Assembly: GCF_022867795.2 (NCBI RefSeq)
Contig: NZ_CP107006.1
Span: 3,410,001 to 3,474,000 of the forward strand
Source: Chitinophaga horti
GTDB taxonomy: Bacteria; Bacteroidota; Bacteroidia; Chitinophagales; Chitinophagaceae
DNA length: 64,000 bases
Direction: 5' to 3'
Under the pieces are notes generated by a model. It ran no database searches and was not told where the DNA came from. It was given only the letters and a program-made list of their open reading frames with translations. The position numbers and the translations under genes were made by a program. Shown here piece after piece: positions 1-64,000 of this stretch (position 1 is the stretch's first letter; the number at the start of each line of letters is the position of its first letter).

Positions 1-692
1 GAGGATCGAAGGTGCTGTTGCAGAACGGGCAACTGGCCTACGAACAGGCTGATGGTACCGCTCCTGCCTGGAATGCTATTACCACTCCCAACGCCCGCCA
101 GTTCCGGCTTACGCTGCACGACGGCACGAAGGTTTGGCTAAATGCGGCTACCGTACTGCGCTACCCAACCGCTTTCAAGGGCGGCGAGCGTAAAGTGGAG
201 TTATCGGGGGAAGCATATTTCGAAGTGGCTAAGAATGACAGGCAGCCGTTCCGCGTCGTAGTCGGCGACACGGCCACTGTGGAAGTACTGGGCACCAGCT
301 TTAACGTAAACGCCTACCATGACGAACCGGCTGTACGCACCACCCTACTGGACGGCAGCGTACGGATGCAAAAAAGTAAGGACGCCGTACTGTTACGTCC
401 CGGCCAGCAGGCGGTGATGCAGCAAATAATCAGCATCGACAAGCAGGCAAATATTGAAGGTGCAGTAGCCTGGAAGAATGGTAAGTTCAATTTCGAAGGC
501 GCTTCGCTGGAAGAGTTTACCCGGCAGATCGCCCGCTGGTACGATATAGAAGTGGAGTACCGTGGGCGTACGCCAAAGATGCAGATCAAAGGAAAAGCGG
601 GGCGCGACCTTCAGCTGCAGGAACTATTAGATGGTATGGCCGGTTTCGGCATCCGCTATCGACTGGAAGGGCGTAAGCTGATCATTTTGTAA
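1..692 (+). CDS. FecR family anti-sigma protein, 5' end missing
   Basis: C-terminal two thirds of a FecR-type transmembrane sigma regulator. The reading frame is open to the left window edge (in-frame codons precede the GTG at 12), so the cytoplasmic sigma-binding part and membrane segment lie outside. The visible part is the periplasmic FecR domain (DGTKVWLNAA, then SGEAYFEVAKN, VEVLGTSFNVNAY, TTLLDGSV), followed by the DUF4974-type C-terminal domain (FEGASLEEFTRQIARWYDIEVEY). It closely parallels the intact paralogue at 26500-27711. In this family the periplasmic part receives a signal from the STN domain of a TonB-dependent receptor; such a receptor starts 180 bases downstream at 872. The partner ECF sigma gene would be expected to the left, outside the window. 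Family call is firm; the ligand is unknown. Confidence 0.93.
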   Translation, partial: GSKVLLQNGQLAYEQADGTAPAWNAITTPNARQFRLTLHDGTKVWLNAATVLRYPTAFKGGERKVELSGEAYFEVAKNDRQPFRVVVGDTATVEVLGTSFNVNAYHDEPAVRTTLLDGSVRMQKSKDAVLLRPGQQAVMQQIISIDKQANIEGAVAWKNGKFNFEGASLEEFTRQIARWYDIEVEYRGRTPKMQIKGKAGRDLQLQELLDGMAGFGIRYRLEGRKLIIL

Positions 693-761
693 TTACAGAT
701 AAATCACAACTAATCAAACTACATGAGAGGAACTTAATGAAAAGAGGAGAAGCCAGAAGAA

Positions 762-791
762 GCCGGAGGGTGCTTGGAACCACCTTCCGGC
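762..791 (+). promoter_or_regulatory. 5' hairpin between fecR and STN-SusC (copy 1)
   Basis: An 11-base-pair stem (762-772 with 781-791, one G-U pair) encloses the 8-base loop CTTGGAAC. It lies 80 bases before the SusC start. The same position in the second fecR-SusC locus (27825-27851) holds a similar hairpin with a related loop (GCTTG then AACACC shared). It has no T-tract, so it does not look like a simple terminator. A role as an RNA leader or attenuator is inference. Confidence 0.55.
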
Positions 792-871
792 GGAGCCCGG
801 GCAGATCCTGAACGAGTCATCCCGCAAAGGAATCAACTGTTTATTCAATCAACCAAAGCTGTTGCAAAAGT

Positions 872-3800
872 ATGAAATTAATCACTCTTTGTAACGGAGG
901 GGCGTTTATTGTCAGGTCCCTCCCGACATCAACCAAATCTGGGATCGCTGCCTTATTCAATTGCGATCCGGCAATTAAAAGGAAATTTCTGATGCAGGTA
1001 AAACTGATCACGCTCCTGTTAACGGTTTTTATTTGCCATGTTTCGGCAAAAACGTTTTCACAAACCGTTACCATTTCGGGCAACCATCTTAAGCTGGAAA
1101 ACTTACTGGCCGCTATCGAGCAGCAAACCGGCTACACCGCGCTTTACAATGAAGCAGACCTTCGCAACGCAGCGCCCGTATCGGTATCCGTACGCGACCT
1201 GCCCTTAAAGTCGTTCCTGGACGTAGTGTTCACCGACCAACCGTTGGACTACACCATCAGGCGCACGACCATTTTCATCCGCAAAAAGCCATCGCTGCCG
1301 GAGAAGAACGATATGACCGATGCGGCTGCGCTGCCGCCGGTAAAGGGACGCGTTACTGACTCCACCGGCAACGTATTGCCTGGTGTGAGCATCACCATCA
1401 TGCGCGGCAACTCCCCTATTGGCGTGGCACTTACAGATGTACGTGGTGAGTTTACCATTGCTGTGGAAGTGGCGAAAGGCGACCGTTTGTACTTTTCGTC
1501 CGTAGGATTCGAGAGCCAGATGCTAACGCTGGATAATACGGGTGCATCCCTGAACGTGGTGATGAAAAATGCAGTGAAGGCGTTGGCTGCGTTTGAAGTT
1601 AAAACCGTTAATACCGGTTACCAACGCATTCGCCCGGAACAGAGTACCGGCGCCGTTTCGCAGATCAGTACCAAAGAATATGAATCGCGGATCAGCACCA
1701 ACTTCCTGGACGGCCTCGTAAACAGGTTACCCGGGTTAATGATCAACAACGACGTACCTTTTACAGTGGGTACAAACTCGCGGCCATTGTTCAACATCCG
1801 TGGAATTTCCACCATGTCGGCCAATCAAAGCCCACTCATCGTGATCGATGGCTATCCAACCGAGCTTACGATGGACATGATCGACCCGAATGAAATTAAA
1901 TCTGTCACCATCCTGAAAGATGCGGCAGCAGCTACTGTATATGGCGTAAGAGCATCCAATGGTGTGATCGTGATCGAGCGGAAACAGGCATCGCTGGGCA
2001 AACCGAAGTTCGCCTTCCGGGCTACTGCGGGCTTCACGCCGAAAGAAAACTTCCAGCGTTACCGCTGGGCAGACGATGCTTCGGCGATCGTAGCCAACTA
2101 TGGCAAAACCGTTGCAGAGCGTACAGTGAACGCCACCTCGTGGGGACAGCTGTTCACCAATACCGGCGGCTCTATTACGCGCACTGCACCTTACTACATT
2201 CTCGCACAGCAGGCCGCCAGCATCATTACGCCGGAACAGGCCGCCAGCGCATTTACCGACCTGGAGAACTACGATAACATCGATGATTACAGCCGTTTGT
2301 TTCTTCGCCCGGCCGTCACCCAGACTTATAACCTAAATGTATCTGGCGGTACCGCGAATGCACTGTACTATATCACGGCCAACTATACCGGTAACCGCGA
2401 ACCGGCGATCAATAACGATAACAACCGGCTGTTGTTCTCCGCGCGCAGCAACTTAAAACTATCGCAGCGCCTGTCGCTGGAGCTCACCACCGATTACCAG
2501 GAGCGTAACATCAATGGCGCACCGGAACTGAATATTACGGGCATAGCACCGTACGAACGATTCCAGGATGTAAATGGCAAGCCAAATTATATAGTTGGCA
2601 GCGGCATCTCCCCTTATTATAACAATGTACTGATTGCAACAGGCTTGTACAATCATCTCTATTATCCGCTGACAGAAGTAAACGAGGTGAGTGATAAAAC
2701 ACGTACGATCAACAACCGCATCACCGCGAACTTCAATTACAATTTTGGTGGCGGTTTTGATTTAGCGTTTGGCGGCATTTACGAAACCTCGCGTTCCGAC
2801 CTGCGCAACCTCGCGTCTGAAAACTCCAGCGCGGCCAGGCGGCTGATCAATTCCTACGCGGCCCTGAACACCGATGGCACGATCAAGTTTAATGTGCCGA
2901 GGGGCGGCTATCTGACGCAGCAGGCGGCGACGACTACGAGCATTACCGCACGCGCGCAACTTAACTATAACAAACGTTTTGCCGGCCATCATTCGATCAA
3001 TGGTATTTTGGGGGCAGAAGTACGGAACCTGGTGAATAAAAGCAACCAATCGTCCTACTTCGGCTACAATGATGAAACACTGCTGCACCAGCCGATCGAT
3101 TTTTCCGGCATCAACAACGGTGCGATCCGTGGCACTTACGGACTTTCGGCGCCTTTACAGGGCATGTTTACCAACTGGTTCGACCAGCAGTTTACGGAAG
3201 ACCGGTTTATTTCCGGTTATGCTAACATTGTGTACGCCTTTAAAAACACTTACTCCCTTACTGGTAGCATCCGTGTAGATCAGTCCAACCTGTTTGGTAC
3301 CAATCCTAAATACAAGTACAAACCGTTATGGTCTGCCGGTGCCGCGTGGAACCTGCACCAGGAGCCATTTATACAGGATATTGTGTGGATCAGGCAACTG
3401 AAGTTGCGTACTGCGTATGGCTTCAATGGTAACGTAGCTAAGATGTCGCTGCCACAGGTAATTGCGCAGGCGGTGATGAATAACCAGACCTCGCCCGCCA
3501 GTCCGTCGCTGCGCATGCTATCGTATGCGAACAGCAGCCTGCGTTGGGAGCAGACGAAGAACTTCAACGTAGGGTTAGATTACGAGTTGTTCAAACACGT
3601 TTCCGGCAGCCTGGATTACTACAGGAAACATAGCTCTGACCTGCTGGGCAACTCACTCATCGATCCTACGATCGGTGTAAGCCCCACGCTGATCAACAAA
3701 GCGACGATCAATAACAATGGCGTGGAACTGGCTTTGCATGCAGACTGGATCAGCACTAAAAAACTGAACTGGAATACCGGGCTCGTAATGGCGAGAAATA

Positions 3801-4531
3801 CCAGTAAAGTGCTGGAAGTATACCAGCGTGGAGACTTTGGTGCGCATACTATCAGTTCCATCGGGTACGTAAAAGACTATCCCGTTGGTGCGCTGTTCGG
3901 TTACCGCTGGGGCGGCCTGGACACCGCAGGTTACCCATTAGTAGTGAGCCCTAAAGGCACCGTGTACCGTACAAACGTGAACACGATCAATAATGCAACA
4001 GCGGCAGCGATGGCCAGCGACACCTCTGGACTTACGAGACACCTTGGCTCATCCATCCCTACAATCAACGCGGGTTTGAGCAACCGGGTCGACTTTGGAA
4101 ATTTCTACGTGTTTTGCATGATCAATTACTACGGCGGGTTTAAGGTAAGAGTACCCCGTGCTAATCCGTCAGCCAGCAGGCCATTGGAAGGTGCGGGTGA
4201 TTACTGGAAGATGAAAGGCGATGAGAACAATACCGATGTAATGGCACTTATTGCCTACACCAGCGCCAACTCTAATAATGCCTACAACTTTGCCGATAAA
4301 TACGTAGTAAACGGCGATTACATCACCCTGGCGGACCTTACCCTGTCGTACAGCCTGGATAATGCCGCCTTTGTAAAACGAGCCGGTTTCAGTCATGTGG
4401 AGCTGAAGGCACAGGCCTCCAACATCTGGACCGTTGGATTAAACAGTTACAATTATAGCAGGGCGACCGGTAGTTTCCAGAAAACATATGTGACACCATC
4501 GTTCACCTTCGCCATTTTCACCAACTTCTAA
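872..4531 (+). CDS. SusC/RagA-type TonB-dependent receptor with STN domain
   Basis: 1219-residue outer-membrane transporter. Order: a long polar leader (1-40), hydrophobic signal core (about 44-58, ending VSAKTFSQ), STN domain (about 66-138), carboxypeptidase-like beta-sandwich (about 153-235, starting VKGRVTDSTG), plug domain (about 250-375, with LIVIDGY and VTILKDAAAATVYG), then the beta-barrel to the C-terminal aromatic residue (FAIFTNF). The STN domain marks it as a signal-transducing receptor that talks to FecR through the periplasm, and a fecR end lies just upstream. The start at 872 is preferred over the internal ATG at 992 because the 27931 paralogue has a similarly long leader with a shared TSTKS motif. 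SusD follows after 11 bases. The transported ligand cannot be read from sequence. Confidence 0.95.
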   Translation: MKLITLCNGGAFIVRSLPTSTKSGIAALFNCDPAIKRKFLMQVKLITLLLTVFICHVSAKTFSQTVTISGNHLKLENLLAAIEQQTGYTALYNEADLRNAAPVSVSVRDLPLKSFLDVVFTDQPLDYTIRRTTIFIRKKPSLPEKNDMTDAAALPPVKGRVTDSTGNVLPGVSITIMRGNSPIGVALTDVRGEFTIAVEVAKGDRLYFSSVGFESQMLTLDNTGASLNVVMKNAVKALAAFEVKTVNTGYQRIRPEQSTGAVSQISTKEYESRISTNFLDGLVNRLPGLMINNDVPFTVGTNSRPLFNIRGISTMSANQSPLIVIDGYPTELTMDMIDPNEIKSVTILKDAAAATVYGVRASNGVIVIERKQASLGKPKFAFRATAGFTPKENFQRYRWADDASAIVANYGKTVAERTVNATSWGQLFTNTGGSITRTAPYYILAQQAASIITPEQAASAFTDLENYDNIDDYSRLFLRPAVTQTYNLNVSGGTANALYYITANYTGNREPAINNDNNRLLFSARSNLKLSQRLSLELTTDYQERNINGAPELNITGIAPYERFQDVNGKPNYIVGSGISPYYNNVLIATGLYNHLYYPLTEVNEVSDKTRTINNRITANFNYNFGGGFDLAFGGIYETSRSDLRNLASENSSAARRLINSYAALNTDGTIKFNVPRGGYLTQQAATTTSITARAQLNYNKRFAGHHSINGILGAEVRNLVNKSNQSSYFGYNDETLLHQPIDFSGINNGAIRGTYGLSAPLQGMFTNWFDQQFTEDRFISGYANIVYAFKNTYSLTGSIRVDQSNLFGTNPKYKYKPLWSAGAAWNLHQEPFIQDIVWIRQLKLRTAYGFNGNVAKMSLPQVIAQAVMNNQTSPASPSLRMLSYANSSLRWEQTKNFNVGLDYELFKHVSGSLDYYRKHSSDLLGNSLIDPTIGVSPTLINKATINNNGVELALHADWISTKKLNWNTGLVMARNTSKVLEVYQRGDFGAHTISSIGYVKDYPVGALFGYRWGGLDTAGYPLVVSPKGTVYRTNVNTINNATAAAMASDTSGLTRHLGSSIPTINAGLSNRVDFGNFYVFCMINYYGGFKVRVPRANPSASRPLEGAGDYWKMKGDENNTDVMALIAYTSANSNNAYNFADKYVVNGDYITLADLTLSYSLDNAAFVKRAGFSHVELKAQASNIWTVGLNSYNYSRATGSFQKTYVTPSFTFAIFTNF

Positions 4532-4542
4532 ACAGCGCATCC

Positions 4543-5913
4543 GTGAAAAAACAAACATATAAACTTCTGCCCATCCTGCTTTGCTGCCTGTCCCTCACCG
4601 GCTGCGATAAATACCTGGGCATCACCCCCAAGGGTAAAAAACTGCTCAGCACTGTAGCCGATTACGACCAATGGCTGAACGACGAGTTCCTCGCTTATGG
4701 CGCCGGCCGTTCACAGAGCCTGGTCAACATCCTGGGCGATAATTATGATTTTGTAAGCATTCCTACTCCACCAGCGAAACCGGCAGAACTGCTGTACGTA
4801 TGGGCATCGCAATTTTCCCCCGACATCAATATAGCACCAATGTTCTGGGGCGAGCATTATGGTAATATCAACTTGTACAATACCGTGCTGGTTGGCATCG
4901 ACAACGCCCAGGCAGGCACCGCCGCACAAAAAAGGAGCCTGAAGGCCGAAGCATTATTGGGCCGCGCATGGGAGTACTTTAACCTGGTGAACGAATACGC
5001 ACAACCGTACGATTCCGCTACCGCCGATACCGACCTTGCCGTGCCTTTCGTTACGTCGAACGACGTATCGCAGACCGTTCCCGGCCGCAGCACCACCGCT
5101 GACATCTATCAACATATCATTACAGATATTACTGCTGCCATAGAAGACCTGCCGGCCGACAACAGTGCTAACCGTTTCCGCGGATCGAAGGCGGCGGCAT
5201 ACAGCTTGCTCGCACGCGTATACTTTTATGCAGGCAATTATGCAGACGCCCGTACAAACGCAGCCCTGGCGCTCTCTAACAGCGCCGCCGAAATGCTGGA
5301 TTACAATGCAGCGGCGCCTTTATCAAACCTGCTGAGCATTCGTAAGGACGCCATCTTTGCCAGGATGGTGGCCGCGAACGATGTGCCTACCCTGGAGTAT
5401 ATGCGCAGCTTCGCCACGAACGACCTGCGTGTAAGAAAGTTGTTTTACAGCACCGATGGTTACCGATTCACCACCAGGGGCGCTACCCTGCACTTTCCGA
5501 ACCTGGTGACGCCTACATTGATGTATGCTAACCTCGGCACCTCCGTACAGGAAATGAAACTGATGATCGCCGAGTGCGCAGCCCGTAGTAATGATCTGGC
5601 CGTCGCTTTGCAGCAGCTGGATGAAGTGAGAAAAAATCGCTTCGCTGCAGCAAGTTATGTGCGTTTCGAATCTGCAAGCCAGGAAGCCGTATTACAAGAA
5701 GTATTAAAGGAAAGATACCACGAACTGGGCTTCAATGGGCTTCGCTGGTTCGACATGCGCCGCTTCGATAAAGAGAACCGGATGCCTGCCGTTAACCGCT
5801 ACAACGCGCAAGGGGCCGTTATTGCTACCCTGGAGCCGCACAGCCCGCGCTACACCTTACAGATTCCTGTGCAGGTGATCAGCTTCAACCCCGGTATGCC
5901 ACAGAATCCTTAA
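4543..5913 (+). CDS. RagB/SusD family nutrient-binding lipoprotein
   Basis: 456 residues, GTG start 11 bases after the SusC stop, so translation is probably coupled. Signal peptide with lipobox LTGC (Cys21), then the early SusD region (YLGITPKGKK, YDQWLND), the TPR-like helices with ALLGRAWEYFNLVNEYAQPY, and the C-terminal family signature LKERYHELGFNGLRWFDMRR. It should form the hinged lid on the 872-4531 transporter at the cell surface. It is short for the family (often 480-650 residues) but looks complete at both ends. It differs clearly from the other five SusD proteins in the window, so the ligand is probably different. Confidence 0.95.
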   Translation: MKKQTYKLLPILLCCLSLTGCDKYLGITPKGKKLLSTVADYDQWLNDEFLAYGAGRSQSLVNILGDNYDFVSIPTPPAKPAELLYVWASQFSPDINIAPMFWGEHYGNINLYNTVLVGIDNAQAGTAAQKRSLKAEALLGRAWEYFNLVNEYAQPYDSATADTDLAVPFVTSNDVSQTVPGRSTTADIYQHIITDITAAIEDLPADNSANRFRGSKAAAYSLLARVYFYAGNYADARTNAALALSNSAAEMLDYNAAAPLSNLLSIRKDAIFARMVAANDVPTLEYMRSFATNDLRVRKLFYSTDGYRFTTRGATLHFPNLVTPTLMYANLGTSVQEMKLMIAECAARSNDLAVALQQLDEVRKNRFAAASYVRFESASQEAVLQEVLKERYHELGFNGLRWFDMRRFDKENRMPAVNRYNAQGAVIATLEPHSPRYTLQIPVQVISFNPGMPQNP

Positions 5914-5930
5914 TCACAAAACAGCTCATC

Positions 5931-6867
5931 ATGCAAAGAATATATATCGCTATCATTTGTCCGCTGCTAATTTTACTGGCGGCCTGCAGTAAAGACAGCT
6001 CCCCTGCACTGCTGCCGGAAGGAAGCATTTCTTTCAAACTATCGGAAGGTAAAGACACCATTGAAATGCCTTTATCTATCCTGAAAGATTCAGCCGTTGT
6101 ACTGAAGTTACAAGCTGCCTTTACCGGCAGCACGTCCGGCAACCACTGGATCACCTTCGCGATAGACACCACGAAGATCCGCGACTACCGCGCTAGGTTT
6201 GGACAGGGCATACTGGTTCCTGCACCGCACTACCTGTTCTTTAAGTCCAACGTGCGGTTGTCTGCCGGCGCTACGGAGTCCGACACGGCGCAACTGAACA
6301 TTGGCCAGCAAACGAAGCTGATGGAATACAGCACTTATGTATTACCGATCGTCATACAATCCGTGGATGGCGAGCCGGAAGGCGCTGCTTCCGGAAGAGT
6401 GATCTATTTTGTATTTAAAACCGGCAAACCTTTATTCATCAATAAACAGGGCTGGACGATCGCGGCATTTACGTCGCAGAACGGCACGAACGCACCAACC
6501 GGCTTGCTCGACGAAAAACAACCTGACTACCTTTTGGGCCAGTAACATTACGCAGTTCATGCCGCAGAGCGTTACGATCAACATGAACAGGGAGGTGACT
6601 TTTACCGGGTTGAATTACTACCTGCCTACGGTACTGAACTACCCTAACCTTGGCGGCTATCCAACCTCTATCAAAATAGAAACCAGCATGAACGGTACTA
6701 CATGGACAGACAAAGGCACATTTGCCGGGAACGTCAGCAACAACATGCAGTCCATTCTCTTCGGGCAAACCACGGCGAGGTTTGTGCGCTTCACCGCGCT
6801 GGCCAGCGTAAAATACAGCAACACCTATGACGCCATATTTATCAGCGGTATCGGCCTGCTGCCTTAA
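5931..6867 (+). pseudogene. DUF1735 + F5/8 type C domain lipoprotein, frameshifted as read
   Basis: Two reading frames make one protein. 5931-6545 gives a lipoprotein signal (LAACSKDSS; Cys about 20) and a DUF1735-type beta-sandwich (FKLSEGKDTIEMPLSI, then TYVLPIVIQSVDG). The other frame continues to 6867 with a discoidin (F5/8 type C) domain: [35 protein letters not shown]. Removing one A from the A5 run at 6514-6518 turns DEKQPDY into [11 protein letters not shown] and yields 311 residues. The intact product would be a surface ligand-binding accessory protein for the SusCD pair just upstream. Either the gene is inactivated or the base call is wrong. The domain join is so exact that a recent or artefactual one-base event is the best reading. 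Confidence 0.85.
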
Positions 6868-6895
6868 CCATTAAAAAACATAGAAAACATACGCA

Positions 6896-8026
6896 ATGAA
6901 AACGAAATTCATGTTGGCAGCGGCCTGCTGCCTACCATTCAGCCTAATGGCACAAAAAGGCTTCACCGTGCGCGGTAAAGTAGGTACGCAAAGCGCTCCT
7001 GCCATTGCTTACCTGGAATACTCCGATGCGGGCGTAAAGAAGAAAGATTCTGTACTGCTGAACAAAGGCCAGTTCGTGATCAAAGGCAAAGTAAGTCATC
7101 CCGTGATGGCTTACCTCACCGTTAAACATGATACGGCTGCCGCCAAACCTTACCGGAGCGACAACACCCAGTTTTACCTGGAAAATGCAGACATCACCGT
7201 TACCTCTCCCGACTCCGTATACCGCGCGGTAGTTAAAGGATCGCGCACCAATGAGGAAGAGGCGATGTTACGCAGATGGCAACGTCCATATAAAAAATCG
7301 GCCGACTCAGTTACTAAGGCATACTACGCCCTCACACCAGAGCAGCGTAAAGACGAAGCATTCCTGAAAGACTTACGCGTTGTAATGGCTGCTACGCAGG
7401 CCGGTTACGACAGTGTAAACCGCGCTTTCATGAAAGCCTATCCGGCATCGTTCATTTCGCTGAATGTGTTCAGAGAAGTAGAACTGGCCTACAACTTTAA
7501 CCCGGATACTGCAGCTGCGCGTTTCGCCAGATTACCGCAACAAGTGCGTAACTCTTATGCAGGAAAACAAATTCAGAAAGCCATCGATACCGGGAAGAAG
7601 ACCAACCTGGGCATGATGGCGATGGACTTCCAGCAGAACGACAGCACCGGCAAACCGGTGAAGCTCTCCGACTTCCGCGGTAAATATGTACTCGTTGACT
7701 TCTGGGCATCGTGGTGTAAACCGTGCAGGGCAGAAAATCCGAACCTGCTGGTGGCTTACAATAAGTTCAAGGAAAAGAATTTTACGATCCTCGGCGTATC
7801 ACTTGACGATGAAAAAGCCCGCAGGGCATGGCTGATGGCCGTTCAGCAGGACAATATGCCCTGGACGCAGATCTCCGACCTGAAAGGCTTTAAATCCGAA
7901 GCAGCCGTGATGTATGGCGTGAATGCTATTCCTACCAACTTCCTGGTAGATCCCAGCGGTAAGATCGTAGCCCGCAACCTGCGCGGCGACGACCTGCAAA
8001 AGCAACTGGCCGTATTGATCAAATAA
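6896..8026 (+). CDS. TlpA-like thioredoxin family protein with N-terminal DUF4369-like domain
   Basis: 376 residues. A signal peptide (ending SLMAQ, about residue 19) is followed by a beta-rich DUF4369-like domain (about 20-120: FTVRGKVG, VLLNKGQFVIKGKV), a helical linker, and a TlpA/AhpC-type thioredoxin domain (about 235-375). The redox motif is WCKPC (Cys274, Cys277) in the context VLVDFWASWCKPC; the cis-proline region is NAIPTNFLVDP. Expected to be a periplasmic thiol-disulfide reductase facing the cell envelope. It is the last gene of locus A, 28 bases after the lipoprotein, and is followed by a strong terminator. Locus C also ends with a TlpA protein before its metalloprotease. The substrate thiols are unknown. 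Confidence 0.93.
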   Translation: MKTKFMLAAACCLPFSLMAQKGFTVRGKVGTQSAPAIAYLEYSDAGVKKKDSVLLNKGQFVIKGKVSHPVMAYLTVKHDTAAAKPYRSDNTQFYLENADITVTSPDSVYRAVVKGSRTNEEEAMLRRWQRPYKKSADSVTKAYYALTPEQRKDEAFLKDLRVVMAATQAGYDSVNRAFMKAYPASFISLNVFREVELAYNFNPDTAAARFARLPQQVRNSYAGKQIQKAIDTGKKTNLGMMAMDFQQNDSTGKPVKLSDFRGKYVLVDFWASWCKPCRAENPNLLVAYNKFKEKNFTILGVSLDDEKARRAWLMAVQQDNMPWTQISDLKGFKSEAAVMYGVNAIPTNFLVDPSGKIVARNLRGDDLQKQLAVLIK

Positions 8027-8048
8027 CCCCGGGTTAACTATTAAATGC

Positions 8049-8081
8049 AAAGGGCTGACCAACACGTTTGGTCAGCCCTTT
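8049..8081 (+). terminator. Rho-independent terminator of locus A
   Basis: A 14-base-pair perfect stem (8049-8062 with 8068-8081) encloses a 5-base loop and ends in a T-rich side, 23 bases after the TlpA stop. The rest of the gap to 8290 shows no gene or recognisable site. Confidence 0.85.
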
Positions 8082-8289
8082 ATCGTTAAGGCGATTTTCA
8101 AAGCCTTCAGGTTGCTTTTTGGTTGATCCATTTGATTTTATTAGACGAGCGGCCGGGCGTGGGTGTGATCAAGCTTAACCAGATCGAGAAAAGTTGAGCG
8201 ACTTCACGACTGGCAAACTGGCCTTTTGGACGGATAATAACTCCGGCGGTTCGTAGAGGAACATCGAACCTGATCCGGCCAAATCACAG

Positions 8290-9294
8290 CTATCCGCGGA
8301 ACGTAGACTTCCGTTCGATCAGTCTCGATTGCAATACTACGTCCCCTTTCGCACTTCCTTTTTTGCGGATGATGCGCAGCAATTCGCGGGCGGCGGTTTC
8401 ACCGATCTCGAAGGCCGGCTGAGTAATAGTAGTCAGCGATGGATTGAGCAGCGCTGCTGTTTGCAGGTTGGAGAAGCTGATGACCTTAATATCTTCCGGG
8501 ATTTTTACATTGGCCTGTTCGCATACGCGGTAACAGATCACCGCGAGCTTTTCTACCGACGCAAAAATGCCATCCGGCTTTTCGGCCAGCAGCATGTTGT
8601 GAATGGCGGCAAAGGCCTCGTCGTTGTTATTGGGACACTCTACTACGAGCGGCGTTTTCTGTTTGGAATATTTCTTCAGCGCCTGCAGGTAACCATTCTT
8701 ACGGATGTTACCTACCGGGATGCTCTTATCCACTTTGAGGTAAGCGATCTTTTTACAACCTGTGTCGATGAGATGTTTGGTGGCCGTAATCGCGCTTTCG
8801 TAATTATCAGACGTCACCTTCACATTATCCATACGCTCACTCACGCGATCGAACAGTACCAGGGGAATACCCTTATCGTTCAATTGGGCCAGGTGTTCGT
8901 TGTCGTTACTTTCATCGGTAATGGACAACAATACGCCATCTACCCGGCCGTTTACCAGTGTATTAATAAATGACACCTCCAGCGCATGGTCGCCATGCGT
9001 AAAGTAAAGGAGAATATGATACCCCTGTGCCTGCGTTACCTTTTCTATCCCACTGATCACCAACGAAAAGAAATCATTTACCATGTCCGGGATCACGACG
9101 GCGATCATTTTGGTTTCCTGGGCGCGTAATCCGCTCGCATTTGCATTCGGTTGATAATTTAATCGCTTCGCCAGGGCAAACACCTTTTCCTTCGTTTCCG
9201 GGCTGATTTCATGGCTGTCCCTCAATGCGCGTGACACCGTGGAAATGGCCAGGTTCAGCTCCTTCGCCAGGTATTTTATGTTAATCTTGTTCAT
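8290..9294 (-). CDS. LacI/GalR family transcriptional regulator
   Basis: 334 residues from the ATG at 9294; a GTG four codons earlier (9306) is the alternative start. N-terminal helix-turn-helix: INIKYLAKELNLAISTVSRALRDSHEISPETKEKV shows the LacI recognition helix (STVSRAL) and hinge (LNYQPNANA). Residues about 60-330 are a periplasmic-binding-protein-like effector domain (MIAVVIPDMVNDFFS, GRVDGVLLSI, PLVLFDR). It is transcribed away from the SusC at 9703. A perfect 16-base palindrome typical of this family lies between them at 9355-9370, so it probably controls both itself and locus B in response to a small sugar-like ligand. The effector is not identifiable. Confidence 0.95.
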   Translation of the reverse strand: MNKINIKYLAKELNLAISTVSRALRDSHEISPETKEKVFALAKRLNYQPNANASGLRAQETKMIAVVIPDMVNDFFSLVISGIEKVTQAQGYHILLYFTHGDHALEVSFINTLVNGRVDGVLLSITDESNDNEHLAQLNDKGIPLVLFDRVSERMDNVKVTSDNYESAITATKHLIDTGCKKIAYLKVDKSIPVGNIRKNGYLQALKKYSKQKTPLVVECPNNNDEAFAAIHNMLLAEKPDGIFASVEKLAVICYRVCEQANVKIPEDIKVISFSNLQTAALLNPSLTTITQPAFEIGETAARELLRIIRKKGSAKGDVVLQSRLIERKSTFRG

Positions 9295-9354
9295 CAATCC
9301 GCTCACATTATAATACTATTCCGCTTACTATTACACGTATAATTTACGCTTTTA

Positions 9355-9370
9355 ACGGAAACGTTTCCGT
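9355..9370. promoter_or_regulatory. LacI-type operator palindrome
   Basis: Perfect 16-base palindrome ACGGAAACGTTTCCGT with the central CG pair typical of LacI/CcpA-family operators. It sits 61 bases upstream of the lacI-type ATG and about 330 bases before the SusC ATG. The remaining 9371-9702 stretch of this 400-base gap shows no convincing gene; it should contain the SusC promoter and a long leader. Confidence 0.75.
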
Positions 9371-9702
9371 AAAAAAACGCTAAAAGCACTGTACTTTTTC
9401 CTAAGTTAACCGCGGTTTTAGCTATTCCACGGTAAAAAATGACATGTTGCAAACTACTACTTATATGAAAATAGAACAAGAATCGACCAGACACTAAATC
9501 GGTATTGCTGTATATCCTCTGGTTAAAGTGAATGGATGATGACTTATGTGAACGACTGCCAATGACAAGGCAGCCTACACCGTGCATTTCGCACACATGA
9601 CAACTAAAGTTTTATTTGCCCACCGGGTAAGGGTTCTTTATGCCTAGACCAACCAGGTGACCACGTTTTTAAATCCTTAATCACTCATTGAATTATCACG
9701 CT

Positions 9703-12567
9703 ATGAAAAGATCAGCCTCAAGCAAGGCCTTGCTCAAGTACCATCTGTATTTGAGAGCTTCCATCGGGGTCATTATTTGCCTGTGCCTATCGCTCGCTGC
9801 CAATGCGCAGAAGCCAGACAGTTCCAAGACTATCAGCACCTTTAATGGTAAACAGCTGTTCCAGGAAACGACGGGCGCTTTTTCGCAGATCCAGGGCAAA
9901 ACGGTAGAGAACGTGCCCATCATTAACAATCTTAATCGCATGCAGGGCATGTTGCCAGGCCTCTTCCTGATGCAGAACAACGGGGAGCCGGGCGACGAAT
10001 CAGCCTCGCTGCAAATGCGCGGTAAACGCACGTTCAGAAGCAATACGCCGATCGTATTAGTCGACGGCTTCGAAAGAAGCATGGACCTGCTGGACCCGAA
10101 CGAGATCGAAAGCATTACGTTGCTGAAAGATGCTGCTGCCACCGCGCAGTACGGTCTTCGCGGCGGTAATGGCATCATCCTCGTGACCACCAAACGCGGA
10201 GCAGAGGGTAAGATCAAAATTACCTTTAACGCACGCGCCGGGGTAAAAGCACCAACTACTACGCCTAAACTGCTCAACTCCTTCCAGTACGCTACGCTGT
10301 ACAACGAGGCGCTCGCCAACGACGGCGCAGCTCCAAGGTACTCAGCAGCCGACCTGGAGAAGTACCAGAATGCCACGAAGGGCATCTACGAGAACGAGAT
10401 GGACCGCTACCTCTATCCCAATATCAACTGGTACGACCAGTACGTGAACGAGTCTACCTGGCAACAGCGTTACAGCGTGAACGTACAGGGCGGCAACAAA
10501 AATGCCCGTTACTTCCTGTCTGCAGGTTACACCGGCAACAGTGGACTGTACAAAGTGGATAAAGCGGCTAACACTTACAACACCAACGCAGACTTCAATA
10601 TGATCACCCTGCGTTCGAACATAGACGTAAACGTGAACAAACGCTTCAGCCTTACGCTGGACCTGGCGGGCCGCCAGGAGCAGCGTACCTATCCGGGCGA
10701 GCGTGGCGATGCGGCCCTGCGTGTGTTCCGTACGTTATATAAAACACCGCCTAATGCCTTCCCGGTGCTAACCCCTGATGGTAAACTCGGCGGCAGCAAA
10801 GACTTTCCTGCCAACCCTTACGGTTTGCTTAACAAAGAAGGCTACTCGCTGTACTATGTGCGCAGCATGTTCGCCACTTTACGCGGTAAACACGAGCTGG
10901 ACTTCATCACACCGGGCCTTTCTATCACCGGTACCGTAGCGTTCGACAGCTGGTACGATATGGTGACTAACCGTAGCAAGGACTTTAAAGTGTACGACAT
11001 TCGCCAGCCAAGCGGTACGGTGGAGTACAATCCGGACGGCAGCATCAAGTACATAGAAACAGGTACAGATACGCAGATGTCTTCCGGCGTTGAATATCCA
11101 GGTACCCGTCGTATTCTTAACTACGAAGGCGCACTGAATTACCAGCGCACGTTTGGTCTGCACGCGATCACTGCCGTTGCAGCTATCAACCAGCGTATCA
11201 TATCCTCCGAGAACAATACCGATATTCCCCGTGCTTACCTCGGTTCCAACGGCCGCGTGTCGTACGCTTACAACAAGCGTTACCTGGCCGAGTTTAATTA
11301 CGGCTTCCAGGGCTCCGAGCAGTTTTTGCCAGGTAATAAATTCGGCTTCTTCCCGGTAGGTTCTTTGGGCTGGGTAATCAGCGAAGAAGATTTCCTGAAA
11401 GATAACAAGTGGGTAAACTTCCTGAAACTGCGTGGTTCCTATGGCATTACCGGCAACGATGATGTGGGTGGTTACTTCCTGTGGTTCCAGAAATACGCTA
11501 CTGCAGGCGGTACCAACTTCGGTTACACTTCTACCGGCTACAACGGTTTCCAGGAAACGGCTTTTGCACTCAACAACGTAACCTGGGAGAAGATCCGCAA
11601 AACGAACGTAGGCATCGATGCGACCTTCCTGAACAACAAACTGAACGTAACGTTCGACTACTTCTACGAGAAGAACCAGGACATCATGATCCAGCCCGGG
11701 CTGCCTTACATCATGGGCATCCGCTTCCCTGACTTCCCGATCGGTGTAATCGAGAACAAAGGCTTTGACGCATCGTTGCGTTACACGCAGCAGGTGGGTG
11801 ATGTAGAGCTGTCGTTCCTCGGTAATGTAAGCAGCGCGAAAAACAAAGTGATCAACCGTGGCGAAGAAAAACCGCGTTACGATTACCAGGCACGCACCGG
11901 CAGACCACTCGACGGTATCTACGGTTTAGAGGCCATGGGCCTTTTCCGTGACCAGGCAGAAATTGATGCAAATCCAAGACAAACGTTCGGGCAGGTAAAA
12001 CCTGGCGACATCCGGTATAAAGACCAGAACGGTGACGGAGTGATCGATGCTTATGACGAAGTGTTTCTTGGTCAGGGCGGCTTCCCTACCCTGCAATATG
12101 GTCTGGGACTGGGAGCTAAATTTAAAGGCATCGACCTGAGCGTATTGTTTACCGGTCATGACGGCAGCCAGATGGGCCTTACCGGCGAATCTATCTGGGA
12201 GTTCCACGATAACGGTACGGTACGTGATCATCACCTGGGCCGCTTTAACCCGGAGGATGAATCTACCTGGGACAATGCCAGCTATCCACGCCTCTCCCTC
12301 GCTAACAAAGCGAATAACCAGCGTACATCCACTTACTGGCTGCGCGATGGTAAAATGGTGAGACTTAAAACCGTGGAGTTAGGCTACACCCTGCCGGCAA
12401 GCTTTGCTAAGCGGATAAGGCTGGAGAACCTGCGTGTGTATGCAAGTGGTTACAACCTGGCTACCTGGTCGTCAACCGGCCTGGTAGATACAGAAGCCCG
12501 TTCCGGCCACTATGTACTGTATCCTATTCAGCGCATTATCAATGCCGGTGTGACTGTAACGTTCTAA
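9703..12567 (+). CDS. SusC-type TonB-dependent transporter lacking the N-terminal beta-sandwich domain
   Basis: 954 residues from the ATG at 9703 (a TTG 15 bases earlier is less likely because the ATG gives a normal signal peptide). The signal peptide ends about residue 36 (AANAQ). Unlike the other SusC proteins here there is no carboxypeptidase-like domain: the plug begins almost at once (about 45-165: RMQGMLPGLFLMQNNGEPGD, LVDGFERSMDLLDPNE, ITLLKDAAATAQYGLRGG). The 22-strand-type barrel follows, with the late SusC motif GDIRYKDQNGDGVID and a C-terminal VTVTF. First gene of the LacI-controlled locus B; SusD follows after 12 bases. Confidence 0.94.
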   Translation: MKRSASSKALLKYHLYLRASIGVIICLCLSLAANAQKPDSSKTISTFNGKQLFQETTGAFSQIQGKTVENVPIINNLNRMQGMLPGLFLMQNNGEPGDESASLQMRGKRTFRSNTPIVLVDGFERSMDLLDPNEIESITLLKDAAATAQYGLRGGNGIILVTTKRGAEGKIKITFNARAGVKAPTTTPKLLNSFQYATLYNEALANDGAAPRYSAADLEKYQNATKGIYENEMDRYLYPNINWYDQYVNESTWQQRYSVNVQGGNKNARYFLSAGYTGNSGLYKVDKAANTYNTNADFNMITLRSNIDVNVNKRFSLTLDLAGRQEQRTYPGERGDAALRVFRTLYKTPPNAFPVLTPDGKLGGSKDFPANPYGLLNKEGYSLYYVRSMFATLRGKHELDFITPGLSITGTVAFDSWYDMVTNRSKDFKVYDIRQPSGTVEYNPDGSIKYIETGTDTQMSSGVEYPGTRRILNYEGALNYQRTFGLHAITAVAAINQRIISSENNTDIPRAYLGSNGRVSYAYNKRYLAEFNYGFQGSEQFLPGNKFGFFPVGSLGWVISEEDFLKDNKWVNFLKLRGSYGITGNDDVGGYFLWFQKYATAGGTNFGYTSTGYNGFQETAFALNNVTWEKIRKTNVGIDATFLNNKLNVTFDYFYEKNQDIMIQPGLPYIMGIRFPDFPIGVIENKGFDASLRYTQQVGDVELSFLGNVSSAKNKVINRGEEKPRYDYQARTGRPLDGIYGLEAMGLFRDQAEIDANPRQTFGQVKPGDIRYKDQNGDGVIDAYDEVFLGQGGFPTLQYGLGLGAKFKGIDLSVLFTGHDGSQMGLTGESIWEFHDNGTVRDHHLGRFNPEDESTWDNASYPRLSLANKANNQRTSTYWLRDGKMVRLKTVELGYTLPASFAKRIRLENLRVYASGYNLATWSSTGLVDTEARSGHYVLYPIQRIINAGVTVTF

Positions 12568-12579
12568 AATTTATCAGAA

Positions 12580-14382
12580 ATGAGAAAAACAACAATCAGC
12601 ATATTATCTATCGCCATCGGTTCCATAGCCGCGTCATCCTGTATGCGGAAGCTGGAAGTGGTGCCGGTAGAGTTTAAATCCGCGGAGTTCGTGTTCAGGG
12701 ATTCGGCCCGGGCGGAAATGTTTATCAACAACGCGTATACCGATTTTCCTGCCGACGTATCCGGCTCCTTTAACTGGCTGGATGGTAATGCGATGCTGGC
12801 CTCTGCAAGTGACGAAGCCATGCACGTTTCCACCAACAAAACCGTTCCTTCTGCTGCGCAACGTATGAGTGCCGGTAACTGGAACCCCTCTAACATGCGT
12901 TATTGGCGTGCAGACGATGGTGCGGGCAATATCGGCTCATGGATGAAGTATGGCGGCTACCACGGTAACCGTAAGCCCAATACCGTACTTAAAAACATAG
13001 ACCTGCTGCCTAACACTACTACACAACGCTTCCGCAACCGTATTAAAGGCGAGGCACTTTTTCTGCGGGCCCTTTACCACTGGTTCCTGTTCCAGCGCTG
13101 GGGAGGTATCCCGATCGTGGACAGATCTTTTGAAGCATCGGAAGATGTGCAGTTGCCACGTAACTCCGTTAAGTCTGTAGTAGACTTTATCGTACGCAGC
13201 TGCGACGAGGCCTACGCTTTATTACCGGCAGAACCTTACTACGAGCCAAGTGAAGTGGGTCGTGCCGACCGTGGTTCCTGCCTGGCCCTCAAAGCCAAGG
13301 TATTGTTATACGCCGCCAGCCCGCTTTATAACCGCGCCGGTGAAGATACCCTTACCTCCTATGGCAATATGGACGCCACACGTTGGGAACTGGCCGCTAA
13401 AGCCGCACAGGACCTGGTTGACCTTAACTGGTACAGTTTATACCGTCCTGGCACAAACCCACAAACCAACTACTCTGGCTTATTTAATGCATGGGGAGCA
13501 GGTACAACGAACCGCGAGCTTATTTTCGCCCGCTTACGTACGCCTAACCGCGATACCGAGAATGATAACTTCCCGGCTGGTTTCACGAATGCAAGAGGTG
13601 GTACTTGTCCTTCACAGGACCTGGTAGACGCCTACGAAATGGCAGACGGTACCTTGTTCAGCTGGAACAACACCGCGCAGGCGGCAGCGCCCTATACTAA
13701 CAGGGACCCACGCTTCTACGCCAGCATCATCTACAATGGCGCACGTTATACCCGCTTTGCTGGTCAGAATAACTACACGTTTCAGATCTATACCGGCGGC
13801 GTAAACGCTAACGGTAACGCTAAAACGGAAACAGGTTACTACCTGAACAAGTTCATGGACTATTCTAACGCGAACCCTGCTCAGAACACCGGTACGGTTT
13901 ATCATAACTGGATGTATTTCCGTTATGCTGAAGTACTGCTCAACCTGGCGGAAGCCGGTAACGAAGTGGGCGGTCCGTCGTACATCGCTCCGGGCGCATC
14001 GGCAGGTTTAACACCTGTACAGGCGCTGGATCTCGTAAGAGCACGTGCTGGCATGCCGGATGTACTCACCACCTTCAGCAGGCGTGGTACACCGTTGAAC
14101 AAGGAAACACTGCGCGACCTGATCCGCAACGAGCGCCGTATAGAGCTGTCATTCGAAGATCATCGCTACTTCGATGTACGCCGGTGGATGATCATCGAAA
14201 CATTACCGAAGTTCATTCGTGGTGTAGTGATTACGAGAAACGCAAATGGTACGTTCACTTACAATCCAAATGTGCAGGTAGAGAACAAAGTGTTTGAAAC
14301 GAAACATTACTTCTTCCCTATCCCACAAATTGAAATGAACCGTAACGGTAACATGGTCCAGAACCCGGATTGGGAACTATAA
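12580..14382 (+). CDS. RagB/SusD family lipoprotein, first pair of locus B
   Basis: 600 residues with a lipoprotein signal (AASSC, Cys21). The SusD core includes RFRNRIKGEALFLRALYHWF (helical TPR region, about 140-165) and LALKAKVLLYAASPLYN (about 230-246). The C-terminal signature is RNERRIELSFEDHRYFDVRRW, and the end VQNPDWEL is typical of the family. It starts 12 bases after its SusC partner and is followed at once by a second SusC (ATG 11 bases after this stop), so the two pairs are probably one transcript. Confidence 0.95.
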   Translation: MRKTTISILSIAIGSIAASSCMRKLEVVPVEFKSAEFVFRDSARAEMFINNAYTDFPADVSGSFNWLDGNAMLASASDEAMHVSTNKTVPSAAQRMSAGNWNPSNMRYWRADDGAGNIGSWMKYGGYHGNRKPNTVLKNIDLLPNTTTQRFRNRIKGEALFLRALYHWFLFQRWGGIPIVDRSFEASEDVQLPRNSVKSVVDFIVRSCDEAYALLPAEPYYEPSEVGRADRGSCLALKAKVLLYAASPLYNRAGEDTLTSYGNMDATRWELAAKAAQDLVDLNWYSLYRPGTNPQTNYSGLFNAWGAGTTNRELIFARLRTPNRDTENDNFPAGFTNARGGTCPSQDLVDAYEMADGTLFSWNNTAQAAAPYTNRDPRFYASIIYNGARYTRFAGQNNYTFQIYTGGVNANGNAKTETGYYLNKFMDYSNANPAQNTGTVYHNWMYFRYAEVLLNLAEAGNEVGGPSYIAPGASAGLTPVQALDLVRARAGMPDVLTTFSRRGTPLNKETLRDLIRNERRIELSFEDHRYFDVRRWMIIETLPKFIRGVVITRNANGTFTYNPNVQVENKVFETKHYFFPIPQIEMNRNGNMVQNPDWEL

Positions 14383-14393
14383 AAACTAAGCAG

Positions 14394-17300
14394 ATGAAAC
14401 ATATTTTATCCATCTTCATATTGCTCTGCCTTTCCATCTCCCAGGCGATGGCACAGGGCAAAACCATCACCGGTAAAGTGGTGGACGCCAACGGCGAACT
14501 TCTGATAGGCGCCGGCATCACGGAGAAAGGTACTACCAATCGCACGGTAACCGATCCCAAAGGTGAATTTAAACTCACCTTATCCGGCACCACCGGCATT
14601 CTGCAGGTATCCTACATTGGTTACACTGCACAGGAAGTAGCCATCAAAAATCAGTCGTCCCTGCACATCACACTGCAGTCGGATGCAACCAAACTGGGCG
14701 ACTACGTAGTTGTAGGTTATGGTCAGCAGAAAAAAGCAAGTGTGGTAGGTGCGATCTCCCAGGTTAAATCCGAAGAGCTGCAACGTGCCTCCACGCCTAA
14801 CTTGTCCAACGCCATCGCAGGCCGCGTATCGGGTGTGGTGAGCATTATGGGTTCCGGTAAACCCGGCGATGACAATGCGCAGATCCTCATCCGTGGTATG
14901 GCTACAACCAACACTACCTCTCCCCTCGTATTGGTGGATGGTGTGGAACGTGAATGGCAGCAGATCGACCCGGTAGATATTGAAACTTTCTCCGTATTGA
15001 AAGATGCTTCTGCGACCGCTGTATACGGCGTACGTGGTGCAAACGGTGTTATCCTCATTACCACCAAACGTGGTACGCCCGGCCGCCCGGTGTTGACTTT
15101 ATCAACACAAGCAGCTGTGCAACAACCGATCCGCACCCCGGATTACCTCGGCTCCTACGACTTTGCGATGCTTACCAATGAAGCGCTCAAAAATGAAGGC
15201 AAACCGCTGGAATACACCGCGAGCGACCTGGAACACTACCGCCTGAAAAACTCTCCGTATACGCACCCGGACAATGATTATTACGAAGACTTCATGCGTA
15301 AGGCATCATGGCAACAGCTGTCGAACCTGAGCGTAAGAGGTGGTAACGAAGTACTGCAATACTTCATATCCGCCAACCACCTGCACCAGGAAGGTCTTTA
15401 TAAAGATTTTGGCAACGTAAGATATCCGACCAACACCACCTACGATCGTATGAGCTTCCGCTCTAACCTCGACTTCAACGTAAACAAGTCGCTGAAGATC
15501 GGTGTGGACCTTACCGGTAGGTTCGAAGAAAGGCAACAGCCTAACTTTGACCAGGACCTGTTCGATAAACTGAGAAGGTTACCGCCTAACTTCCAGTCCT
15601 ACATTAACCCGGACGGTTCTATCGGCGGCCGCTCCGACGACAGCCGCCTGTCGCCGTACGCCCTGTTGTCGCAAATGGGTAACCGTAACCGAAACAAGAA
15701 CGTACTGGAAGGCGCGTTCACCATCAAACAAGACCTGAATAAGATCACCAAAGGCTTGTCTTTCCGCTCCCTGGTAGGTTTTGTAAGCACTTACAACTCC
15801 CGCCGGGACATCGTGGAAAGACCACTTTTGTATGAATACAACCGCTTCGGCCAGTACTTCCTGAACAGGAACCCGTCAGAACTGGTGATCGAAACCGGCA
15901 GAGGCGGCGGATTCCGTCGCCAGCACGTGGAGCTGGGCCTGAACTACAACCGGAACTTCGGCGACCATGCAGTGACCGGTATGGTGTTATACCAGCAGAT
16001 CCAGAACTTCGATGAAGCCAGGATACCCACCGGTTACCTGGGTTGGGTAGGACGTGCTACGTACGGCTACAAAAGCAAATATCTCTTCGAAGTGAATGCC
16101 GGCTACAACGGCTCTATGCAGTTCGAAGCGGGCCGCCGCTACGGTTTCTTCCCGGCAGTATCACTCGGATGGGTACCATCTGAAGAAGACTTCTGGCAGA
16201 AAAACAGCTTCGTGAATTACCTGAAGATCAGGGGTTCCTATGGCGAGATCGGTAACGACCGTATCGGTAACTTCAACTACCTGTACGAGCAGCGTTACAT
16301 CTATGCTAAAAACGAAGATGGATGGCGTTACTACTGGGGCGAGCAGCCGACCTCTGAAAGAGGTATCATCGAAGGTCAGCCAGGCAACGCTTTCGTAACC
16401 TGGGAAAGGGCTAAGAAGAGCAACATAGGCTTCGACGCACGCCTCTGGAACAACCGTATCACCATTACCGCAGACGCCTTCCAGGAAAACCGCCGCGACA
16501 TCCTCGCCATCCCTTACTCCCTGCCACTGGTGTTCGGTATGAACAACCCGCAGAACTCAGTAAGGGACGACGGACAAGGCTTACCGCCTGAAAACATCGG
16601 CCGCGTGATCAACAAAGGCTTCGATATGGAACTGGGCTTCAGCGATAAAAAGGGGCCGGTTGGTTATTTCATCCGTGGCAACTTCACATTTGCGCGCAAC
16701 CGTATCCTCCGTATAGATGAAGAAGGCAAACGTTACGACTGGCAGCGCCGTGAGGGCAAACAGATCGGTCAGCACTTCGGTCTGAACGCCGAAGGCCTGT
16801 ACTCAAGAAACGACTTCGAGCAGGAAGCAAATGGCGACCTGAAAATGGAAGGTGGCTTCCCTGTTCTCAACAAAACCTTACCTATCCCCTCTTACGGCGT
16901 GGTATACCCTGGCGATATCAAGTATAAGGACCTCAACGGCGATGGACTGGTAGACAGCTATGACGAAGGTGCGATCGGCAGAGGCACTGTTCCTGAATAT
17001 ATTTTCGGTATTACCGTAGGTGGCAGCTACAAAGGCTTCGACCTGAACGTGCTCGTACAAGGTGCCGGTAATGCAGACATGTACTTCAGAGAAGATGCGG
17101 TATGGGAATTCAGCCAGCTGGGTAAAGTAATGCGCCATCACCTGGGCCGTTACAATCCGATTGATCCTACCTCCTGGGAGAACGCTACTTATCCGCGCCT
17201 GCACCCGACTGAGAATACCAATAACCACCGCAAATCGAGCTACTGGCTGTACTCCCGCAACTATGTTCGTTTGAAGAACGTAGAGCTGGCGTATAACTTC

Positions 17301-17474
17301 CCTAAATCACTGCTTTCCCACATCAAGATGCAGAGTGCGCGCATTTTCGTAAATGCGAACAACCTCATCACCTGGGATAAAATGATGAACTGGGACCCAG
17401 AGTCATCCAGCGAAATCGGCGACGCCTATCCACAATTACGTACCTGGAACCTGGGCATCAGCGTCACCCTGTAA
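14394..17474 (+). CDS. SusC-type TonB-dependent transporter, second pair of locus B
   Basis: 1026 residues from ATG 14394; the upstream in-frame TTG at 14370 would overlap SusD and add a charged tail before the signal peptide, so it is rejected. Signal peptide ends near residue 22 (AMAQG). Domains: carboxypeptidase-like sandwich (about 23-100, ITGKVVDANGELLIGAGI), plug (about 115-230, LVLVDGVEREW, FSVLKDASATAVYGVRGANG), barrel with GDIKYKDLNGDGLVD late in the chain and a C-terminal LGISVTL. No STN domain. It resembles the 9703 protein in the barrel, which fits a tandem duplication that later diverged. Confidence 0.95.
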   Translation: MKHILSIFILLCLSISQAMAQGKTITGKVVDANGELLIGAGITEKGTTNRTVTDPKGEFKLTLSGTTGILQVSYIGYTAQEVAIKNQSSLHITLQSDATKLGDYVVVGYGQQKKASVVGAISQVKSEELQRASTPNLSNAIAGRVSGVVSIMGSGKPGDDNAQILIRGMATTNTTSPLVLVDGVEREWQQIDPVDIETFSVLKDASATAVYGVRGANGVILITTKRGTPGRPVLTLSTQAAVQQPIRTPDYLGSYDFAMLTNEALKNEGKPLEYTASDLEHYRLKNSPYTHPDNDYYEDFMRKASWQQLSNLSVRGGNEVLQYFISANHLHQEGLYKDFGNVRYPTNTTYDRMSFRSNLDFNVNKSLKIGVDLTGRFEERQQPNFDQDLFDKLRRLPPNFQSYINPDGSIGGRSDDSRLSPYALLSQMGNRNRNKNVLEGAFTIKQDLNKITKGLSFRSLVGFVSTYNSRRDIVERPLLYEYNRFGQYFLNRNPSELVIETGRGGGFRRQHVELGLNYNRNFGDHAVTGMVLYQQIQNFDEARIPTGYLGWVGRATYGYKSKYLFEVNAGYNGSMQFEAGRRYGFFPAVSLGWVPSEEDFWQKNSFVNYLKIRGSYGEIGNDRIGNFNYLYEQRYIYAKNEDGWRYYWGEQPTSERGIIEGQPGNAFVTWERAKKSNIGFDARLWNNRITITADAFQENRRDILAIPYSLPLVFGMNNPQNSVRDDGQGLPPENIGRVINKGFDMELGFSDKKGPVGYFIRGNFTFARNRILRIDEEGKRYDWQRREGKQIGQHFGLNAEGLYSRNDFEQEANGDLKMEGGFPVLNKTLPIPSYGVVYPGDIKYKDLNGDGLVDSYDEGAIGRGTVPEYIFGITVGGSYKGFDLNVLVQGAGNADMYFREDAVWEFSQLGKVMRHHLGRYNPIDPTSWENATYPRLHPTENTNNHRKSSYWLYSRNYVRLKNVELAYNFPKSLLSHIKMQSARIFVNANNLITWDKMMNWDPESSSEIGDAYPQLRTWNLGISVTL

Positions 17475-17501
17475 TCAACGGACCACGAAAAAAACTAACA
17501 G

Positions 17502-19346
17502 ATGAAGAAACTAACATACCTCCTCCTGGCACTCACACTCGCCGCCTGTACCAAAGACGGCGCGGGGCTGCTGGATAAAGCTGAATCCGGCGACCTGAAC
17601 GAGGAAAGAGTGTTTTCAAGCGCGAAATACACTAAAGAATTTCTGACGGATATATACCGCCGTATTCCCTACAGCTGGGATAACAACGTATACCTGGACG
17701 CAGCCACCGACGACGGTGAATCGCGCCCCTGGTGGGGATGGACCAACAACGTGCACGTTGGCGCCTATAACCCGACCAGCTTGCCGGATAAATTCAAACG
17801 CTGGGCGAACTATTATGCCGCCATCCGCGCCTGTAACCTGTTCCTGAGCAAGATCGACAATGCACCTGTAGATCCTGAGCAATACATGAACACGCCCGAA
17901 GTACGTGAGCGTATGAAGTACGAAGCCGTGTGCCTGCGTGCCTTCTTTTACGCTGAACTCGTGCGCTGGTATGGTGGTGTACCCATCATCACCAAAGTGC
18001 TGGACCGAGAATCGCCGGAGCTGTTTACGGCCCGCGCTAATCTTGCCGAAATACAAAAGTTCATTGCTGATGAATGTGATACTGCGGCCGCACATCTGCC
18101 TGCCAAACAAGTTGGTTCCGACTACATGCGCGTAACCAGCGGTCTGGCAAAAGCGGTAAAAGCAAGATTGATGCTGCACCTCGCAAGCCCGTTGTTTAAC
18201 AGCAGCACTGCAGGCGAGGCCAGCCCATGGTCTTGGGGCAGCTATGACGTAAACCATTGGAAACAGGCGGCAGATGCAGCCAAAGCCGTAATGGACCATA
18301 AAGACGAAGGCGGTGCACAAGTGTACAGCCTCGTTGTAAGAACAGAGCCCACCAACTACTTCGGCACCCGCGTAACCTACCCGGGTTCATTCAAAGCGAT
18401 GGGTTGGTTCAATGTGTTCATCACCCGTGTTAATACAGAGTACATCCTGGGTTATGCAAGAAAGGGATTGACAAACGAGCTGGATAAATGGCAGCTGCCG
18501 GGTGCCATGCAACGTTCAGGCGACGCTTCCTTTACCCTGCCTACTTACAACTACGCCGCTGCCTTTGAAACCAAAGATGGTTACCCTGTTTATCAGACCG
18601 ACGAGAACGGCGTACCACTGATTGACGGTAACGGACAATTCGTGGTAAATCCAGCTTCCGGCTTCAATCCGCAGAAACCTTACGACAACAGGGACTCCCG
18701 CTTTTACCATTCCCTTTGGTACAACGGCTCTATGTTCAGCGGTGTAACCTTCAACACCTGGCGGGCAGAAGACGGCTCGTTCGGACAGGAATACCTGAAC
18801 GGCTATGCCCACACCGGCCTGTTCCTGCGTAAGTTCATGGACCCGAAAAACGTGTCGATCAATAACAGCGGGGTGCAGGGTACAACGAACCACTCCTTCC
18901 CTGTATATCGTTTTGTAGAAATGCTGTTGAACTATGCAGAGGCGATGAACGAGTACCTGCCTACCGGTACCGATCGTACAGAAGTGATACAGGCATTGAA
19001 CCAGGTACGCACCCGCGCCGATATGCCCGACGTTGCTACGACCTTTACCCGCAATGGCTGGAATATTACCAGCCAGGCAGACCTGCGCAAATTCATCCGT
19101 AATGAACGCAGAGTGGAACTGGCCTTCGAAGAACACCGCTTCTTCGACATCCGTCGCTGGAACATTGGTGAGCAAACACAGAAAACCGTGTACGAGCATG
19201 ATGTGCTGAAAAGACCTGACGGCTCGTTCGTGTACACCATTAAAGTTTGGGAGAGACGCGTATTCCAGCCCAAACACAACCTGCTGCCCATTCCGCAGTC
19301 TGAAGTAAACAACAATCCAAACATGCAGCAAAACCCGGGCTGGTAA
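17502..19346 (+). CDS. RagB/SusD family lipoprotein, second pair of locus B
   Basis: 614 residues. Very short lipoprotein signal (LAACTKDG, Cys16). SusD features: YEAVCLRAFFYAELVRWYGG (about 145-165), AKAVKARLMLHLASPLFN (about 210-228), and RNERRVELAFEEHRFFDIRRW near the C-terminus, ending MQQNPGW. It shares much of its C-terminal half with the 12580 SusD, in line with a duplicated pair. The family motif WYGGVPI is intact. It forms the surface lid of the 14394 transporter. Confidence 0.95.
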   Translation: MKKLTYLLLALTLAACTKDGAGLLDKAESGDLNEERVFSSAKYTKEFLTDIYRRIPYSWDNNVYLDAATDDGESRPWWGWTNNVHVGAYNPTSLPDKFKRWANYYAAIRACNLFLSKIDNAPVDPEQYMNTPEVRERMKYEAVCLRAFFYAELVRWYGGVPIITKVLDRESPELFTARANLAEIQKFIADECDTAAAHLPAKQVGSDYMRVTSGLAKAVKARLMLHLASPLFNSSTAGEASPWSWGSYDVNHWKQAADAAKAVMDHKDEGGAQVYSLVVRTEPTNYFGTRVTYPGSFKAMGWFNVFITRVNTEYILGYARKGLTNELDKWQLPGAMQRSGDASFTLPTYNYAAAFETKDGYPVYQTDENGVPLIDGNGQFVVNPASGFNPQKPYDNRDSRFYHSLWYNGSMFSGVTFNTWRAEDGSFGQEYLNGYAHTGLFLRKFMDPKNVSINNSGVQGTTNHSFPVYRFVEMLLNYAEAMNEYLPTGTDRTEVIQALNQVRTRADMPDVATTFTRNGWNITSQADLRKFIRNERRVELAFEEHRFFDIRRWNIGEQTQKTVYEHDVLKRPDGSFVYTIKVWERRVFQPKHNLLPIPQSEVNNNPNMQQNPGW

Positions 19347-19357
19347 AACTGATTGAC

Positions 19358-19765
19358 ATGAGAAACATTCTTTTAATAGTGACGATGATGCTGGTAGCGT
19401 TCACCAGCTGCAAGAAAGAGAACATCTACGATAAGTTTCCGCCGGAAGTACTCTTTTACGCGAACGCGAATGTAGAGAACGCCGATTTCGTAACCACCAC
19501 CCTGGCTGCCGGCGTTACCGACTGGACCGTAAAAGCCCGCGTAAGCGCGCCGAGCCAGCTGAAGGAGATCAAACTTTACAAAAAAGTTGGAACCGGTAAT
19601 GAAGAACTGCTGGAAACCTTCACCGATTTCGATCTTATGCCGAACGTGTACAATGTGAACTATGTGGTGACAGGCATTACTGCCGAAACCACCATCCGCA
19701 TCAACGCGATCGATAAGGACGGGAAGCCCACGAGCCGAACGTTTTTAATAAAAGTAACACCGTAA
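19358..19765 (+). CDS. Small lipoprotein of unknown function, end of locus B
   Basis: 135 residues. Lipoprotein signal with FTSC (Cys18) followed by KKEN, which fits the Lys-acid pattern linked to surface export of Bacteroidota lipoproteins. The rest (about 35-135) is beta-rich and looks like one immunoglobulin/fibronectin-like fold (TDWTVKARVSAPSQLKEIKLYKKVG, ending TFLIKVTP), but I recognise no named family. It begins 11 bases after SusD and precedes a strong terminator, so it belongs to the SusCD operon. A role as an accessory binding lipoprotein is inferred from position only. Confidence 0.8.
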   Translation: MRNILLIVTMMLVAFTSCKKENIYDKFPPEVLFYANANVENADFVTTTLAAGVTDWTVKARVSAPSQLKEIKLYKKVGTGNEELLETFTDFDLMPNVYNVNYVVTGITAETTIRINAIDKDGKPTSRTFLIKVTP

Positions 19766-19774
19766 CCATGCGGC

Positions 19775-19804
19775 GGCCGGCTTCGAAGGGAGCCGGCCTT
19801 TTTT
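19775..19804 (+). terminator. Rho-independent terminator of locus B
   Basis: Eight-base-pair GC stem (19775-19782 with 19791-19798), 8-base loop, then six T residues. It separates locus B from the serine hydrolase. Confidence 0.9.
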
Positions 19805-19834
19805 ATCCGTTCAATTGCGTATCTTATACGGATA
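19804..19834. promoter_or_regulatory. Inverted repeat upstream of serine hydrolase
   Basis: TATCCGT (19804-19810) and ACGGATA (19828-19834) form a perfect 7-base inverted repeat with 17 bases between, ending 13 bases before the ATG at 19848. It could be an operator or a leader hairpin; there is no direct evidence for either. Confidence 0.3.
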
Positions 19835-19847
19835 AACACCCAAAAAC

Positions 19848-21032
19848 ATGCGTTTCCCCCTCCTCATGCTCCTTTGCCTTCCCACCTGCGCCTCCGCACA
19901 ACAGATCAAACGGATCGATGGTTCCCGAATATCTGCTGAAGCACTGACCCGTAAGATCCATTACCTGATGGATACCGCACATGTACAAGGCATGGGCGTT
20001 ACTGTATTTAACGATAACAAGATCGTTTACCAGCAAACCTTCGGCTATAAGCGGGCGGACACGAAGGCGCCGCTTACGGGCAGTACCAACATTTATGGTG
20101 CATCCCTCAGTAAAGCCGTTTTCGCCGTGATGGTCATGAAGCTCGTAGAGCAAGGCCGCCTGGACCTCGACAAGCCCTTGCAACAATACCTCGACAAACC
20201 CATCTACGAGTATTCTACCCGCACCAAATGGCAGGACCATTACGAGTATTTTAAGAAGGATACGAATTATCGCCTCATCACTGCCCGTATGTGCCTTTCA
20301 CATACCAGCGGCCTGCCTAACTGGCGATGGGACATGCCCGACCAGCAACCGCAGATCCGCTTTAAACCAGGCAGCCACTATGGCTATTCCGGCGAAGGTA
20401 TGGTATACCTGCAGACCGTACTCGAAAGGCTTACAGGCCAATCACTACAATCCATGGCCGACGAACTCGTATTTAAACCGCTAAGGATGCAACGCTCCGC
20501 CTACCAATGGCTGCCTGCCTACGAAAGCGACTACGCCTTTGGTCACCAGCCGGACGGCAAGTTGTATGAGAAAGATAAAGACAACGAACCCCGCGCCCCC
20601 AGCACACTCGAAACTACTTTTGACGATCTGAGCATCTTCTTCCAAAGTGTACTGCAACAAAAAACATTATCCGCCGCCAGCACCAAAGCAATGTTTTCTC
20701 CGCAAATCCCTTTGCGCAGCCAATACCAATTCGGCACAAACGCCTGGAGCGATACCCTGGGTCGTTATCATCATACCATTTCCCTGAGTTATGGACTGGG
20801 TTGGAGTTTATTGAAAACACCCTATGGATGGGGTGCGTTTAAGGAAGGACATGGTGATGGATTTCAGCACTATTGCATTTTGTTTCCTTCGTTAAAATCG
20901 GGCATTTTGATAATGACGAATAGTGATAACGGGGAGAGCATTTATAGGGAGTTACTGGAAGCGGCGATTGGGGATAGGTATACGCCGTGGGAGTGGCATA
21001 GGTATGTGCCGTATGATGTGAAAAAGATGTAG
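19848..21032 (+). CDS. Serine hydrolase of the beta-lactamase / class C family
   Basis: 394 residues, signal peptide ending about residue 17 (CASAQ). The active-site motif SLSK places the nucleophile at Ser86 and the general base at Lys89 (GASLSKAVFAVMVMKLVEQG). The second motif is Tyr-Ser-Gly (HYGYSGEGMVYLQ), where the usual family form is Tyr-x-Asn. A late GHGDGFQHY segment fits the third motif (His/Lys-x-Gly region). Such periplasmic or extracellular enzymes cleave D-amino-acid peptides, esters or lactams, and substrate prediction from sequence is unreliable. It stands alone between a terminator upstream and a 320-base gap downstream. Confidence 0.9.
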   Translation: MRFPLLMLLCLPTCASAQQIKRIDGSRISAEALTRKIHYLMDTAHVQGMGVTVFNDNKIVYQQTFGYKRADTKAPLTGSTNIYGASLSKAVFAVMVMKLVEQGRLDLDKPLQQYLDKPIYEYSTRTKWQDHYEYFKKDTNYRLITARMCLSHTSGLPNWRWDMPDQQPQIRFKPGSHYGYSGEGMVYLQTVLERLTGQSLQSMADELVFKPLRMQRSAYQWLPAYESDYAFGHQPDGKLYEKDKDNEPRAPSTLETTFDDLSIFFQSVLQQKTLSAASTKAMFSPQIPLRSQYQFGTNAWSDTLGRYHHTISLSYGLGWSLLKTPYGWGAFKEGHGDGFQHYCILFPSLKSGILIMTNSDNGESIYRELLEAAIGDRYTPWEWHRYVPYDVKKM

Positions 21033-21222
21033 TTTGTGCTTGCTTTATATCGTAAAAATATTTTCGGAAACAATCCTTAGAACTAAGCCCCCCTTACTTT
21101 ATATGTAAAAGGAAAGTATAGCCCATCCACTTTTTAAATCAATATGTCAAAGAACTTATAAACCTGCCAGGCATCTTACGACGGAAAAACAGGCTCGTTT
21201 ATCACGGTTTCAGCGAATTAGC

Positions 21223-21254
21223 ATATACGCAGGATATACGCTGGATATACAAAG
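21223..21254 (+). repeat. Three direct 11-base repeats upstream of M48 peptidase
   Basis: Three consecutive copies of GATATACGCWG (first copy begins C at the first base, last ends AAAG) with an 11-base period, about one helical turn, 100-130 bases before the ATG at 21353. Spacing fits cooperative regulator binding, but no regulator is indicated. The rest of the 320-base gap 21033-21352 holds no gene I can support. Confidence 0.4.
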
Positions 21255-21310
21255 CACTTATTTGCATCGTTGAGATGGCAAAAAGACAGGAGGCGGGAAA
21301 ATAAGCACGT

Positions 21311-21342
21311 TTGTGGGTATTTTTCTATATTAGCACCCACAA
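21311..21342 (+). promoter_or_regulatory. Inverted repeat in the M48 peptidase leader
   Basis: TTGTGGGT (21311-21318) and ACCCACAA (21335-21342) are perfect 8-base inverted arms with a 16-base AT-rich spacer, ending 10 bases before the ATG. This could be a 5' hairpin that limits translation or an operator. Confidence 0.35.
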
Positions 21343-21352
21343 TCCTACACCT

Positions 21353-23407
21353 ATGCACACATCATTGTACCCGCCCGCGCCTGTGGTAGCCGATAAGAGC
21401 GTACTACAACCCTCTGAGGGGTTCAGGAAACAAGCCATCAAAGTTATTTTCGCGATCGTACTATTTATGATCGTATACTTGTTACTGGTAGCTGCCGCCG
21501 TGGGGCTGGCGGTAGCCTGTGTATATGCGGGCATCTGGCTGCTGGCTGCTATGAGTACGATTACCATCCTGCTCGGGGTAGGCCTGATCCTGTTGGGCGC
21601 ATCCGTGTTATTCTTCCTGGTGAAATTCGTGTTTGCAGTATCGAAGAACGAAAACGCCGGGCGGATAGAGATCTTGGAATCTGAGCAGCCGCGTTTGTTC
21701 GATTTCATTCGTCAGGTGGCTACGGAAACAAATACACCTTTCCCTAAAAAGATATTTCTTTCTGCGGATGTGAATGCCTGTGTGTTTTATAATTCCAGCT
21801 TCTGGAGCATGATGCTGCCCGTACGCAAGAATCTTGAAATCGGGCTGGGGCTCGTAAACGCGACCAATATCAGCGAGTTTAAAGCGGTGATGGCGCATGA
21901 ATTTGGGCACTTCTCGCAACGGAGTATGAAGCTGGGCAGCTTCACTTACAACGTGAACCGCGTAATCTATAATATGCTGAACGAAAACAGCAGTTATACC
22001 AGCTTCCTTCAAAACTGGGCGAGCATTCACGGTATTCTGGCGTTGTTTGCGCAAATGACAGCTGGCATCGCGACGGGCATTCAACAGGTATTGAGAGGGA
22101 TGTACGGCTTCATCAACAAAAGTTATAGCGGCTTAAGCCAGGAGATGGAATTTCACGCAGATACGATCGCAGCCAGCGTGGCAGGTGGGAATAACGTAAT
22201 CAGTGGCCTGAGCCGGATCGAAGTGGCGCAGGGTTGTTATAACACCATCCTGCAGAGAGCGGGAGAACAATTCAACCAGAAAAAAGCATTCAAAAACATA
22301 TTTACGAATCACCTCACGGTATTTCGTGCGATGGCCAACGAACACACGTTGCCCGTAAAACAAGGCATCCCGGAAGTGTCATTTGCGTTCATCGATTCTT
22401 TTTCCAAATCACGTATCAACTTTAAAGATCAATGGGCGAGTCACCCCCCTTTAGCGGAACGAAAAGCGAGCCTGGACAAAGTAGGCATCTACGCCACACC
22501 TGATGAAACACCCGCCTGGGCTATCTTTGATCATGTGGAAATGTGGCAGGAGAAATTTACAAAAGTGATATACCGCGACGTATCGCTCGACGACACAGAA
22601 ACGCTGGATGACAGACAGTTCGAAGCGCAATACCACGGAGATATCGAAAAGTATAAACTACCGGCGGCTTACAAAGGCTTCTACAGCAAGCGCATTCCCG
22701 CATTTAACAAATGGGAACTCGAAACGGTAATTGTGGATACTCCCGTTAAATCATTCAACGAGATATTTACCGAAAAGAACGCGCAGCTGTTCTCCGTTTT
22801 ACAGCAAAACATGGCCGATAAGCATACCGCACAGGCGATCGCTGATGGCCACATCCCGGTGAAATCGTTCGACTTCGATGGTGTGAAACATGTAAAGGAA
22901 GATGCGATCGTTGTTGTCGGGCAAATTGATAAGGACATTGCGGCGCTGGAAACGGAAATTGACTGGAACGACCAACTCGCGTTTATGCACTTCTACCAGC
23001 AACAACCATCGCTAAAGGAAGATTACGCGCGTATAATTGATATGAGTAAAGACCACGCAGCTTTTGTAGATGCGATGACGGCGATGATGGAAATGGTAAG
23101 ACCGTTTTACCAGGAGCGCCTCACCTTCGACGTAATCGAGATCCGTATAAAAGATTTAAAGAAAGATCTGGAACCACCGTTGAAAGACGCCCTTCGTAAG
23201 ATCGTAATCACCGACGACGCACTGGACAAAAAACGGAACGACTATCTGGCCAGCGACTATGTATACTTTGCAAACGAGGCGTTTAAGAACGACGAGTTAA
23301 ACCACATGATCGAACTGGCGCGCGAGGTGAGTGAATTGTGGGACGAGCAGTTACATATGTCGTACAAGACGCTACTGATAAAGCAGCTGAAACCGGTGGA
23401 AGCGTGA
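21353..23407 (+). CDS. M48 family membrane-bound zinc metallopeptidase
   Basis: 684 residues from ATG 21353; an in-frame TTG at 21311 lies inside the leader inverted repeat and is rejected. Two N-terminal membrane segments (about 27-52 and 58-87) anchor it. The zinc site is HEFGH (His182, Glu183, His186), with the third ligand in EFHAD (Glu266, matching the ExxxD pattern of M48). The remaining 400 residues are a long, mostly helical, acidic region (DQWASHPPLAERKASL marks the end of the peptidase core). M48 enzymes of this kind are envelope-stress or membrane-protein quality-control proteases. It is convergent with the hydrolase at 23413, leaving only 5 bases. Confidence 0.93.
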   Translation: MHTSLYPPAPVVADKSVLQPSEGFRKQAIKVIFAIVLFMIVYLLLVAAAVGLAVACVYAGIWLLAAMSTITILLGVGLILLGASVLFFLVKFVFAVSKNENAGRIEILESEQPRLFDFIRQVATETNTPFPKKIFLSADVNACVFYNSSFWSMMLPVRKNLEIGLGLVNATNISEFKAVMAHEFGHFSQRSMKLGSFTYNVNRVIYNMLNENSSYTSFLQNWASIHGILALFAQMTAGIATGIQQVLRGMYGFINKSYSGLSQEMEFHADTIAASVAGGNNVISGLSRIEVAQGCYNTILQRAGEQFNQKKAFKNIFTNHLTVFRAMANEHTLPVKQGIPEVSFAFIDSFSKSRINFKDQWASHPPLAERKASLDKVGIYATPDETPAWAIFDHVEMWQEKFTKVIYRDVSLDDTETLDDRQFEAQYHGDIEKYKLPAAYKGFYSKRIPAFNKWELETVIVDTPVKSFNEIFTEKNAQLFSVLQQNMADKHTAQAIADGHIPVKSFDFDGVKHVKEDAIVVVGQIDKDIAALETEIDWNDQLAFMHFYQQQPSLKEDYARIIDMSKDHAAFVDAMTAMMEMVRPFYQERLTFDVIEIRIKDLKKDLEPPLKDALRKIVITDDALDKKRNDYLASDYVYFANEAFKNDELNHMIELAREVSELWDEQLHMSYKTLLIKQLKPVEA

Positions 23408-23412
23408 TCCGC

Positions 23413-24054
23413 TTATACCCACTCTTTCGTCGCCTCCACCAATAACGCAATCGTATCGGTTTTACCGGCTTTGAAGGAATGGTCAGCCCCTTCCAGCTTT
23501 ACCAATGTTGTCTTTTTTAATGACTTACATACCGGCTCGATAAGATCCCAGGTGGCCAGGGTATCACGTGTACCTTGCAGGAACAACATAGGCACTTTTA
23601 CTTCTTTCAGATGTTCGGCGCGGTCGGTAGAAGGTTTACCGGCTGCGTGTAACGGAAACCCATAGAAGATAAGGCCTTCCACGTCGGTGCGGTGATTGGT
23701 GGCCATGTATTGTGACGACATCCGTCCGCCGAAAGACTTGCCGGCAACGAATAACGGTAACGAGGGATATAGTTCGCGGGCTTTATCGATAGCGGCCGCT
23801 ATGGTTTGATGAGCGACTGCCGGTGTATCGGGGCGTTTCTTTTGTTGTTCAGAAAACGGAAAATTGAAACGCAAAGTGCCGATACCGGCAGCAGCCAGGG
23901 CTTCCGACAGATTATTCATAAACGAGTGTTCCATCCCTGCTCCGGCACCATGCGCCAATGTCAGGATCGCTCTTGCTTTGGGAGGAACGATCGCGATGGC
24001 GGACACGCTGCCGATGGTGGGAGAAACTTTTATCTTTAACGCCTTGGCTTTCAT
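23413..24054 (-). CDS. Alpha/beta hydrolase of the KANL3/Tex30-like (dienelactone hydrolase-like) type
   Basis: 213 residues, no signal peptide, so cytoplasmic. Oxyanion-region motif LAHGAGAGMEHSFM (about 33-46), FNFPFSE (about 63-69), nucleophile elbow GKSFGGR with Ser107, acid region LFLQGTRDTL and catalytic His in EGADHSFK near the C-terminus. This exact set of motifs defines the small bacterial KANL3/Tex30-like hydrolases, whose substrates are generally unknown. The start at 24054 fits the family length. Single gene, convergent with the M48 peptidase. Confidence 0.9.
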   Translation of the reverse strand: MKAKALKIKVSPTIGSVSAIAIVPPKARAILTLAHGAGAGMEHSFMNNLSEALAAAGIGTLRFNFPFSEQQKKRPDTPAVAHQTIAAAIDKARELYPSLPLFVAGKSFGGRMSSQYMATNHRTDVEGLIFYGFPLHAAGKPSTDRAEHLKEVKVPMLFLQGTRDTLATWDLIEPVCKSLKKTTLVKLEGADHSFKAGKTDTIALLVEATKEWV

Positions 24055-24296
24055 CTGTTCATCTATTTAAAAACGAATATAGGACATTCGGTGATGTTTT
24101 GTTTAGTCGACTCTTACAGACACCGTCGGTTCCTCACCGCCTTTGGTAGTCGCGGGAACAAAGCCGTCAAAGAGCAAGGCCATTATCTCCATCCAGCCAT
24201 TCCCTCATCCTGTAGGCCAATTCCCACACTTGGGCGGGCAGGGCTTTTTACCTTGCAGGCTTATGCTGATTTTACCTGCCTAAACTGCAACAAACC

Positions 24297-25016
24297 ATGT
24301 CCCAAAAAATCGTCCTCGTTACGGGCGCTAACCGTGGGTTAGGCCTTGAAACCGCGCGGCAGCTGGCTGCGCTGGGGCACATCGTTTACCTTGGAAGCCG
24401 CGATGTGCAGAAAGGCCGGCAGGCTGCCGGTAAAATCGATAGTAAACAAGTATTTACATTACAGGTGGACCTCAATGATCCCGACACCTTCCACGCGGCA
24501 TCCGCCACTATTGAGGCACAACATGGCCGGCTGGATGTGCTGATCAACAACGCCGGTGTGATGCTTGAAGAAGACATCATGAGCGACTCCACCGCCAACG
24601 TTAATCCCGGTGTGCTACGAAACTCGTTCGTGACCAACTTCTTCGGCACCGTGGAACTGACCAACACCCTGTTGCCCCTGTTATTAAGGAGCCAGGCACC
24701 GCGTATTGTAAACTTATCGTCGAACGTAGGCTCACTAACCATGCACGCCCAGGGAGCGCCATTAATGAAAACTTTTGCTTACAACAGCAGTAAGACGGCC
24801 CTCAATAGTTATACCGTGCATTTGGCCAACGCGTACGGCAGCACGCCGTTGAAGGTAAACTCTGCGCATCCCGGCTGGCTGAAAACGGACATGGGCACCT
24901 CTTACGCTCCAATGGAGGTGGCGGAAGGCGTGGAGACCGTTTTATGGCTGGCTACCCTGCCGGCTGACGGCCCGAGTGGCGGATTTTTCCACAAACAAGA
25001 ACGGATAGACTGGTAA
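24297..25016 (+). CDS. Short-chain dehydrogenase/reductase
   Basis: 239-residue classical SDR. Cofactor motif TGANRGLG (about 9-16), LYLGSRD after beta-2 (the Arg suggests NADP preference), NNAGV (about 82-86), catalytic YxxxK as Tyr162/Lys166 (YNSSKTALN) preceded by LSSNVGS, and PGWLKTDMG after beta-6. Soluble cytoplasmic oxidoreductase that uses NAD(P)H to reduce a carbonyl; the carbonyl substrate is not predictable. It stands alone and is followed by its own terminator. The 240 bases upstream show only weak overlapping frames and no gene. Confidence 0.93.
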   Translation: MSQKIVLVTGANRGLGLETARQLAALGHIVYLGSRDVQKGRQAAGKIDSKQVFTLQVDLNDPDTFHAASATIEAQHGRLDVLINNAGVMLEEDIMSDSTANVNPGVLRNSFVTNFFGTVELTNTLLPLLLRSQAPRIVNLSSNVGSLTMHAQGAPLMKTFAYNSSKTALNSYTVHLANAYGSTPLKVNSAHPGWLKTDMGTSYAPMEVAEGVETVLWLATLPADGPSGGFFHKQERIDW

Positions 25017-25024
25017 TACGGATA

Positions 25025-25053
25025 ACGCCCGCCTTGTGCGGGCGTGGTTTTTA
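25025..25053 (+). terminator. Rho-independent terminator after SDR gene
   Basis: Perfect 8-base-pair stem (25025-25032 with 25038-25045), 5-base loop, then GG and five T residues. It separates the SDR gene from the ECF sigma gene. Confidence 0.85.
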
Positions 25054-25122
25054 TAGTTATGACGATAGTTTTTATACCTTTATGATCATTTGCACCACTG
25101 ACACGCGAAGACGAAACCGAGT

Positions 25123-25707
25123 TTGCCGACCATTAAGACATACGACGAGCAGGAGCTGCTGAGCCGCATTGCGGACGGTGATGCCACCGTATATCCCTAT
25201 TTGCACGATACTTTCTACAACGCCCTCGTTTACTTTTCCCTCAGTATTATTGAAGACCAACAACAAGCGGAAGACATTGCCATCGACTCGCTCGTAAAAC
25301 TATGGCAGGCCCCCACCCGTTTTGCATCGATCGGCAAACTACGCGGATACCTTTTTACACTCTCCCGGAATGCAAGCCTGAATTATCTCAAACACTTGCG
25401 TATGCGCGAACGCAGCGAACAGGAACTTACGGCGCCGGATACACTGGTAGATGAGCGCCTGGAAGCATTGATCGTAGAGTCGGACCTGGTGCGACTCGTA
25501 TACCAGGAGATCGAACGTTTGCCGGAATCGTATCGTCAGGTGATGGAACTGCTGTATGTACAGGATTTGAGCGCGGCTGAAGCGGCAAAACAACTCGGTA
25601 TTACCATGGAAAATCTGCGGCAACGTAAAGGCCGTGCGATAAAAGAACTAAAAAATGAGCTACTCCGTAAAGGACTGAGCAACAAGCTTTTATCCCTACT
25701 CTTCTAG
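25123..25707 (+). CDS. ECF-type RNA polymerase sigma factor
   Basis: 194 residues. TTG start at 25123 chosen because an in-frame stop lies at 25099-25101 and the first ATG in frame would remove region 2. Region 2 spans about 20-90 (YFSLSIIEDQQQAEDIAIDS, then LRGYLFTLSRNASLNYLKH) and region 4 about 125-180 (LPESYRQVMELLYVQDLSAAEAAKQLGIT, helix-turn-helix). This is the Bacteroidota FecI-like ECF type that works with FecR anti-sigma factors. The likely partner is the FecR at 26500, but a coiled-coil gene and a terminator separate them. Expected to transcribe the 27931-38721 SusCD operon once released. Confidence 0.94.
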   Translation: MPTIKTYDEQELLSRIADGDATVYPYLHDTFYNALVYFSLSIIEDQQQAEDIAIDSLVKLWQAPTRFASIGKLRGYLFTLSRNASLNYLKHLRMRERSEQELTAPDTLVDERLEALIVESDLVRLVYQEIERLPESYRQVMELLYVQDLSAAEAAKQLGITMENLRQRKGRAIKELKNELLRKGLSNKLLSLLF

Positions 25708-25809
25708 GAGGGAACACCACCTGCTATTTTAGTAAATGATTTTGCCAATACTAAAAATGGATTTAGTTTTGAGTGGCTGCCACCGTTAACCGTTTAAAAC
25801 ATATTATTT

Positions 25810-26367
25810 ATGTCCCAAAATGAAATGCAAACAATTTTAACGGCAATCGCATCACTTAACAACAGATTTGACAGGCTTGAAACTGAATTCGGAACGTTTA
25901 AAAATGAATTCGGATCCTTCAAAAGCGAATTCGGATCCTTCAAAAGCGAGTTCGGTTCCTTCAAAACTGAGTTCGGATCCTTCAAAACTGAGTTCTACTT
26001 ACTTAAAAGTGAGATGACAAACAGATTTGATGAGATTGACGAACGGTTCAATGTAATCGAAACGGAAGTAAAAACGCTCCGAAATGAAACGAACGTAAGG
26101 TTCAATGCACTCGAAGAAAGGCTCAGCACTGTCGAAACGCAGGTAGTGTTACTTAGAAATGACACGAACGCGCTGGGAGAAAAACTTACCAAAGTCGAAA
26201 CGCAAGTCGGCTCCCTTCGCACCGAAATGAGCGGACGATTCGATGTAGTCGACGCCAGGTTGATACACATCGAGTCAGACCTGGACAAAATCGAAGTATG
26301 GACAGGCTACCGCGCAGATCATCGGCTGCCGGAAGTTCGCAGGAAAACGGAAACGGCTACTGCTTAA
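25810..26367 (+). CDS. Heptad-repeat coiled-coil protein of unknown function
   Basis: 185 residues, no signal peptide or membrane segment. Almost the whole chain is a predicted coiled coil: five near-identical heptads FGSFK(S/T/N)E at about 27-61, then degenerate heptads with Leu/Phe/Val at regular spacing (FNVIETEVKTLRNET, FNALEERLSTVETQV, LGEKLTKVETQVGSL, FDVVDARLIHIESDLDKI). The C-terminal tail (about 165-185) is basic. It has its own terminator and lies between the ECF sigma factor and FecR, which normally sit side by side. I recognise no named family. It could be a structural, scaffold or regulatory protein; a link with the sigma system is positional only. Confidence 0.8.
   Translation: MSQNEMQTILTAIASLNNRFDRLETEFGTFKNEFGSFKSEFGSFKSEFGSFKTEFGSFKTEFYLLKSEMTNRFDEIDERFNVIETEVKTLRNETNVRFNALEERLSTVETQVVLLRNDTNALGEKLTKVETQVGSLRTEMSGRFDVVDARLIHIESDLDKIEVWTGYRADHRLPEVRRKTETATA
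25888..25992 (+). repeat. Five tandem 21-base repeats encoding coiled-coil heptads
   Basis: Five in-frame units of exactly 21 bases (25888-25908 and so on), each encoding seven residues FG(T/S)FK(N/S/T)E. The second and third differ by only two bases in the window, as do the last two, so the array expanded recently and can change length by whole heptads without a frameshift. Confidence 0.9.
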
Positions 26368-26390
26368 ATTCAACCAACTGAAAGTCTTTG

Positions 26391-26423
26391 AGGCCTCACT
26401 GTCAAGCAGTGCAGGCCTTTTTT
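26391..26423 (+). terminator. Rho-independent terminator after coiled-coil gene
   Basis: AGGCCT plus CACTG pair with CAGTG plus AGGCCT (one bulged C), 5-base loop TCAAG, then six T residues. It would stop sigma-factor transcripts before fecR, implying a separate fecR promoter in 26424-26499. Confidence 0.88.
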
Positions 26424-26499
26424 ATGCCAAATAGCTGTTTTTTTCAGAAACCGTGTCACGCTCCGTCCCCTTCAGTTGTTCTACTCTTAAACAACCAAA

Positions 26500-27711
26500 A
26501 TGCCGCCGGAGGATTTTCCCAATTTTGACATGACTTTCCTGGAAACAATAGCTGTATTACTGCAAAAGCAGCTGGCGGGAGAAGTACTTTCTCCGGACGA
26601 GCAGCTGTCCCTGGCCGCCTGGAAGCAACAATCCGCCTATAACCAGGCCCTGGCCGACAAACTGAACTCCCCCGAGCAACTGCAACAATTGCTGCTCCAA
26701 TGGCATACTATCGAACAACGCCGGGAACATAACAAACAGCGGGGCATGGAACGCCTGGCGCAACTTACTGCACCTGCCCGCCGTCTGCCGTTACTGCGTC
26801 GCAGAAGCTTCCAGGTTGCCGCAGCAGTCGCGCTGCTCATCAGTGCCGGCGTTTATGTCTGGACTACACAACGGCCCGATCAATCAGAAACCGTCGCTTC
26901 CAACAATACGATCATCGCACCCGGTCGCGAAGGCGCCATCCTTACGCTGGCAGATGGCTCGCAGGTGGTGCTGGACAGTGTAGCCAACGGCGTAGTGGCC
27001 AACCAGGGGGGCGCACAGGTCATGTTGCAGAACGGGCAGCTCGCATATGGTAATACGGGCAATGCCGCCACTGTCAACACGATCACAACGCCTAAAGGCC
27101 GCCAGTTTAAACTGTTATTGCCCGATGGCAGTAAGGTTTGGCTGAACGCCGCCAGCGCTATTACTTTTCCTACGGCGTTTACCGGCAACGAACGGCGCAT
27201 CAGCCTGCAGGGCGAAGCATATTTTGAGATCGCGAAGAACCCCCAGCAGCCCTTTATGGTAAATATTGCAGAAGCGGTAAACGTGGAAGTGTTGGGCACC
27301 AGCTTCAACATCCACGCGTATCAGAACGAAAACAGTATTAAAACCACCTTACTGGATGGCGCTGTAAAACTGCTCGCCTATCAGCAGTCGCAAGTGTTGA
27401 AGCCCGGCCAGCAGGCTGCGGTTACGTCTTCCAAAGCTAACATTACACTCATCCCTAACCCCGATATAGATAAAGCGATGGCCTGGAAAAACGGCCTTTT
27501 CAATTTTGACGACGCCAGCCTCGAAGAAGTCATGCGCGAGCTGGAACGTTGGTACGACATCGAAGTGGTATACGCCACAGGTATTCCCCGCAGCCGGTTC
27601 GGCGGCGAGATCAACAAACAGAACACTTTACAGGACGTCTTACAGATCCTGGAGAAATCGGATGTACACTTTAGACTGGAACAAGGCCGGAAGCTGGTTG
27701 TAATGCCCTGA
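26500..27711 (+). CDS. FecR family anti-sigma protein of locus C
   Basis: 403 residues from ATG 26500 (ATG at 26530 is possible). N-terminal cytoplasmic part (about 1-100) with LLQKQLAGEVLSPDEQLSLAAW, one membrane helix (about 107-125, FQVAAAVALLISAGVYVWTT), periplasmic FecR domain (about 145-260, DGSKVWLNAA, GEAYFEIAKN, VEVLGTSFNIHAY) and C-terminal DUF4974-type domain (about 330-400, FDDASLEEVMRELERWYDIEVVY). It should hold the ECF sigma factor of 25123 inactive at the inner membrane and respond to the STN domain of the SusC at 27931. Clear paralogue of the truncated gene at the left edge. Confidence 0.95.
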   Translation: MPPEDFPNFDMTFLETIAVLLQKQLAGEVLSPDEQLSLAAWKQQSAYNQALADKLNSPEQLQQLLLQWHTIEQRREHNKQRGMERLAQLTAPARRLPLLRRRSFQVAAAVALLISAGVYVWTTQRPDQSETVASNNTIIAPGREGAILTLADGSQVVLDSVANGVVANQGGAQVMLQNGQLAYGNTGNAATVNTITTPKGRQFKLLLPDGSKVWLNAASAITFPTAFTGNERRISLQGEAYFEIAKNPQQPFMVNIAEAVNVEVLGTSFNIHAYQNENSIKTTLLDGAVKLLAYQQSQVLKPGQQAAVTSSKANITLIPNPDIDKAMAWKNGLFNFDDASLEEVMRELERWYDIEVVYATGIPRSRFGGEINKQNTLQDVLQILEKSDVHFRLEQGRKLVVMP

Positions 27712-27824
27712 GTGGCACGCTATGCATAACAACGAAAATTAAACGACGCTATCAACCAAATTTTAAACTAAAACGCTTTCAACTAATGGGAACTTAAAAG
27801 ACATCCAGGGGCGCCCATAAAGAA

Positions 27825-27851
27825 GCCGAAGGCGCTTGCAACACCTTCGGC
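27825..27851 (+). promoter_or_regulatory. 5' hairpin between fecR and STN-SusC (copy 2)
   Basis: Stem GCCGAAGG / CCTTCGGC (27825-27832 with 27844-27851) with one inner G-C pair across a mismatch and the loop CTTGCAA. Flanks AGAA before and GGA after match the hairpin at 762-791. It sits 80 bases before the SusC ATG, the same distance as in copy 1. No T-tract. Confidence 0.55.
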
Positions 27852-27930
27852 GGATGGCAGGGCCGACCCTATAAACAATTTTCTTTCGGGGAACAATCGC
27901 TTATTTATCAACCCAAACCAGACGTAAGTT

Positions 27931-30900
27931 ATGGATTTTACAGCTTATCCCAAGCCGTGTGTGACCGCTATGCCCTCGTGGCAGCGGACGGCTGGGGCAA
28001 CATCAACCAAATCGCTGTTGCCGGCGTTTGCACAACATTACCGTGCCCGGGCAGCCTCAATTGTGCTAGCAATGAAATTGACAATTGTTCTATTAACCGT
28101 TGTACTTGTTCAGGTACAGGCAGCCGTGGTAGCGCAAACCGTATCGCTTACCGGAAAAAATATCCCGGTTAAAAAGGTGCTGCAAACGATTAAACAGCAA
28201 ACGGGTTATGTAACCTTCTACAACCAGGATATGCTGTCGGCCGCCCGCCCTGTTACGCTGGACGTCGACAAACTGCCTTTGGACGAGGTGCTGGCGCTTA
28301 TCTCAAAAGACCAACCTTTCCGCTTTGAAGTGAAGGAAGCTACAAAAACGATCATGCTGTCGCCCCGCGCACCTGCTGCTGTAGTGGGCGGCAATGGGAA
28401 CGTGATCGATGCGGTGGTATTTAAGAACGTGTCGGGCCGTGTAACGGATAGTACCGATAATTCACCGATGCCGGGAGCCTCGGTGAGGATACAGGGCAAA
28501 CAACGCAGTGTATCAACCGACGCGCAGGGCCGTTTCCAGATTGATGCGGAGCCTGGAGATGTGCTGGTCATCACTTATGTAGGATACCGCCCTACGTACT
28601 ATACCGTACGCAGCGACGGACGTGCGGCTAACATCAGCATGGCACCGGCCATCTCCACCATGAATAATGTGGTGGTAACGGGTATCTTTAACAAACCACA
28701 GGAGAGTTATACCGGCGCGGCAAAAGTGATTACGGCGAAGGAGCTGCAACGCTTCCAGGGACGTAACATCTTTGTGACGATCGGTAACATTGATCCGGCC
28801 TTCTACATTGCACCCAACAACGCGGCGGGTTCTGACCCGAACCAGTTGCCAGATGTGCAGCTTCGCGGCACACGTAATCTCCCTAACATCGACCAGTTGC
28901 AGGACAACACGTCTGCGGCACTTAACACACCACTCATCATCCTCGATGGTTTTCCGACCACACTGCAACGGATGATGGACCTGAACAATAACCAGATCGA
29001 GTCTATCACCTTACTAAAAGATGGTTCTGCCACTGCACTTTACGGTTCGCGTGGTGCAAACGGCGTAATCGTTATTACGACGAAGCCACCATCTGGAGGG
29101 CGATTACAGCTCACTTACCGCGGCGGCTTAAACCTGAGCATGCCCGACCTGAGCAGCTACGACCTGCTTAACGCCCGTGAAAAGCTGGAGCTGGAACGTG
29201 TTTCAGGGTTTTATGCAAGTGCCACTAAAGATCCACTCGCCAACATTGGCTTACAACAATATTACAACGCGATCAAGGAGAAAGTAGAAGGTGGACTTAA
29301 CACTGACTGGATCTCAAAACCGCTGCGCACCGAAGTAGACCAGAACCACTCCATTCGCCTGGATGGTGGTGAAAACGCTTTCCGGTACGCGCTGGAAGGT
29401 CAGTACAACCGCATTAACGGCGCCATGAAAGGCTCCAAACGCGAAACGCTGAATGCGACTATGGATATTACCTATCGCATGCCTAAGCTCAACTTTCGCA
29501 ATAACCTGATCGTGGGTAACATGAAAGGCACCCAGTCGCCGTGGGGCTCTTTCAGTGACTATGTGAAACTAAATCCTTACTGGAGTCCGTACGAAGCAAA
29601 CGGCCAGGTTGCGAAAACATTTAACCCGTTCAACTGGGATTACTGGACGCAGGTTTCCGGCCACGGCACCACGCCGTACCCTAACCCGATGTATGATGCT
29701 ACCTTGAACACCTTCAACAAAAGCGGCTACAATTCTATTACCAATAACTTCCAGGTAGAATGGTTGCCAGTAAAGAATTTGTCCATCCGTGGCGGCCTGG
29801 GCATCAATACCCAGGATAACAATGCCGATATCTTCAAACCAGCCTCCCACTCTTCCTTTGCGGGATACAGCGAAGCAGATATCATCCGTAAAGGCAGCTA
29901 CGAATATGCCAGCGGAAAACAATCTGCCTACAGTGCGAACCTTACGGCGAACTACTTCAATACTTTCAAGGGCGGCCATACCCTTACCCTGGGCGCGTCG
30001 TTGGATATGAACGAAGAGAAACGCCACGAATATCGCTTTATGGCGGAAGGCTTCCCGGATGAGAGCATCAACTTCCTGGGCATGGCGTTACAATATGCTT
30101 CAGGCGGAAAACCGAAAGGCACCGAAGCTACCACCCGCAGAATTGGCGTAGTAGGTAACGTGAACTATGCCTACCGCGAGCGTTACTTTGCCGACCTTGC
30201 CTACAGGATGGACGGCGCCTCGCAGTTTGGCCTGGACAAACGTTTTGCGCCATTCTGGAGTGCTGGCCTTGGCTGGAATGTACATTCAGAAGCATTCATG
30301 CAACCTTACCTTCATGCCATCAACCGGTTACGCGTACGTGGGTCCTATGGTGTGACTGGCAACCAGGCGTTCTCGGCCTACCAGGCGCTGGCGACCTATA
30401 GTTACATCGTGGATAATCACTATAAAAACTGGCTCGGCGCTACGCAAACCACCTTGGGCAATCCCAACCTGCAATGGCAGAAAACCGGCAAATCCAATAT
30501 CGGTATAGAATCTGAGTGGTTCAAGAGCCGCATCATTCTGCAGGCAGATGTGTACAAAGAAAAAACCTCTAACCTGCTTTCATCCCTCGAATTGCCTTAC
30601 TCTAACGGCTTTACCAGCTATGTAGAGAACATTGGCAAACTGGACCAGGTAGGTTTTGAGCTGATGGCAAGTGTAGTATTGATACGCAATACCGCCAAAC
30701 GTTTGAACTGGTCGGTAACGGGCAACGTTACGCACAACCGTGACCAGATCGTTGCACTATCGAATGCTATGAAAGCAGCGAACGACAAACTGGCCTTACT
30801 CACCAACGGTAATTCTCCCAACAGGATCATCCGCGAAGGTGCTTCCCAGAATACGATTTACGCCGTTCGTTCATTGGGTATTGATCCCAGTACCGGTAAA

Positions 30901-31431
30901 GAATTGTTCCTCACCAAAGACGGCGACGTGACTTACCTCTGGAACCCGGCCGACCGTGTGGCAACAGGTTTGAGTCAGCCTAAGTACCGCGGCAACTTCA
31001 GCTCCCTGTTCCGTTACGGCAACTTCAGCGCAAACGCATCTTTCGGTTATCGTTTTGGTGGCCAGCTGTATAACCAAACACTGATCGACAAGATCGAGAA
31101 CGCCGATAAGATGTTTAACGTAGATGCGCGTGTATTCTACGACCGTTGGAAACAACCAGGCGATCGCACCTTCTTCCGCGGCATCAATGAAGTGGTTTAC
31201 TCCTATCCTTCCTCCCGCTTTGTGCAGGATGAAAGGACCCTCGTTTGCCAGAACGTAAACCTGTCGTACGACGTATACGGTCGCGCGTGGCAGGACCGGA
31301 TCGGCATGAAGTCGCTGACGATTACAGTAAACACCGGCGAGTTATTCTACACTTCGAGTGTACGCCAGGAGCGCGGACTTGACTTCCCGTTCACCCGCCA
31401 GGTTTCATTGAATGTGTTCGCCATTTTCTAA
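27931..31431 (+). CDS. SusC/RagA-type TonB-dependent receptor with STN domain
   Basis: 1166 residues. Leader of 47 residues with the TSTKS motif at 24-28 (also in the 872 protein), signal core about 48-64 (KLTIVLLTVVLVQVQA), STN domain (about 70-140, LTGKNIPVKKVLQTIKQQTG), carboxypeptidase-like domain (about 166-245, VSGRVTDSTDNSPMPGASVR), plug (about 255-385, TPLIILDGFPT, ITLLKDGSATALYGSRGANG), barrel ending VSLNVFAIF. It is the signalling receptor of locus C. The operon that follows carries lipoproteins, a thioredoxin and a metalloprotease, so a peptide, metallophore or protein-derived ligand is more likely than a glycan; this is inference. Its stop overlaps the SusD leader by frame only; SusD starts 13 bases later. 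Confidence 0.95.
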   Translation: MDFTAYPKPCVTAMPSWQRTAGATSTKSLLPAFAQHYRARAASIVLAMKLTIVLLTVVLVQVQAAVVAQTVSLTGKNIPVKKVLQTIKQQTGYVTFYNQDMLSAARPVTLDVDKLPLDEVLALISKDQPFRFEVKEATKTIMLSPRAPAAVVGGNGNVIDAVVFKNVSGRVTDSTDNSPMPGASVRIQGKQRSVSTDAQGRFQIDAEPGDVLVITYVGYRPTYYTVRSDGRAANISMAPAISTMNNVVVTGIFNKPQESYTGAAKVITAKELQRFQGRNIFVTIGNIDPAFYIAPNNAAGSDPNQLPDVQLRGTRNLPNIDQLQDNTSAALNTPLIILDGFPTTLQRMMDLNNNQIESITLLKDGSATALYGSRGANGVIVITTKPPSGGRLQLTYRGGLNLSMPDLSSYDLLNAREKLELERVSGFYASATKDPLANIGLQQYYNAIKEKVEGGLNTDWISKPLRTEVDQNHSIRLDGGENAFRYALEGQYNRINGAMKGSKRETLNATMDITYRMPKLNFRNNLIVGNMKGTQSPWGSFSDYVKLNPYWSPYEANGQVAKTFNPFNWDYWTQVSGHGTTPYPNPMYDATLNTFNKSGYNSITNNFQVEWLPVKNLSIRGGLGINTQDNNADIFKPASHSSFAGYSEADIIRKGSYEYASGKQSAYSANLTANYFNTFKGGHTLTLGASLDMNEEKRHEYRFMAEGFPDESINFLGMALQYASGGKPKGTEATTRRIGVVGNVNYAYRERYFADLAYRMDGASQFGLDKRFAPFWSAGLGWNVHSEAFMQPYLHAINRLRVRGSYGVTGNQAFSAYQALATYSYIVDNHYKNWLGATQTTLGNPNLQWQKTGKSNIGIESEWFKSRIILQADVYKEKTSNLLSSLELPYSNGFTSYVENIGKLDQVGFELMASVVLIRNTAKRLNWSVTGNVTHNRDQIVALSNAMKAANDKLALLTNGNSPNRIIREGASQNTIYAVRSLGIDPSTGKELFLTKDGDVTYLWNPADRVATGLSQPKYRGNFSSLFRYGNFSANASFGYRFGGQLYNQTLIDKIENADKMFNVDARVFYDRWKQPGDRTFFRGINEVVYSYPSSRFVQDERTLVCQNVNLSYDVYGRAWQDRIGMKSLTITVNTGELFYTSSVRQERGLDFPFTRQVSLNVFAIF

Positions 31432-31444
31432 TTCAGACATCAAC

Positions 31445-32953
31445 ATGAAAAAAATAATTATCTCTGCTATACTACTCGGCGCTTTTGCTGTAACCGGCTG
31501 TAACAAATGGCTGGACGTAAAACCCGTAGCCGAAACGACGAAGGACGAGCTGTTCAAAAGCCAGAAGGGCTTCCGCGACGCGCTTACCGGCGCCTACATT
31601 CACATGAAACATAGTGATGCGTATGGAAACGCCATGATGTGGGGTAACATCGAATTTTTAGCCCGCAACTGGGACGTGAGCAGCACTGCCAACCTGGCGA
31701 TGAACAACCTGGTGAACGCCAACTATACCGACGCAGCCGTTCGTACCTGGATGGATAACACTTATGCCGCTTTGTATAAGATCGTTGCCGACGTTAACAG
31801 CATCCTTGAAAACATAGACATCAAAAAGAACATTTTCACGGACGAAAACTATTCCCTCATTAAGGGGGAAGCGCTGGCCTTACGCGCCTTCGCTCACTTT
31901 GACGTGTTGCGTATGTTTGGGCCCGTGCCAGACAATCCGGCTGCAACTATTGAGCTGCCTTACGTACAGGCAGTATCGTCCCAGATTGTAGAGCCAATAG
32001 GTTTTCTGCCATTCACTCAACAAATACTGGCCGACCTCGACGCGGCGGAAATATTGTTGAAGGATACCGATCCCTTTGTTCACTATTCCCGTGCAGAACT
32101 GAATCCCCCGTCGAGCATGCCGCCACCTTACGTGGTAGCAGACGACTTCTACATGTATCGCCAGATCCGTTTTAACTATTATGCTGTACTGGCATTGAAA
32201 GCCCGTGTATACATGTGGTTATCTGCCCAGGACCCGGCGCAAAAAGCGAATGCTGCTAAATACGCGCAGATGGTGATCGATGCCAAAGACCACAACGGTA
32301 CTCCCACCTTCCGCCTTGGCAGAGAAAGCGACCGTGTAGCCGGCGACTATACCATGACGCCGGAGCATATCACTGCGCTGCATGTATTCAACCTGAATGA
32401 TATTGCGAATAATACTTTTGGAGAGGGAGGCCCGCTGTCCAGATACGACCTCAACGTAAGCGACGGCTACTACTACCTGAACAACCTGTTCCCTGTATCG
32501 GAGCGTGTATCCGACGTAAGATGGACAGGCATGTGGGCGTACAAAACAACCCCGGGTGCGACGAACTATGCGATGTACCGCAAGTTTAACCAACGTTCCA
32601 ATGCGCCGTTTTTACAGGTTCCGCTGCTGCGGTTGAGCGAAATGTACCTCGTACTCACCGAGTGCGCGGCTACCAAAAGCGAAGCCGAAAGCTTTTACCG
32701 GACCTATGCCGATCAGAAAGGCATTCCGTTCGTGAACGGCTTTGCTACCAGCGGCTGGGAAGCAGATCGTAAGAATAAATTGATCCGCGAATATGTGCGG
32801 GAGTTTTATGCGGAAGGACAAACCTTCTTTACTTACAAACGCTTTAACCTGGCGAACCTGCCCGCTAACTGGACCTACGTGTACTACAACGGAAGCGCCG
32901 CACGCTACATAGTGCCTAAACCTGATCGTGAAATCAATTATCACAACAAGTAA
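31445..32953 (+). CDS. RagB/SusD family lipoprotein of locus C
   Basis: 502 residues from ATG 31445 (an earlier in-frame ATG at 31412 lies inside the SusC gene and gives no signal peptide). Lipobox VTGC (Cys19) then NKWLDVKPVAETTKDELF, the standard SusD opening. Helical core with LIKGEALALRAFAHFDVLRMFGP (about 138-160) and AVLALKARVYMWLS. The C-terminal signature is diverged: NKLIREYVREFYAEGQTFFTYKRF replaces the usual ERR-E-ELAFE-R-DLRRW form. That variant is typical of SusD proteins paired with DUF4843 and PKD-like lipoproteins. Surface lid for the 27931 receptor. Confidence 0.94.
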   Translation: MKKIIISAILLGAFAVTGCNKWLDVKPVAETTKDELFKSQKGFRDALTGAYIHMKHSDAYGNAMMWGNIEFLARNWDVSSTANLAMNNLVNANYTDAAVRTWMDNTYAALYKIVADVNSILENIDIKKNIFTDENYSLIKGEALALRAFAHFDVLRMFGPVPDNPAATIELPYVQAVSSQIVEPIGFLPFTQQILADLDAAEILLKDTDPFVHYSRAELNPPSSMPPPYVVADDFYMYRQIRFNYYAVLALKARVYMWLSAQDPAQKANAAKYAQMVIDAKDHNGTPTFRLGRESDRVAGDYTMTPEHITALHVFNLNDIANNTFGEGGPLSRYDLNVSDGYYYLNNLFPVSERVSDVRWTGMWAYKTTPGATNYAMYRKFNQRSNAPFLQVPLLRLSEMYLVLTECAATKSEAESFYRTYADQKGIPFVNGFATSGWEADRKNKLIREYVREFYAEGQTFFTYKRFNLANLPANWTYVYYNGSAARYIVPKPDREINYHNK

Positions 32954-33783
32954 TGACAGCAATGAAGAAATTCACTTTTTATACAATTGCGTTGCTAAGC
33001 ATGGCAATAGCCTGCAAAAAGGCGGAGAACCTGCTGTACAGCGACATTTACCGCGTGCAACTGGCCGATACATCGATCATGAGCAGCACTTTTATTTATG
33101 ATGATGCGGCGATCGTTACCGATACGCTTTATATCAAAGTGCCGACGATTGGGGGCATCAGCGACAAAGATCGCCCGGTGAAGCTGGAACAGGCGATGGA
33201 ATACGACATTTCACTCGTGCGCGATCCGTTGACGAACGAGATCACCGACACGATTAAAACACCCAGGCCGTTTACCGCACAGGCAGGCGTGCATTATGTA
33301 GATTTTAATGACCCTTCCCTGGCTGCATTGATGGTCGTAAAAGCCAATGAAGACACCGGCCTGATTCCCATCGTACTAAAGCGTGATGCGAGCCTGAAGG
33401 CCAACAGTTACAGACTACGGGTGCAACTGGCGGCGAATGGAACATTTGGCTTGGGCGAGCAGAAAATGCGTGCCCGTACCATCGTGTTCTCCGATCGCCT
33501 TGAACGTTTCGACTCCTGGCGGAACGACAACTATACATCTGCCGCGTTTCTTGCTTTTGGAAAGTACAGCATTGGCAAACATCAGTTTATGATCGACGTG
33601 CTGAAAACGAACATCGACGAAGCCTGGTTTAAAGCCCTGGCAGCTGCCGGCGCCACCGGTCATTATACCAACTACATGAAAGCAGCGCTTAAAACCTTCA
33701 ATGAAGACCCGGCCAATATCGCCAGCGGCAAATCGCCTGTGCGCGAAACGAGTGCTGCCGATAGTGCACCCATCACCTTCTAA
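32953..33783 (+). CDS. DUF4843 domain-containing lipoprotein
   Basis: 276 residues. Its ATG overlaps the SusD stop by one base (TAATG), so the two are translationally coupled; ATG 32962 is an alternative that gives a cleaner signal peptide. Lipobox IAC followed by KKAEN (Cys about 21), compatible with surface display. The DUF4843 domain covers about 25-190 (VQLADTSIMSSTFIYDD, LYIKVPTIGGISDKDRP, ANSYRLRVQLAANGTF), and a helical segment follows (FDSWRNDNYT, MIDVLKTNID). Function is not established. In related genomes this family commonly sits directly after SusD and before a PKD-like lipoprotein, as here. Confidence 0.9.
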   Translation: MTAMKKFTFYTIALLSMAIACKKAENLLYSDIYRVQLADTSIMSSTFIYDDAAIVTDTLYIKVPTIGGISDKDRPVKLEQAMEYDISLVRDPLTNEITDTIKTPRPFTAQAGVHYVDFNDPSLAALMVVKANEDTGLIPIVLKRDASLKANSYRLRVQLAANGTFGLGEQKMRARTIVFSDRLERFDSWRNDNYTSAAFLAFGKYSIGKHQFMIDVLKTNIDEAWFKALAAAGATGHYTNYMKAALKTFNEDPANIASGKSPVRETSAADSAPITF

Positions 33784-33801
33784 CACAACAATCGCATCAA
33801 C

Positions 33802-35274
33802 ATGAAAAAGATATATATCATTGCTGCCTGCCTCCTGGTAATACTGGCCGGCGCGTGCAGCAAAGACGACAGCTCCGGCATCACGAACCCGCTGCCCGCC
33901 GTGGAAGTAGATGGTTTGGAGGAAGCCTATTCCTTATACACCCGCCGCGATACGCTGCGCATCAATCCAACGGTGGCCGATGAGTCGCTGTACGACTTTT
34001 ACTGGACGGTTTACACCACCGGCTTTGTGCAAGGCACTGGCCAGGTACCCAAGCCAGATACATTGGCACGTACCAAAAACATCGAATATGCCGTAGTAAT
34101 GGACCCGGGCAACTATTACCTGATCTTCAATGTAAAGCATAAAGCATCCGGCGTAGTGAAGATGATCAACATCCCGCTTACCGTGGCTACCCTTACGATG
34201 AAAGGCTGGTACCTGTTGAAAGACGACGGTGCACATACCGACTTCGACTTCATCCACCCGGAAGGCCGTATCAACAATTGGATCGCGTTCTTTAACGAGG
34301 GCAGAAAAATGTCCGGCAAAGCCGTGAAAGCAGTGTTCATACCCGGCTATAAGACCGGCCTGTCATCTACCAACCTGTTTAGTACACTGATGGTTTTATC
34401 AGAAAACGACCTGCTGGTTTGCAGGGTAGACAATGGTAAAGTAGTGAACAGCTTTGACGACATCTTCTTCAGCAAGCCGCCGGTGCGCAAGTTACAGAAC
34501 GCGCTGGTGTCGATGTCGGGCAGCAACATAGGCCTCATCAATAACAACCTGGCTTACGCGATGACAAAAGGCGCATTATTCGCTGACCTGCCTCCCACCT
34601 ACCGCGTTTCTGGAGTAGCAGGCGTAGCAGCGATGGATATCGGGTTTGACATCACCTCAAAATCTGTGATCTGTTACAACTTCGCCAACTTTGCAGCCCT
34701 CGGGTCTAATGGCGGCGATCTGAAAAACATGGGTGCCGACATGACCTGGATCGGTGGTTATGCGGGTGTACGCAGTGCGGCCATGGCCCTGTTCCGTAAA
34801 CCAGACGGATCGGGCATATTGGCAAAGTTAAACGCGCAATATGGCTACCTGGCCGGCTTTCAATCGCCGCTGGTACCTAATAAACAAAACCTTTCCTCTG
34901 AACATGGGTTGATGAATGCCAGCACAATTGGCGGCAACTATGATGCAGACTACGTATACTACGCTATCGGCAACAGCATCTACCGTACGGATATCGCTAC
35001 CATTTCGGAAACGTTGCAGGTAAGTGTACCCGCTGGTGAAACGATTACGTGTATTCAACATGTAAAGTACCCTCAGCCGGTAAGTGCTACCGTACCGCCT
35101 ACCGTAGACTACCTGGCGATTGCCTCTTACGCAAACGGACACTATAAGGTATGGTTGCATAAGGTGAACTCCACCGGCACCATTCAGCCTGTAACAGCAC
35201 CAAGTTTTGAAGGCGATGGTCGAGTGACCAACATTACCTACATGGAGCAGGGACTGGGCAGCCGCACCTTTTAA
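33802..35274 (+). CDS. PKD-like family lipoprotein
   Basis: 490 residues, 18 bases after the DUF4843 gene. Lipobox AGAC (Cys19) followed by SKDDSS, a near-perfect Bacteroidota lipoprotein export signal, so it is expected on the cell surface. N-terminal part (about 30-130) contains one PKD/immunoglobulin-like domain (LRINPTVADESLYDFYWTVY, GNYYLIFNVKHKASGVVKMI). Residues about 135-490 look like an irregular propeller-type repeat region (MKGWYLLKDDG, DYVYYAIGNSIYRTDIA). Probably a large surface ligand-binding or display protein for the SusCD pair. It follows the same order as in related SusCD operons. Confidence 0.88.
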   Translation: MKKIYIIAACLLVILAGACSKDDSSGITNPLPAVEVDGLEEAYSLYTRRDTLRINPTVADESLYDFYWTVYTTGFVQGTGQVPKPDTLARTKNIEYAVVMDPGNYYLIFNVKHKASGVVKMINIPLTVATLTMKGWYLLKDDGAHTDFDFIHPEGRINNWIAFFNEGRKMSGKAVKAVFIPGYKTGLSSTNLFSTLMVLSENDLLVCRVDNGKVVNSFDDIFFSKPPVRKLQNALVSMSGSNIGLINNNLAYAMTKGALFADLPPTYRVSGVAGVAAMDIGFDITSKSVICYNFANFAALGSNGGDLKNMGADMTWIGGYAGVRSAAMALFRKPDGSGILAKLNAQYGYLAGFQSPLVPNKQNLSSEHGLMNASTIGGNYDADYVYYAIGNSIYRTDIATISETLQVSVPAGETITCIQHVKYPQPVSATVPPTVDYLAIASYANGHYKVWLHKVNSTGTIQPVTAPSFEGDGRVTNITYMEQGLGSRTF

Positions 35275-35361
35275 CATCATCAACGAAGATCGTCCCACTT
35301 GCGGCCTTACGACAGGCGGCGGGGCGGTCTTCCGATGTTCTTTCATAAAACTGTTTTCGAC

Positions 35362-36219
35362 ATGAAACACCTTCTTCTCGCGGCCCTATGCAGCCTGGCC
35401 GCCTGCAACCTGTATGCCCAGTCGGACACGGCGCTGATCGCAGCACAAAAAGCAGAATTGAAACGAGCGCTTGCCGGTGCGGACAAGAAGCTGGAAGACC
35501 TGCAGCAGCAATACCTGGATGTGCAGGCAAAGAAAGCGAAGTACGACACCATCGGCCTGGCACTGTATCGCGCAGAAGCACGTGAAATAAGGCTGCAACG
35601 CAAGCAGCAGGCAATAGCGTTCATTAAAAAACACCCGGACTACTATGCCAGCCTCGATGCGCTGAAAGAAGTGATCGGTGCTATCCCGGACGACATTACC
35701 ATCTACGATCGCATGTTTGCCGGCTTAAAAAGACCCGTTCGTGAAAGCGAAAATGGCGTTAAGCTCAAGCAGGTGATCGACCGTTACATGGCTGTACGTT
35801 TAGGCGCAAAGGCACCTCTATTCACCTCTACCGATACATCGGGCAGGCAGGTGCAGCTCGCAGATTACAAAGGTAAATACGTGCTGATCGACTTCTGGGC
35901 TAGCTGGTGCGGCCCGTGCAGGGAAGAGAATCCGGTAGTTGTTGCGGCGTATCAGCAGTTTAAAAACAAAAACTTCCACATTCTTTCCGTATCGCTCGAT
36001 CAACCGGGCAAAAAAGAAGCGTGGATGAAGGCAATTTACCAGGATAGATTAGCCTGGCAACATGTATCCTCCCTCCAATACTGGGATGAACCCTTGGCGA
36101 AACTGTACATGGTGCGGTCGATCCCACAGAACTTTCTTATCGACCCAAAAGGAAAAATCGTAGCGAAAGACCTTCGCGGCGAACAACTAATCAAAAAACT
36201 AGAAGAAATACTGCAATAA
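35362..36219 (+). CDS. TlpA family thioredoxin-like protein
   Basis: 285 residues from ATG 35362; in-frame starts at 35299 and 35335 would place 21 or 9 polar residues before the signal peptide and are rejected. Signal peptide ends about residue 20 (CNLYAQ). Residues about 25-95 are a highly charged helix likely to form a coiled coil (KAELKRALAGADKKLEDLQQQ). The thioredoxin domain (about 145-285) has WCGPC with Cys183 and Cys186 in VLIDFWASWCGPC and the cis-Pro region RSIPQNFLIDP. Periplasmic thiol reductase. Its stop is 3 bases before the metalloprotease ATG, so the two are co-translated. Lacks the DUF4369-like domain of the 6896 homologue. Confidence 0.93.
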   Translation: MKHLLLAALCSLAACNLYAQSDTALIAAQKAELKRALAGADKKLEDLQQQYLDVQAKKAKYDTIGLALYRAEAREIRLQRKQQAIAFIKKHPDYYASLDALKEVIGAIPDDITIYDRMFAGLKRPVRESENGVKLKQVIDRYMAVRLGAKAPLFTSTDTSGRQVQLADYKGKYVLIDFWASWCGPCREENPVVVAAYQQFKNKNFHILSVSLDQPGKKEAWMKAIYQDRLAWQHVSSLQYWDEPLAKLYMVRSIPQNFLIDPKGKIVAKDLRGEQLIKKLEEILQ

Positions 36220-36222
36220 ACC

Positions 36223-38721
36223 ATGCTTAGATCTAACATTACATGGATAGCGCTGCTTGCAATGGGCACGGCTGCATACGGGCAGAAGCCCGCTTCACCG
36301 AAAGACAGCGTTGCCAAAAAAACGGATACCATCCCCGCTGTTATTAAGCCCTACGCACAAGTCATTACTGCCAAATCGAAAAGCTACGCAGGCATGTTTA
36401 CGGTGCATCAACTGAACAACCGCATTTACTTCGAACTGCCGGATTCGATGCTTGGCCGCGAGATACTCGTGGTGAACAGGATTGCGCGGGCAGCAGCCGG
36501 CCCCAGACCGCAAATGACTAACTATGCCGGCGATCATATCGGTGAAAACGTGATCCATTTTGAGAAGGGACCGGATGATAAAATATTTATGAAGCTGATG
36601 CGCTTCAACGAACGGTCGGCCGACACGACACCTAATGGCTTGTATCGTTCTGTGCTCAATTCCAACTTCGAACCGATTGCGGCAGCGTTCCCCGTAAAGG
36701 CTTATCATAAAGAAGCGAATAGCACGGTGATAGATGTAACGGATTATCTCAACACAGAAAATGAGATCTTCTATTTCTCCGCCCAGCTGAAAACCGTGTT
36801 GAACATCGGGGCCGTGCAGGCAGATCGGTCTTATGTTTCATCGGTGAAAGCCTTTCCTATGAACGTTGAACTGCGCTCCGTACGCACCTACATGAAATCC
36901 GGGGCGGCTGCCGCATCAACTATACCAGATACCTATGAATTAAACAGCTCTATGGTGTTACTGCCAACTGTGCCGATGCAACCGCGTTACTTCGATGCGC
37001 GTGTAGGCTTCTTTGCACGTGGTTATGTAGATTTTGATGCAGATCCACAGGGTGTAAGAGAACGTTACCTCATTACCCGCTGGCGTCTGGAGCCAAAGGA
37101 AGAAGACATGGAAAAATATACACGCGGCGAATTGGTGGAACCGAAAAAGCCGATCATCTATTATATTGATCCCGCTACACCAAAGAAGTGGGTGCCTTAC
37201 CTGATCGCGGGCGTAAACGACTGGCAAAAAGCCTTTGAGCAGGCAGGTTTCAAGAACGCCATCAAAGCTTTACCGGCGCCAACAGACGATAGCACCTGGA
37301 GTATGGAAGATGCGCGGCATAACGTGCTGGTGTATAAACCTTCGGCCGTACCGAATGCAAGCGGTCCGCACGTACATGACCCACGCAGCGGGGAGATCAT
37401 CGAATCGCACATCAACTGGTACCACAACATCATGCAACTGGTACGCAACTGGTACATGGTGCAGGCCGGCGCGATCGACCCCGGCGCCCGCAAAATGCAG
37501 TTCGATGATGAGCTGATGGGACAACTGATCCGTTTTGTATCCTCACACGAAGTAGGGCATACCTTAGGTCTTACCCACAACTTCGGCTCCAGCTCCACCA
37601 TACCGGTGGAAAAACTGCGTAACAAAAAGTACGTGGAAGCGCATGGGCATACCCCATCGATCATGGACTATGCCCGCTTTAACTATGTGGCGCAACCGGA
37701 GGATAATATTGGCAGGGCGGGCATCTTTCCGCGCATTGGAGAATACGACACCTGGGCTATTGAGTTCGGTTACCGTTGGTATCCGCAATTCAGGAGTGCG
37801 AAAGACGAGGCGCCTTATCTGAACAAACTGATCATCGATAGCCTGGCAACGAATAAACGCCTGTACTACGGCAATGAGTTTAACAGCAGCGATCCCCGCG
37901 ATCAGAGCGAAGACCTGGGTGATAACACTGTGCTGGCGAGCCAATACGGCATCAAAAACCTGCAACGCATCCTGCCCCAGCTTAAAACCTGGACGCGCGA
38001 ACCCAATGAAGGATATAACGCGTTAAAAAACATGTACGAGGAAGTATTGAGGCAATACCGCCTGTACAATGTGCAGGTACTGAAAAGTGTGGCCGGCGAG
38101 TATGTTACGCCAAAAAGCGTTGAGCAGCCCGGTGTGATACTGGAGCCTGTTGAATATGAGCGCCAGAAAGCAGCCATGAAGTTTTTATGCGACAACCTGT
38201 TTACCACACCGCGCTGGATCGTGAACGACTCATTGACTGCCCTCACGGGTGTCGACCCTATGATTCACCTGAGTGCCGGACAGTTTGCCGTATTGATGAA
38301 ATTGCAGGGATCAGGTACACTTATGACGTTGTTGAAGGCGGAAGAAACGAACAAGGGCCGGAAGTTATATAAAGCGACAGAGTTCCTGGAAGATATGAAG
38401 CAGGGCATCTGGGGCGAGTTGTACAATAATAAGCCGATAGAAATGCCTCGCCGCAATTTGCAAAAAATGTATGTGGAGAATGCGTTCAAGTCATTCGTTG
38501 CCACCAACGAGATCGTGGGGCGCAATAACGGGAACGGTACTATTTTTTATGTCAACCCCGATCCTACTGCAAACGATGTATCGAGCATCATGCGTGTACA
38601 CCTGGGTGCTTTGCGCCAGGATGTATTGCGAGCGATCCCTTTACAGTCGGGCGTTTCGAAGTATCATTTACAGGATATTGCGAACAGGATAGAGCAGGCG
38701 TTGGAAGGAAAGAAGAAATAA
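36223..38721 (+). CDS. Large zinc-dependent metalloprotease (DUF5118/DUF5117/DUF4953 type)
   Basis: 832 residues. Signal peptide ends near residue 21 (TAAYGQ). Then a short N-terminal domain (about 45-90, MFTVHQLNNRIYFELP), a DUF5117-like beta region (about 95-290) and a metzincin-like catalytic domain. The extended zinc motif HEVGHTLGLTH is at 442-452, followed by SIMDYARFNY, which resembles the Met-turn. The C-terminal 250 residues are helical. Expected to be secreted or periplasmic. It is the last gene of locus C, 3 bases after the thioredoxin. The pairing suggests that imported proteins or peptides are reduced and cut; this is inference from context. Confidence 0.92.
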   Translation: MLRSNITWIALLAMGTAAYGQKPASPKDSVAKKTDTIPAVIKPYAQVITAKSKSYAGMFTVHQLNNRIYFELPDSMLGREILVVNRIARAAAGPRPQMTNYAGDHIGENVIHFEKGPDDKIFMKLMRFNERSADTTPNGLYRSVLNSNFEPIAAAFPVKAYHKEANSTVIDVTDYLNTENEIFYFSAQLKTVLNIGAVQADRSYVSSVKAFPMNVELRSVRTYMKSGAAAASTIPDTYELNSSMVLLPTVPMQPRYFDARVGFFARGYVDFDADPQGVRERYLITRWRLEPKEEDMEKYTRGELVEPKKPIIYYIDPATPKKWVPYLIAGVNDWQKAFEQAGFKNAIKALPAPTDDSTWSMEDARHNVLVYKPSAVPNASGPHVHDPRSGEIIESHINWYHNIMQLVRNWYMVQAGAIDPGARKMQFDDELMGQLIRFVSSHEVGHTLGLTHNFGSSSTIPVEKLRNKKYVEAHGHTPSIMDYARFNYVAQPEDNIGRAGIFPRIGEYDTWAIEFGYRWYPQFRSAKDEAPYLNKLIIDSLATNKRLYYGNEFNSSDPRDQSEDLGDNTVLASQYGIKNLQRILPQLKTWTREPNEGYNALKNMYEEVLRQYRLYNVQVLKSVAGEYVTPKSVEQPGVILEPVEYERQKAAMKFLCDNLFTTPRWIVNDSLTALTGVDPMIHLSAGQFAVLMKLQGSGTLMTLLKAEETNKGRKLYKATEFLEDMKQGIWGELYNNKPIEMPRRNLQKMYVENAFKSFVATNEIVGRNNGNGTIFYVNPDPTANDVSSIMRVHLGALRQDVLRAIPLQSGVSKYHLQDIANRIEQALEGKKK

Positions 38722-38740
38722 TCAGCCATTTTGATACCTG

Positions 38741-38775
38741 AGCAAGGCCTCCCGGGTGGGAGGCTTTGCTTTTTA
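38741..38775. terminator. Bidirectional terminator between metalloprotease and dnaE2
   Basis: A 13-base-pair stem (38741-38753 with 38758-38770, one G-U) with a 4-base loop and T5 on the plus side. It sits between two convergent genes and can serve both. Confidence 0.85.
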
Positions 38776-38787
38776 CTGCGCACGACG

Positions 38788-41700
38788 TTACCTGAAATTC
38801 CGCGCCTGCGGAAACACAATTTCCTGCGCGCTTTCACGCACCTGCGTTCTTTTGTCCTGGCTCGGAAAGTCTGGCAGGGGCTTTTCATCAGCACGCGCGA
38901 GGGTGAGAACATTGGGATCTTTTTGCGAGGAATTGAGCAGGCGTAATAGTTTAGAAAGATCGTAGCAACGTTTAACGACGACGTGAATTACTTCGCCTTC
39001 GCGTTGCAATTTACCTTCTACCATGAGCAGGCGGGCATGCAGGATCTCTTTGCGATATTTTTCGAAGAGACTTTCAAACACCACGAGGTTGGCGGTGCCT
39101 GTTTCGTCCTCAATCGTCATAAAACATACGCCGCCGGCAGTTCCCGGGCGCTGCCTGACCAGTACGAGGCCGGCAATTTTCAGCGGTGTGCCATTGGGAA
39201 TACTGAACAAATCACGGGCAGATACGATATGCAGTTGCGTGAGTTTCTCTCTTACAAAACTTACCGGATGGGCTTTGAGGGATAGGGATAAGCTCGCATA
39301 ATCTTCTACCACATGTTCGGATAGCTGCATGGCGGGCAATTTTACCGGCTGCTCCTCCTCTCGCTGACCAGTGAATATACCGTTCGGGCGTCCTTCCCGG
39401 ACAGACACGGCCCATAGCGCCTGGCGGCGGTCGAGGCCCATCGAACGAAAAGCATCTGCATCGGCCAGCTTTTCCAAAACCGGGGTGGTCATGCCGACAT
39501 TGTGCATCTCATCGATACTGGTATAACCTTCACCACGATGCGCTGTGAGCAACATCGCATCTTCCTGCCGCATGCCCTTTATCTGCCTGAAACCAATGCG
39601 TAATGCAAAATAGCGGCCGTGCATAGGCTCAAGCGTATTATCCCACATGGAGTGATTTACATCTGCCTCCCGAACTTCCACGCCGTGCCTTCTCGCATCG
39701 ATCACGATTTGAGCGGGTTGATAAAAACCCATCGGCATACTGTTGAGTAAGGCGCAGGCAAATACATCCGGGTAGTGGCATTTTATGTAGCAGGAAACGT
39801 ATACCAGCAATGCAAAACTGGCAGCATGACTTTCCGGGAAGCCGTAACTACCAAAGCCTTCCAGCTGTTTGAAGATGCGTTTAGCGAAATCAAGTTCGTA
39901 ACCGTTTGCCAACATCCCTAAGACCAGTTTTTCTTCGAACTGACTGACCAAACCTTTCAGCTTAAAGGTCGCCATGCTACGACGCAACGCATCCGCCTCG
40001 GACGGCGTAAACCCGGCCGCCTGTATCGCAATGTTCATCGCTTGTTCCTGGAAAAGGGGGACGCCTAAGGTTTTCTTCAGGATACTTTCCAGTCCGGGAG
40101 GATAGTCGACCGGTTCCTCCTTATTACGCCTGCGCAGGTAAGGATGCACCATATCACCTTGTATAGGGCCGGGACGAACGATCGCCACCTCAATCACCAG
40201 GTCATAAAACACCTTGGGTCTTAAACGCGGCAACATCGATTGCTGGGCGCGGCTTTCAATCTGGAACACACCAATCGTATCCGCGCGGGAAATCATTTCA
40301 TACACCTCATCATCATTATTCGTAAACCCAGCCAGCGTCCATGTTTTTTTATGATGTTGTTTTCCCAGGTCGAAGGCTTTGCGGATGCAGGTGAGCATGC
40401 CCAATGCCAGCACATCTATCTTCATAAATCCTAAGGCATCAATATCATCCTTATTCCATTCGATGCAGGTACGATCTTCCATGCGCGCATTCATGACCGG
40501 ACACAAATCAATGAGTTTGCCCCTCGTGATCACGAAACCGCCGGTATGCTGCCCTAGCTGCCGCGGAAATCCCATAAACTGCGCAGTGAGGTCCAGTATT
40601 TTATGCAAGTGCTTATCCCCCGGGTCCAGACCTTGTTCTGATATCCTTTTTCTTCGAACCACTCGTCTGTATATTGCCAGATGCTGCCAGACAACCTGTT
40701 GATCGCATCTACCGACAAGCCCATCGCCTTGGCTACATCCCTGAGTGCGCCCTTTTGATGTTGTTGCGTAACCGTTGCAACGATTGCAGCACGATCGCGG
40801 CCATATTTATGATAGATATATTGGATCACCTCTTCACGGCGCTCATGTTCGAAGTCAACATCAATATCCGGGGGCTCATTGCGGGCAGATGAAATAAACC
40901 GTTCGAACAACAGATCGATCTGCGTGGGATCAACCGACGTGATACCCAAGCAGAAACAAGCCGTGGAGTTCGCGGCAGAGCCACGTCCCTGACAAAGAAT
41001 GCCTTGCTCACGGGCGAAGCGCACAATATCGTAGACGGTGAGAAAATAAGATGCATAATTCATCCCCTCGATGAACTTCAATTCATATTCGATGGCCTGC
41101 GCCACCTTTGTGGGCAGCTCTTTACCGAAATGCCGATGCGCACCTTTCCAAACCTGGTAAGTCAATTCTTCCTGCGGAGTACGGCCTTCGGAAGTAATTT
41201 CTTCCGGGTATTCATACTTCAGTTCATCCAGCGAAAACGTACAGGCATCTGCGATCTCTGTTGTTCGTTCCAATGCCTGCTGGTAAAGGCGGAACAGGCG
41301 TTCCATTTCAGGAATGGGTTTCAGGTATCGTTCTGCATTGGGATGAAGGCGGTAACCGGCATTGTAAATCGTACACTTTTCCCTTACACAGGTAAGTATA
41401 TCCTGCAACTCGCGACGTTCGGAGCAATGATAATGCACATCATTGGTGATCACCATCGGCACCTCTAATAGCGAAAGTGCATACAGGTATTTATTATCAT
41501 CCCCCTGGTAATAACGCGTAGCAGCTAGGTACAGCTGATCACCAAATATGTTACGATACTCCCTTAACGCCTGTTTAAATTCAGGCTCAAATGTAAAGTG
41601 AGCATTTAGTTTAGAGGGAGGGATGGCAATGATCTTCATGCCTTCCGCATGTTCGTACACATCTTTTTTATACAGATGGCATTCGCCTTTTTCAGCACGA

Positions 41701-41990
41701 AGATTACCTGAGGACAGCAACCGGCATAATCTTGAATACGCTGCCAGGTTGGTGGGATACACCAGCAAACTGGGGCCATCCATAAGATCGAGGCGGCAGC
41801 CTGTAATAAACCGGATGCCATTTTTTTGCGCCGCTACATGCGCACGCACCACACCTGCCAGGCTATTACGATCGGTGAGTGCAATAGCTGTATAACCGAG
41901 TACGGCGGCCTGCTCTACCAGTTCGTGCGGATGCGAGGCCCCACGGAGGAAGCTGAAATTAGACGTTACTTGTAATTCGATGTACTGCAT
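38788..41990 (-). pseudogene. dnaE2: Error-prone DNA polymerase III alpha subunit DnaE2, frameshifted as read
   Basis: Two reading frames make one 1067-residue DnaE2. The N-terminal frame (41990 down to about 40650) holds the PHP domain (ELQVTSNFSFLRGASHPHELV) and polymerase core with GRGSAANS and PDIDVDF (374-380, catalytic aspartates). The other frame (to 38788) continues with the fingers (IDVLALGML, third Asp; GFPESHAASFA) and a C-terminal OB fold. Adding one A to the A5 run (minus strand, 40651-40647) joins EWFEEK to RISEQGLDPG without loss. The start at 41990 gives the usual MQYIEL opening; the open frame to 42032 overlaps imuB and is rejected. Third gene of the imu cassette and the catalytic polymerase for damage-induced mutagenesis. 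Could be a base error, a real knock-out, or slippage on the A run. Confidence 0.9.
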
Positions 41991-42004
41991 ACTGCACGTT
42001 ATCG

Positions 42005-43609
42005 TTACGCAAAAAAACCATGAATGAACCACTGAAAAGTTCGTTCCTCATCATAGTGTCCGAGGCGGAACAGCCAGTAACGGCGGCCCAACTCGTCCTC
42101 CACGGTGTAATAGTCACGGTGCTGCCCTTGCTGCAGCCACCATTCCTGCTCGATGCGCTCTGGTCCATCGGCACGTTTGATTGTATGTAAAACGCCTTTG
42201 TACCGGAAGTTCATCGGCGGATAATCCGGGATAGGCGCGGCAACTACTATCAGTTCCGGTTGCGGTAGCAGGAGAATGGGCCTTGGCCTGTCCAGCCGCC
42301 AGGGAATATCCGGTTCCTCATGAAAAGAGGTCGCTGGTTTGACCGCCCGTTCCGGCCAGTAGTGTTCTGCCGGCAGGAAACGTTTGATCTGCGCTGCACC
42401 GAGACGTCCCGCCAGGCGGTCGAGTAACTCTGCGAGGGCGGTATCCTGCAGGCTGTTATCCTGCCGCCAGATGGCATCCTGTACATGGCTCACCTCTTCT
42501 ACCTGTGGGGCTTCGAGTACGAAGAGTTCAATGCCCAGGTCCGGACGAATACTCCGGATCTTATCTTCAAAAAGTTTGAAGATATGTTTTGCGTTATGAG
42601 ACGGCCGGTTGGTTTGCACGCCGACCGTTTCTACACGCCCATCGACACAATAACATTTCAGTTGTGCGATGCGCAGACCTTTTTCCTCATGCGTTAAGCG
42701 GTTACACATCATTGCCAGCAAGTTTTCCAACGCCATCTCGATCCCTTTGGCAGTAACGATCGGTTCGAGGCAAGGTAATCGCTCCTGGTATAATTCGGGA
42801 GAGATGACCGGCGTAATAAATTCCTGCTCGCGACCAAATGCCTGATCGAGCCGTAGCAAGGTTTGCGGCCCAAAACGTTTACGGAGCGACGTTCTTGGCA
42901 GCGCTGCGAAACTCTGTATATCGCGGAGGCCTAGTTTGTACAGGCGTTCCTGGACGGTAGCGTCTATGCGGAGTGCAGCAGGCGGCAGTGGTAATAGTGC
43001 GTTGAGATGTTCGCGGGGGCGGATAACGATTGCTCCAGGATGCACGGCGTCTCGGGCAGGCGTTGTATGCTGCAAGGTTACTGCATCCGAGACTATTGAC
43101 GCTGTATGTTTACTTGCCGTTGCCTGCTGATTCAAGTCGACACTATACCTCGCAAACGCCCATGCACTCCCCACCGTATCTGCCATAGCAGCGCACAGCT
43201 GATAACCTTTCTTGCCGAGCCTCTCCACAAGATCGTTTACGTAAGCCTGCTCGCCACCCCACAGATATGCGCAACCGGAAGCATCCAGCACAATACCATC
43301 CGGCGAATCGACTGCAGCTATTGGTGTATACCGGATACACCATTCCGCAATCCCTTTTAATAATTTATCACCTAACTCCGGCCGGTCGTCTAATACTTCC
43401 AAGCCGGATAAAATAGAACGCGCATCCGCCACTACCATTCCCACTGCTACGCCTCCTTTTTCTGCCAAACGATTAGCAGCGGTTATTACCATACGTCCAT
43501 GTACCGGCAACGCCAATACAAAAGGCATATCTTTCAACCTGGGTTGACGAAGCGTGAACCAATCCGTTTTGAGATAACGGAACCACAACGACACAAAACG
43601 CTGCTGCAT
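42005..43609 (-). CDS. imuB: Y-family polymerase-like protein ImuB
   Basis: 534 residues from ATG 43609, one base after the imuA stop; the open frame extends to 43657 but that would overlap imuA by 47 bases. N-terminal Y-family palm/fingers (RFVSLWFRYLKTDWF, RMVITAANRLAEKGGVAVGM, IVLDASGCAYLWGGEQ), helix-hairpin-helix region (KLGLRDIQSFAALPRTSLRKRFGP), then a C-terminal part. As usual for ImuB, the first catalytic carboxylates of DinB enzymes are not seen in the opening strand, so it is likely non-catalytic and serves as an adaptor between DnaE2, ImuA and the sliding clamp. Stop lies 14 bases before dnaE2. Confidence 0.93.
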   Translation of the reverse strand: MQQRFVSLWFRYLKTDWFTLRQPRLKDMPFVLALPVHGRMVITAANRLAEKGGVAVGMVVADARSILSGLEVLDDRPELGDKLLKGIAEWCIRYTPIAAVDSPDGIVLDASGCAYLWGGEQAYVNDLVERLGKKGYQLCAAMADTVGSAWAFARYSVDLNQQATASKHTASIVSDAVTLQHTTPARDAVHPGAIVIRPREHLNALLPLPPAALRIDATVQERLYKLGLRDIQSFAALPRTSLRKRFGPQTLLRLDQAFGREQEFITPVISPELYQERLPCLEPIVTAKGIEMALENLLAMMCNRLTHEEKGLRIAQLKCYCVDGRVETVGVQTNRPSHNAKHIFKLFEDKIRSIRPDLGIELFVLEAPQVEEVSHVQDAIWRQDNSLQDTALAELLDRLAGRLGAAQIKRFLPAEHYWPERAVKPATSFHEEPDIPWRLDRPRPILLLPQPELIVVAAPIPDYPPMNFRYKGVLHTIKRADGPERIEQEWWLQQGQHRDYYTVEDELGRRYWLFRLGHYDEERTFQWFIHGFFA

Positions 43610-43610
43610 A

Positions 43611-44342
43611 TCACCCGGTTTGTTTTTGAGGCTGCCGGGAAATAACAGGTTTAACATGCAGATGCCTGAACCTTCCTGCTACCCACTCCATTTCCCAAAC
43701 ACCCGGTTTACCATTACGCACTTTCATCAACGACACTTTCCATCTTGGAAAACCAACACCCGGCATTTCATCATCCTGCAAACTTGGCAACGGCTCAATT
43801 ACCCAGCGTGTCACACAAGCAGTAGTACTCATATGGCGAGGATTGCGGAGCACCACAAACCCAGTTACGTTACTATTTTCAACCGCGAGTTGTAGCCGCC
43901 GGGATGCTTTAAAACTCAACGCTCCCACTTCTCCCACTACAGCAGCCAATCCTTCACAACGAAGCGCTTCCTCCATCGCCCACAACAACTCTTTATCCTG
44001 CCGCGCCTGTACAAAAATCACTTTATCGGCCTCGATACCAAATGTTTTTAAAGCAGGCGGATAAAGCGTTCCGGCAGCACCGATCCATAATATCACACCA
44101 TGTTGCTTCATCAGTAAGGACAGCAGCCCGGCCATGAATCCATTCGTAGCCGCTGCGCCTTCCTGGCTATAGCTGACCAGCTCATGCACCGCTCCCACCG
44201 GGAACGTTGCATTCGGAAAAGCAAACTTCATCGGGCCGAGACCAAAGTTCAGCGAAGGATTGCTGAGCTTTGGCTTCAGGCCTTGCAACGGGAGTAAATC
44301 CCGCCGCAGTTGGGCGATGATGTCTGCTTTTGCGGAGGGCAT
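43611..44342 (-). CDS. imuA: Mutagenesis accessory protein ImuA
   Basis: 243 residues, first gene of the imuA-imuB-dnaE2 operon. RecA/SulA-like fold: FPVGAVHELVSYSQEGAAATNGFMAGLLSLL (about 47-77), GVILWIGAAGTLYPPAL (beta strand and loop), DKVIFVQARQDKELLWAMEEALRC and LAAVVGEVGALSFKASRRLQLAVENS. The context with ImuB and DnaE2 makes the call secure. In this system ImuA supports translesion synthesis by ImuB/DnaE2 after DNA damage. A candidate damage-inducible operator lies at 44373-44403, directly upstream. Confidence 0.93.
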   Translation of the reverse strand: MPSAKADIIAQLRRDLLPLQGLKPKLSNPSLNFGLGPMKFAFPNATFPVGAVHELVSYSQEGAAATNGFMAGLLSLLMKQHGVILWIGAAGTLYPPALKTFGIEADKVIFVQARQDKELLWAMEEALRCEGLAAVVGEVGALSFKASRRLQLAVENSNVTGFVVLRNPRHMSTTACVTRWVIEPLPSLQDDEMPGVGFPRWKVSLMKVRNGKPGVWEMEWVAGRFRHLHVKPVISRQPQKQTG

Positions 44343-44372
44343 TGAAAGTGTCTATAATTACAGTGCGAATAT

Positions 44373-44403
44373 TTTTAGCGAAAATACTAAAATTTTTAGC
44401 TAA
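44373..44403 (-). promoter_or_regulatory. Candidate SOS operator upstream of imuA
   Basis: TTTTAG (44373-44378) and CTAAAA (44387-44392) form a perfect inverted repeat with 8 bases between. TTTTTAGC occurs again at 44393-44400, exactly 21 bases after the first copy at 44372, and runs into the palindrome TTAGCTAA (44396-44403). The site begins 31 bases before the imuA ATG on the minus strand. imu operons are usually LexA-controlled, but the LexA box of this lineage is not known to me. Confidence 0.5.
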
Positions 44404-44454
44404 CAATATTTCATTTCTGCAGATGTTGATAAGTTTTATCCCCTGCTTTAAATA

Positions 44455-44484
44455 AAAAGAGCCGGATACTTAGGTATCCAGCCC
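44455..44484 (-). terminator. Rho-independent terminator of the 44502 hydrolase
   Basis: Read on the minus strand, an 11-base stem (GGGCTGGATAC with GTATCCGGCTC, two G-U pairs) with a 4-base loop is followed by T5. It separates the hydrolase from the imuA promoter. Confidence 0.75.
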
Positions 44485-44501
44485 TTTATACGTTGATAAA
44501 T

Positions 44502-45449
44502 TTATTTTTTAGCCCGCCCCACATTCCGCACCACCGCATCCGCCATCTGCCCCAAAAACCTTTCCGACACATCATGCCCCATTCCTTCCACCACGACCAA
44601 CTCGCATCCCGGAATCGTAGCCGCCACTTCCTTACCGGATGCCACTGTTACTAATGGGTCCGCATCTCCATGAATCACCATTGCTGGTACTTTTATTTTT
44701 GCCAGATCAGGACGACGATCGCAATTATCGCCAATGATCACAGCGGCGGCGTGACGGGCAGTGCCTGTAGGATACCAGGCGCGGTTAATATGCATTAACG
44801 CGCGCTGCTTACGCAGCGCTTCACCGTCTGTACTACCCAATGCCTTGTATATACCCGCCATGTAGTTCGACAATGTATCCGCATGGGTACTGGCCGGGGG
44901 CGGGGTCATCATCGCTGCCATGGCTTCGGGTTTGGCAGGCGGTAGCTCAGGATTGCCGGAAGAGGCCATCACGCTGGTAAGGCTACGCACGCGATCAGGA
45001 AAATTAATGGTGAGGATTTGCGCGATGGCACCTCCCATAGAAACGCCAACGATATGGGCTTTGTCGATCTTTAACGCAGTGAGTAAACCGGTGGCATCTT
45101 TGGCCATATCCAGTAAGGTATAAGGCAACGGGGCCGGACCACATTTTTTGATCAAAGGGATGATGCCCGCCCAATCAGGCTGACCGAGCGAGTCGAGATG
45201 TGTCGTTAAGCCGGCGTCGCGGTTATCGAAACGGATAACGCGGTAGCCACGACCAGCAAGGTCTTTACAGAAAGCTTCGGGCCAATCGGTTAATGGAGAA
45301 CCGGTACCATTGATGAGCAGGATGGCTTGCTTGTCGGGTTTACCAAAAGATTCGTATGCAATGGTGATGCCATTGGCTTGTACTTTACCAGGCTGGGCTT
45401 GCGCCACGAAAGGACTGAGGGCTACAAGCACTAATAAGATTTTTCTCAT
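44502..45449 (-). CDS. Secreted alpha/beta hydrolase
   Basis: 315 residues with a signal peptide ending about residue 19 (VAQAQP). Alpha/beta hydrolase fold with LLINGTGSPLTDW (oxyanion region, about 44-56), RFDNRDAGLT, nucleophile elbow GVSMGG (Ser137), acid region IHGDADPLV (Asp about 262) and catalytic His in EGMGHDVSE near the C-terminus. The NGTG-x-PLTDWP and DNRDAGLS patterns are shared with aclacinomycin-methylesterase-like and other esterases, but substrate cannot be assigned. The signal peptide places it in the periplasm. Single gene, opposite to the DUF2625 gene. Confidence 0.92.
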   Translation of the reverse strand: MRKILLVLVALSPFVAQAQPGKVQANGITIAYESFGKPDKQAILLINGTGSPLTDWPEAFCKDLAGRGYRVIRFDNRDAGLTTHLDSLGQPDWAGIIPLIKKCGPAPLPYTLLDMAKDATGLLTALKIDKAHIVGVSMGGAIAQILTINFPDRVRSLTSVMASSGNPELPPAKPEAMAAMMTPPPASTHADTLSNYMAGIYKALGSTDGEALRKQRALMHINRAWYPTGTARHAAAVIIGDNCDRRPDLAKIKVPAMVIHGDADPLVTVASGKEVAATIPGCELVVVEGMGHDVSERFLGQMADAVVRNVGRAKK

Positions 45450-45567
45450 AACTAAGTTTTAGACGTGGATCAGCTGCCAATATAATTAATGCAAATTTAT
45501 CTGCATAGAAGGAAGCCGACATCTATATAACCGAAGAATTAATTATTTTACAAGCCACTCACAAGAT

Positions 45568-46242
45568 ATGAAAGAGATCAACGAACTGATAAACCTGGAC
45601 GAACCAGGATGGCCGCTCGTACAGGAATGGATCAGCGAAGCCACGAACCTGGTGGAAGTATTGCCAAACGATGCCGCCCAGGCGGAGGCCGCGCTGTACC
45701 AAACGCAGGTCACCACCCGCTCTCCCATGGGCGCCATTATTCATAGCACTGGTGGCATACTGGTCGATAATGGCTGGTTGCGTATACTCGGATCGGGCAG
45801 TGCGAAATTAAATCGCAGTCTGCCGGCATGGAACCTGGGCAAATCTTTCGAGCAACCTGGCGATGCCCCCTCTTTCCTCCTGGTGGCAGACGATGCAATT
45901 GGCGGCTTCTGGGCGATCAATGGCGGTGAGTTCGGCGAAGATACAGGCAACCTGTACTATCTAGCCCCAGACACGCTGGAATGGGAAGAAACAGAACTCA
46001 GCTACAGTGAGTTCCTTACTTTTTGCTTCAATGGCGACCTCGACGAGTTTTATGAAGGCTTCCGCTGGAAGGGTTGGGAAAAGGATGTTAGCGGATTGGA
46101 TGGCAACGAAGTATTCAGCTTCTATCCTTTCCTGTGGACGAACGAAGGCAAAAACATCGATAAACTGGAGCGCAAAAAAGTGCCTGTACAGGAAGCTTAC
46201 CAGCTAGCACAGGAACAACGCGATACTTTCGAAGAAGAATAA
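45568..46242 (+). CDS. DUF2625 family protein
   Basis: 224 residues, acidic, no signal peptide. Family features: INLDEPGWPLVQEWISEATN at the N-terminus, the central TTRSPMGAIIHSTGGILVDNGWLRILGSG block (about 48-76), and GGFWAINGGEFGEDTGNLYYLAPDTLEWE. Members are cytoplasmic proteins of unknown function, often next to SMI1/KNR4-like or other small proteins. It has its own promoter region after the divergent hydrolase and ends at a bidirectional terminator. Confidence 0.88.
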   Translation: MKEINELINLDEPGWPLVQEWISEATNLVEVLPNDAAQAEAALYQTQVTTRSPMGAIIHSTGGILVDNGWLRILGSGSAKLNRSLPAWNLGKSFEQPGDAPSFLLVADDAIGGFWAINGGEFGEDTGNLYYLAPDTLEWEETELSYSEFLTFCFNGDLDEFYEGFRWKGWEKDVSGLDGNEVFSFYPFLWTNEGKNIDKLERKKVPVQEAYQLAQEQRDTFEEE

Positions 46243-46263
46243 TATACAAAGTGCTATATCTAA

Positions 46264-46310
46264 AGTACGCTGACCACCCTGGCATCCAGTAAAATGGCCA
46301 GCGTACTTTT
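46264..46310. terminator. Bidirectional terminator between DUF2625 and acetyltransferase genes
   Basis: AGTACGCTG with CAGCGTACT plus the inner pairs CCA/TGG, and T-rich on both sides. It lies between convergent genes. Confidence 0.75.
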
Positions 46311-46329
46311 GATACAGCCTTTCATTTTA

Positions 46330-46875
46330 TCAGGACTTAGGTACTACTCTCGCAGGATTCCCTACCACGGTCGCGCCCGCAGGAACATTTTTAGTGACCA
46401 CACTGCCCGCGCCGATAATCGCATCATCCCCTACAGTTATACCGGGCATTAATAACGCCCCACCACCAATCCACACATTTTTACCAATATGGATCGCTTT
46501 ACCCGATTCCAGTCCGGCTTTACGCTGCTCAGGATCGCGCGGGTGATCGGCGGTGAGTATTTGTACACCAGGACCGATCTGTGTCATATCACCGATGTGT
46601 ACGGGCATTACGTCCAGGATAATGCAATTGAAGTTCATAACCACACCATCTCCCAACAAAATATTATAGCCATAATCGCAATGGAACGGCGGACGGATAT
46701 TTACCTGCTCGCCTACTTTGCCTAAACCTTCCTTCAGTAATGCCTCACGTTCTTCGGGGGCTGACTGGTTGTAACGGATCATCCACCGGGCATTGGCGAG
46801 GCTATCGGCCTGTAACTCGGGCGAACCGGCGTTGTATAACTCGCCGGCCAGCATCTTTTCTTTCTCTGTGCGCAT
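46330..46875 (-). CDS. Sugar O-acetyltransferase (maltose/galactoside type)
   Basis: 181 residues. N-terminal helical Mac domain (EKEKMLAGELYNAGSPEL, about 3-20), then the left-handed parallel beta-helix made of hexapeptide repeats (about 65-175: ILLGDGVVMNFNCIILD, VHIGDMTQIGPGVQI, IHIGKNVWIGGGALLMPG, VGDDAIIGAGSVVTKNVP). The catalytic His lies in TADHP (about 110). It transfers an acetyl group from acetyl-CoA to the hydroxyl of a small sugar. Cytoplasmic trimer by family. Complete and of normal length for the LacA/NodL/Maa group; exact sugar unknown. Confidence 0.95.
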   Translation of the reverse strand: MRTEKEKMLAGELYNAGSPELQADSLANARWMIRYNQSAPEEREALLKEGLGKVGEQVNIRPPFHCDYGYNILLGDGVVMNFNCIILDVMPVHIGDMTQIGPGVQILTADHPRDPEQRKAGLESGKAIHIGKNVWIGGGALLMPGITVGDDAIIGAGSVVTKNVPAGATVVGNPARVVPKS

Positions 46876-46983
46876 ATGGTTTCTTTTCTGAAAGATACTT
46901 TAATCAACTGAAACTGAGCCCTTCCGAAGAGGTATAGAAAAATACGATAGGGAATAATTGATTTCGTCCTTATCTTGGACGTT

Positions 46984-47571
46984 ATGTATATTAAAAACCT
47001 GGGGAATCTGAAAGGCTTGGGCTACCATAAACAGCTCGCCTTCGCCTACCTGGCCTGTGAAAGATTATACCCGAATTATGTTCATTTCTCCAATAAAAAT
47101 GCTTTTGGCGACCCGGCCATCCTGAAGGAGGCCATCCAGTTCGTACGCGCTGCCGTATTGGCTAAAAATATCAATCAGACCCAACGCGAACGGTTACTGC
47201 ATATCGTAAACGAACACACGCCGCTGCCGGAAGATTTCGGAACGGCACTGGCTTCGGCCGCACTCGACGCTACTTCGGTTATTTTTCATACACTGGATTT
47301 CATGAGCGACCAAAACGCCGCATCCCTGGAAGATATTTCCAATGCTGCTACCGATAGTGTACATATCTACATACAGGAAAATTTATCGCTCAATTTTCAA
47401 TCGCCCGACTTCGAGAACATCATCCTTCAACACCCGCTGATGTTACAGGAAGTACATATACAGGAAGGCATTATCACCTATCTGAGTAAAATCGGCGAAG
47501 TGGAGGAAGACGACCTGGAAACGCTGATGGCGATGCAGGACAAGGAAGGAAAAGGAAACCTTGGGTTGTAA
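46984..47571 (+). CDS. DUF416 family protein
   Basis: 195 residues from ATG 46984; a TTG three codons earlier is possible. All-helical, no signal peptide. DUF416 features: YHKQLAFAYLACERLYPNYVHFS (about 14-37), GDPAILKEAIQFVRAAVL, LASAALDATSVIFHTLDFM (about 89-107) and a C-terminal acidic helix. Family function is unknown (includes E. coli YjaG). It is the first of three small unknown genes before YwbE and is convergent with the 47608 gene, with no clear terminator in the 36-base gap. Confidence 0.87.
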   Translation: MYIKNLGNLKGLGYHKQLAFAYLACERLYPNYVHFSNKNAFGDPAILKEAIQFVRAAVLAKNINQTQRERLLHIVNEHTPLPEDFGTALASAALDATSVIFHTLDFMSDQNAASLEDISNAATDSVHIYIQENLSLNFQSPDFENIILQHPLMLQEVHIQEGIITYLSKIGEVEEDDLETLMAMQDKEGKGNLGL

Positions 47572-47607
47572 ATACGACCCTTTCCTATGATGTTACAGAA
47601 CGCGCGC

Positions 47608-47910
47608 CTATTCGAATTTAATTTCGCGCATTTCGTTGATCAGCTGCTCTTTGGTAATACGCTCGAATGTTTTCTCCGGGCGCTTTTCCAGCGATTCCAT
47701 GTCTATATGCTCAAACTCTGCGTAATACCGCATATCGTCGGCCGGCAAGGCACTAAAATCTGAATTGGAAATATATACCAGTTTACTCTTACGTACCAAT
47801 CCTACCGCATGTTCATCCTCGTCCCAAAAGCTGGTGGCTGTCCAGAAGTCAGTAGGAAAGGCTTTTTGAATAGCCTCTACTATGTTTAGAATGGCTGTGT
47901 CTTTATTCAT
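47608..47910 (-). CDS. Hypothetical protein, 100 residues
   Basis: Mixed alpha/beta acidic protein without signal peptide. It starts with a helix (ILNIVEAIQKAFPTDFW) and continues with short strands (TSFWDEDEHAVGLVRKSKLVYIS), ending in an amphipathic Lys/Glu-rich helix (ITKEQLINEMREIKF). Codon usage looks like its neighbours. I recognise no family. The size and style fit small immunity-type proteins of Bacteroidota, but no toxin lies next to it, so no function is claimed. Separated from the next minus-strand gene by 73 bases. Confidence 0.65.
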   Translation of the reverse strand: MNKDTAILNIVEAIQKAFPTDFWTATSFWDEDEHAVGLVRKSKLVYISNSDFSALPADDMRYYAEFEHIDMESLEKRPEKTFERITKEQLINEMREIKFE

Positions 47911-47983
47911 ATTGCAATCGGTTTAACTCCGCGGGGAAGTGCCATTTCTTTCCCGGGGGATTCAATTTACGACATCTGGACCG

Positions 47984-48427
47984 TTAAACCTCGCCTTTGC
48001 CACTGAATTTTAGCCGTAAATAAGTAATTTCTACATCTTCCCCGGCATCCAGCTCCTTCCCTGCAACAGTCATGCAGTAGTCGCCGGGTTGTTCGCCGCT
48101 GTTACGGAAGTACAGGAAATAGCAATCCTCATTAGGAACATACTTCTTTTCATACTCCGGGTACAGGCCGAAAAAGTCTGCCAACTCGAGGTCGAACACG
48201 CCCGATAGACTCACCGTCGCAATGCCTTCCGGCTGGTAATCGAACTCCCAGGTGTTGATGTAAAATTCGTTATTACGGATGATCAGCCGCTCGTCCAACT
48301 CTTCCTGCTCGCCTTGCAGTACATTGCCTAACAGCACCACACTGCCGCGGTGTTCTCTCAGGAGGCTGATAAAATCGCTCAGGTTGTGACCATTGAGCAG
48401 AATGTTATTTAACTCATTGAGGGTCAT
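47984..48427 (-). CDS. Hypothetical protein, 147 residues
   Basis: Acidic cytoplasmic protein, no signal peptide or membrane segment. N-terminal helices (LNELNNILLNGHNLSDFISLLREH), then a beta-rich central part (SVVLLGNVLQGEQEE, RLIIRNNEFYINTWEFDYQPEG) and a C-terminal half with DCYFLYFRNSGEQPGDYCMTVAG. The gene is well-formed with normal codon use. I recognise no family. It probably shares a transcript with the 47608 gene downstream on the same strand, 73 bases away. Confidence 0.65.
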   Translation of the reverse strand: MTLNELNNILLNGHNLSDFISLLREHRGSVVLLGNVLQGEQEELDERLIIRNNEFYINTWEFDYQPEGIATVSLSGVFDLELADFFGLYPEYEKKYVPNEDCYFLYFRNSGEQPGDYCMTVAGKELDAGEDVEITYLRLKFSGKGEV

Positions 48428-48548
48428 ATAGGGGATGATTGAATACTAAAAACAGGTTAACGTGAAACAGGGATACCTACAAATTAAATATAATATTTTA
48501 TGGCGGGATGTTATCTTTTTTTAAGCCAGGGGCTACGGCCTTCGCAGG

Positions 48549-48743
48549 TTAACCTTCAATCTGGGCCACACGACCTACCTGACCGTCTTCCAGCCGCACT
48601 TTAATACCGCGGGAATGATAAGGCGCAGAGGTAAGTATATCTTTTACAACACCCGGCGTCAATTTGCCGCTGCGCTGGTCTTTTTTCAGGATGATGGATA
48701 CCTCTAAACCCGGATAAATGTCTTTTCTGTACCTGCCATGCAT
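48549..48743 (-). CDS. ywbE: YwbE family protein
   Basis: 64-residue basic protein matching the YwbE family over its whole length: YRKDIYPGLEVSIILKKDQRSGKLTPGVVKDILT and PYHSRGIKVRLEDGQVGRVAQI. The family is a small SH3-like, OB-like beta-barrel of unknown function, found in many Firmicutes and Bacteroidota. Complete at both ends. It is divergent from the AraC gene, with an 88-base shared upstream region; its 120 bases of downstream sequence hold no gene. Confidence 0.9.
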   Translation of the reverse strand: MHGRYRKDIYPGLEVSIILKKDQRSGKLTPGVVKDILTSAPYHSRGIKVRLEDGQVGRVAQIEG

Positions 48744-48831
48744 AATCTTCTGAATTGATGCGGCAAATGTACTTATTTCTCCAACACGGTAAAACTCACT
48801 ATATTACTCCCAGCAACCAACCATTCAAAAG

Positions 48832-49731
48832 ATGCTTCAGCAAAAACGGAGGGATGGCTTCGACGGACAGAAGCTCATCAGCCTGCCTCCTATCGTGTAT
48901 AATAAGCTGCACCGGGGCGGACTCCCCGTAAGTCGCATTTTCATTAAACATATCGGGTACTTTCCTAAAGCGGCGCATCATTTCCGGGAAAGGAAAAAGG
49001 GCTGCGCCGATAATATCCTGATCTATTGCCTTCGTGGGAAAGGCTGGTATATGCTGGGCAATAAACTGCACCACGTAGGACCGAATCAGTTCATCCACAT
49101 TCCTGCAACCAAACAATATTTACGTTATGGGGCGGATGACGAAGACCCATGGACGATCTACTGGGTGCATTACAGCGGCCCGGAAATGAAGGACTTTAAC
49201 GTCACACTGCGCATCAGCGAAAAGGATGGTCCGCAGGATATTGTGTTTAATGAAAAGGCGATCAACATCTGGCAGGATATGTACCAAAGCCTGGAAATGG
49301 GTTACGGAACAGACAACCTGATGAATGCCAACCTGGCCTTACCACATTTCGTTTCCACTTTCTTATATCCTGAAAAACACAGTCCGGCGCCTGCCAATGA
49401 TACGCCCGACCTGGTGACCGATACTGCTTTGTTCATGCGGGCCCATATCGCATCGAAACTGACCGTGGAGGACTTTGCTGCGCGCCGGCAGTTGTCGCCA
49501 TCTTATTTTGCAGAAAAGTTTAAAAAAGCAACTGGCATGTCTGTCATAGATTACTTCATTCAATTGAAGATCCAGAAGGCATGCCAGTTGTTATATGATC
49601 CGTCGATGAAAATCAAAGACGTGTCGAATGCGGTAGGTTATGAAGATCCGTACTACTTCTCCAGGCTGTTTAAGAAACTGATGGAGATATCGCCGGAACA
49701 ATACCGCACATTGCGGGGCAAACAGCGATAA
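48832..49731 (+). CDS. AraC family transcriptional regulator
   Basis: 299 residues. N-terminal cupin-like sensing domain (about 30-170: YCLRGKGWYMLGNKLHHVGPNQFIHIPATK, DPWTIYWVHYSG). C-terminal double helix-turn-helix (about 200-296: LTVEDFAARRQLSPSYFAEKFKKATG, then IQKACQLLYDPSMKIKDVSNAVGYEDPYYFSRLFKK, with the typical P-EQYR end). The domain order matches one-component sugar sensors of the AraC family. It converges on the minus-strand SusC-SusD-DUF5000-DUF4998 operon, leaving 3 bases, and is the most likely activator of locus D. Ligand unknown. Confidence 0.94.
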   Translation: MLQQKRRDGFDGQKLISLPPIVYNKLHRGGLPVSRIFIKHIGYFPKAAHHFRERKKGCADNILIYCLRGKGWYMLGNKLHHVGPNQFIHIPATKQYLRYGADDEDPWTIYWVHYSGPEMKDFNVTLRISEKDGPQDIVFNEKAINIWQDMYQSLEMGYGTDNLMNANLALPHFVSTFLYPEKHSPAPANDTPDLVTDTALFMRAHIASKLTVEDFAARRQLSPSYFAEKFKKATGMSVIDYFIQLKIQKACQLLYDPSMKIKDVSNAVGYEDPYYFSRLFKKLMEISPEQYRTLRGKQR

Positions 49732-49734
49732 TCG

Positions 49735-50937
49735 CTATTTACGCCAGAACGTTAATTCACTCAGGTTGCTGTAAGCATTGTCGTTACTCGCTACTTTCAC
49801 TACACGGATGCGGATGTAACGCACTGCTGGTAATCCTTCGTCAAATTCCACCTTGTAAGGTGCAATGCCATTATCCGGACGGGTTACTTCCTTGAGCAGC
49901 TTCCAGCCTTTGGCGATGGCTTCCGCCTTCCAGCCAGGGTTGTTGCCCGGCAGCGTCGTCACTGCGTTCGTGAGATTGTCGGTACCCCACACTTCAAACT
50001 GTACAGGGTTGTGATAACCATCTCGACCAGTGATTTCAAAAAGGGCCAGGCCTGGATAGACCCTGCCCATATCAAACGTGAAGTGGTGTGGAAGAGGTCT
50101 GTCGCCATTGCTGTGCCAGATGTTAGGATAACCCTGGGGGCCCACAGAGCCATCCCAAAGGTTATCCAGATCTGTATCGCCACCATACGGATTGGCGTCG
50201 TTCGGCAACCTCACAATGGAGAACAAGCTCTTATCCAGCGGCGCCAGAATGTTTGTTATCGAATCTTCTCCCTTCGCTACGCTGAAGGTATCGATGGCAT
50301 TGGCCACCGGGATGTAAGAAGAGCGATAATACACCGGCGTACCGGACTTATAATCTTCAAGTACGATCGTATTTTCTTCTGCCTTAAGAACACTGTAATG
50401 TGTGGCATCATCATTACCCGTGTAACGGATACGGGTACCCGTGTTGATGGTGTCCGCGTCTTCAAAGAACAGGCGGATACCTTCCGGCACCAGCTCGTAA
50501 GGTTTGGCGGCAACGATGAAACGGTTCGTGAGGCTCGCGCGGTAGCTGTTACCAAACACCTTAATGTTGGCAGCACTCAGCGGAACAGAACGGTGTCCCT
50601 TGTCATCATAAGCATAAATCGTAAAAGAGTAAGTGTATTCGGTTAAGTTCGGTACCAGTACTTCAATTGTATCCGAAGTAGTATGTGCTCCACGGGACAC
50701 CTCCACGGAGTCTTTACCATTATTCCAGAATACCCGGTACTTCATCACAGACGGGTCGGGACCGGGCTTCCATGACAGCTGTATCCGGTAGTTGCCGGGA
50801 GCCGCTGTGAGGCTGTTGGGCAAGCCCGGGTAAACGATTTCCTGGCCATCCAGGTAATCACGGTATTTGTCGGCGTCTTTATCGCAGGCACAAACGGCCA
50901 GCAGTAAAAGGAGCGCGCTTACTATTTTTAGTTTCAT
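49735..50937 (-). CDS. DUF4998 domain lipoprotein with C-terminal F5/8-like domain
   Basis: 400 residues. Lipoprotein signal with VCAC (Cys about 18) followed by DKDADKY, compatible with surface export. DUF4998-type fibronectin-like N-terminal region (about 30-125: DGQEIVYPGLPNSL, YRIQLSWKPGPDPSVMKYRVFW), a linker beta domain, and a discoidin (F5/8 type C)-like C-terminal domain (about 245-400: NLWDGSVGPQGYPNIWHSNGD, HHFTFDMGR, VRYIRIRVVKV). Last gene of locus D. Its domain set says surface glycan or ligand binding alongside the SusCD pair, not catalysis. Confidence 0.88.
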   Translation of the reverse strand: MKLKIVSALLLLLAVCACDKDADKYRDYLDGQEIVYPGLPNSLTAAPGNYRIQLSWKPGPDPSVMKYRVFWNNGKDSVEVSRGAHTTSDTIEVLVPNLTEYTYSFTIYAYDDKGHRSVPLSAANIKVFGNSYRASLTNRFIVAAKPYELVPEGIRLFFEDADTINTGTRIRYTGNDDATHYSVLKAEENTIVLEDYKSGTPVYYRSSYIPVANAIDTFSVAKGEDSITNILAPLDKSLFSIVRLPNDANPYGGDTDLDNLWDGSVGPQGYPNIWHSNGDRPLPHHFTFDMGRVYPGLALFEITGRDGYHNPVQFEVWGTDNLTNAVTTLPGNNPGWKAEAIAKGWKLLKEVTRPDNGIAPYKVEFDEGLPAVRYIRIRVVKVASNDNAYSNLSELTFWRK

Positions 50938-50958
50938 CTGTTAGCGTTTTTAGGATAT

Positions 50959-52203
50959 CTATTTAGTATCACCCCAGAAAGACAATTCCATTACGTGCGC
51001 GAAGTCGGTATTACCCCACGAAGTTTTCACCGCCAGGCGAATGAAACGTACTTTCGGCGCCGTTAAAGGAATATTGAACTCGAAGCCTGCTTTTACCTGC
51101 TCCAGGTCGGCGCTCGTCGTTTGACCAGGCGCGTTACCGGAAATAGGCGGCGGGCAATCGAAGTTGCCAAGGTTTACCCAATCGCCTGCCACATCACCCG
51201 GATTGGAGGTCAGCGGCAGCGGTGCATCCTGCGGCGCAGCTACGTTAGAGCCCCAGAGCGTCCAGGTTTTAGGGTTACCGTGGCCGTACGAGTAGTCATT
51301 ACCGTAAGCTTCTCCCCGCTCCCACAACTTGTAGCGGCTCAGCTTCACGGAAACACCCATATCGAACGTACAGATCTGCAACAACCTGCCTGCGCCGGAT
51401 TGTGTATGCCATCCCGGATCGGTGGTGATGCCGTCCCAAAGACGAGCAGTGTTCCAGCCAAGGCTGGTAGCGCCCAGTGGTGCATCGGTAGGCAAGCGGT
51501 ACTCGCTGAACCTGTTTTTAGGTACCAGGGTTTCGTAAATTGGCTTTAACGTGACAAACTGTGTGTCGGAGATGTTGCCCCAGCGATCGGTGATGTATAC
51601 GCCGAACTTATGTTCTGCAGTATCGAATCCTCTTACACTGAAATTCACAAACTCTGCATCGGTGCGGTTTTGCTCGATCGGCTCCATACGGCCCGAGGTG
51701 CTGTCTTCCGCAATCACGATCACACCGATCATTTGTTTGGTGTGATTCGTAACCGTGATGTTAGCGCCACCAAAGTCTCGCTGGATCTGCACGGTAGCAA
51801 AAGCCTCGAGGTACGGCGGCTTCTCCGGCGATACTTTGATCGTTACCGGGTCAGACTTTACTTCTGCCCTGGTCACGGCCCAAAGGGTTACGTCGTAGTC
51901 GCCTTCTTTCTCAAATCCATCCACAGTAATGGTATCGGAATAGTAAGAAGATTTGGCGCGGCGCACTACTTTATCATTGATCTTATACTCCGCCATTACA
52001 TACAACAGGTTGGATGCTTTAGGCAGTGTGTAAGTAATCACAGACCCGCCGGCGAAGTTAGCTGTGCGCACATTCGTCACCGGGCCGGGCTGGGTGCGGT
52101 TCGTATCCGCTATGTCGTTATAACTCTCCTTCTCCCCGCACGCGGCCAGCAGCAGCGGCAGAAAAGCCAGGATCGCCAGTAATCTGTATTTGAAGATCTG
52201 CAT
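50959..52203 (-). CDS. DUF4959/DUF5126/DUF5000 lipoprotein
   Basis: 414 residues. Lipobox LAAC (Cys22) then GEKESYND. Three beta domains in order: DUF4959-like (about 30-125, PGPVTNVRTANFAGGSVITYTLP), DUF5126-like (about 130-230, VQIQRDFGGANITVTNHTKQ) and a DUF5000 F5/8-like domain (about 255-412, LWDGITTDPGWHTQSG, FDMGVSVKLSRYKLWERGEAYG, APKVRFIRLAVKTSWG). Probable surface-exposed binding protein of the SusCD complex. In related loci this architecture sits directly after SusD, as it does here. Confidence 0.93.
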   Translation of the reverse strand: MQIFKYRLLAILAFLPLLLAACGEKESYNDIADTNRTQPGPVTNVRTANFAGGSVITYTLPKASNLLYVMAEYKINDKVVRRAKSSYYSDTITVDGFEKEGDYDVTLWAVTRAEVKSDPVTIKVSPEKPPYLEAFATVQIQRDFGGANITVTNHTKQMIGVIVIAEDSTSGRMEPIEQNRTDAEFVNFSVRGFDTAEHKFGVYITDRWGNISDTQFVTLKPIYETLVPKNRFSEYRLPTDAPLGATSLGWNTARLWDGITTDPGWHTQSGAGRLLQICTFDMGVSVKLSRYKLWERGEAYGNDYSYGHGNPKTWTLWGSNVAAPQDAPLPLTSNPGDVAGDWVNLGNFDCPPPISGNAPGQTTSADLEQVKAGFEFNIPLTAPKVRFIRLAVKTSWGNTDFAHVMELSFWGDTK

Positions 52204-52219
52204 AGTCTAATCTTAAAAA

Positions 52220-54145
52220 TTACCAATAAGGGTTTTGGATCAGGTTAGGGTTTACTACCAGCTCGTCGTACTTAATCGGCCAGAGGTAATCTTTCAACCC
52301 AAATACCGGCACCACTAATGTTCTTGGACGATAATACGCCTGTGGGTCGGCCTGGTAAATATCCCATCCCTGGATAGGATTGGCCAGAACCTGTTGCATC
52401 ACTTTCCAGCGACGCAAGTCCCAACCTACGCGACCTTCAAAGGCCAGTTCTATCCTGCGCTCCTGCTGGATGATCTGGCGCAAGCCATCTTTCGTATTGG
52501 CTTTGCCAGGGTTGCTGGAGTGCGTTGTCCATGATTGCACGACGCCTTGCAGTCCGGCACGTTCGCGTACCAGGTCGATATATTTATAAGCCTCGGCAGA
52601 CGGTCCGTTTACTTCGTTCAATGCTTCTGCATACAGCAGGTAAAGGCCTGCAAGGCGAATCATCGGAATACGTACAGGCACAGTAATAACCTGTTCACCG
52701 AAAACGCTCTGGTAGTTCACCAGCTTCTGCGGCCAGTAGCCTGTAACATTCACACGGATCTTATCCTTCGGACCAGCTGTAGAACTGGGACCGCGGGCAT
52801 TTACGTAAGCCATTGCTTCCACATTCTCCGTGTAAGCATTACCGAAGTAATTGCTGCCATCGAAGGAGAGGGATGAATAGAAACGCGGTTCGCGGCCGAA
52901 GTGTAATTTGGCGGTCTGATAGCCTTCGTGCATATAATATTTATCGGCAGCGGTAACCGTTTCTACACTGTAGCGGTTACGGAAGTCGAAGCTGCGGTCC
53001 TCATTCAGCGGAACACCATTCTTGGAATAAAACAGTTCGGCCATGAACAGCGGCACGGCAAAGTTGCCAGGCGCGCCACCCAAGTTGGCCACCATTTTAT
53101 CGTCCACACGCGGCATACACATGCCCTGCAGGTTAAATACCGGGTTCAGCGCCCAGATCATTTCCGGGTTCTGCTCCCACTTCTCACCGATCGCGTGGCG
53201 CAGGTCCATTACGGCTTTCAGTGGAGCAGGCAGCGCAGGCAGGTTACCTGGTGCGATGAACTTATACAGTTTTAAACCCGCCATTTCGCTGGCCTCCACG
53301 GCTGCACGACAGGCGTTTAAAGCGGTATCCCATTTAGCGGCAACATATGTTTGCGGGAACAACGGGGCTTCGCCAGGATAAGCAAATCCTGCATAATCCA
53401 CGTTACCGTTAAAAAACGGGCTTGCCTGCGTCATCAACACTTCTGCTTTTACTGATAAGGCGATCAGTTGGGTGATACGTCCCAGGCTTTGCGCGGGGTC
53501 CTGTATTACGAACGGCAGGTCCGGCGCAGCTTCGTCGAGCAGTTGCTTCACGTAGCTGAACACAGTGTCAACCGGTTCGCGCTTCAACCTTACTTCACCT
53601 GCGCCTGCCGTGATAGGCAGGTTTACACGCACTACGGGAATTGGTCCGTACATGCGCAGCAAATGAAAATGGTAATACGCTTTCAGGAATTTCACCTCGG
53701 CTATCCAGCGACGTTTTTCCGAGCTGTTCAGGTCCTTCGGTTTGTCGATGTTCTCCAGGAACAGGTTACAGCGCCTGATGGCCCTGTACAATGGCTGTCC
53801 CAGCGACTCTCCGTTCCAGTAGTTCATTACCGGCTGGTCAGATGTTTGCCTGCCTTGTATGAGGTGGAAACCTGCTTCTGCGGCATCGCTGCCGAGTGTT
53901 GGCTCCTGCAGGTCAGAAGGGAAAAATATTTCTCCCGAAGTAGTAAATGCAGGATCGGCGATTTTGTTACTCATGCTTTGCAGCGTGGAGTAGCAGGTGA
54001 ATAAGTAGTTCTCCGCCTCGTTGCGGTTGCGGAAGGCGTAGTCGATGGTCGCAACGTTATCCGGCGTTACGTCCAGGTAATCCTTGCAGGAACTGCCGGC
54101 TACCACCATCAGCACATATATCAATAGTTGTCTCGAAAATTTCAT
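52220..54145 (-). CDS. RagB/SusD family lipoprotein of locus D
   Basis: 641 residues, the longest SusD of the window. Lipobox GSSC (Cys20) then KDYLDVTPDN, the standard opening. Core region FLKAYYHFHLLRMYGPIPV (about 148-166) and ALSVKAEVLMTQASPFFNG. The C-terminal signature is RQIIQQERRIELAFEGRVGWDLRRW, and the end NPNLIQNPYW is typical. Partner of the SusC starting at 57407, from which it is separated by 11 bases. Confidence 0.95.
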   Translation of the reverse strand: MKFSRQLLIYVLMVVAGSSCKDYLDVTPDNVATIDYAFRNRNEAENYLFTCYSTLQSMSNKIADPAFTTSGEIFFPSDLQEPTLGSDAAEAGFHLIQGRQTSDQPVMNYWNGESLGQPLYRAIRRCNLFLENIDKPKDLNSSEKRRWIAEVKFLKAYYHFHLLRMYGPIPVVRVNLPITAGAGEVRLKREPVDTVFSYVKQLLDEAAPDLPFVIQDPAQSLGRITQLIALSVKAEVLMTQASPFFNGNVDYAGFAYPGEAPLFPQTYVAAKWDTALNACRAAVEASEMAGLKLYKFIAPGNLPALPAPLKAVMDLRHAIGEKWEQNPEMIWALNPVFNLQGMCMPRVDDKMVANLGGAPGNFAVPLFMAELFYSKNGVPLNEDRSFDFRNRYSVETVTAADKYYMHEGYQTAKLHFGREPRFYSSLSFDGSNYFGNAYTENVEAMAYVNARGPSSTAGPKDKIRVNVTGYWPQKLVNYQSVFGEQVITVPVRIPMIRLAGLYLLYAEALNEVNGPSAEAYKYIDLVRERAGLQGVVQSWTTHSSNPGKANTKDGLRQIIQQERRIELAFEGRVGWDLRRWKVMQQVLANPIQGWDIYQADPQAYYRPRTLVVPVFGLKDYLWPIKYDELVVNPNLIQNPYW

Positions 54146-54156
54146 ACCACTTGGTT

Positions 54157-57100
54157 TTACAGGTTAACATTAAGACCCACGTTAAACACTTTCTGTAAAG
54201 GATAGCTGAACGCGTTGGACGACAGTTCAGGATCCCAGTCCTTAAAGCGACTAAAGGTGAGCAGGTTAAGCCCGTTAAAGTAAATCCGACAATTGGTGAG
54301 ATAAGCCTTCTTCGCCAGCCTGTCAGGCAGTGTATAACCTACCTCCAGCGACTTCAGGCGCAGGAAAGCACCGTTACGCATCCACCAGGAGCTGGTTTGC
54401 AGGTTGTTGGCGATGTACTTGGTTTGAGTACCCAGGCGTGGATATTTCGCGTACAGGTCCTGGTTTTCTTCTGACCAGTGGCTGTCGGCAAACACCTGTA
54501 ATACCTGCCTGTTGTTGATGAAAGGACTTACCGCAGTTGGGTCGATAAAGAACGAGGTACGTGCGGCACCTTGCAGGAAGCCGCTTACGTCGAAACCTTT
54601 GTAACCCATGGAAATACCGGCACCATAAACAATTTCAGGCACGCTCGGCAAACCGAGGAACACCTGGTCGGCTTCAGATATTTTGCCATCACCGTTCATG
54701 TCGCGATATTTGATATCGCCGCCGCGTGGCGCGCTGTTACCGGCACCGAATTGCTGGGTGGGCGAAGCAGCAGCTTCCTTATCGTCAACGAATAAACGTT
54801 CGGCGATATAACCCCAGCGTACGTTGATTTTCTGACCGTTCAGCAGGCGCCATGGCTCTTCGTAAGCAGGCTGCTCGTAGTAACCGTACTTATTCTGTGA
54901 AAAGGTGAAGTTAGCACGACCGCTCATCCAGAAACCGTTCGTGAAGTTTTTGCTATAGTCGGCAGAAAGATCGATACCACGACTGTCAGTCGTACCCAGG
55001 TTCGCACTCACGGGCGCCTCCAGGCCGGTAGAGCCGGGAATGGACGCGCGGCCCATCAGGATGTTATACCGATGCTGCTTGTACACCTCAGCGATCACGT
55101 TCAGACTATTGAATACCGTAAACTCCAAACCTAAGTTGGTCTGGCGCGATGTTTCCCAGGTTACGTCTTCGTTCGGATAGTTGTTGATGCTCACACCTGG
55201 CCTTACCATAGCGTTATCCTGGCCAAAGTAAGCGGAGTTACCACCATTCAGGTTTACATCGGAAAGGTAGAAGAAACGTTGCGCACCGATAGCGTCGTTA
55301 CCAACGAGACCATGGCTCGCACGGACTTTCAATTTGTTCACCACTTTGGCTAAGTTATCCTGCCAGAAAGGTTCTCTCGAAATGATCCAGGAACCACCGA
55401 TGGTCGGGAAGAAACCGTAGCGGTTTTTTTCTGCGAACCTTTCTGAACCGTTGTAACCAAAGTTGAACTCTACAAAGTAGCGGCTGGCGTAGTTATACGA
55501 AGCGCGGCCCGACAAGCCCAGGTTACGGTAAGGCAGCGATAATTGCAGGCTGGCGTTACCATTCGCATCTACCGCGTTGGCGTACAAACGTTCCTGGCGA
55601 CTGCCAATGAGCGCTGCGGCTATGTTATGGTTCTTACCGAACTGGCGGCTGTAATCAATAATACCCTGGAAGTAAGCAAACGTGTTGATGTCTTTAAACT
55701 GCTCGTTCGCATTAAAACTCAGGTACTCCGTCGCCTGTCCCGGCAAGCTGTTGATCCAGTACAGCGAGTACTTATCTGCCAGGCGGTCGTACGACGAAAC
55801 CTGGTAGTAAAACGGATTGTACTTGCGGCTCAGGTCAAAGTAAGAATAGCGGTTCGTGTTGAAGATGCCTTTAAAGTTCAGGCCTTCTGTGATGAAGTTT
55901 AGTTTCTGGTTCAGCTCCAGCTGTGCGCTCATGCGGGAACGGGAGAACGACTTAAAGCCGCGCATCATTTCTGCATAAGGATTTATGAAACCAGGTGTGT
56001 TAGAGTTGGAACCTTCGGCCGTGGCGTTTCCGAACAGGATGTGGGTATTAATCCCCATCGACGGATCGGCCGGATAAAAGGCAGGGAACCTTACCGGGCT
56101 GGTATGCAGCGCCCAATAGTACAGGTCTGAGGAGAACGAGCCATCTTGTGTAATGGGACCATTGTACTCGTCGAATGTACCGGACAAACGCAGGATTGCT
56201 TCGGTAGTGGGTGTGATATTGATGTTCACGTTAGAGCGCAGCTGGTAGTTTTGCAACTTAACGTTGTTATTGAAGTCGTTCATCGGGCTTACTTTGAGGA
56301 TACCGTTGTCCACGTTGTAAGAACCACCGATGTAGTAGCGCGCTACTTTACCCCCACCGCTAACACTCGCATTGGCGCGCTGGTTATTGGTCTGGTCTTT
56401 AAACATCACATCCAGCCAATCCACTGCGGGGTACACATATGGATTGCTGCCGGGCGCATTGTTCATCGTTTGCTGCGTGAAGAAAATCTTGTTGGCACTG
56501 AAAAGTGTAGCACCGGTTACCTCACGGGTAGCGATCGCCTCGTTGTACAGTTCCATGTAACGAACGGGGTTGGCGATCTTAATATTCTGTGTTGGTTTAG
56601 AGATAGAGTTTTCTAACCTGATGTTGATGCGTGCTTTACCTTCGGCGCCTTCTTTCGTCGTAACGAGGATAACACCGTTCGCACCGCGGGCACCGTACAA
56701 TGCCGTGGCACTCGCATCTTTCAGGATAGAGAAAGTAGCGATATCGTCCACCTGTAAACGGGCGAGGTCGTTGGAGGTAAGCTCCACGTTATCTACCAGG
56801 ATGAGCGGGTCCTGCTTGTAACCGAACGTGGTAACGCCCCTTACGAAGAAGGTGGAGTTATCGAGCCCGGGCTGGCCGCTACGTTGATAGGCTACCACAC
56901 CGGCGATTTGTCCGGCGAGGGCATTGGTCAGGTTACTGGAAGGGATCTTTAATTTGCCGGGGCTGATCGTGGCCACAGAGCCAACCACAGCCTCGCGGCG
57001 TTCTTTTTTACCAAATGCAGTTACCACCACTTCAGAAATCTGTCCTTCATTAGGACGTAGTACAACAGATACCTGCCTGTTAGAAGGGTCGGCCACAAAA

Positions 57101-57407
57101 CGCCCTTCTGCAAAACCAATTGAAGATAACGCGATCACATCGCCTGCGGTTACTTCGAGCACGAATTTACCATCAGAATCGGTAGCTGTGCCTACACTGC
57201 GATCTTTGGCAATGTACACACTCACCCCCGGGATACCGGTTCCTGTGGTGTCTTTTACAACGCCTGCCACGCGAAACTTCGATGGCGACTGCGCTTGTAA
57301 GGAATGACTGAAAAAAAGCATAAGAGCCATAACAGCACGGGGCCCAGGGATAGCGGGCCGGCATGGTGGAATAGGCGTCTGGCCCAGTTGGTAGTGGGAC
57401 GATCCAT
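54157..57407 (-). CDS. SusC-type TonB-dependent transporter of locus D, signal peptide frameshifted as read
   Basis: As read, the frame starts at ATG 57330 with MALMLFFSHSLQAQ, too short to be a normal signal peptide. Another frame supplies one: ATG 57407 (MDRPTTNWARR, then LGPVLLWLLCFF) ends exactly where the SusC frame continues with SHSLQAQ. The T7 run (minus strand, 57317-57311) read as T8 joins them into a 1083-residue protein. Domains: carboxypeptidase-like (about 45-125, VAGVVKDTTGTGIPGVSVYI), plug (about 140-265, LILVDNVELTSNDL, FSILKDASATALYGARGANG), barrel with GDIKYRDMNGDGKIS and a C-terminal LNVNL. No STN domain. Likely AraC-controlled. The short tract may be a base error or an on/off switch. 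Confidence 0.9.
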
Positions 57408-57516
57408 AGCTGAAACTTTGGTTGAAACTGATTTACAATATTTCCCTGTAACCCGGGATTTCTCTATATAGCCTGACAACATAAAAGTACGCCGGGGGGT
57501 AAACGGCCGCAATGCC

Positions 57517-57540
57517 TAATCCATCGATTTTGATGGATTA
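57517..57540. promoter_or_regulatory. Inverted repeat upstream of locus D SusC
   Basis: TAATCCATC (57517-57525) and GATGGATTA (57532-57540) are perfect 9-base arms around a 6-base spacer, 110 bases upstream of the SusC ATG at 57407. This is the strongest operator-like site in the 57408-57564 gap and is a candidate target for the AraC regulator or another factor. Confidence 0.5.
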
Positions 57541-57564
57541 TTCACGGTTAGGGAGCAAATAAAA

Positions 57565-57595
57565 AAGGGCTGTGCACGCATTGTGCACAGCCCTT
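57565..57595 (-). terminator. Strong terminator of the small barrel protein gene
   Basis: A perfect 13-base-pair stem (57565-57577 with 57583-57595), 5-base loop, then T6 on the minus strand. It closes the gene at 57620-58138. Confidence 0.92.
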
Positions 57596-57619
57596 AGGCC
57601 CAATAATGGTAACAAAGAA

Positions 57620-58138
57620 TTACTTAAAGCGAATATTGTATGTGGTTCCGATACCTACCGCCTGGATATTGCTGCCATGTTCCGCGCTTCTGTAAACGCC
57701 GTTATAGAAGGCAAAGAAGTTCCAGTTGTAGTTGTGATAACCCAATTGGGGTTTAACAAAGAAACCGCCTGTATTTTCAACGGGGCCGGTAACAAGGCTA
57801 TAGCCAATATCCGTACCTACGAAGAAGCCGCTTGCCTTAGGGTACCAGCGGGCAAAACCACCCAATGGAACGGTGCCGAAGTGATCATGATCATCTTTCG
57901 GGAAGAAGTGGTTATATCCTGCGGTGAGACCTATGCCCCAGTGTGGTGTTGTCATCAGCTGGCCCTTCAGCTCTCCTCCCAGGGTAAATGCGCTTACCGG
58001 CGCCACCTCTCCAATGGGAACGCCTGCGCTGATCCCTGCTTTAAGCCATGAGTTTTTTGCGGTAATTTCTGTTGCTTCCTGGGCTGATAAACGGCCCGCT
58101 GCCAATACTAATGTTAATGCAATGATGATCTTTTTCAT
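57620..58138 (-). CDS. Small outer-membrane beta-barrel protein
   Basis: 172 residues. Signal peptide ends about residue 19 (GRLSAQE). The mature part consists of alternating aromatic and small residues in short strands (WLKAGISAGVPIG, GGELKGQLMT, WGIGLTAGYNHFFP, GFFVGTDIGYSL, NWNFFAFYNGVYRSA), typical of an eight-strand OmpA/OmpX-like barrel. The chain ends in NIRFK, close to the aromatic C-terminus used for barrel insertion. It has its own strong terminator downstream and lies 122 bases after the locus E SusD. A function beyond outer-membrane location cannot be given. Confidence 0.85.
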   Translation of the reverse strand: MKKIIIALTLVLAAGRLSAQEATEITAKNSWLKAGISAGVPIGEVAPVSAFTLGGELKGQLMTTPHWGIGLTAGYNHFFPKDDHDHFGTVPLGGFARWYPKASGFFVGTDIGYSLVTGPVENTGGFFVKPQLGYHNYNWNFFAFYNGVYRSAEHGSNIQAVGIGTTYNIRFK

Positions 58139-58207
58139 AAAGATTGCTTTGGTTACAACATCACATTTACAAACAGCGTACCAACCGTGCCGGCTCTGCC
58201 ATAAAAA

Positions 58208-58237
58208 AGCGCACCGCAGCTTTCGCCACGGTGCGCT
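58208..58237 (-). terminator. Rho-independent terminator of locus E SusD
   Basis: Perfect 9-base-pair GC-rich stem (58208-58216 with 58229-58237), 12-base loop, T6 on the minus strand, 23 bases after the SusD stop. Confidence 0.88.
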
Positions 58238-58260
58238 GGTGCTGCTTTTAGTGCGCTCGT

Positions 58261-59972
58261 CTAGTTTTGCGTCAGTACACCCTGACTACGGTCGATCTGC
58301 TGTTGCGGGATCGGGTAAATGGCATCGCTGGCATCAAAAGTGAGGCCTGCAAAGGACGAAAGTATACCGCCTTCGAAGGCTGAATAGCTTTCCAACACTG
58401 TTTTAGCGGTACCCCACCGTACGAGGTCATAGAAACGATGGCCCTCCAATGCCAGCTCCAGCCGCCGCTCGAACATCAGGGCGTTCCTGGCATAGGCTAC
58501 GTTGGCGAAGGCAGGATATTGATTTACGCGGTACACAGCGGCTGCTCCCCGTCTATCTGTTTAGCCGGCAGCAACGCCGCGCGTGCGCGGATAAGATTGA
58601 TCAGCCTTAGGGCTTCGGCCAGGTTCACCGCCGGACCGTCTATATGACACTCTGCGGCCATCAGGTATACGTCGGCCAGGCGAATGATGTTTACGTTCAG
58701 CCCGGTGATTTGCAGTGCGCCTTTCACGGCTTGCCCTCCGAACTGCTCTTTTTCGATCATGTGTTTCATGCCTACAAACGGACCAGCGTATGCCGGGTCA
58801 CGAATCCAGGCGTCGCCTTCCATCAGTCCCCAATCACGATAAGGTACGCCCCTGCGGCCTACGGTGTAATCGAGGCGGGGGTCTACCACTACGGTTTGAT
58901 CAGGTTTGAAGTTTGTTTTAGCTGCACCGGTCAAACCGTAATCGGATTTGATCGGGTTAGCGCGGTAGGTGTTGTCGAGATAAGGCAAACCTGCAGCAGT
59001 TGTTTTAAAGGCATTTACCAGGTCGAACGTGGGCTGAAAGAAGCCGCAGCAGTTCACCGGTGCATTACCGTAAAAGCCTCCTAACATGTCGCCTATGTTG
59101 GCGTTATCGCCGCTACCATCGGGGTTTACTGCGTGCTGTGCAGCAAAAATGGATTCCGGGCCGTTCTCTTTGGTTACATCGAAGTTATCGGTGAAAGGCA
59201 CTTGCGTGATCACCGGTTTGGCTGCTATCACAGTATTAAACAGTGGCAGGGCTTCCGCATATTTCTTTTGATAGAGATATACTTTGCCGAGATATGCCTG
59301 TGCTGCGAGTTTATCAACACGCCCTACTTCATTTTTAGGCTTGGCGTTGGTAAGATTGGCGATCGCAAACTGCAGGTCAGCTTCGATCTTTGGATATACT
59401 TCTGCATCGTTTTTTACCTGGGCTGCCTGTTCGGTAGTCATGGTTTCGTCGATGTAAGGCAGTTTTACGAACACCCTGCGCAGGAAAAAGTAGTAGTGCG
59501 CGCGGAGTAAACGTGCTTCTGCCTGTACTTCGAGTGCACGCGCGTCGCTGAATTTCGGACCGCTGCCCTGCTGCACCACGGCGATCGTACGCAGTACGTT
59601 ATTACAACGGGCGATGCCTTCGAAATAACGGTTCCACATTACCTCGAGGTTGTCGTTGGTACTGGTTACCTGGTATAGTTCGATCTGGTTCATATTAGGC
59701 TGGTCACCATTGTTACTGCCTTTATGGGCATTATCGGCCGCTACCTCGCCTATCAGCCACTGGCTGGGTGCGGATGCGTAGTTGCCCCAGGTGCCGCTTA
59801 CGTTGCCGTTTAACAGGCCATATGCACCAATCAGTAAACCTTCTACTCCCTCCGGAGTAGCCAGTTGTGAGCCCACCAGTTCTCCCTGCGGCGTAAGCTT
59901 CAGGAAGTCGCCGCTACAACCAGACATGACGGCCACCAGTAAAACGTAGATTGAATATTTTATCTTTTTCAT
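58261..59972 (-). pseudogene. RagB/SusD family lipoprotein of locus E, frameshifted near the C-terminus
   Basis: Frame one (59972 to 58524) gives a lipoprotein (MSGC, Cys19; then SGDFLKLTPQGELVG) with the SusD core (ALEVQAEARLLRAHYYFFLRRVF, DKLAAQAYLGKVYLYQKKYA) and stops after INLIRARAALLPAKQIDGEQ. Frame two (to 58261) continues with YPAFANVAYARNALMFERRLELALEGHRFYDLVRWG, the family's C-terminal signature. Adding one G to the G4 run (minus strand, 58550-58547) restores DGGAAAVYRVNQYP and a full 570-residue protein. As read, the last 90 residues, including the ERR-E-EL motif that packs against the core, are lost. Partner of the 59990 SusC, 17 bases away. Confidence 0.9.
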
Positions 59973-59989
59973 GATTTGAAGCTTTTGAG

Positions 59990-62900
59990 TTAGAAACCTG
60001 CTGTTACGCCTAAAATGTACTGCCTGCCCACCGGATAAATACCGAAGTCAACGCCCAGTGCCGAGAAGGTACTGTTGGTTTGGCTTACTTCCGGGTCCAG
60101 ACCGGTGTATTTGGTCAGCGTAAAGAGGTTGGTACCACCCGCATATACACGCAGGTTTTTCACTTTACCCCCCAGGGCTTTTTCCATTGGGATGGTATAA
60201 CCGATCTGCAGGTTCTTCATCCTGAAATAGCTGCCATCCTGCACATAGTAGCTGGAAGAAGCATATTCGAAGTCAGAGGCGCCCCTGTAAGGAGAAGGAA
60301 TTTTGCTGCTCGTATTGGTCGGGCTCCACGCACCGAGCATCCGGGTGCTGGCAGAGCCGTCGAAGGTGGTAAAGTCTGTGAAATAACGTGTAGCCTCATA
60401 CAGGTCGTTACCCTGCGAGCCGTTGAAGAACGCCGCCAGGTCGAAATTGCGGTATTTCAGGTTTAAGCTGAAAGAATACAGGAAGTCCGGATGCGGGTTA
60501 CCAATGATGGTACGGTCGTTCGGATCGATCTTACCATCGGGTTTACCCTCAGGACCAGAAATATCCTGGTATTTCAAACCGCCTACCCTTGCACGGTCGT
60601 AAGACGGACCAGCCGTTACTTCCTGTGCGTTCTGGTAAATGCCGGCAACTTTGTAACCGTAGAAAGAACCGAATGGCGCGCCGGCTTTCAGTACGCTGGT
60701 GCTAAGGCTCCTGAACGCACCGTATAATTGCTGGCTGACAGAAGGCGCCAGCGCTACTATTTCGTTCACGTTGCGGGAGAAGTTCACACCGAAGTCGAGA
60801 CTGAAGTCGCGCTTGGCAGTGTAATGATAATTGAGGCTGATCTCGATACCATCGTTTTGCATATCGCCGATGTTTACGAACGGCGTTGATCCTTCACCAC
60901 TAGCCATAGATGGCAGCGGCAGGTTGTACAACATGTCTTTCGTTTTACGGGTATACCAATCAAACGATCCATCCAGTACGCCAGACATGAGTGAGAAGTC
61001 TAAGCCCACGTTGAGAGACCGCAGCTCTTCCCATTTAATGCCTGGATTAGCATAGGCATTTTGCCAAACACCGGTTTGTACACCGCTGCCTGTAATTGGA
61101 TAAGCAGCGTTGCCCAATGCGCTTTCAAAACGTGCCAGGTATTGGAAGCCCGGAATACGCTGGTTACCGGTAACACCATAACCTGCACGTACCTTCAGGT
61201 CTTCAAGCCAACTTACGTCCTGCATGAAAGCCTCTTCCGATAAACGCCAGGCCACACTACCTGCGGGGAAGGTACCGTATTTGTTATCCGGGCCAAAGTT
61301 AGAAGAACCGTCGCGGCGTACAGTGGCACTCAACAGGTATTTGTCGGCAAAGGCATAGTCGGCCCGTCCGAAAATAGAGAAGAGCGAGTTGATACCGCCG
61401 GTGCTGTTGTTATTGATATTCGCAGAGCCCCGTGACAGGTAGTAATAATCGAGGTTACCCAGGAGGAAAAACTCGTTCCTGCCGCCCGTGAGCGAGCGGC
61501 CACGGTATTTATAGGCTTCTATGCCACCTAATACGGTGAGTACATGTTTACCCGCAGTCAATTTGTAGGTAAGCGTGTTGGTCCACGTCCAGTCCTTATT
61601 ATAGCCGGAGTTTTCGCTCAGACTGTTCGCGTTGCTACCTTCAGAGAACTCCAGGTTAGGATAACCGATGGTCATACCGGAGTAGTTCTCGTAACGAACA
61701 CCAAAGCTGGTTTTAGCCGTCAGACCTTTAATGATGTCTACTTCGCCGAATACGTTACCGAAGAAGAAGTTACGTTTCTGCACGTTGTCCTTTGCGCGAT
61801 ACAACATCGCTAACGGGTTTTGCGCGTTCCCCAGCTTGTCGCCGCGGCTGCCTGCAAAGTTACCATTGATGTCGTAAACAGGAATGATCGTAGGAATACG
61901 GTAAGCAAAACCCAACGCACTACCTTCTCCCTGGTAATCGCCGGAAACGTTCGGGTTCACACCAACACCGAAGAACTCTTCGTAGCTGTATTGCATGTTT
62001 TCGCCGAAGCGTACCCTATCGTCGAAGATTTTGAACGTAGTGTTGGAACGAACGTTATAACGCTCGTAACCGGTGTGGCGTACAATACCTTCCTGGCCCA
62101 TATAACCGCCGGAGATTGCGTAGGTAGCATTTTCACCACCACCATTTACGTTCAGCTGATAATTCTGAATCGGCGCATCGCGCGTGATTTCGCGGAACCA
62201 GTCAGTACCTTGTTTGTTGGCGCGGGTTATCTGATAGAAAGTACCTCCATCGCGGCTATAGTTATATTTGGTAGGATCTGCATCCGCAGCAGTTACGTTC
62301 TGACCGGTAGCTTTACCCGCTACCAGGTAGTCGGGCAGTACGGGCGTGGTGCCGGTGCCGTAGTTGCTGCCTGTAGTTTCAGCAGTGCCGGGCGTAATAC
62401 CTGCATTCTTAAAAGACTGGAAGAGGTAGTCAGCATACTGCGTAGGATTCATCATTTCAGGGAATGAGTTGCGCTGTGGTACCTGTACGCCGTAGTAAGC
62501 GTCGAGGGTAACGCGGGGCGGGCCCTGGATACCTTTTTTAGTGGTGATGATCACTACGCCGTTGTTAGCGCGGGCACCGTAAATAGAGGCGGCAGAAGCA
62601 TCTTTCAACACCTGCAGGCTCTCGATATCGCCGGAGCTTAACCAGCTCAATTTACCCTCGTACGGAACACCGTCTACCACATACAGCGGATCGTTGTTGT
62701 TAATGGTACTAAAACCCCTGATCCTGATCTGTGGTGTAGCACCGGGAGCGCCATCGCTGATGATCTGTACACCCGTAGCTTTACCTTGCAAGGCCTCTAC
62801 AGGGCTGGCAGCCGGTTGTTGTTTCATCTGTTTAACATTCACCACCGCAACGGAACCGGTAAGGTCTTTCACCCTTTGGGAAGAGTAACCCGTTACCACT

Positions 62901-63256
62901 ACTTCGTTCAGCTGACTGTTAGAAGAGGCAAGTGTTTGGTCGTACGTAGATACGCCCGCTTCTACCGTAAATGTTTTTTGTGTAAAACCAACGGAGCTTA
63001 ATACGATAACGTCGCCCGGTTTGGCATTGAGTTTAAAGTTGCCATCACCATCGGTCATAGCGCCTTTAGTTGTGCCTTTGATCTGAACCGCAACACCAGG
63101 GATAGGCGTTTTATCTTCCTCATTAATGATGCGGCCTTTAATGCTTACTTCCTGGTAAATGCCCGCCTGTGCCGATAGCACGAGGAAGAATGCCAGGGTA
63201 AAGACAAGGGATACCCGTATTGCTTCGGGTAAAGCAAATTTTGTTCGTTTTTTCAT
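59990..63256 (-). CDS. SusC-type TonB-dependent transporter of locus E
   Basis: 1088 residues. Signal peptide ends about residue 31 (LVLSAQAG). Carboxypeptidase-like domain (about 37-115, IKGRIINEEDKTPIPGVAVQI), plug (about 120-250: NEVVVTGYSSQ, PLYVVDGVPYEGKL, LQVLKDASAASIYGARANNGV), barrel with the late GGLKYQDISGPEGKPDGKID and a C-terminal LGVTAGF. No STN domain and no regulator adjacent in the window. Intact, unlike its SusD. The upstream region 63257-63781 should carry its promoter; direct repeats are noted at 63353. Confidence 0.94.
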   Translation of the reverse strand: MKKRTKFALPEAIRVSLVFTLAFFLVLSAQAGIYQEVSIKGRIINEEDKTPIPGVAVQIKGTTKGAMTDGDGNFKLNAKPGDVIVLSSVGFTQKTFTVEAGVSTYDQTLASSNSQLNEVVVTGYSSQRVKDLTGSVAVVNVKQMKQQPAASPVEALQGKATGVQIISDGAPGATPQIRIRGFSTINNNDPLYVVDGVPYEGKLSWLSSGDIESLQVLKDASAASIYGARANNGVVIITTKKGIQGPPRVTLDAYYGVQVPQRNSFPEMMNPTQYADYLFQSFKNAGITPGTAETTGSNYGTGTTPVLPDYLVAGKATGQNVTAADADPTKYNYSRDGGTFYQITRANKQGTDWFREITRDAPIQNYQLNVNGGGENATYAISGGYMGQEGIVRHTGYERYNVRSNTTFKIFDDRVRFGENMQYSYEEFFGVGVNPNVSGDYQGEGSALGFAYRIPTIIPVYDINGNFAGSRGDKLGNAQNPLAMLYRAKDNVQKRNFFFGNVFGEVDIIKGLTAKTSFGVRYENYSGMTIGYPNLEFSEGSNANSLSENSGYNKDWTWTNTLTYKLTAGKHVLTVLGGIEAYKYRGRSLTGGRNEFFLLGNLDYYYLSRGSANINNNSTGGINSLFSIFGRADYAFADKYLLSATVRRDGSSNFGPDNKYGTFPAGSVAWRLSEEAFMQDVSWLEDLKVRAGYGVTGNQRIPGFQYLARFESALGNAAYPITGSGVQTGVWQNAYANPGIKWEELRSLNVGLDFSLMSGVLDGSFDWYTRKTKDMLYNLPLPSMASGEGSTPFVNIGDMQNDGIEISLNYHYTAKRDFSLDFGVNFSRNVNEIVALAPSVSQQLYGAFRSLSTSVLKAGAPFGSFYGYKVAGIYQNAQEVTAGPSYDRARVGGLKYQDISGPEGKPDGKIDPNDRTIIGNPHPDFLYSFSLNLKYRNFDLAAFFNGSQGNDLYEATRYFTDFTTFDGSASTRMLGAWSPTNTSSKIPSPYRGASDFEYASSSYYVQDGSYFRMKNLQIGYTIPMEKALGGKVKNLRVYAGGTNLFTLTKYTGLDPEVSQTNSTFSALGVDFGIYPVGRQYILGVTAGF

Positions 63257-63352
63257 CTTTGCAGAATTAAATTTTCAACAATGCTTTATATGCGCGCGCG
63301 AGAGCGCCACACATACATTTTCTGCGGGTTTAAGTGTTAAGAATTAAAATCT

Positions 63353-63374
63353 ACATGACGCATTTAACATGACG
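63353..63374. repeat. Direct repeat upstream of locus E SusC
   Basis: ACATGACG occurs at 63353-63360 and 63367-63374 (14-base period), about 100 bases before the SusC ATG. Possible regulator site. The rest of the 525-base gap 63257-63781 shows no gene, hairpin terminator or clear promoter that I can support. Confidence 0.3.
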
Positions 63375-63781
63375 TGTAATTAATAAACAAGCAGCCAACG
63401 ATGATAGATAAAAGCTGCAGGATGGATGCGCATGTAATTCTGTTAGTGTTGTTTGCGGTGCTACCGCCTTCGATTTAGCGTCGATTTTTTTCTGATCATA
63501 AACAAGTTTAAACGTGGTAAAAAATCACCCCTGCCCGGACAGTAAACCGGTCATGAGGCATGAAAAGCCTTTGAAATAAGATAGAGGCAGTATGGCGCGA
63601 AAAATGGTCTGTTTGGGCGTTCAACGGATACCCCGCAAGAAAAAATGCTCTTTACGATTAGATTCTGGTCCTGAAAAAAACATCTTCTAATGGGGGATCT
63701 AAGTAGTTGTTTTTAGTTTTAAATAATCATAACGTGTTGTCAAATTCTCATAAACGTACTTTAAAATGGCTGGTAATAAAA

Positions 63782-63961
63782 CTACGCTTTCTTTATAGAA
63801 AATCCAAATGCTAATTTTCCCCAAATGAAGATTTGCCGGGCTTTGCGCAAAAGCTGCCCAAAGTGGTGCCGCACATATCGTATAACGATGTACAGCCCTC
63901 TTTCGTCATCGGTCATGAAATGAGGCTTACACTCGGCCCATATTTTTTTCCCACCTCCCAT
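63782..63961 (-). CDS. Possible small hypothetical protein, 59 residues
   Basis: Open frame from ATG 63961 (TTG 63997 is the far end, directly after an in-frame stop at 64000-63998). The product is basic with a hydrophobic C-terminal stretch (IFIWGKLAFGFSIKKA). It has a purine-rich segment at its start but no family I recognise and no neighbour to support it. It could be a chance frame. Confidence 0.25.
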   Translation of the reverse strand: MGGGKKIWAECKPHFMTDDERGLYIVIRYVRHHFGQLLRKARQIFIWGKLAFGFSIKKA

Positions 63962-64000
63962 AGGAAGTATGAAATAAATAATGCAACTTTGCTTCAATTA

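Follow-up and report, generated by a model that had tools for sequence, protein, structure and literature searches.

In the stretch of the Chitinophaga horti genome studied here, four genes each lose their reading frame at a homopolymer through a single net change of one base, with one base extra in a DUF1735-type lipoprotein gene and one missing in dnaE2, in a SusC gene and in a SusD gene. We regard these breaks as very probably residual one-base homopolymer consensus errors in a single-contig assembly, so that the living cells would probably carry the four genes intact. Run lengths would have been miscalled, mostly one too short, and then left unpolished. Unpolished miscalls of this kind are typical of long-read-only assemblies. 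Homopolymer sequencing error had been named in the initial annotation as the classic reading of the pattern, with true decay and length-variable tracts as alternatives, and it is the best supported one: relatives are intact, similar breaks occur elsewhere in the genome, the changes are of one base, convincing nonsense mutations are lacking from the genes compared, and mutS is intact.

The window, as we call the whole 64-kb stretch analysed, covers positions 3,410,001-3,474,000 of a 6,309,489 bp genome that is assembled as a single contig. Of the named dnaE2 matches listed, the four best come from Chitinophaga, in line with this genus. The gene pieces and tracts are as follows, in window coordinates.

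5931..6545, plus strand: N-terminal piece of the DUF1735-type lipoprotein, with a Pfam match to BT_3987-like_N in 5931-6542
6409..6867, plus strand: C-terminal piece of the DUF1735 gene in a different frame, with a Pfam match to F5/8 type C in 6409-6864
6514..6518, plus strand: A5 tract of the DUF1735 gene, one base extra against 8/8 homologues by frame-aware alignment
38788..40662, minus strand: C-terminal piece of dnaE2, with Pfam matches to the remaining pol3_alpha, finger, HHH and OB
40554..42032, minus strand: N-terminal piece of dnaE2, with Pfam matches to PHP and the first part of DNA_pol3_alpha
40647..40651, minus strand: A5 tract of dnaE2, one base missing against 16/17 aligned relatives
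54157..57330, minus strand: body of SusC (locus D) from the signal-peptide end onward, a 1057 aa open frame from the first ATG
57311..57317, minus strand: T7 tract inside the SusC signal peptide, one base missing against the nearest relative, G015
57318..57407, minus strand: start of the SusC signal peptide in the other frame, reading MDRPTTNWARRLFHHAG and matching the N-terminus of the G015 protein
58261..58546, minus strand: C-terminal piece of SusD (locus E) in another frame, about 94 aa
58524..59972, minus strand: N-terminal piece of SusD, 482 aa, with SusD_RagB matched only at 1-195 of 297
58547..58550, minus strand: G4 tract of SusD, one base missing against 11/11 homologues

All four tracts that the initial annotation had picked out are present at these positions. 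Its view that each gene encodes one protein spread over two frames agrees with Pfam searches of the separate pieces for DUF1735, dnaE2 and SusD; in dnaE2, for instance, positions 2-179 of the DNA_pol3_alpha profile match one piece and 181-260 the next. For DUF1735 the two pieces are two domains. In SusC the out-of-frame part is confined to the beginning of the signal peptide, and the protein is complete from its N-terminal domain onward. The residual 1057-residue SusC frame could pass as a complete gene. The length of 1067 residues given for the rejoined dnaE2 depends on the start codon chosen, the first GTG giving 1081. The long dnaE2 frames of relatives have 1041-1086 residues, and the one locus that lacks such a frame (G020) has 556.

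Relatives carry these genes whole. The loci compared are those behind the best matches for each gene, with two dnaE1-like loci left out of the dnaE2 set, and among same-genus relatives long unbroken frames were found at 16/17 loci for dnaE2, 11/11 for SusC, 11/11 for SusD and 8/8 for DUF1735. Homologues with the same breaks had been proposed as a check and were sought; none was found among the examined loci, the nearest of which are only about 66-84% identical. That nearest relative is G015, the range covering the proteins of the broken genes and of their neighbours. In one G015 contig (C42), a 60-kb stretch has matches to the two window ends, with one end in inverted orientation; this partly syntenic contig carries DUF1735, SusD and SusC unbroken, three of the four genes. 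In DUF1735 both pieces match a single 318-residue open frame of G015, the N-terminal piece with 66% identity to residues 7-204 and the C-terminal piece with 73.5% identity, and that frame holds the BT_3987-like_N and F5/8C domains together.

Breaks were placed by frame-aware alignment to homologues, a procedure in which the exact site shifts with the homologue chosen; when the genes are set directly against those of G015, the tracts fall within the bracketed interval. The dnaE2 site scatters over 40625-40661, up to about 25 nt, and the SusD site over 58535-58556, up to about 12 nt. The one aligned dnaE2 relative that shows no event (L026) is aligned over a short part only. Among the SusD matches listed, one paralogue (G045) is shorter, with a frame of 461 residues. 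SusC is the least uniform case: one base is missing against 4/11 homologues, two of which place the event at least 12 nt beside T7, and no event is seen against 7/11. What we take as deciding is the G015 N-terminus, MDRPATYWARRLFHQAG, which matches the window's upstream frame in the pattern MDRPxTxWARRLFHxAG, so that the sequence as assembled does contain a break in SusC.

The rest of the genome was sampled for similar breaks, using 1.664 Mb of C. horti (26%) and, for comparison, 0.8 Mb of the relative G012. Homology search of arbitrary stretches against G012 gave few orthologues, and ab initio frame tracking was therefore added. With a strict cut-off that was set after the candidate list had been seen, same-strand frame changes numbered 23 in the 1.664 Mb of C. 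horti (21 + 2) against 2 in the 0.8 Mb of G012 (P=0.005). Among the candidates are two copies of one element that, by size only, resembles an IS21-type pair; leaving out both copies of this insertion-like pair gives P=0.008. When eight cut-offs were then counted over the initial 1.264 Mb, several strict ones still gave an excess over G012 (28 vs 4, 18 vs 1, 14 vs 0 and 12 vs 1). Loose filters gave no excess: one yielded 90 candidates in C. horti and 64 in G012 (71 vs 80 per Mb), another 71 and 44 (56 vs 55 per Mb), as would be expected if ordinary overlapping genes dominate such lists. Overlapping gene pairs among the candidates were set aside as ordinary and not breaks, and so were ribosomal protein S3 and a DEAD-box helicase, whose glycine-rich tails had produced false or ordinary candidates.

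Pfam searches on 10 of 21 strict candidates found four genes spread over two pieces: a phytase, an FAD oxidoreductase and two SusD genes. The remaining six matched Pfam in one piece only, and among them an S9 peptidase was later shown by a relative to be split. The FAD oxidoreductase is one base short at a run of three, on which the 4/4 homologues used agree. The S9 peptidase is one base short at C6 by its 91% identical G015 homologue, a second homologue placing the event 18 nt off, and a SusD gene 6 kb before the window is one base short at G4, as read by eye from the alignment. The statement in the initial annotation that the breaks lie always at a homopolymer thus stands as to site, with the qualification that the FAD oxidoreductase break, elsewhere in the genome, is at a run of only three.

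A homology scan, which set 290 and 364 kb of C. horti and 209 and 180 kb of G012 against the other genome's genes and against its own, gave 9 distinct split places in C. horti and 0 in G012. We judged five of the nine to be clear and four unclear. The clear ones are dnaE2, the SusD of the window, two SusD genes outside it and a place at 1,540,716, where the same queries match as at one of the SusD genes. TonB plug receptors offered a weak contrast: short frames occur in 5/150 of those listed for C. horti (340-548 aa) and 2/150 for G015, whose contig ends are included; the initial candidate sets numbered 175 and 178.

The window has 4 breaks in 64 kb, the rest of the sample 6 supported ones in 1.6 Mb. 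Its higher density is due in part to closer reading, since the uniform scans caught 2 of the window's 4 breaks, and may in part reflect local coverage or chance in a window that was picked for its breaks.

Seven breaks, the window's four and three others, were placed with the help of relatives, SusC being counted on G015 and 3 more of its 11 homologues. All seven are net one-base changes and all lie at runs; 6/7 are at runs of at least 4 in the assembly, and 6/7 are deletions. Window positions that touch a run of at least 4 make up 7.6%, and those within 6 nt of one 20.5%. Depending on the site precision assumed, the chance of finding at least 6/7 at such runs is 1e-6 to 4e-4; for four out of four window breaks at runs it is 3e-5 to 2e-3. 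Where the breaks could be placed, the frame-aware alignments showed one event per gene and no second lesion. In-frame stops were counted within homology matches, in coding frames only. They occurred at 3 places in C. horti and 1 in G012, all four of which were judged by eye to be gene boundaries because the aligned partner ends at the stop, and no convincing in-frame stop was left in the homology-covered genes. Splits without a change of frame, as called by ab initio tracking, were not in excess either, with 33 in the 1.664 Mb of C. horti and 19 in the 0.8 Mb of G012. Run-length spectra, examined for truncation, had no sharp cut-off.

Constraint was compared on the two sides of the break in three genes, and it was not relaxed in any of them. 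Identity after the break minus identity before it is +8.5 in DUF1735, compared with +7.8 (sd 7.1) among intact relatives; the values are +3.3 and +4.3 (sd 4.9) for SusD and -0.7 and +0.4 (sd 3.0) for dnaE2. The raw match of the SusD tail to G015 has 64% identity, against 80% before the break, and includes out-of-frame residues.

These features bear on whether the breaks are true. Very recent decay, in which slippage at runs would have knocked out dispensable genes of the strain that was sequenced, is unlikely. Slippage does favour runs, and the broken SusC, SusD, DUF1735, dnaE2, phytase, FAD oxidoreductase and S9 peptidase genes are plausibly dispensable; loss of dnaE2 in particular appears tolerable, because a close homologue is absent from relatives such as G009 and G016. 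Natural decay is nevertheless disfavoured because it would be expected to leave a range of ages, stops and second lesions, and the pattern differs. Like bacterial pseudogenes, the C. horti genes have interrupted frames and are probably dispensable; unlike them, their breaks come without second lesions, convincing stops, relaxed constraint (in the three genes) or sharing with the examined relatives, and each placed gene has a single one-base lesion. Decay would require a large number of independent losses, every one of them very recent. The runs themselves are as short as 3 to 7. Loss of MutS would raise run-length mutation, but mutS is intact (885 aa). We hold it to be quite unlikely that a recent burst of run-length mutations, perhaps following domestication or caused by a tendency to slippage despite an intact mutS, silenced several carbohydrate-uptake genes along with the mutagenic polymerase dnaE2. 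No obviously essential gene is among the supported breaks, which does not decide between error and decay, since by a rough estimate only about one would be expected among about ten.

Two further readings would keep the genes as written in use. That the tracts vary in length as on/off switches (phase variation) is very improbable, even for the T7 tract of SusC, where the idea has most to offer: this tract is among the longest runs of the window, and surface receptors are a usual target of phase variation. The resemblance to phase-variable contingency loci ends with that one tract in the signal peptide of a surface receptor. The other three tracts are just A5, A5 and G4, too short for any contingency locus known to us, and none of the four tracts is conserved, the longest run around the equivalent sites of the four genes being 2 to 4 in the 15 of 16 relatives that gave an answer. 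Programmed ribosomal or transcriptional frameshifting, by which full proteins would be restored from the genes as they stand, is exceedingly improbable. Runs are slippery, and at the A5 of dnaE2 slippage by -1 would be physically possible; against this, the direction of the shift differs between genes, and the examined homologues encode their proteins in one frame without such a run and do not conserve the shift site.

Assembly error, our preferred reading, fits what is described for long-read data. Nanopore assemblies are reported to retain mainly homopolymer indels that shift reading frames (Homopolish, PMC8011154; Kastor, PMC12007338). As in those accounts, the changes in C. horti are one-base indels at runs of 3 to 7, mostly deletions, and cause frameshifts and not stops; they occur in several parts of the genome while relatives are intact. 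An older-chemistry example in the Kastor paper had 23.3% of its genes annotated as pseudogenes (PMC12007338), and the breaks in C. horti are much sparser. The errors are sparse in this assembly, as its completeness is 99.74% and both dnaE1 and mutS are whole.

Judged from the sequence, the four loci are probably functional and should be treated so in annotation; this assembly should not be taken as evidence of decay, of phase variation or of a lost dnaE2. Other split genes of the C. horti genome, and some in neighbouring reference genomes, may be similar artefacts. One relative (G048) has dnaE2 in two pieces and a dnaE1-like frame of just 702 residues, where about 1214 are usual; its assembly would seem to be rich in errors. 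Named dnaE2 controls, for which 18 of 55 matches were examined, had the gene in one piece at 16/18 loci. The two broken controls are Chitinophaga sedimenti, with five pieces by one query and three by another, and Niabella hibiscisoli, with three; the pieces lie in several frames. From the single large contig of the former (6.4 Mb) and the contig name of the latter (utg000001l), both look like unpolished long-read assemblies.

The neighbourhood of the window holds a fifth break, in a SusD gene lying 6 kb before it. Comparison with a relative shows a G4 run with one base too few in this gene, and the homologue in the relative's genome G012, 77% identical, occupies a single frame. Elsewhere in the C. 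horti genome, other genes are also divided between two frames. The split genes, on stretches outside the window, are:

L118:12724-14195 (genome 3,402,724-3,404,195), split SusD gene
L157:11119-12149, phytase gene in two frames
L158:5820-7504, FAD-dependent oxidoreductase gene in two frames
L161:6815-9315, S9 peptidase gene in two frames

A further stretch, L156, carries a 6,433-residue open frame from about base 1,430 (genome about 1,441,430), and a frame change into it from the preceding frame is possible near 1,441,517.

Broken or short dnaE2 genes were also found in other genomes. Several frames share dnaE2 in the public records of Chitinophaga sedimenti KCTC 52590 (L055) and Niabella hibiscisoli contig utg000001l (L045); gene losses in these two records, taken without reads, are not to be relied on. 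The single-contig relative G048 has both a dnaE1-like frame (702 residues) and dnaE2 broken (G048:C1:3645730 and 4881609), and is likely an error-rich assembly. The dnaE2 relative in G020 (L026) has a frame of just 556 residues; comparison of this genome with the N-terminal piece of the window's dnaE2 yielded no close match, and the gene is perhaps a genuinely truncated copy.

Between the broken SusC and SusD genes of the window lies one additional frame:

window 57620-58138, minus strand, 172-residue ORF

A Pfam search of this ORF at E 0.001 gave no match, and its counterpart in the nearest relative, G015, is 82% identical.
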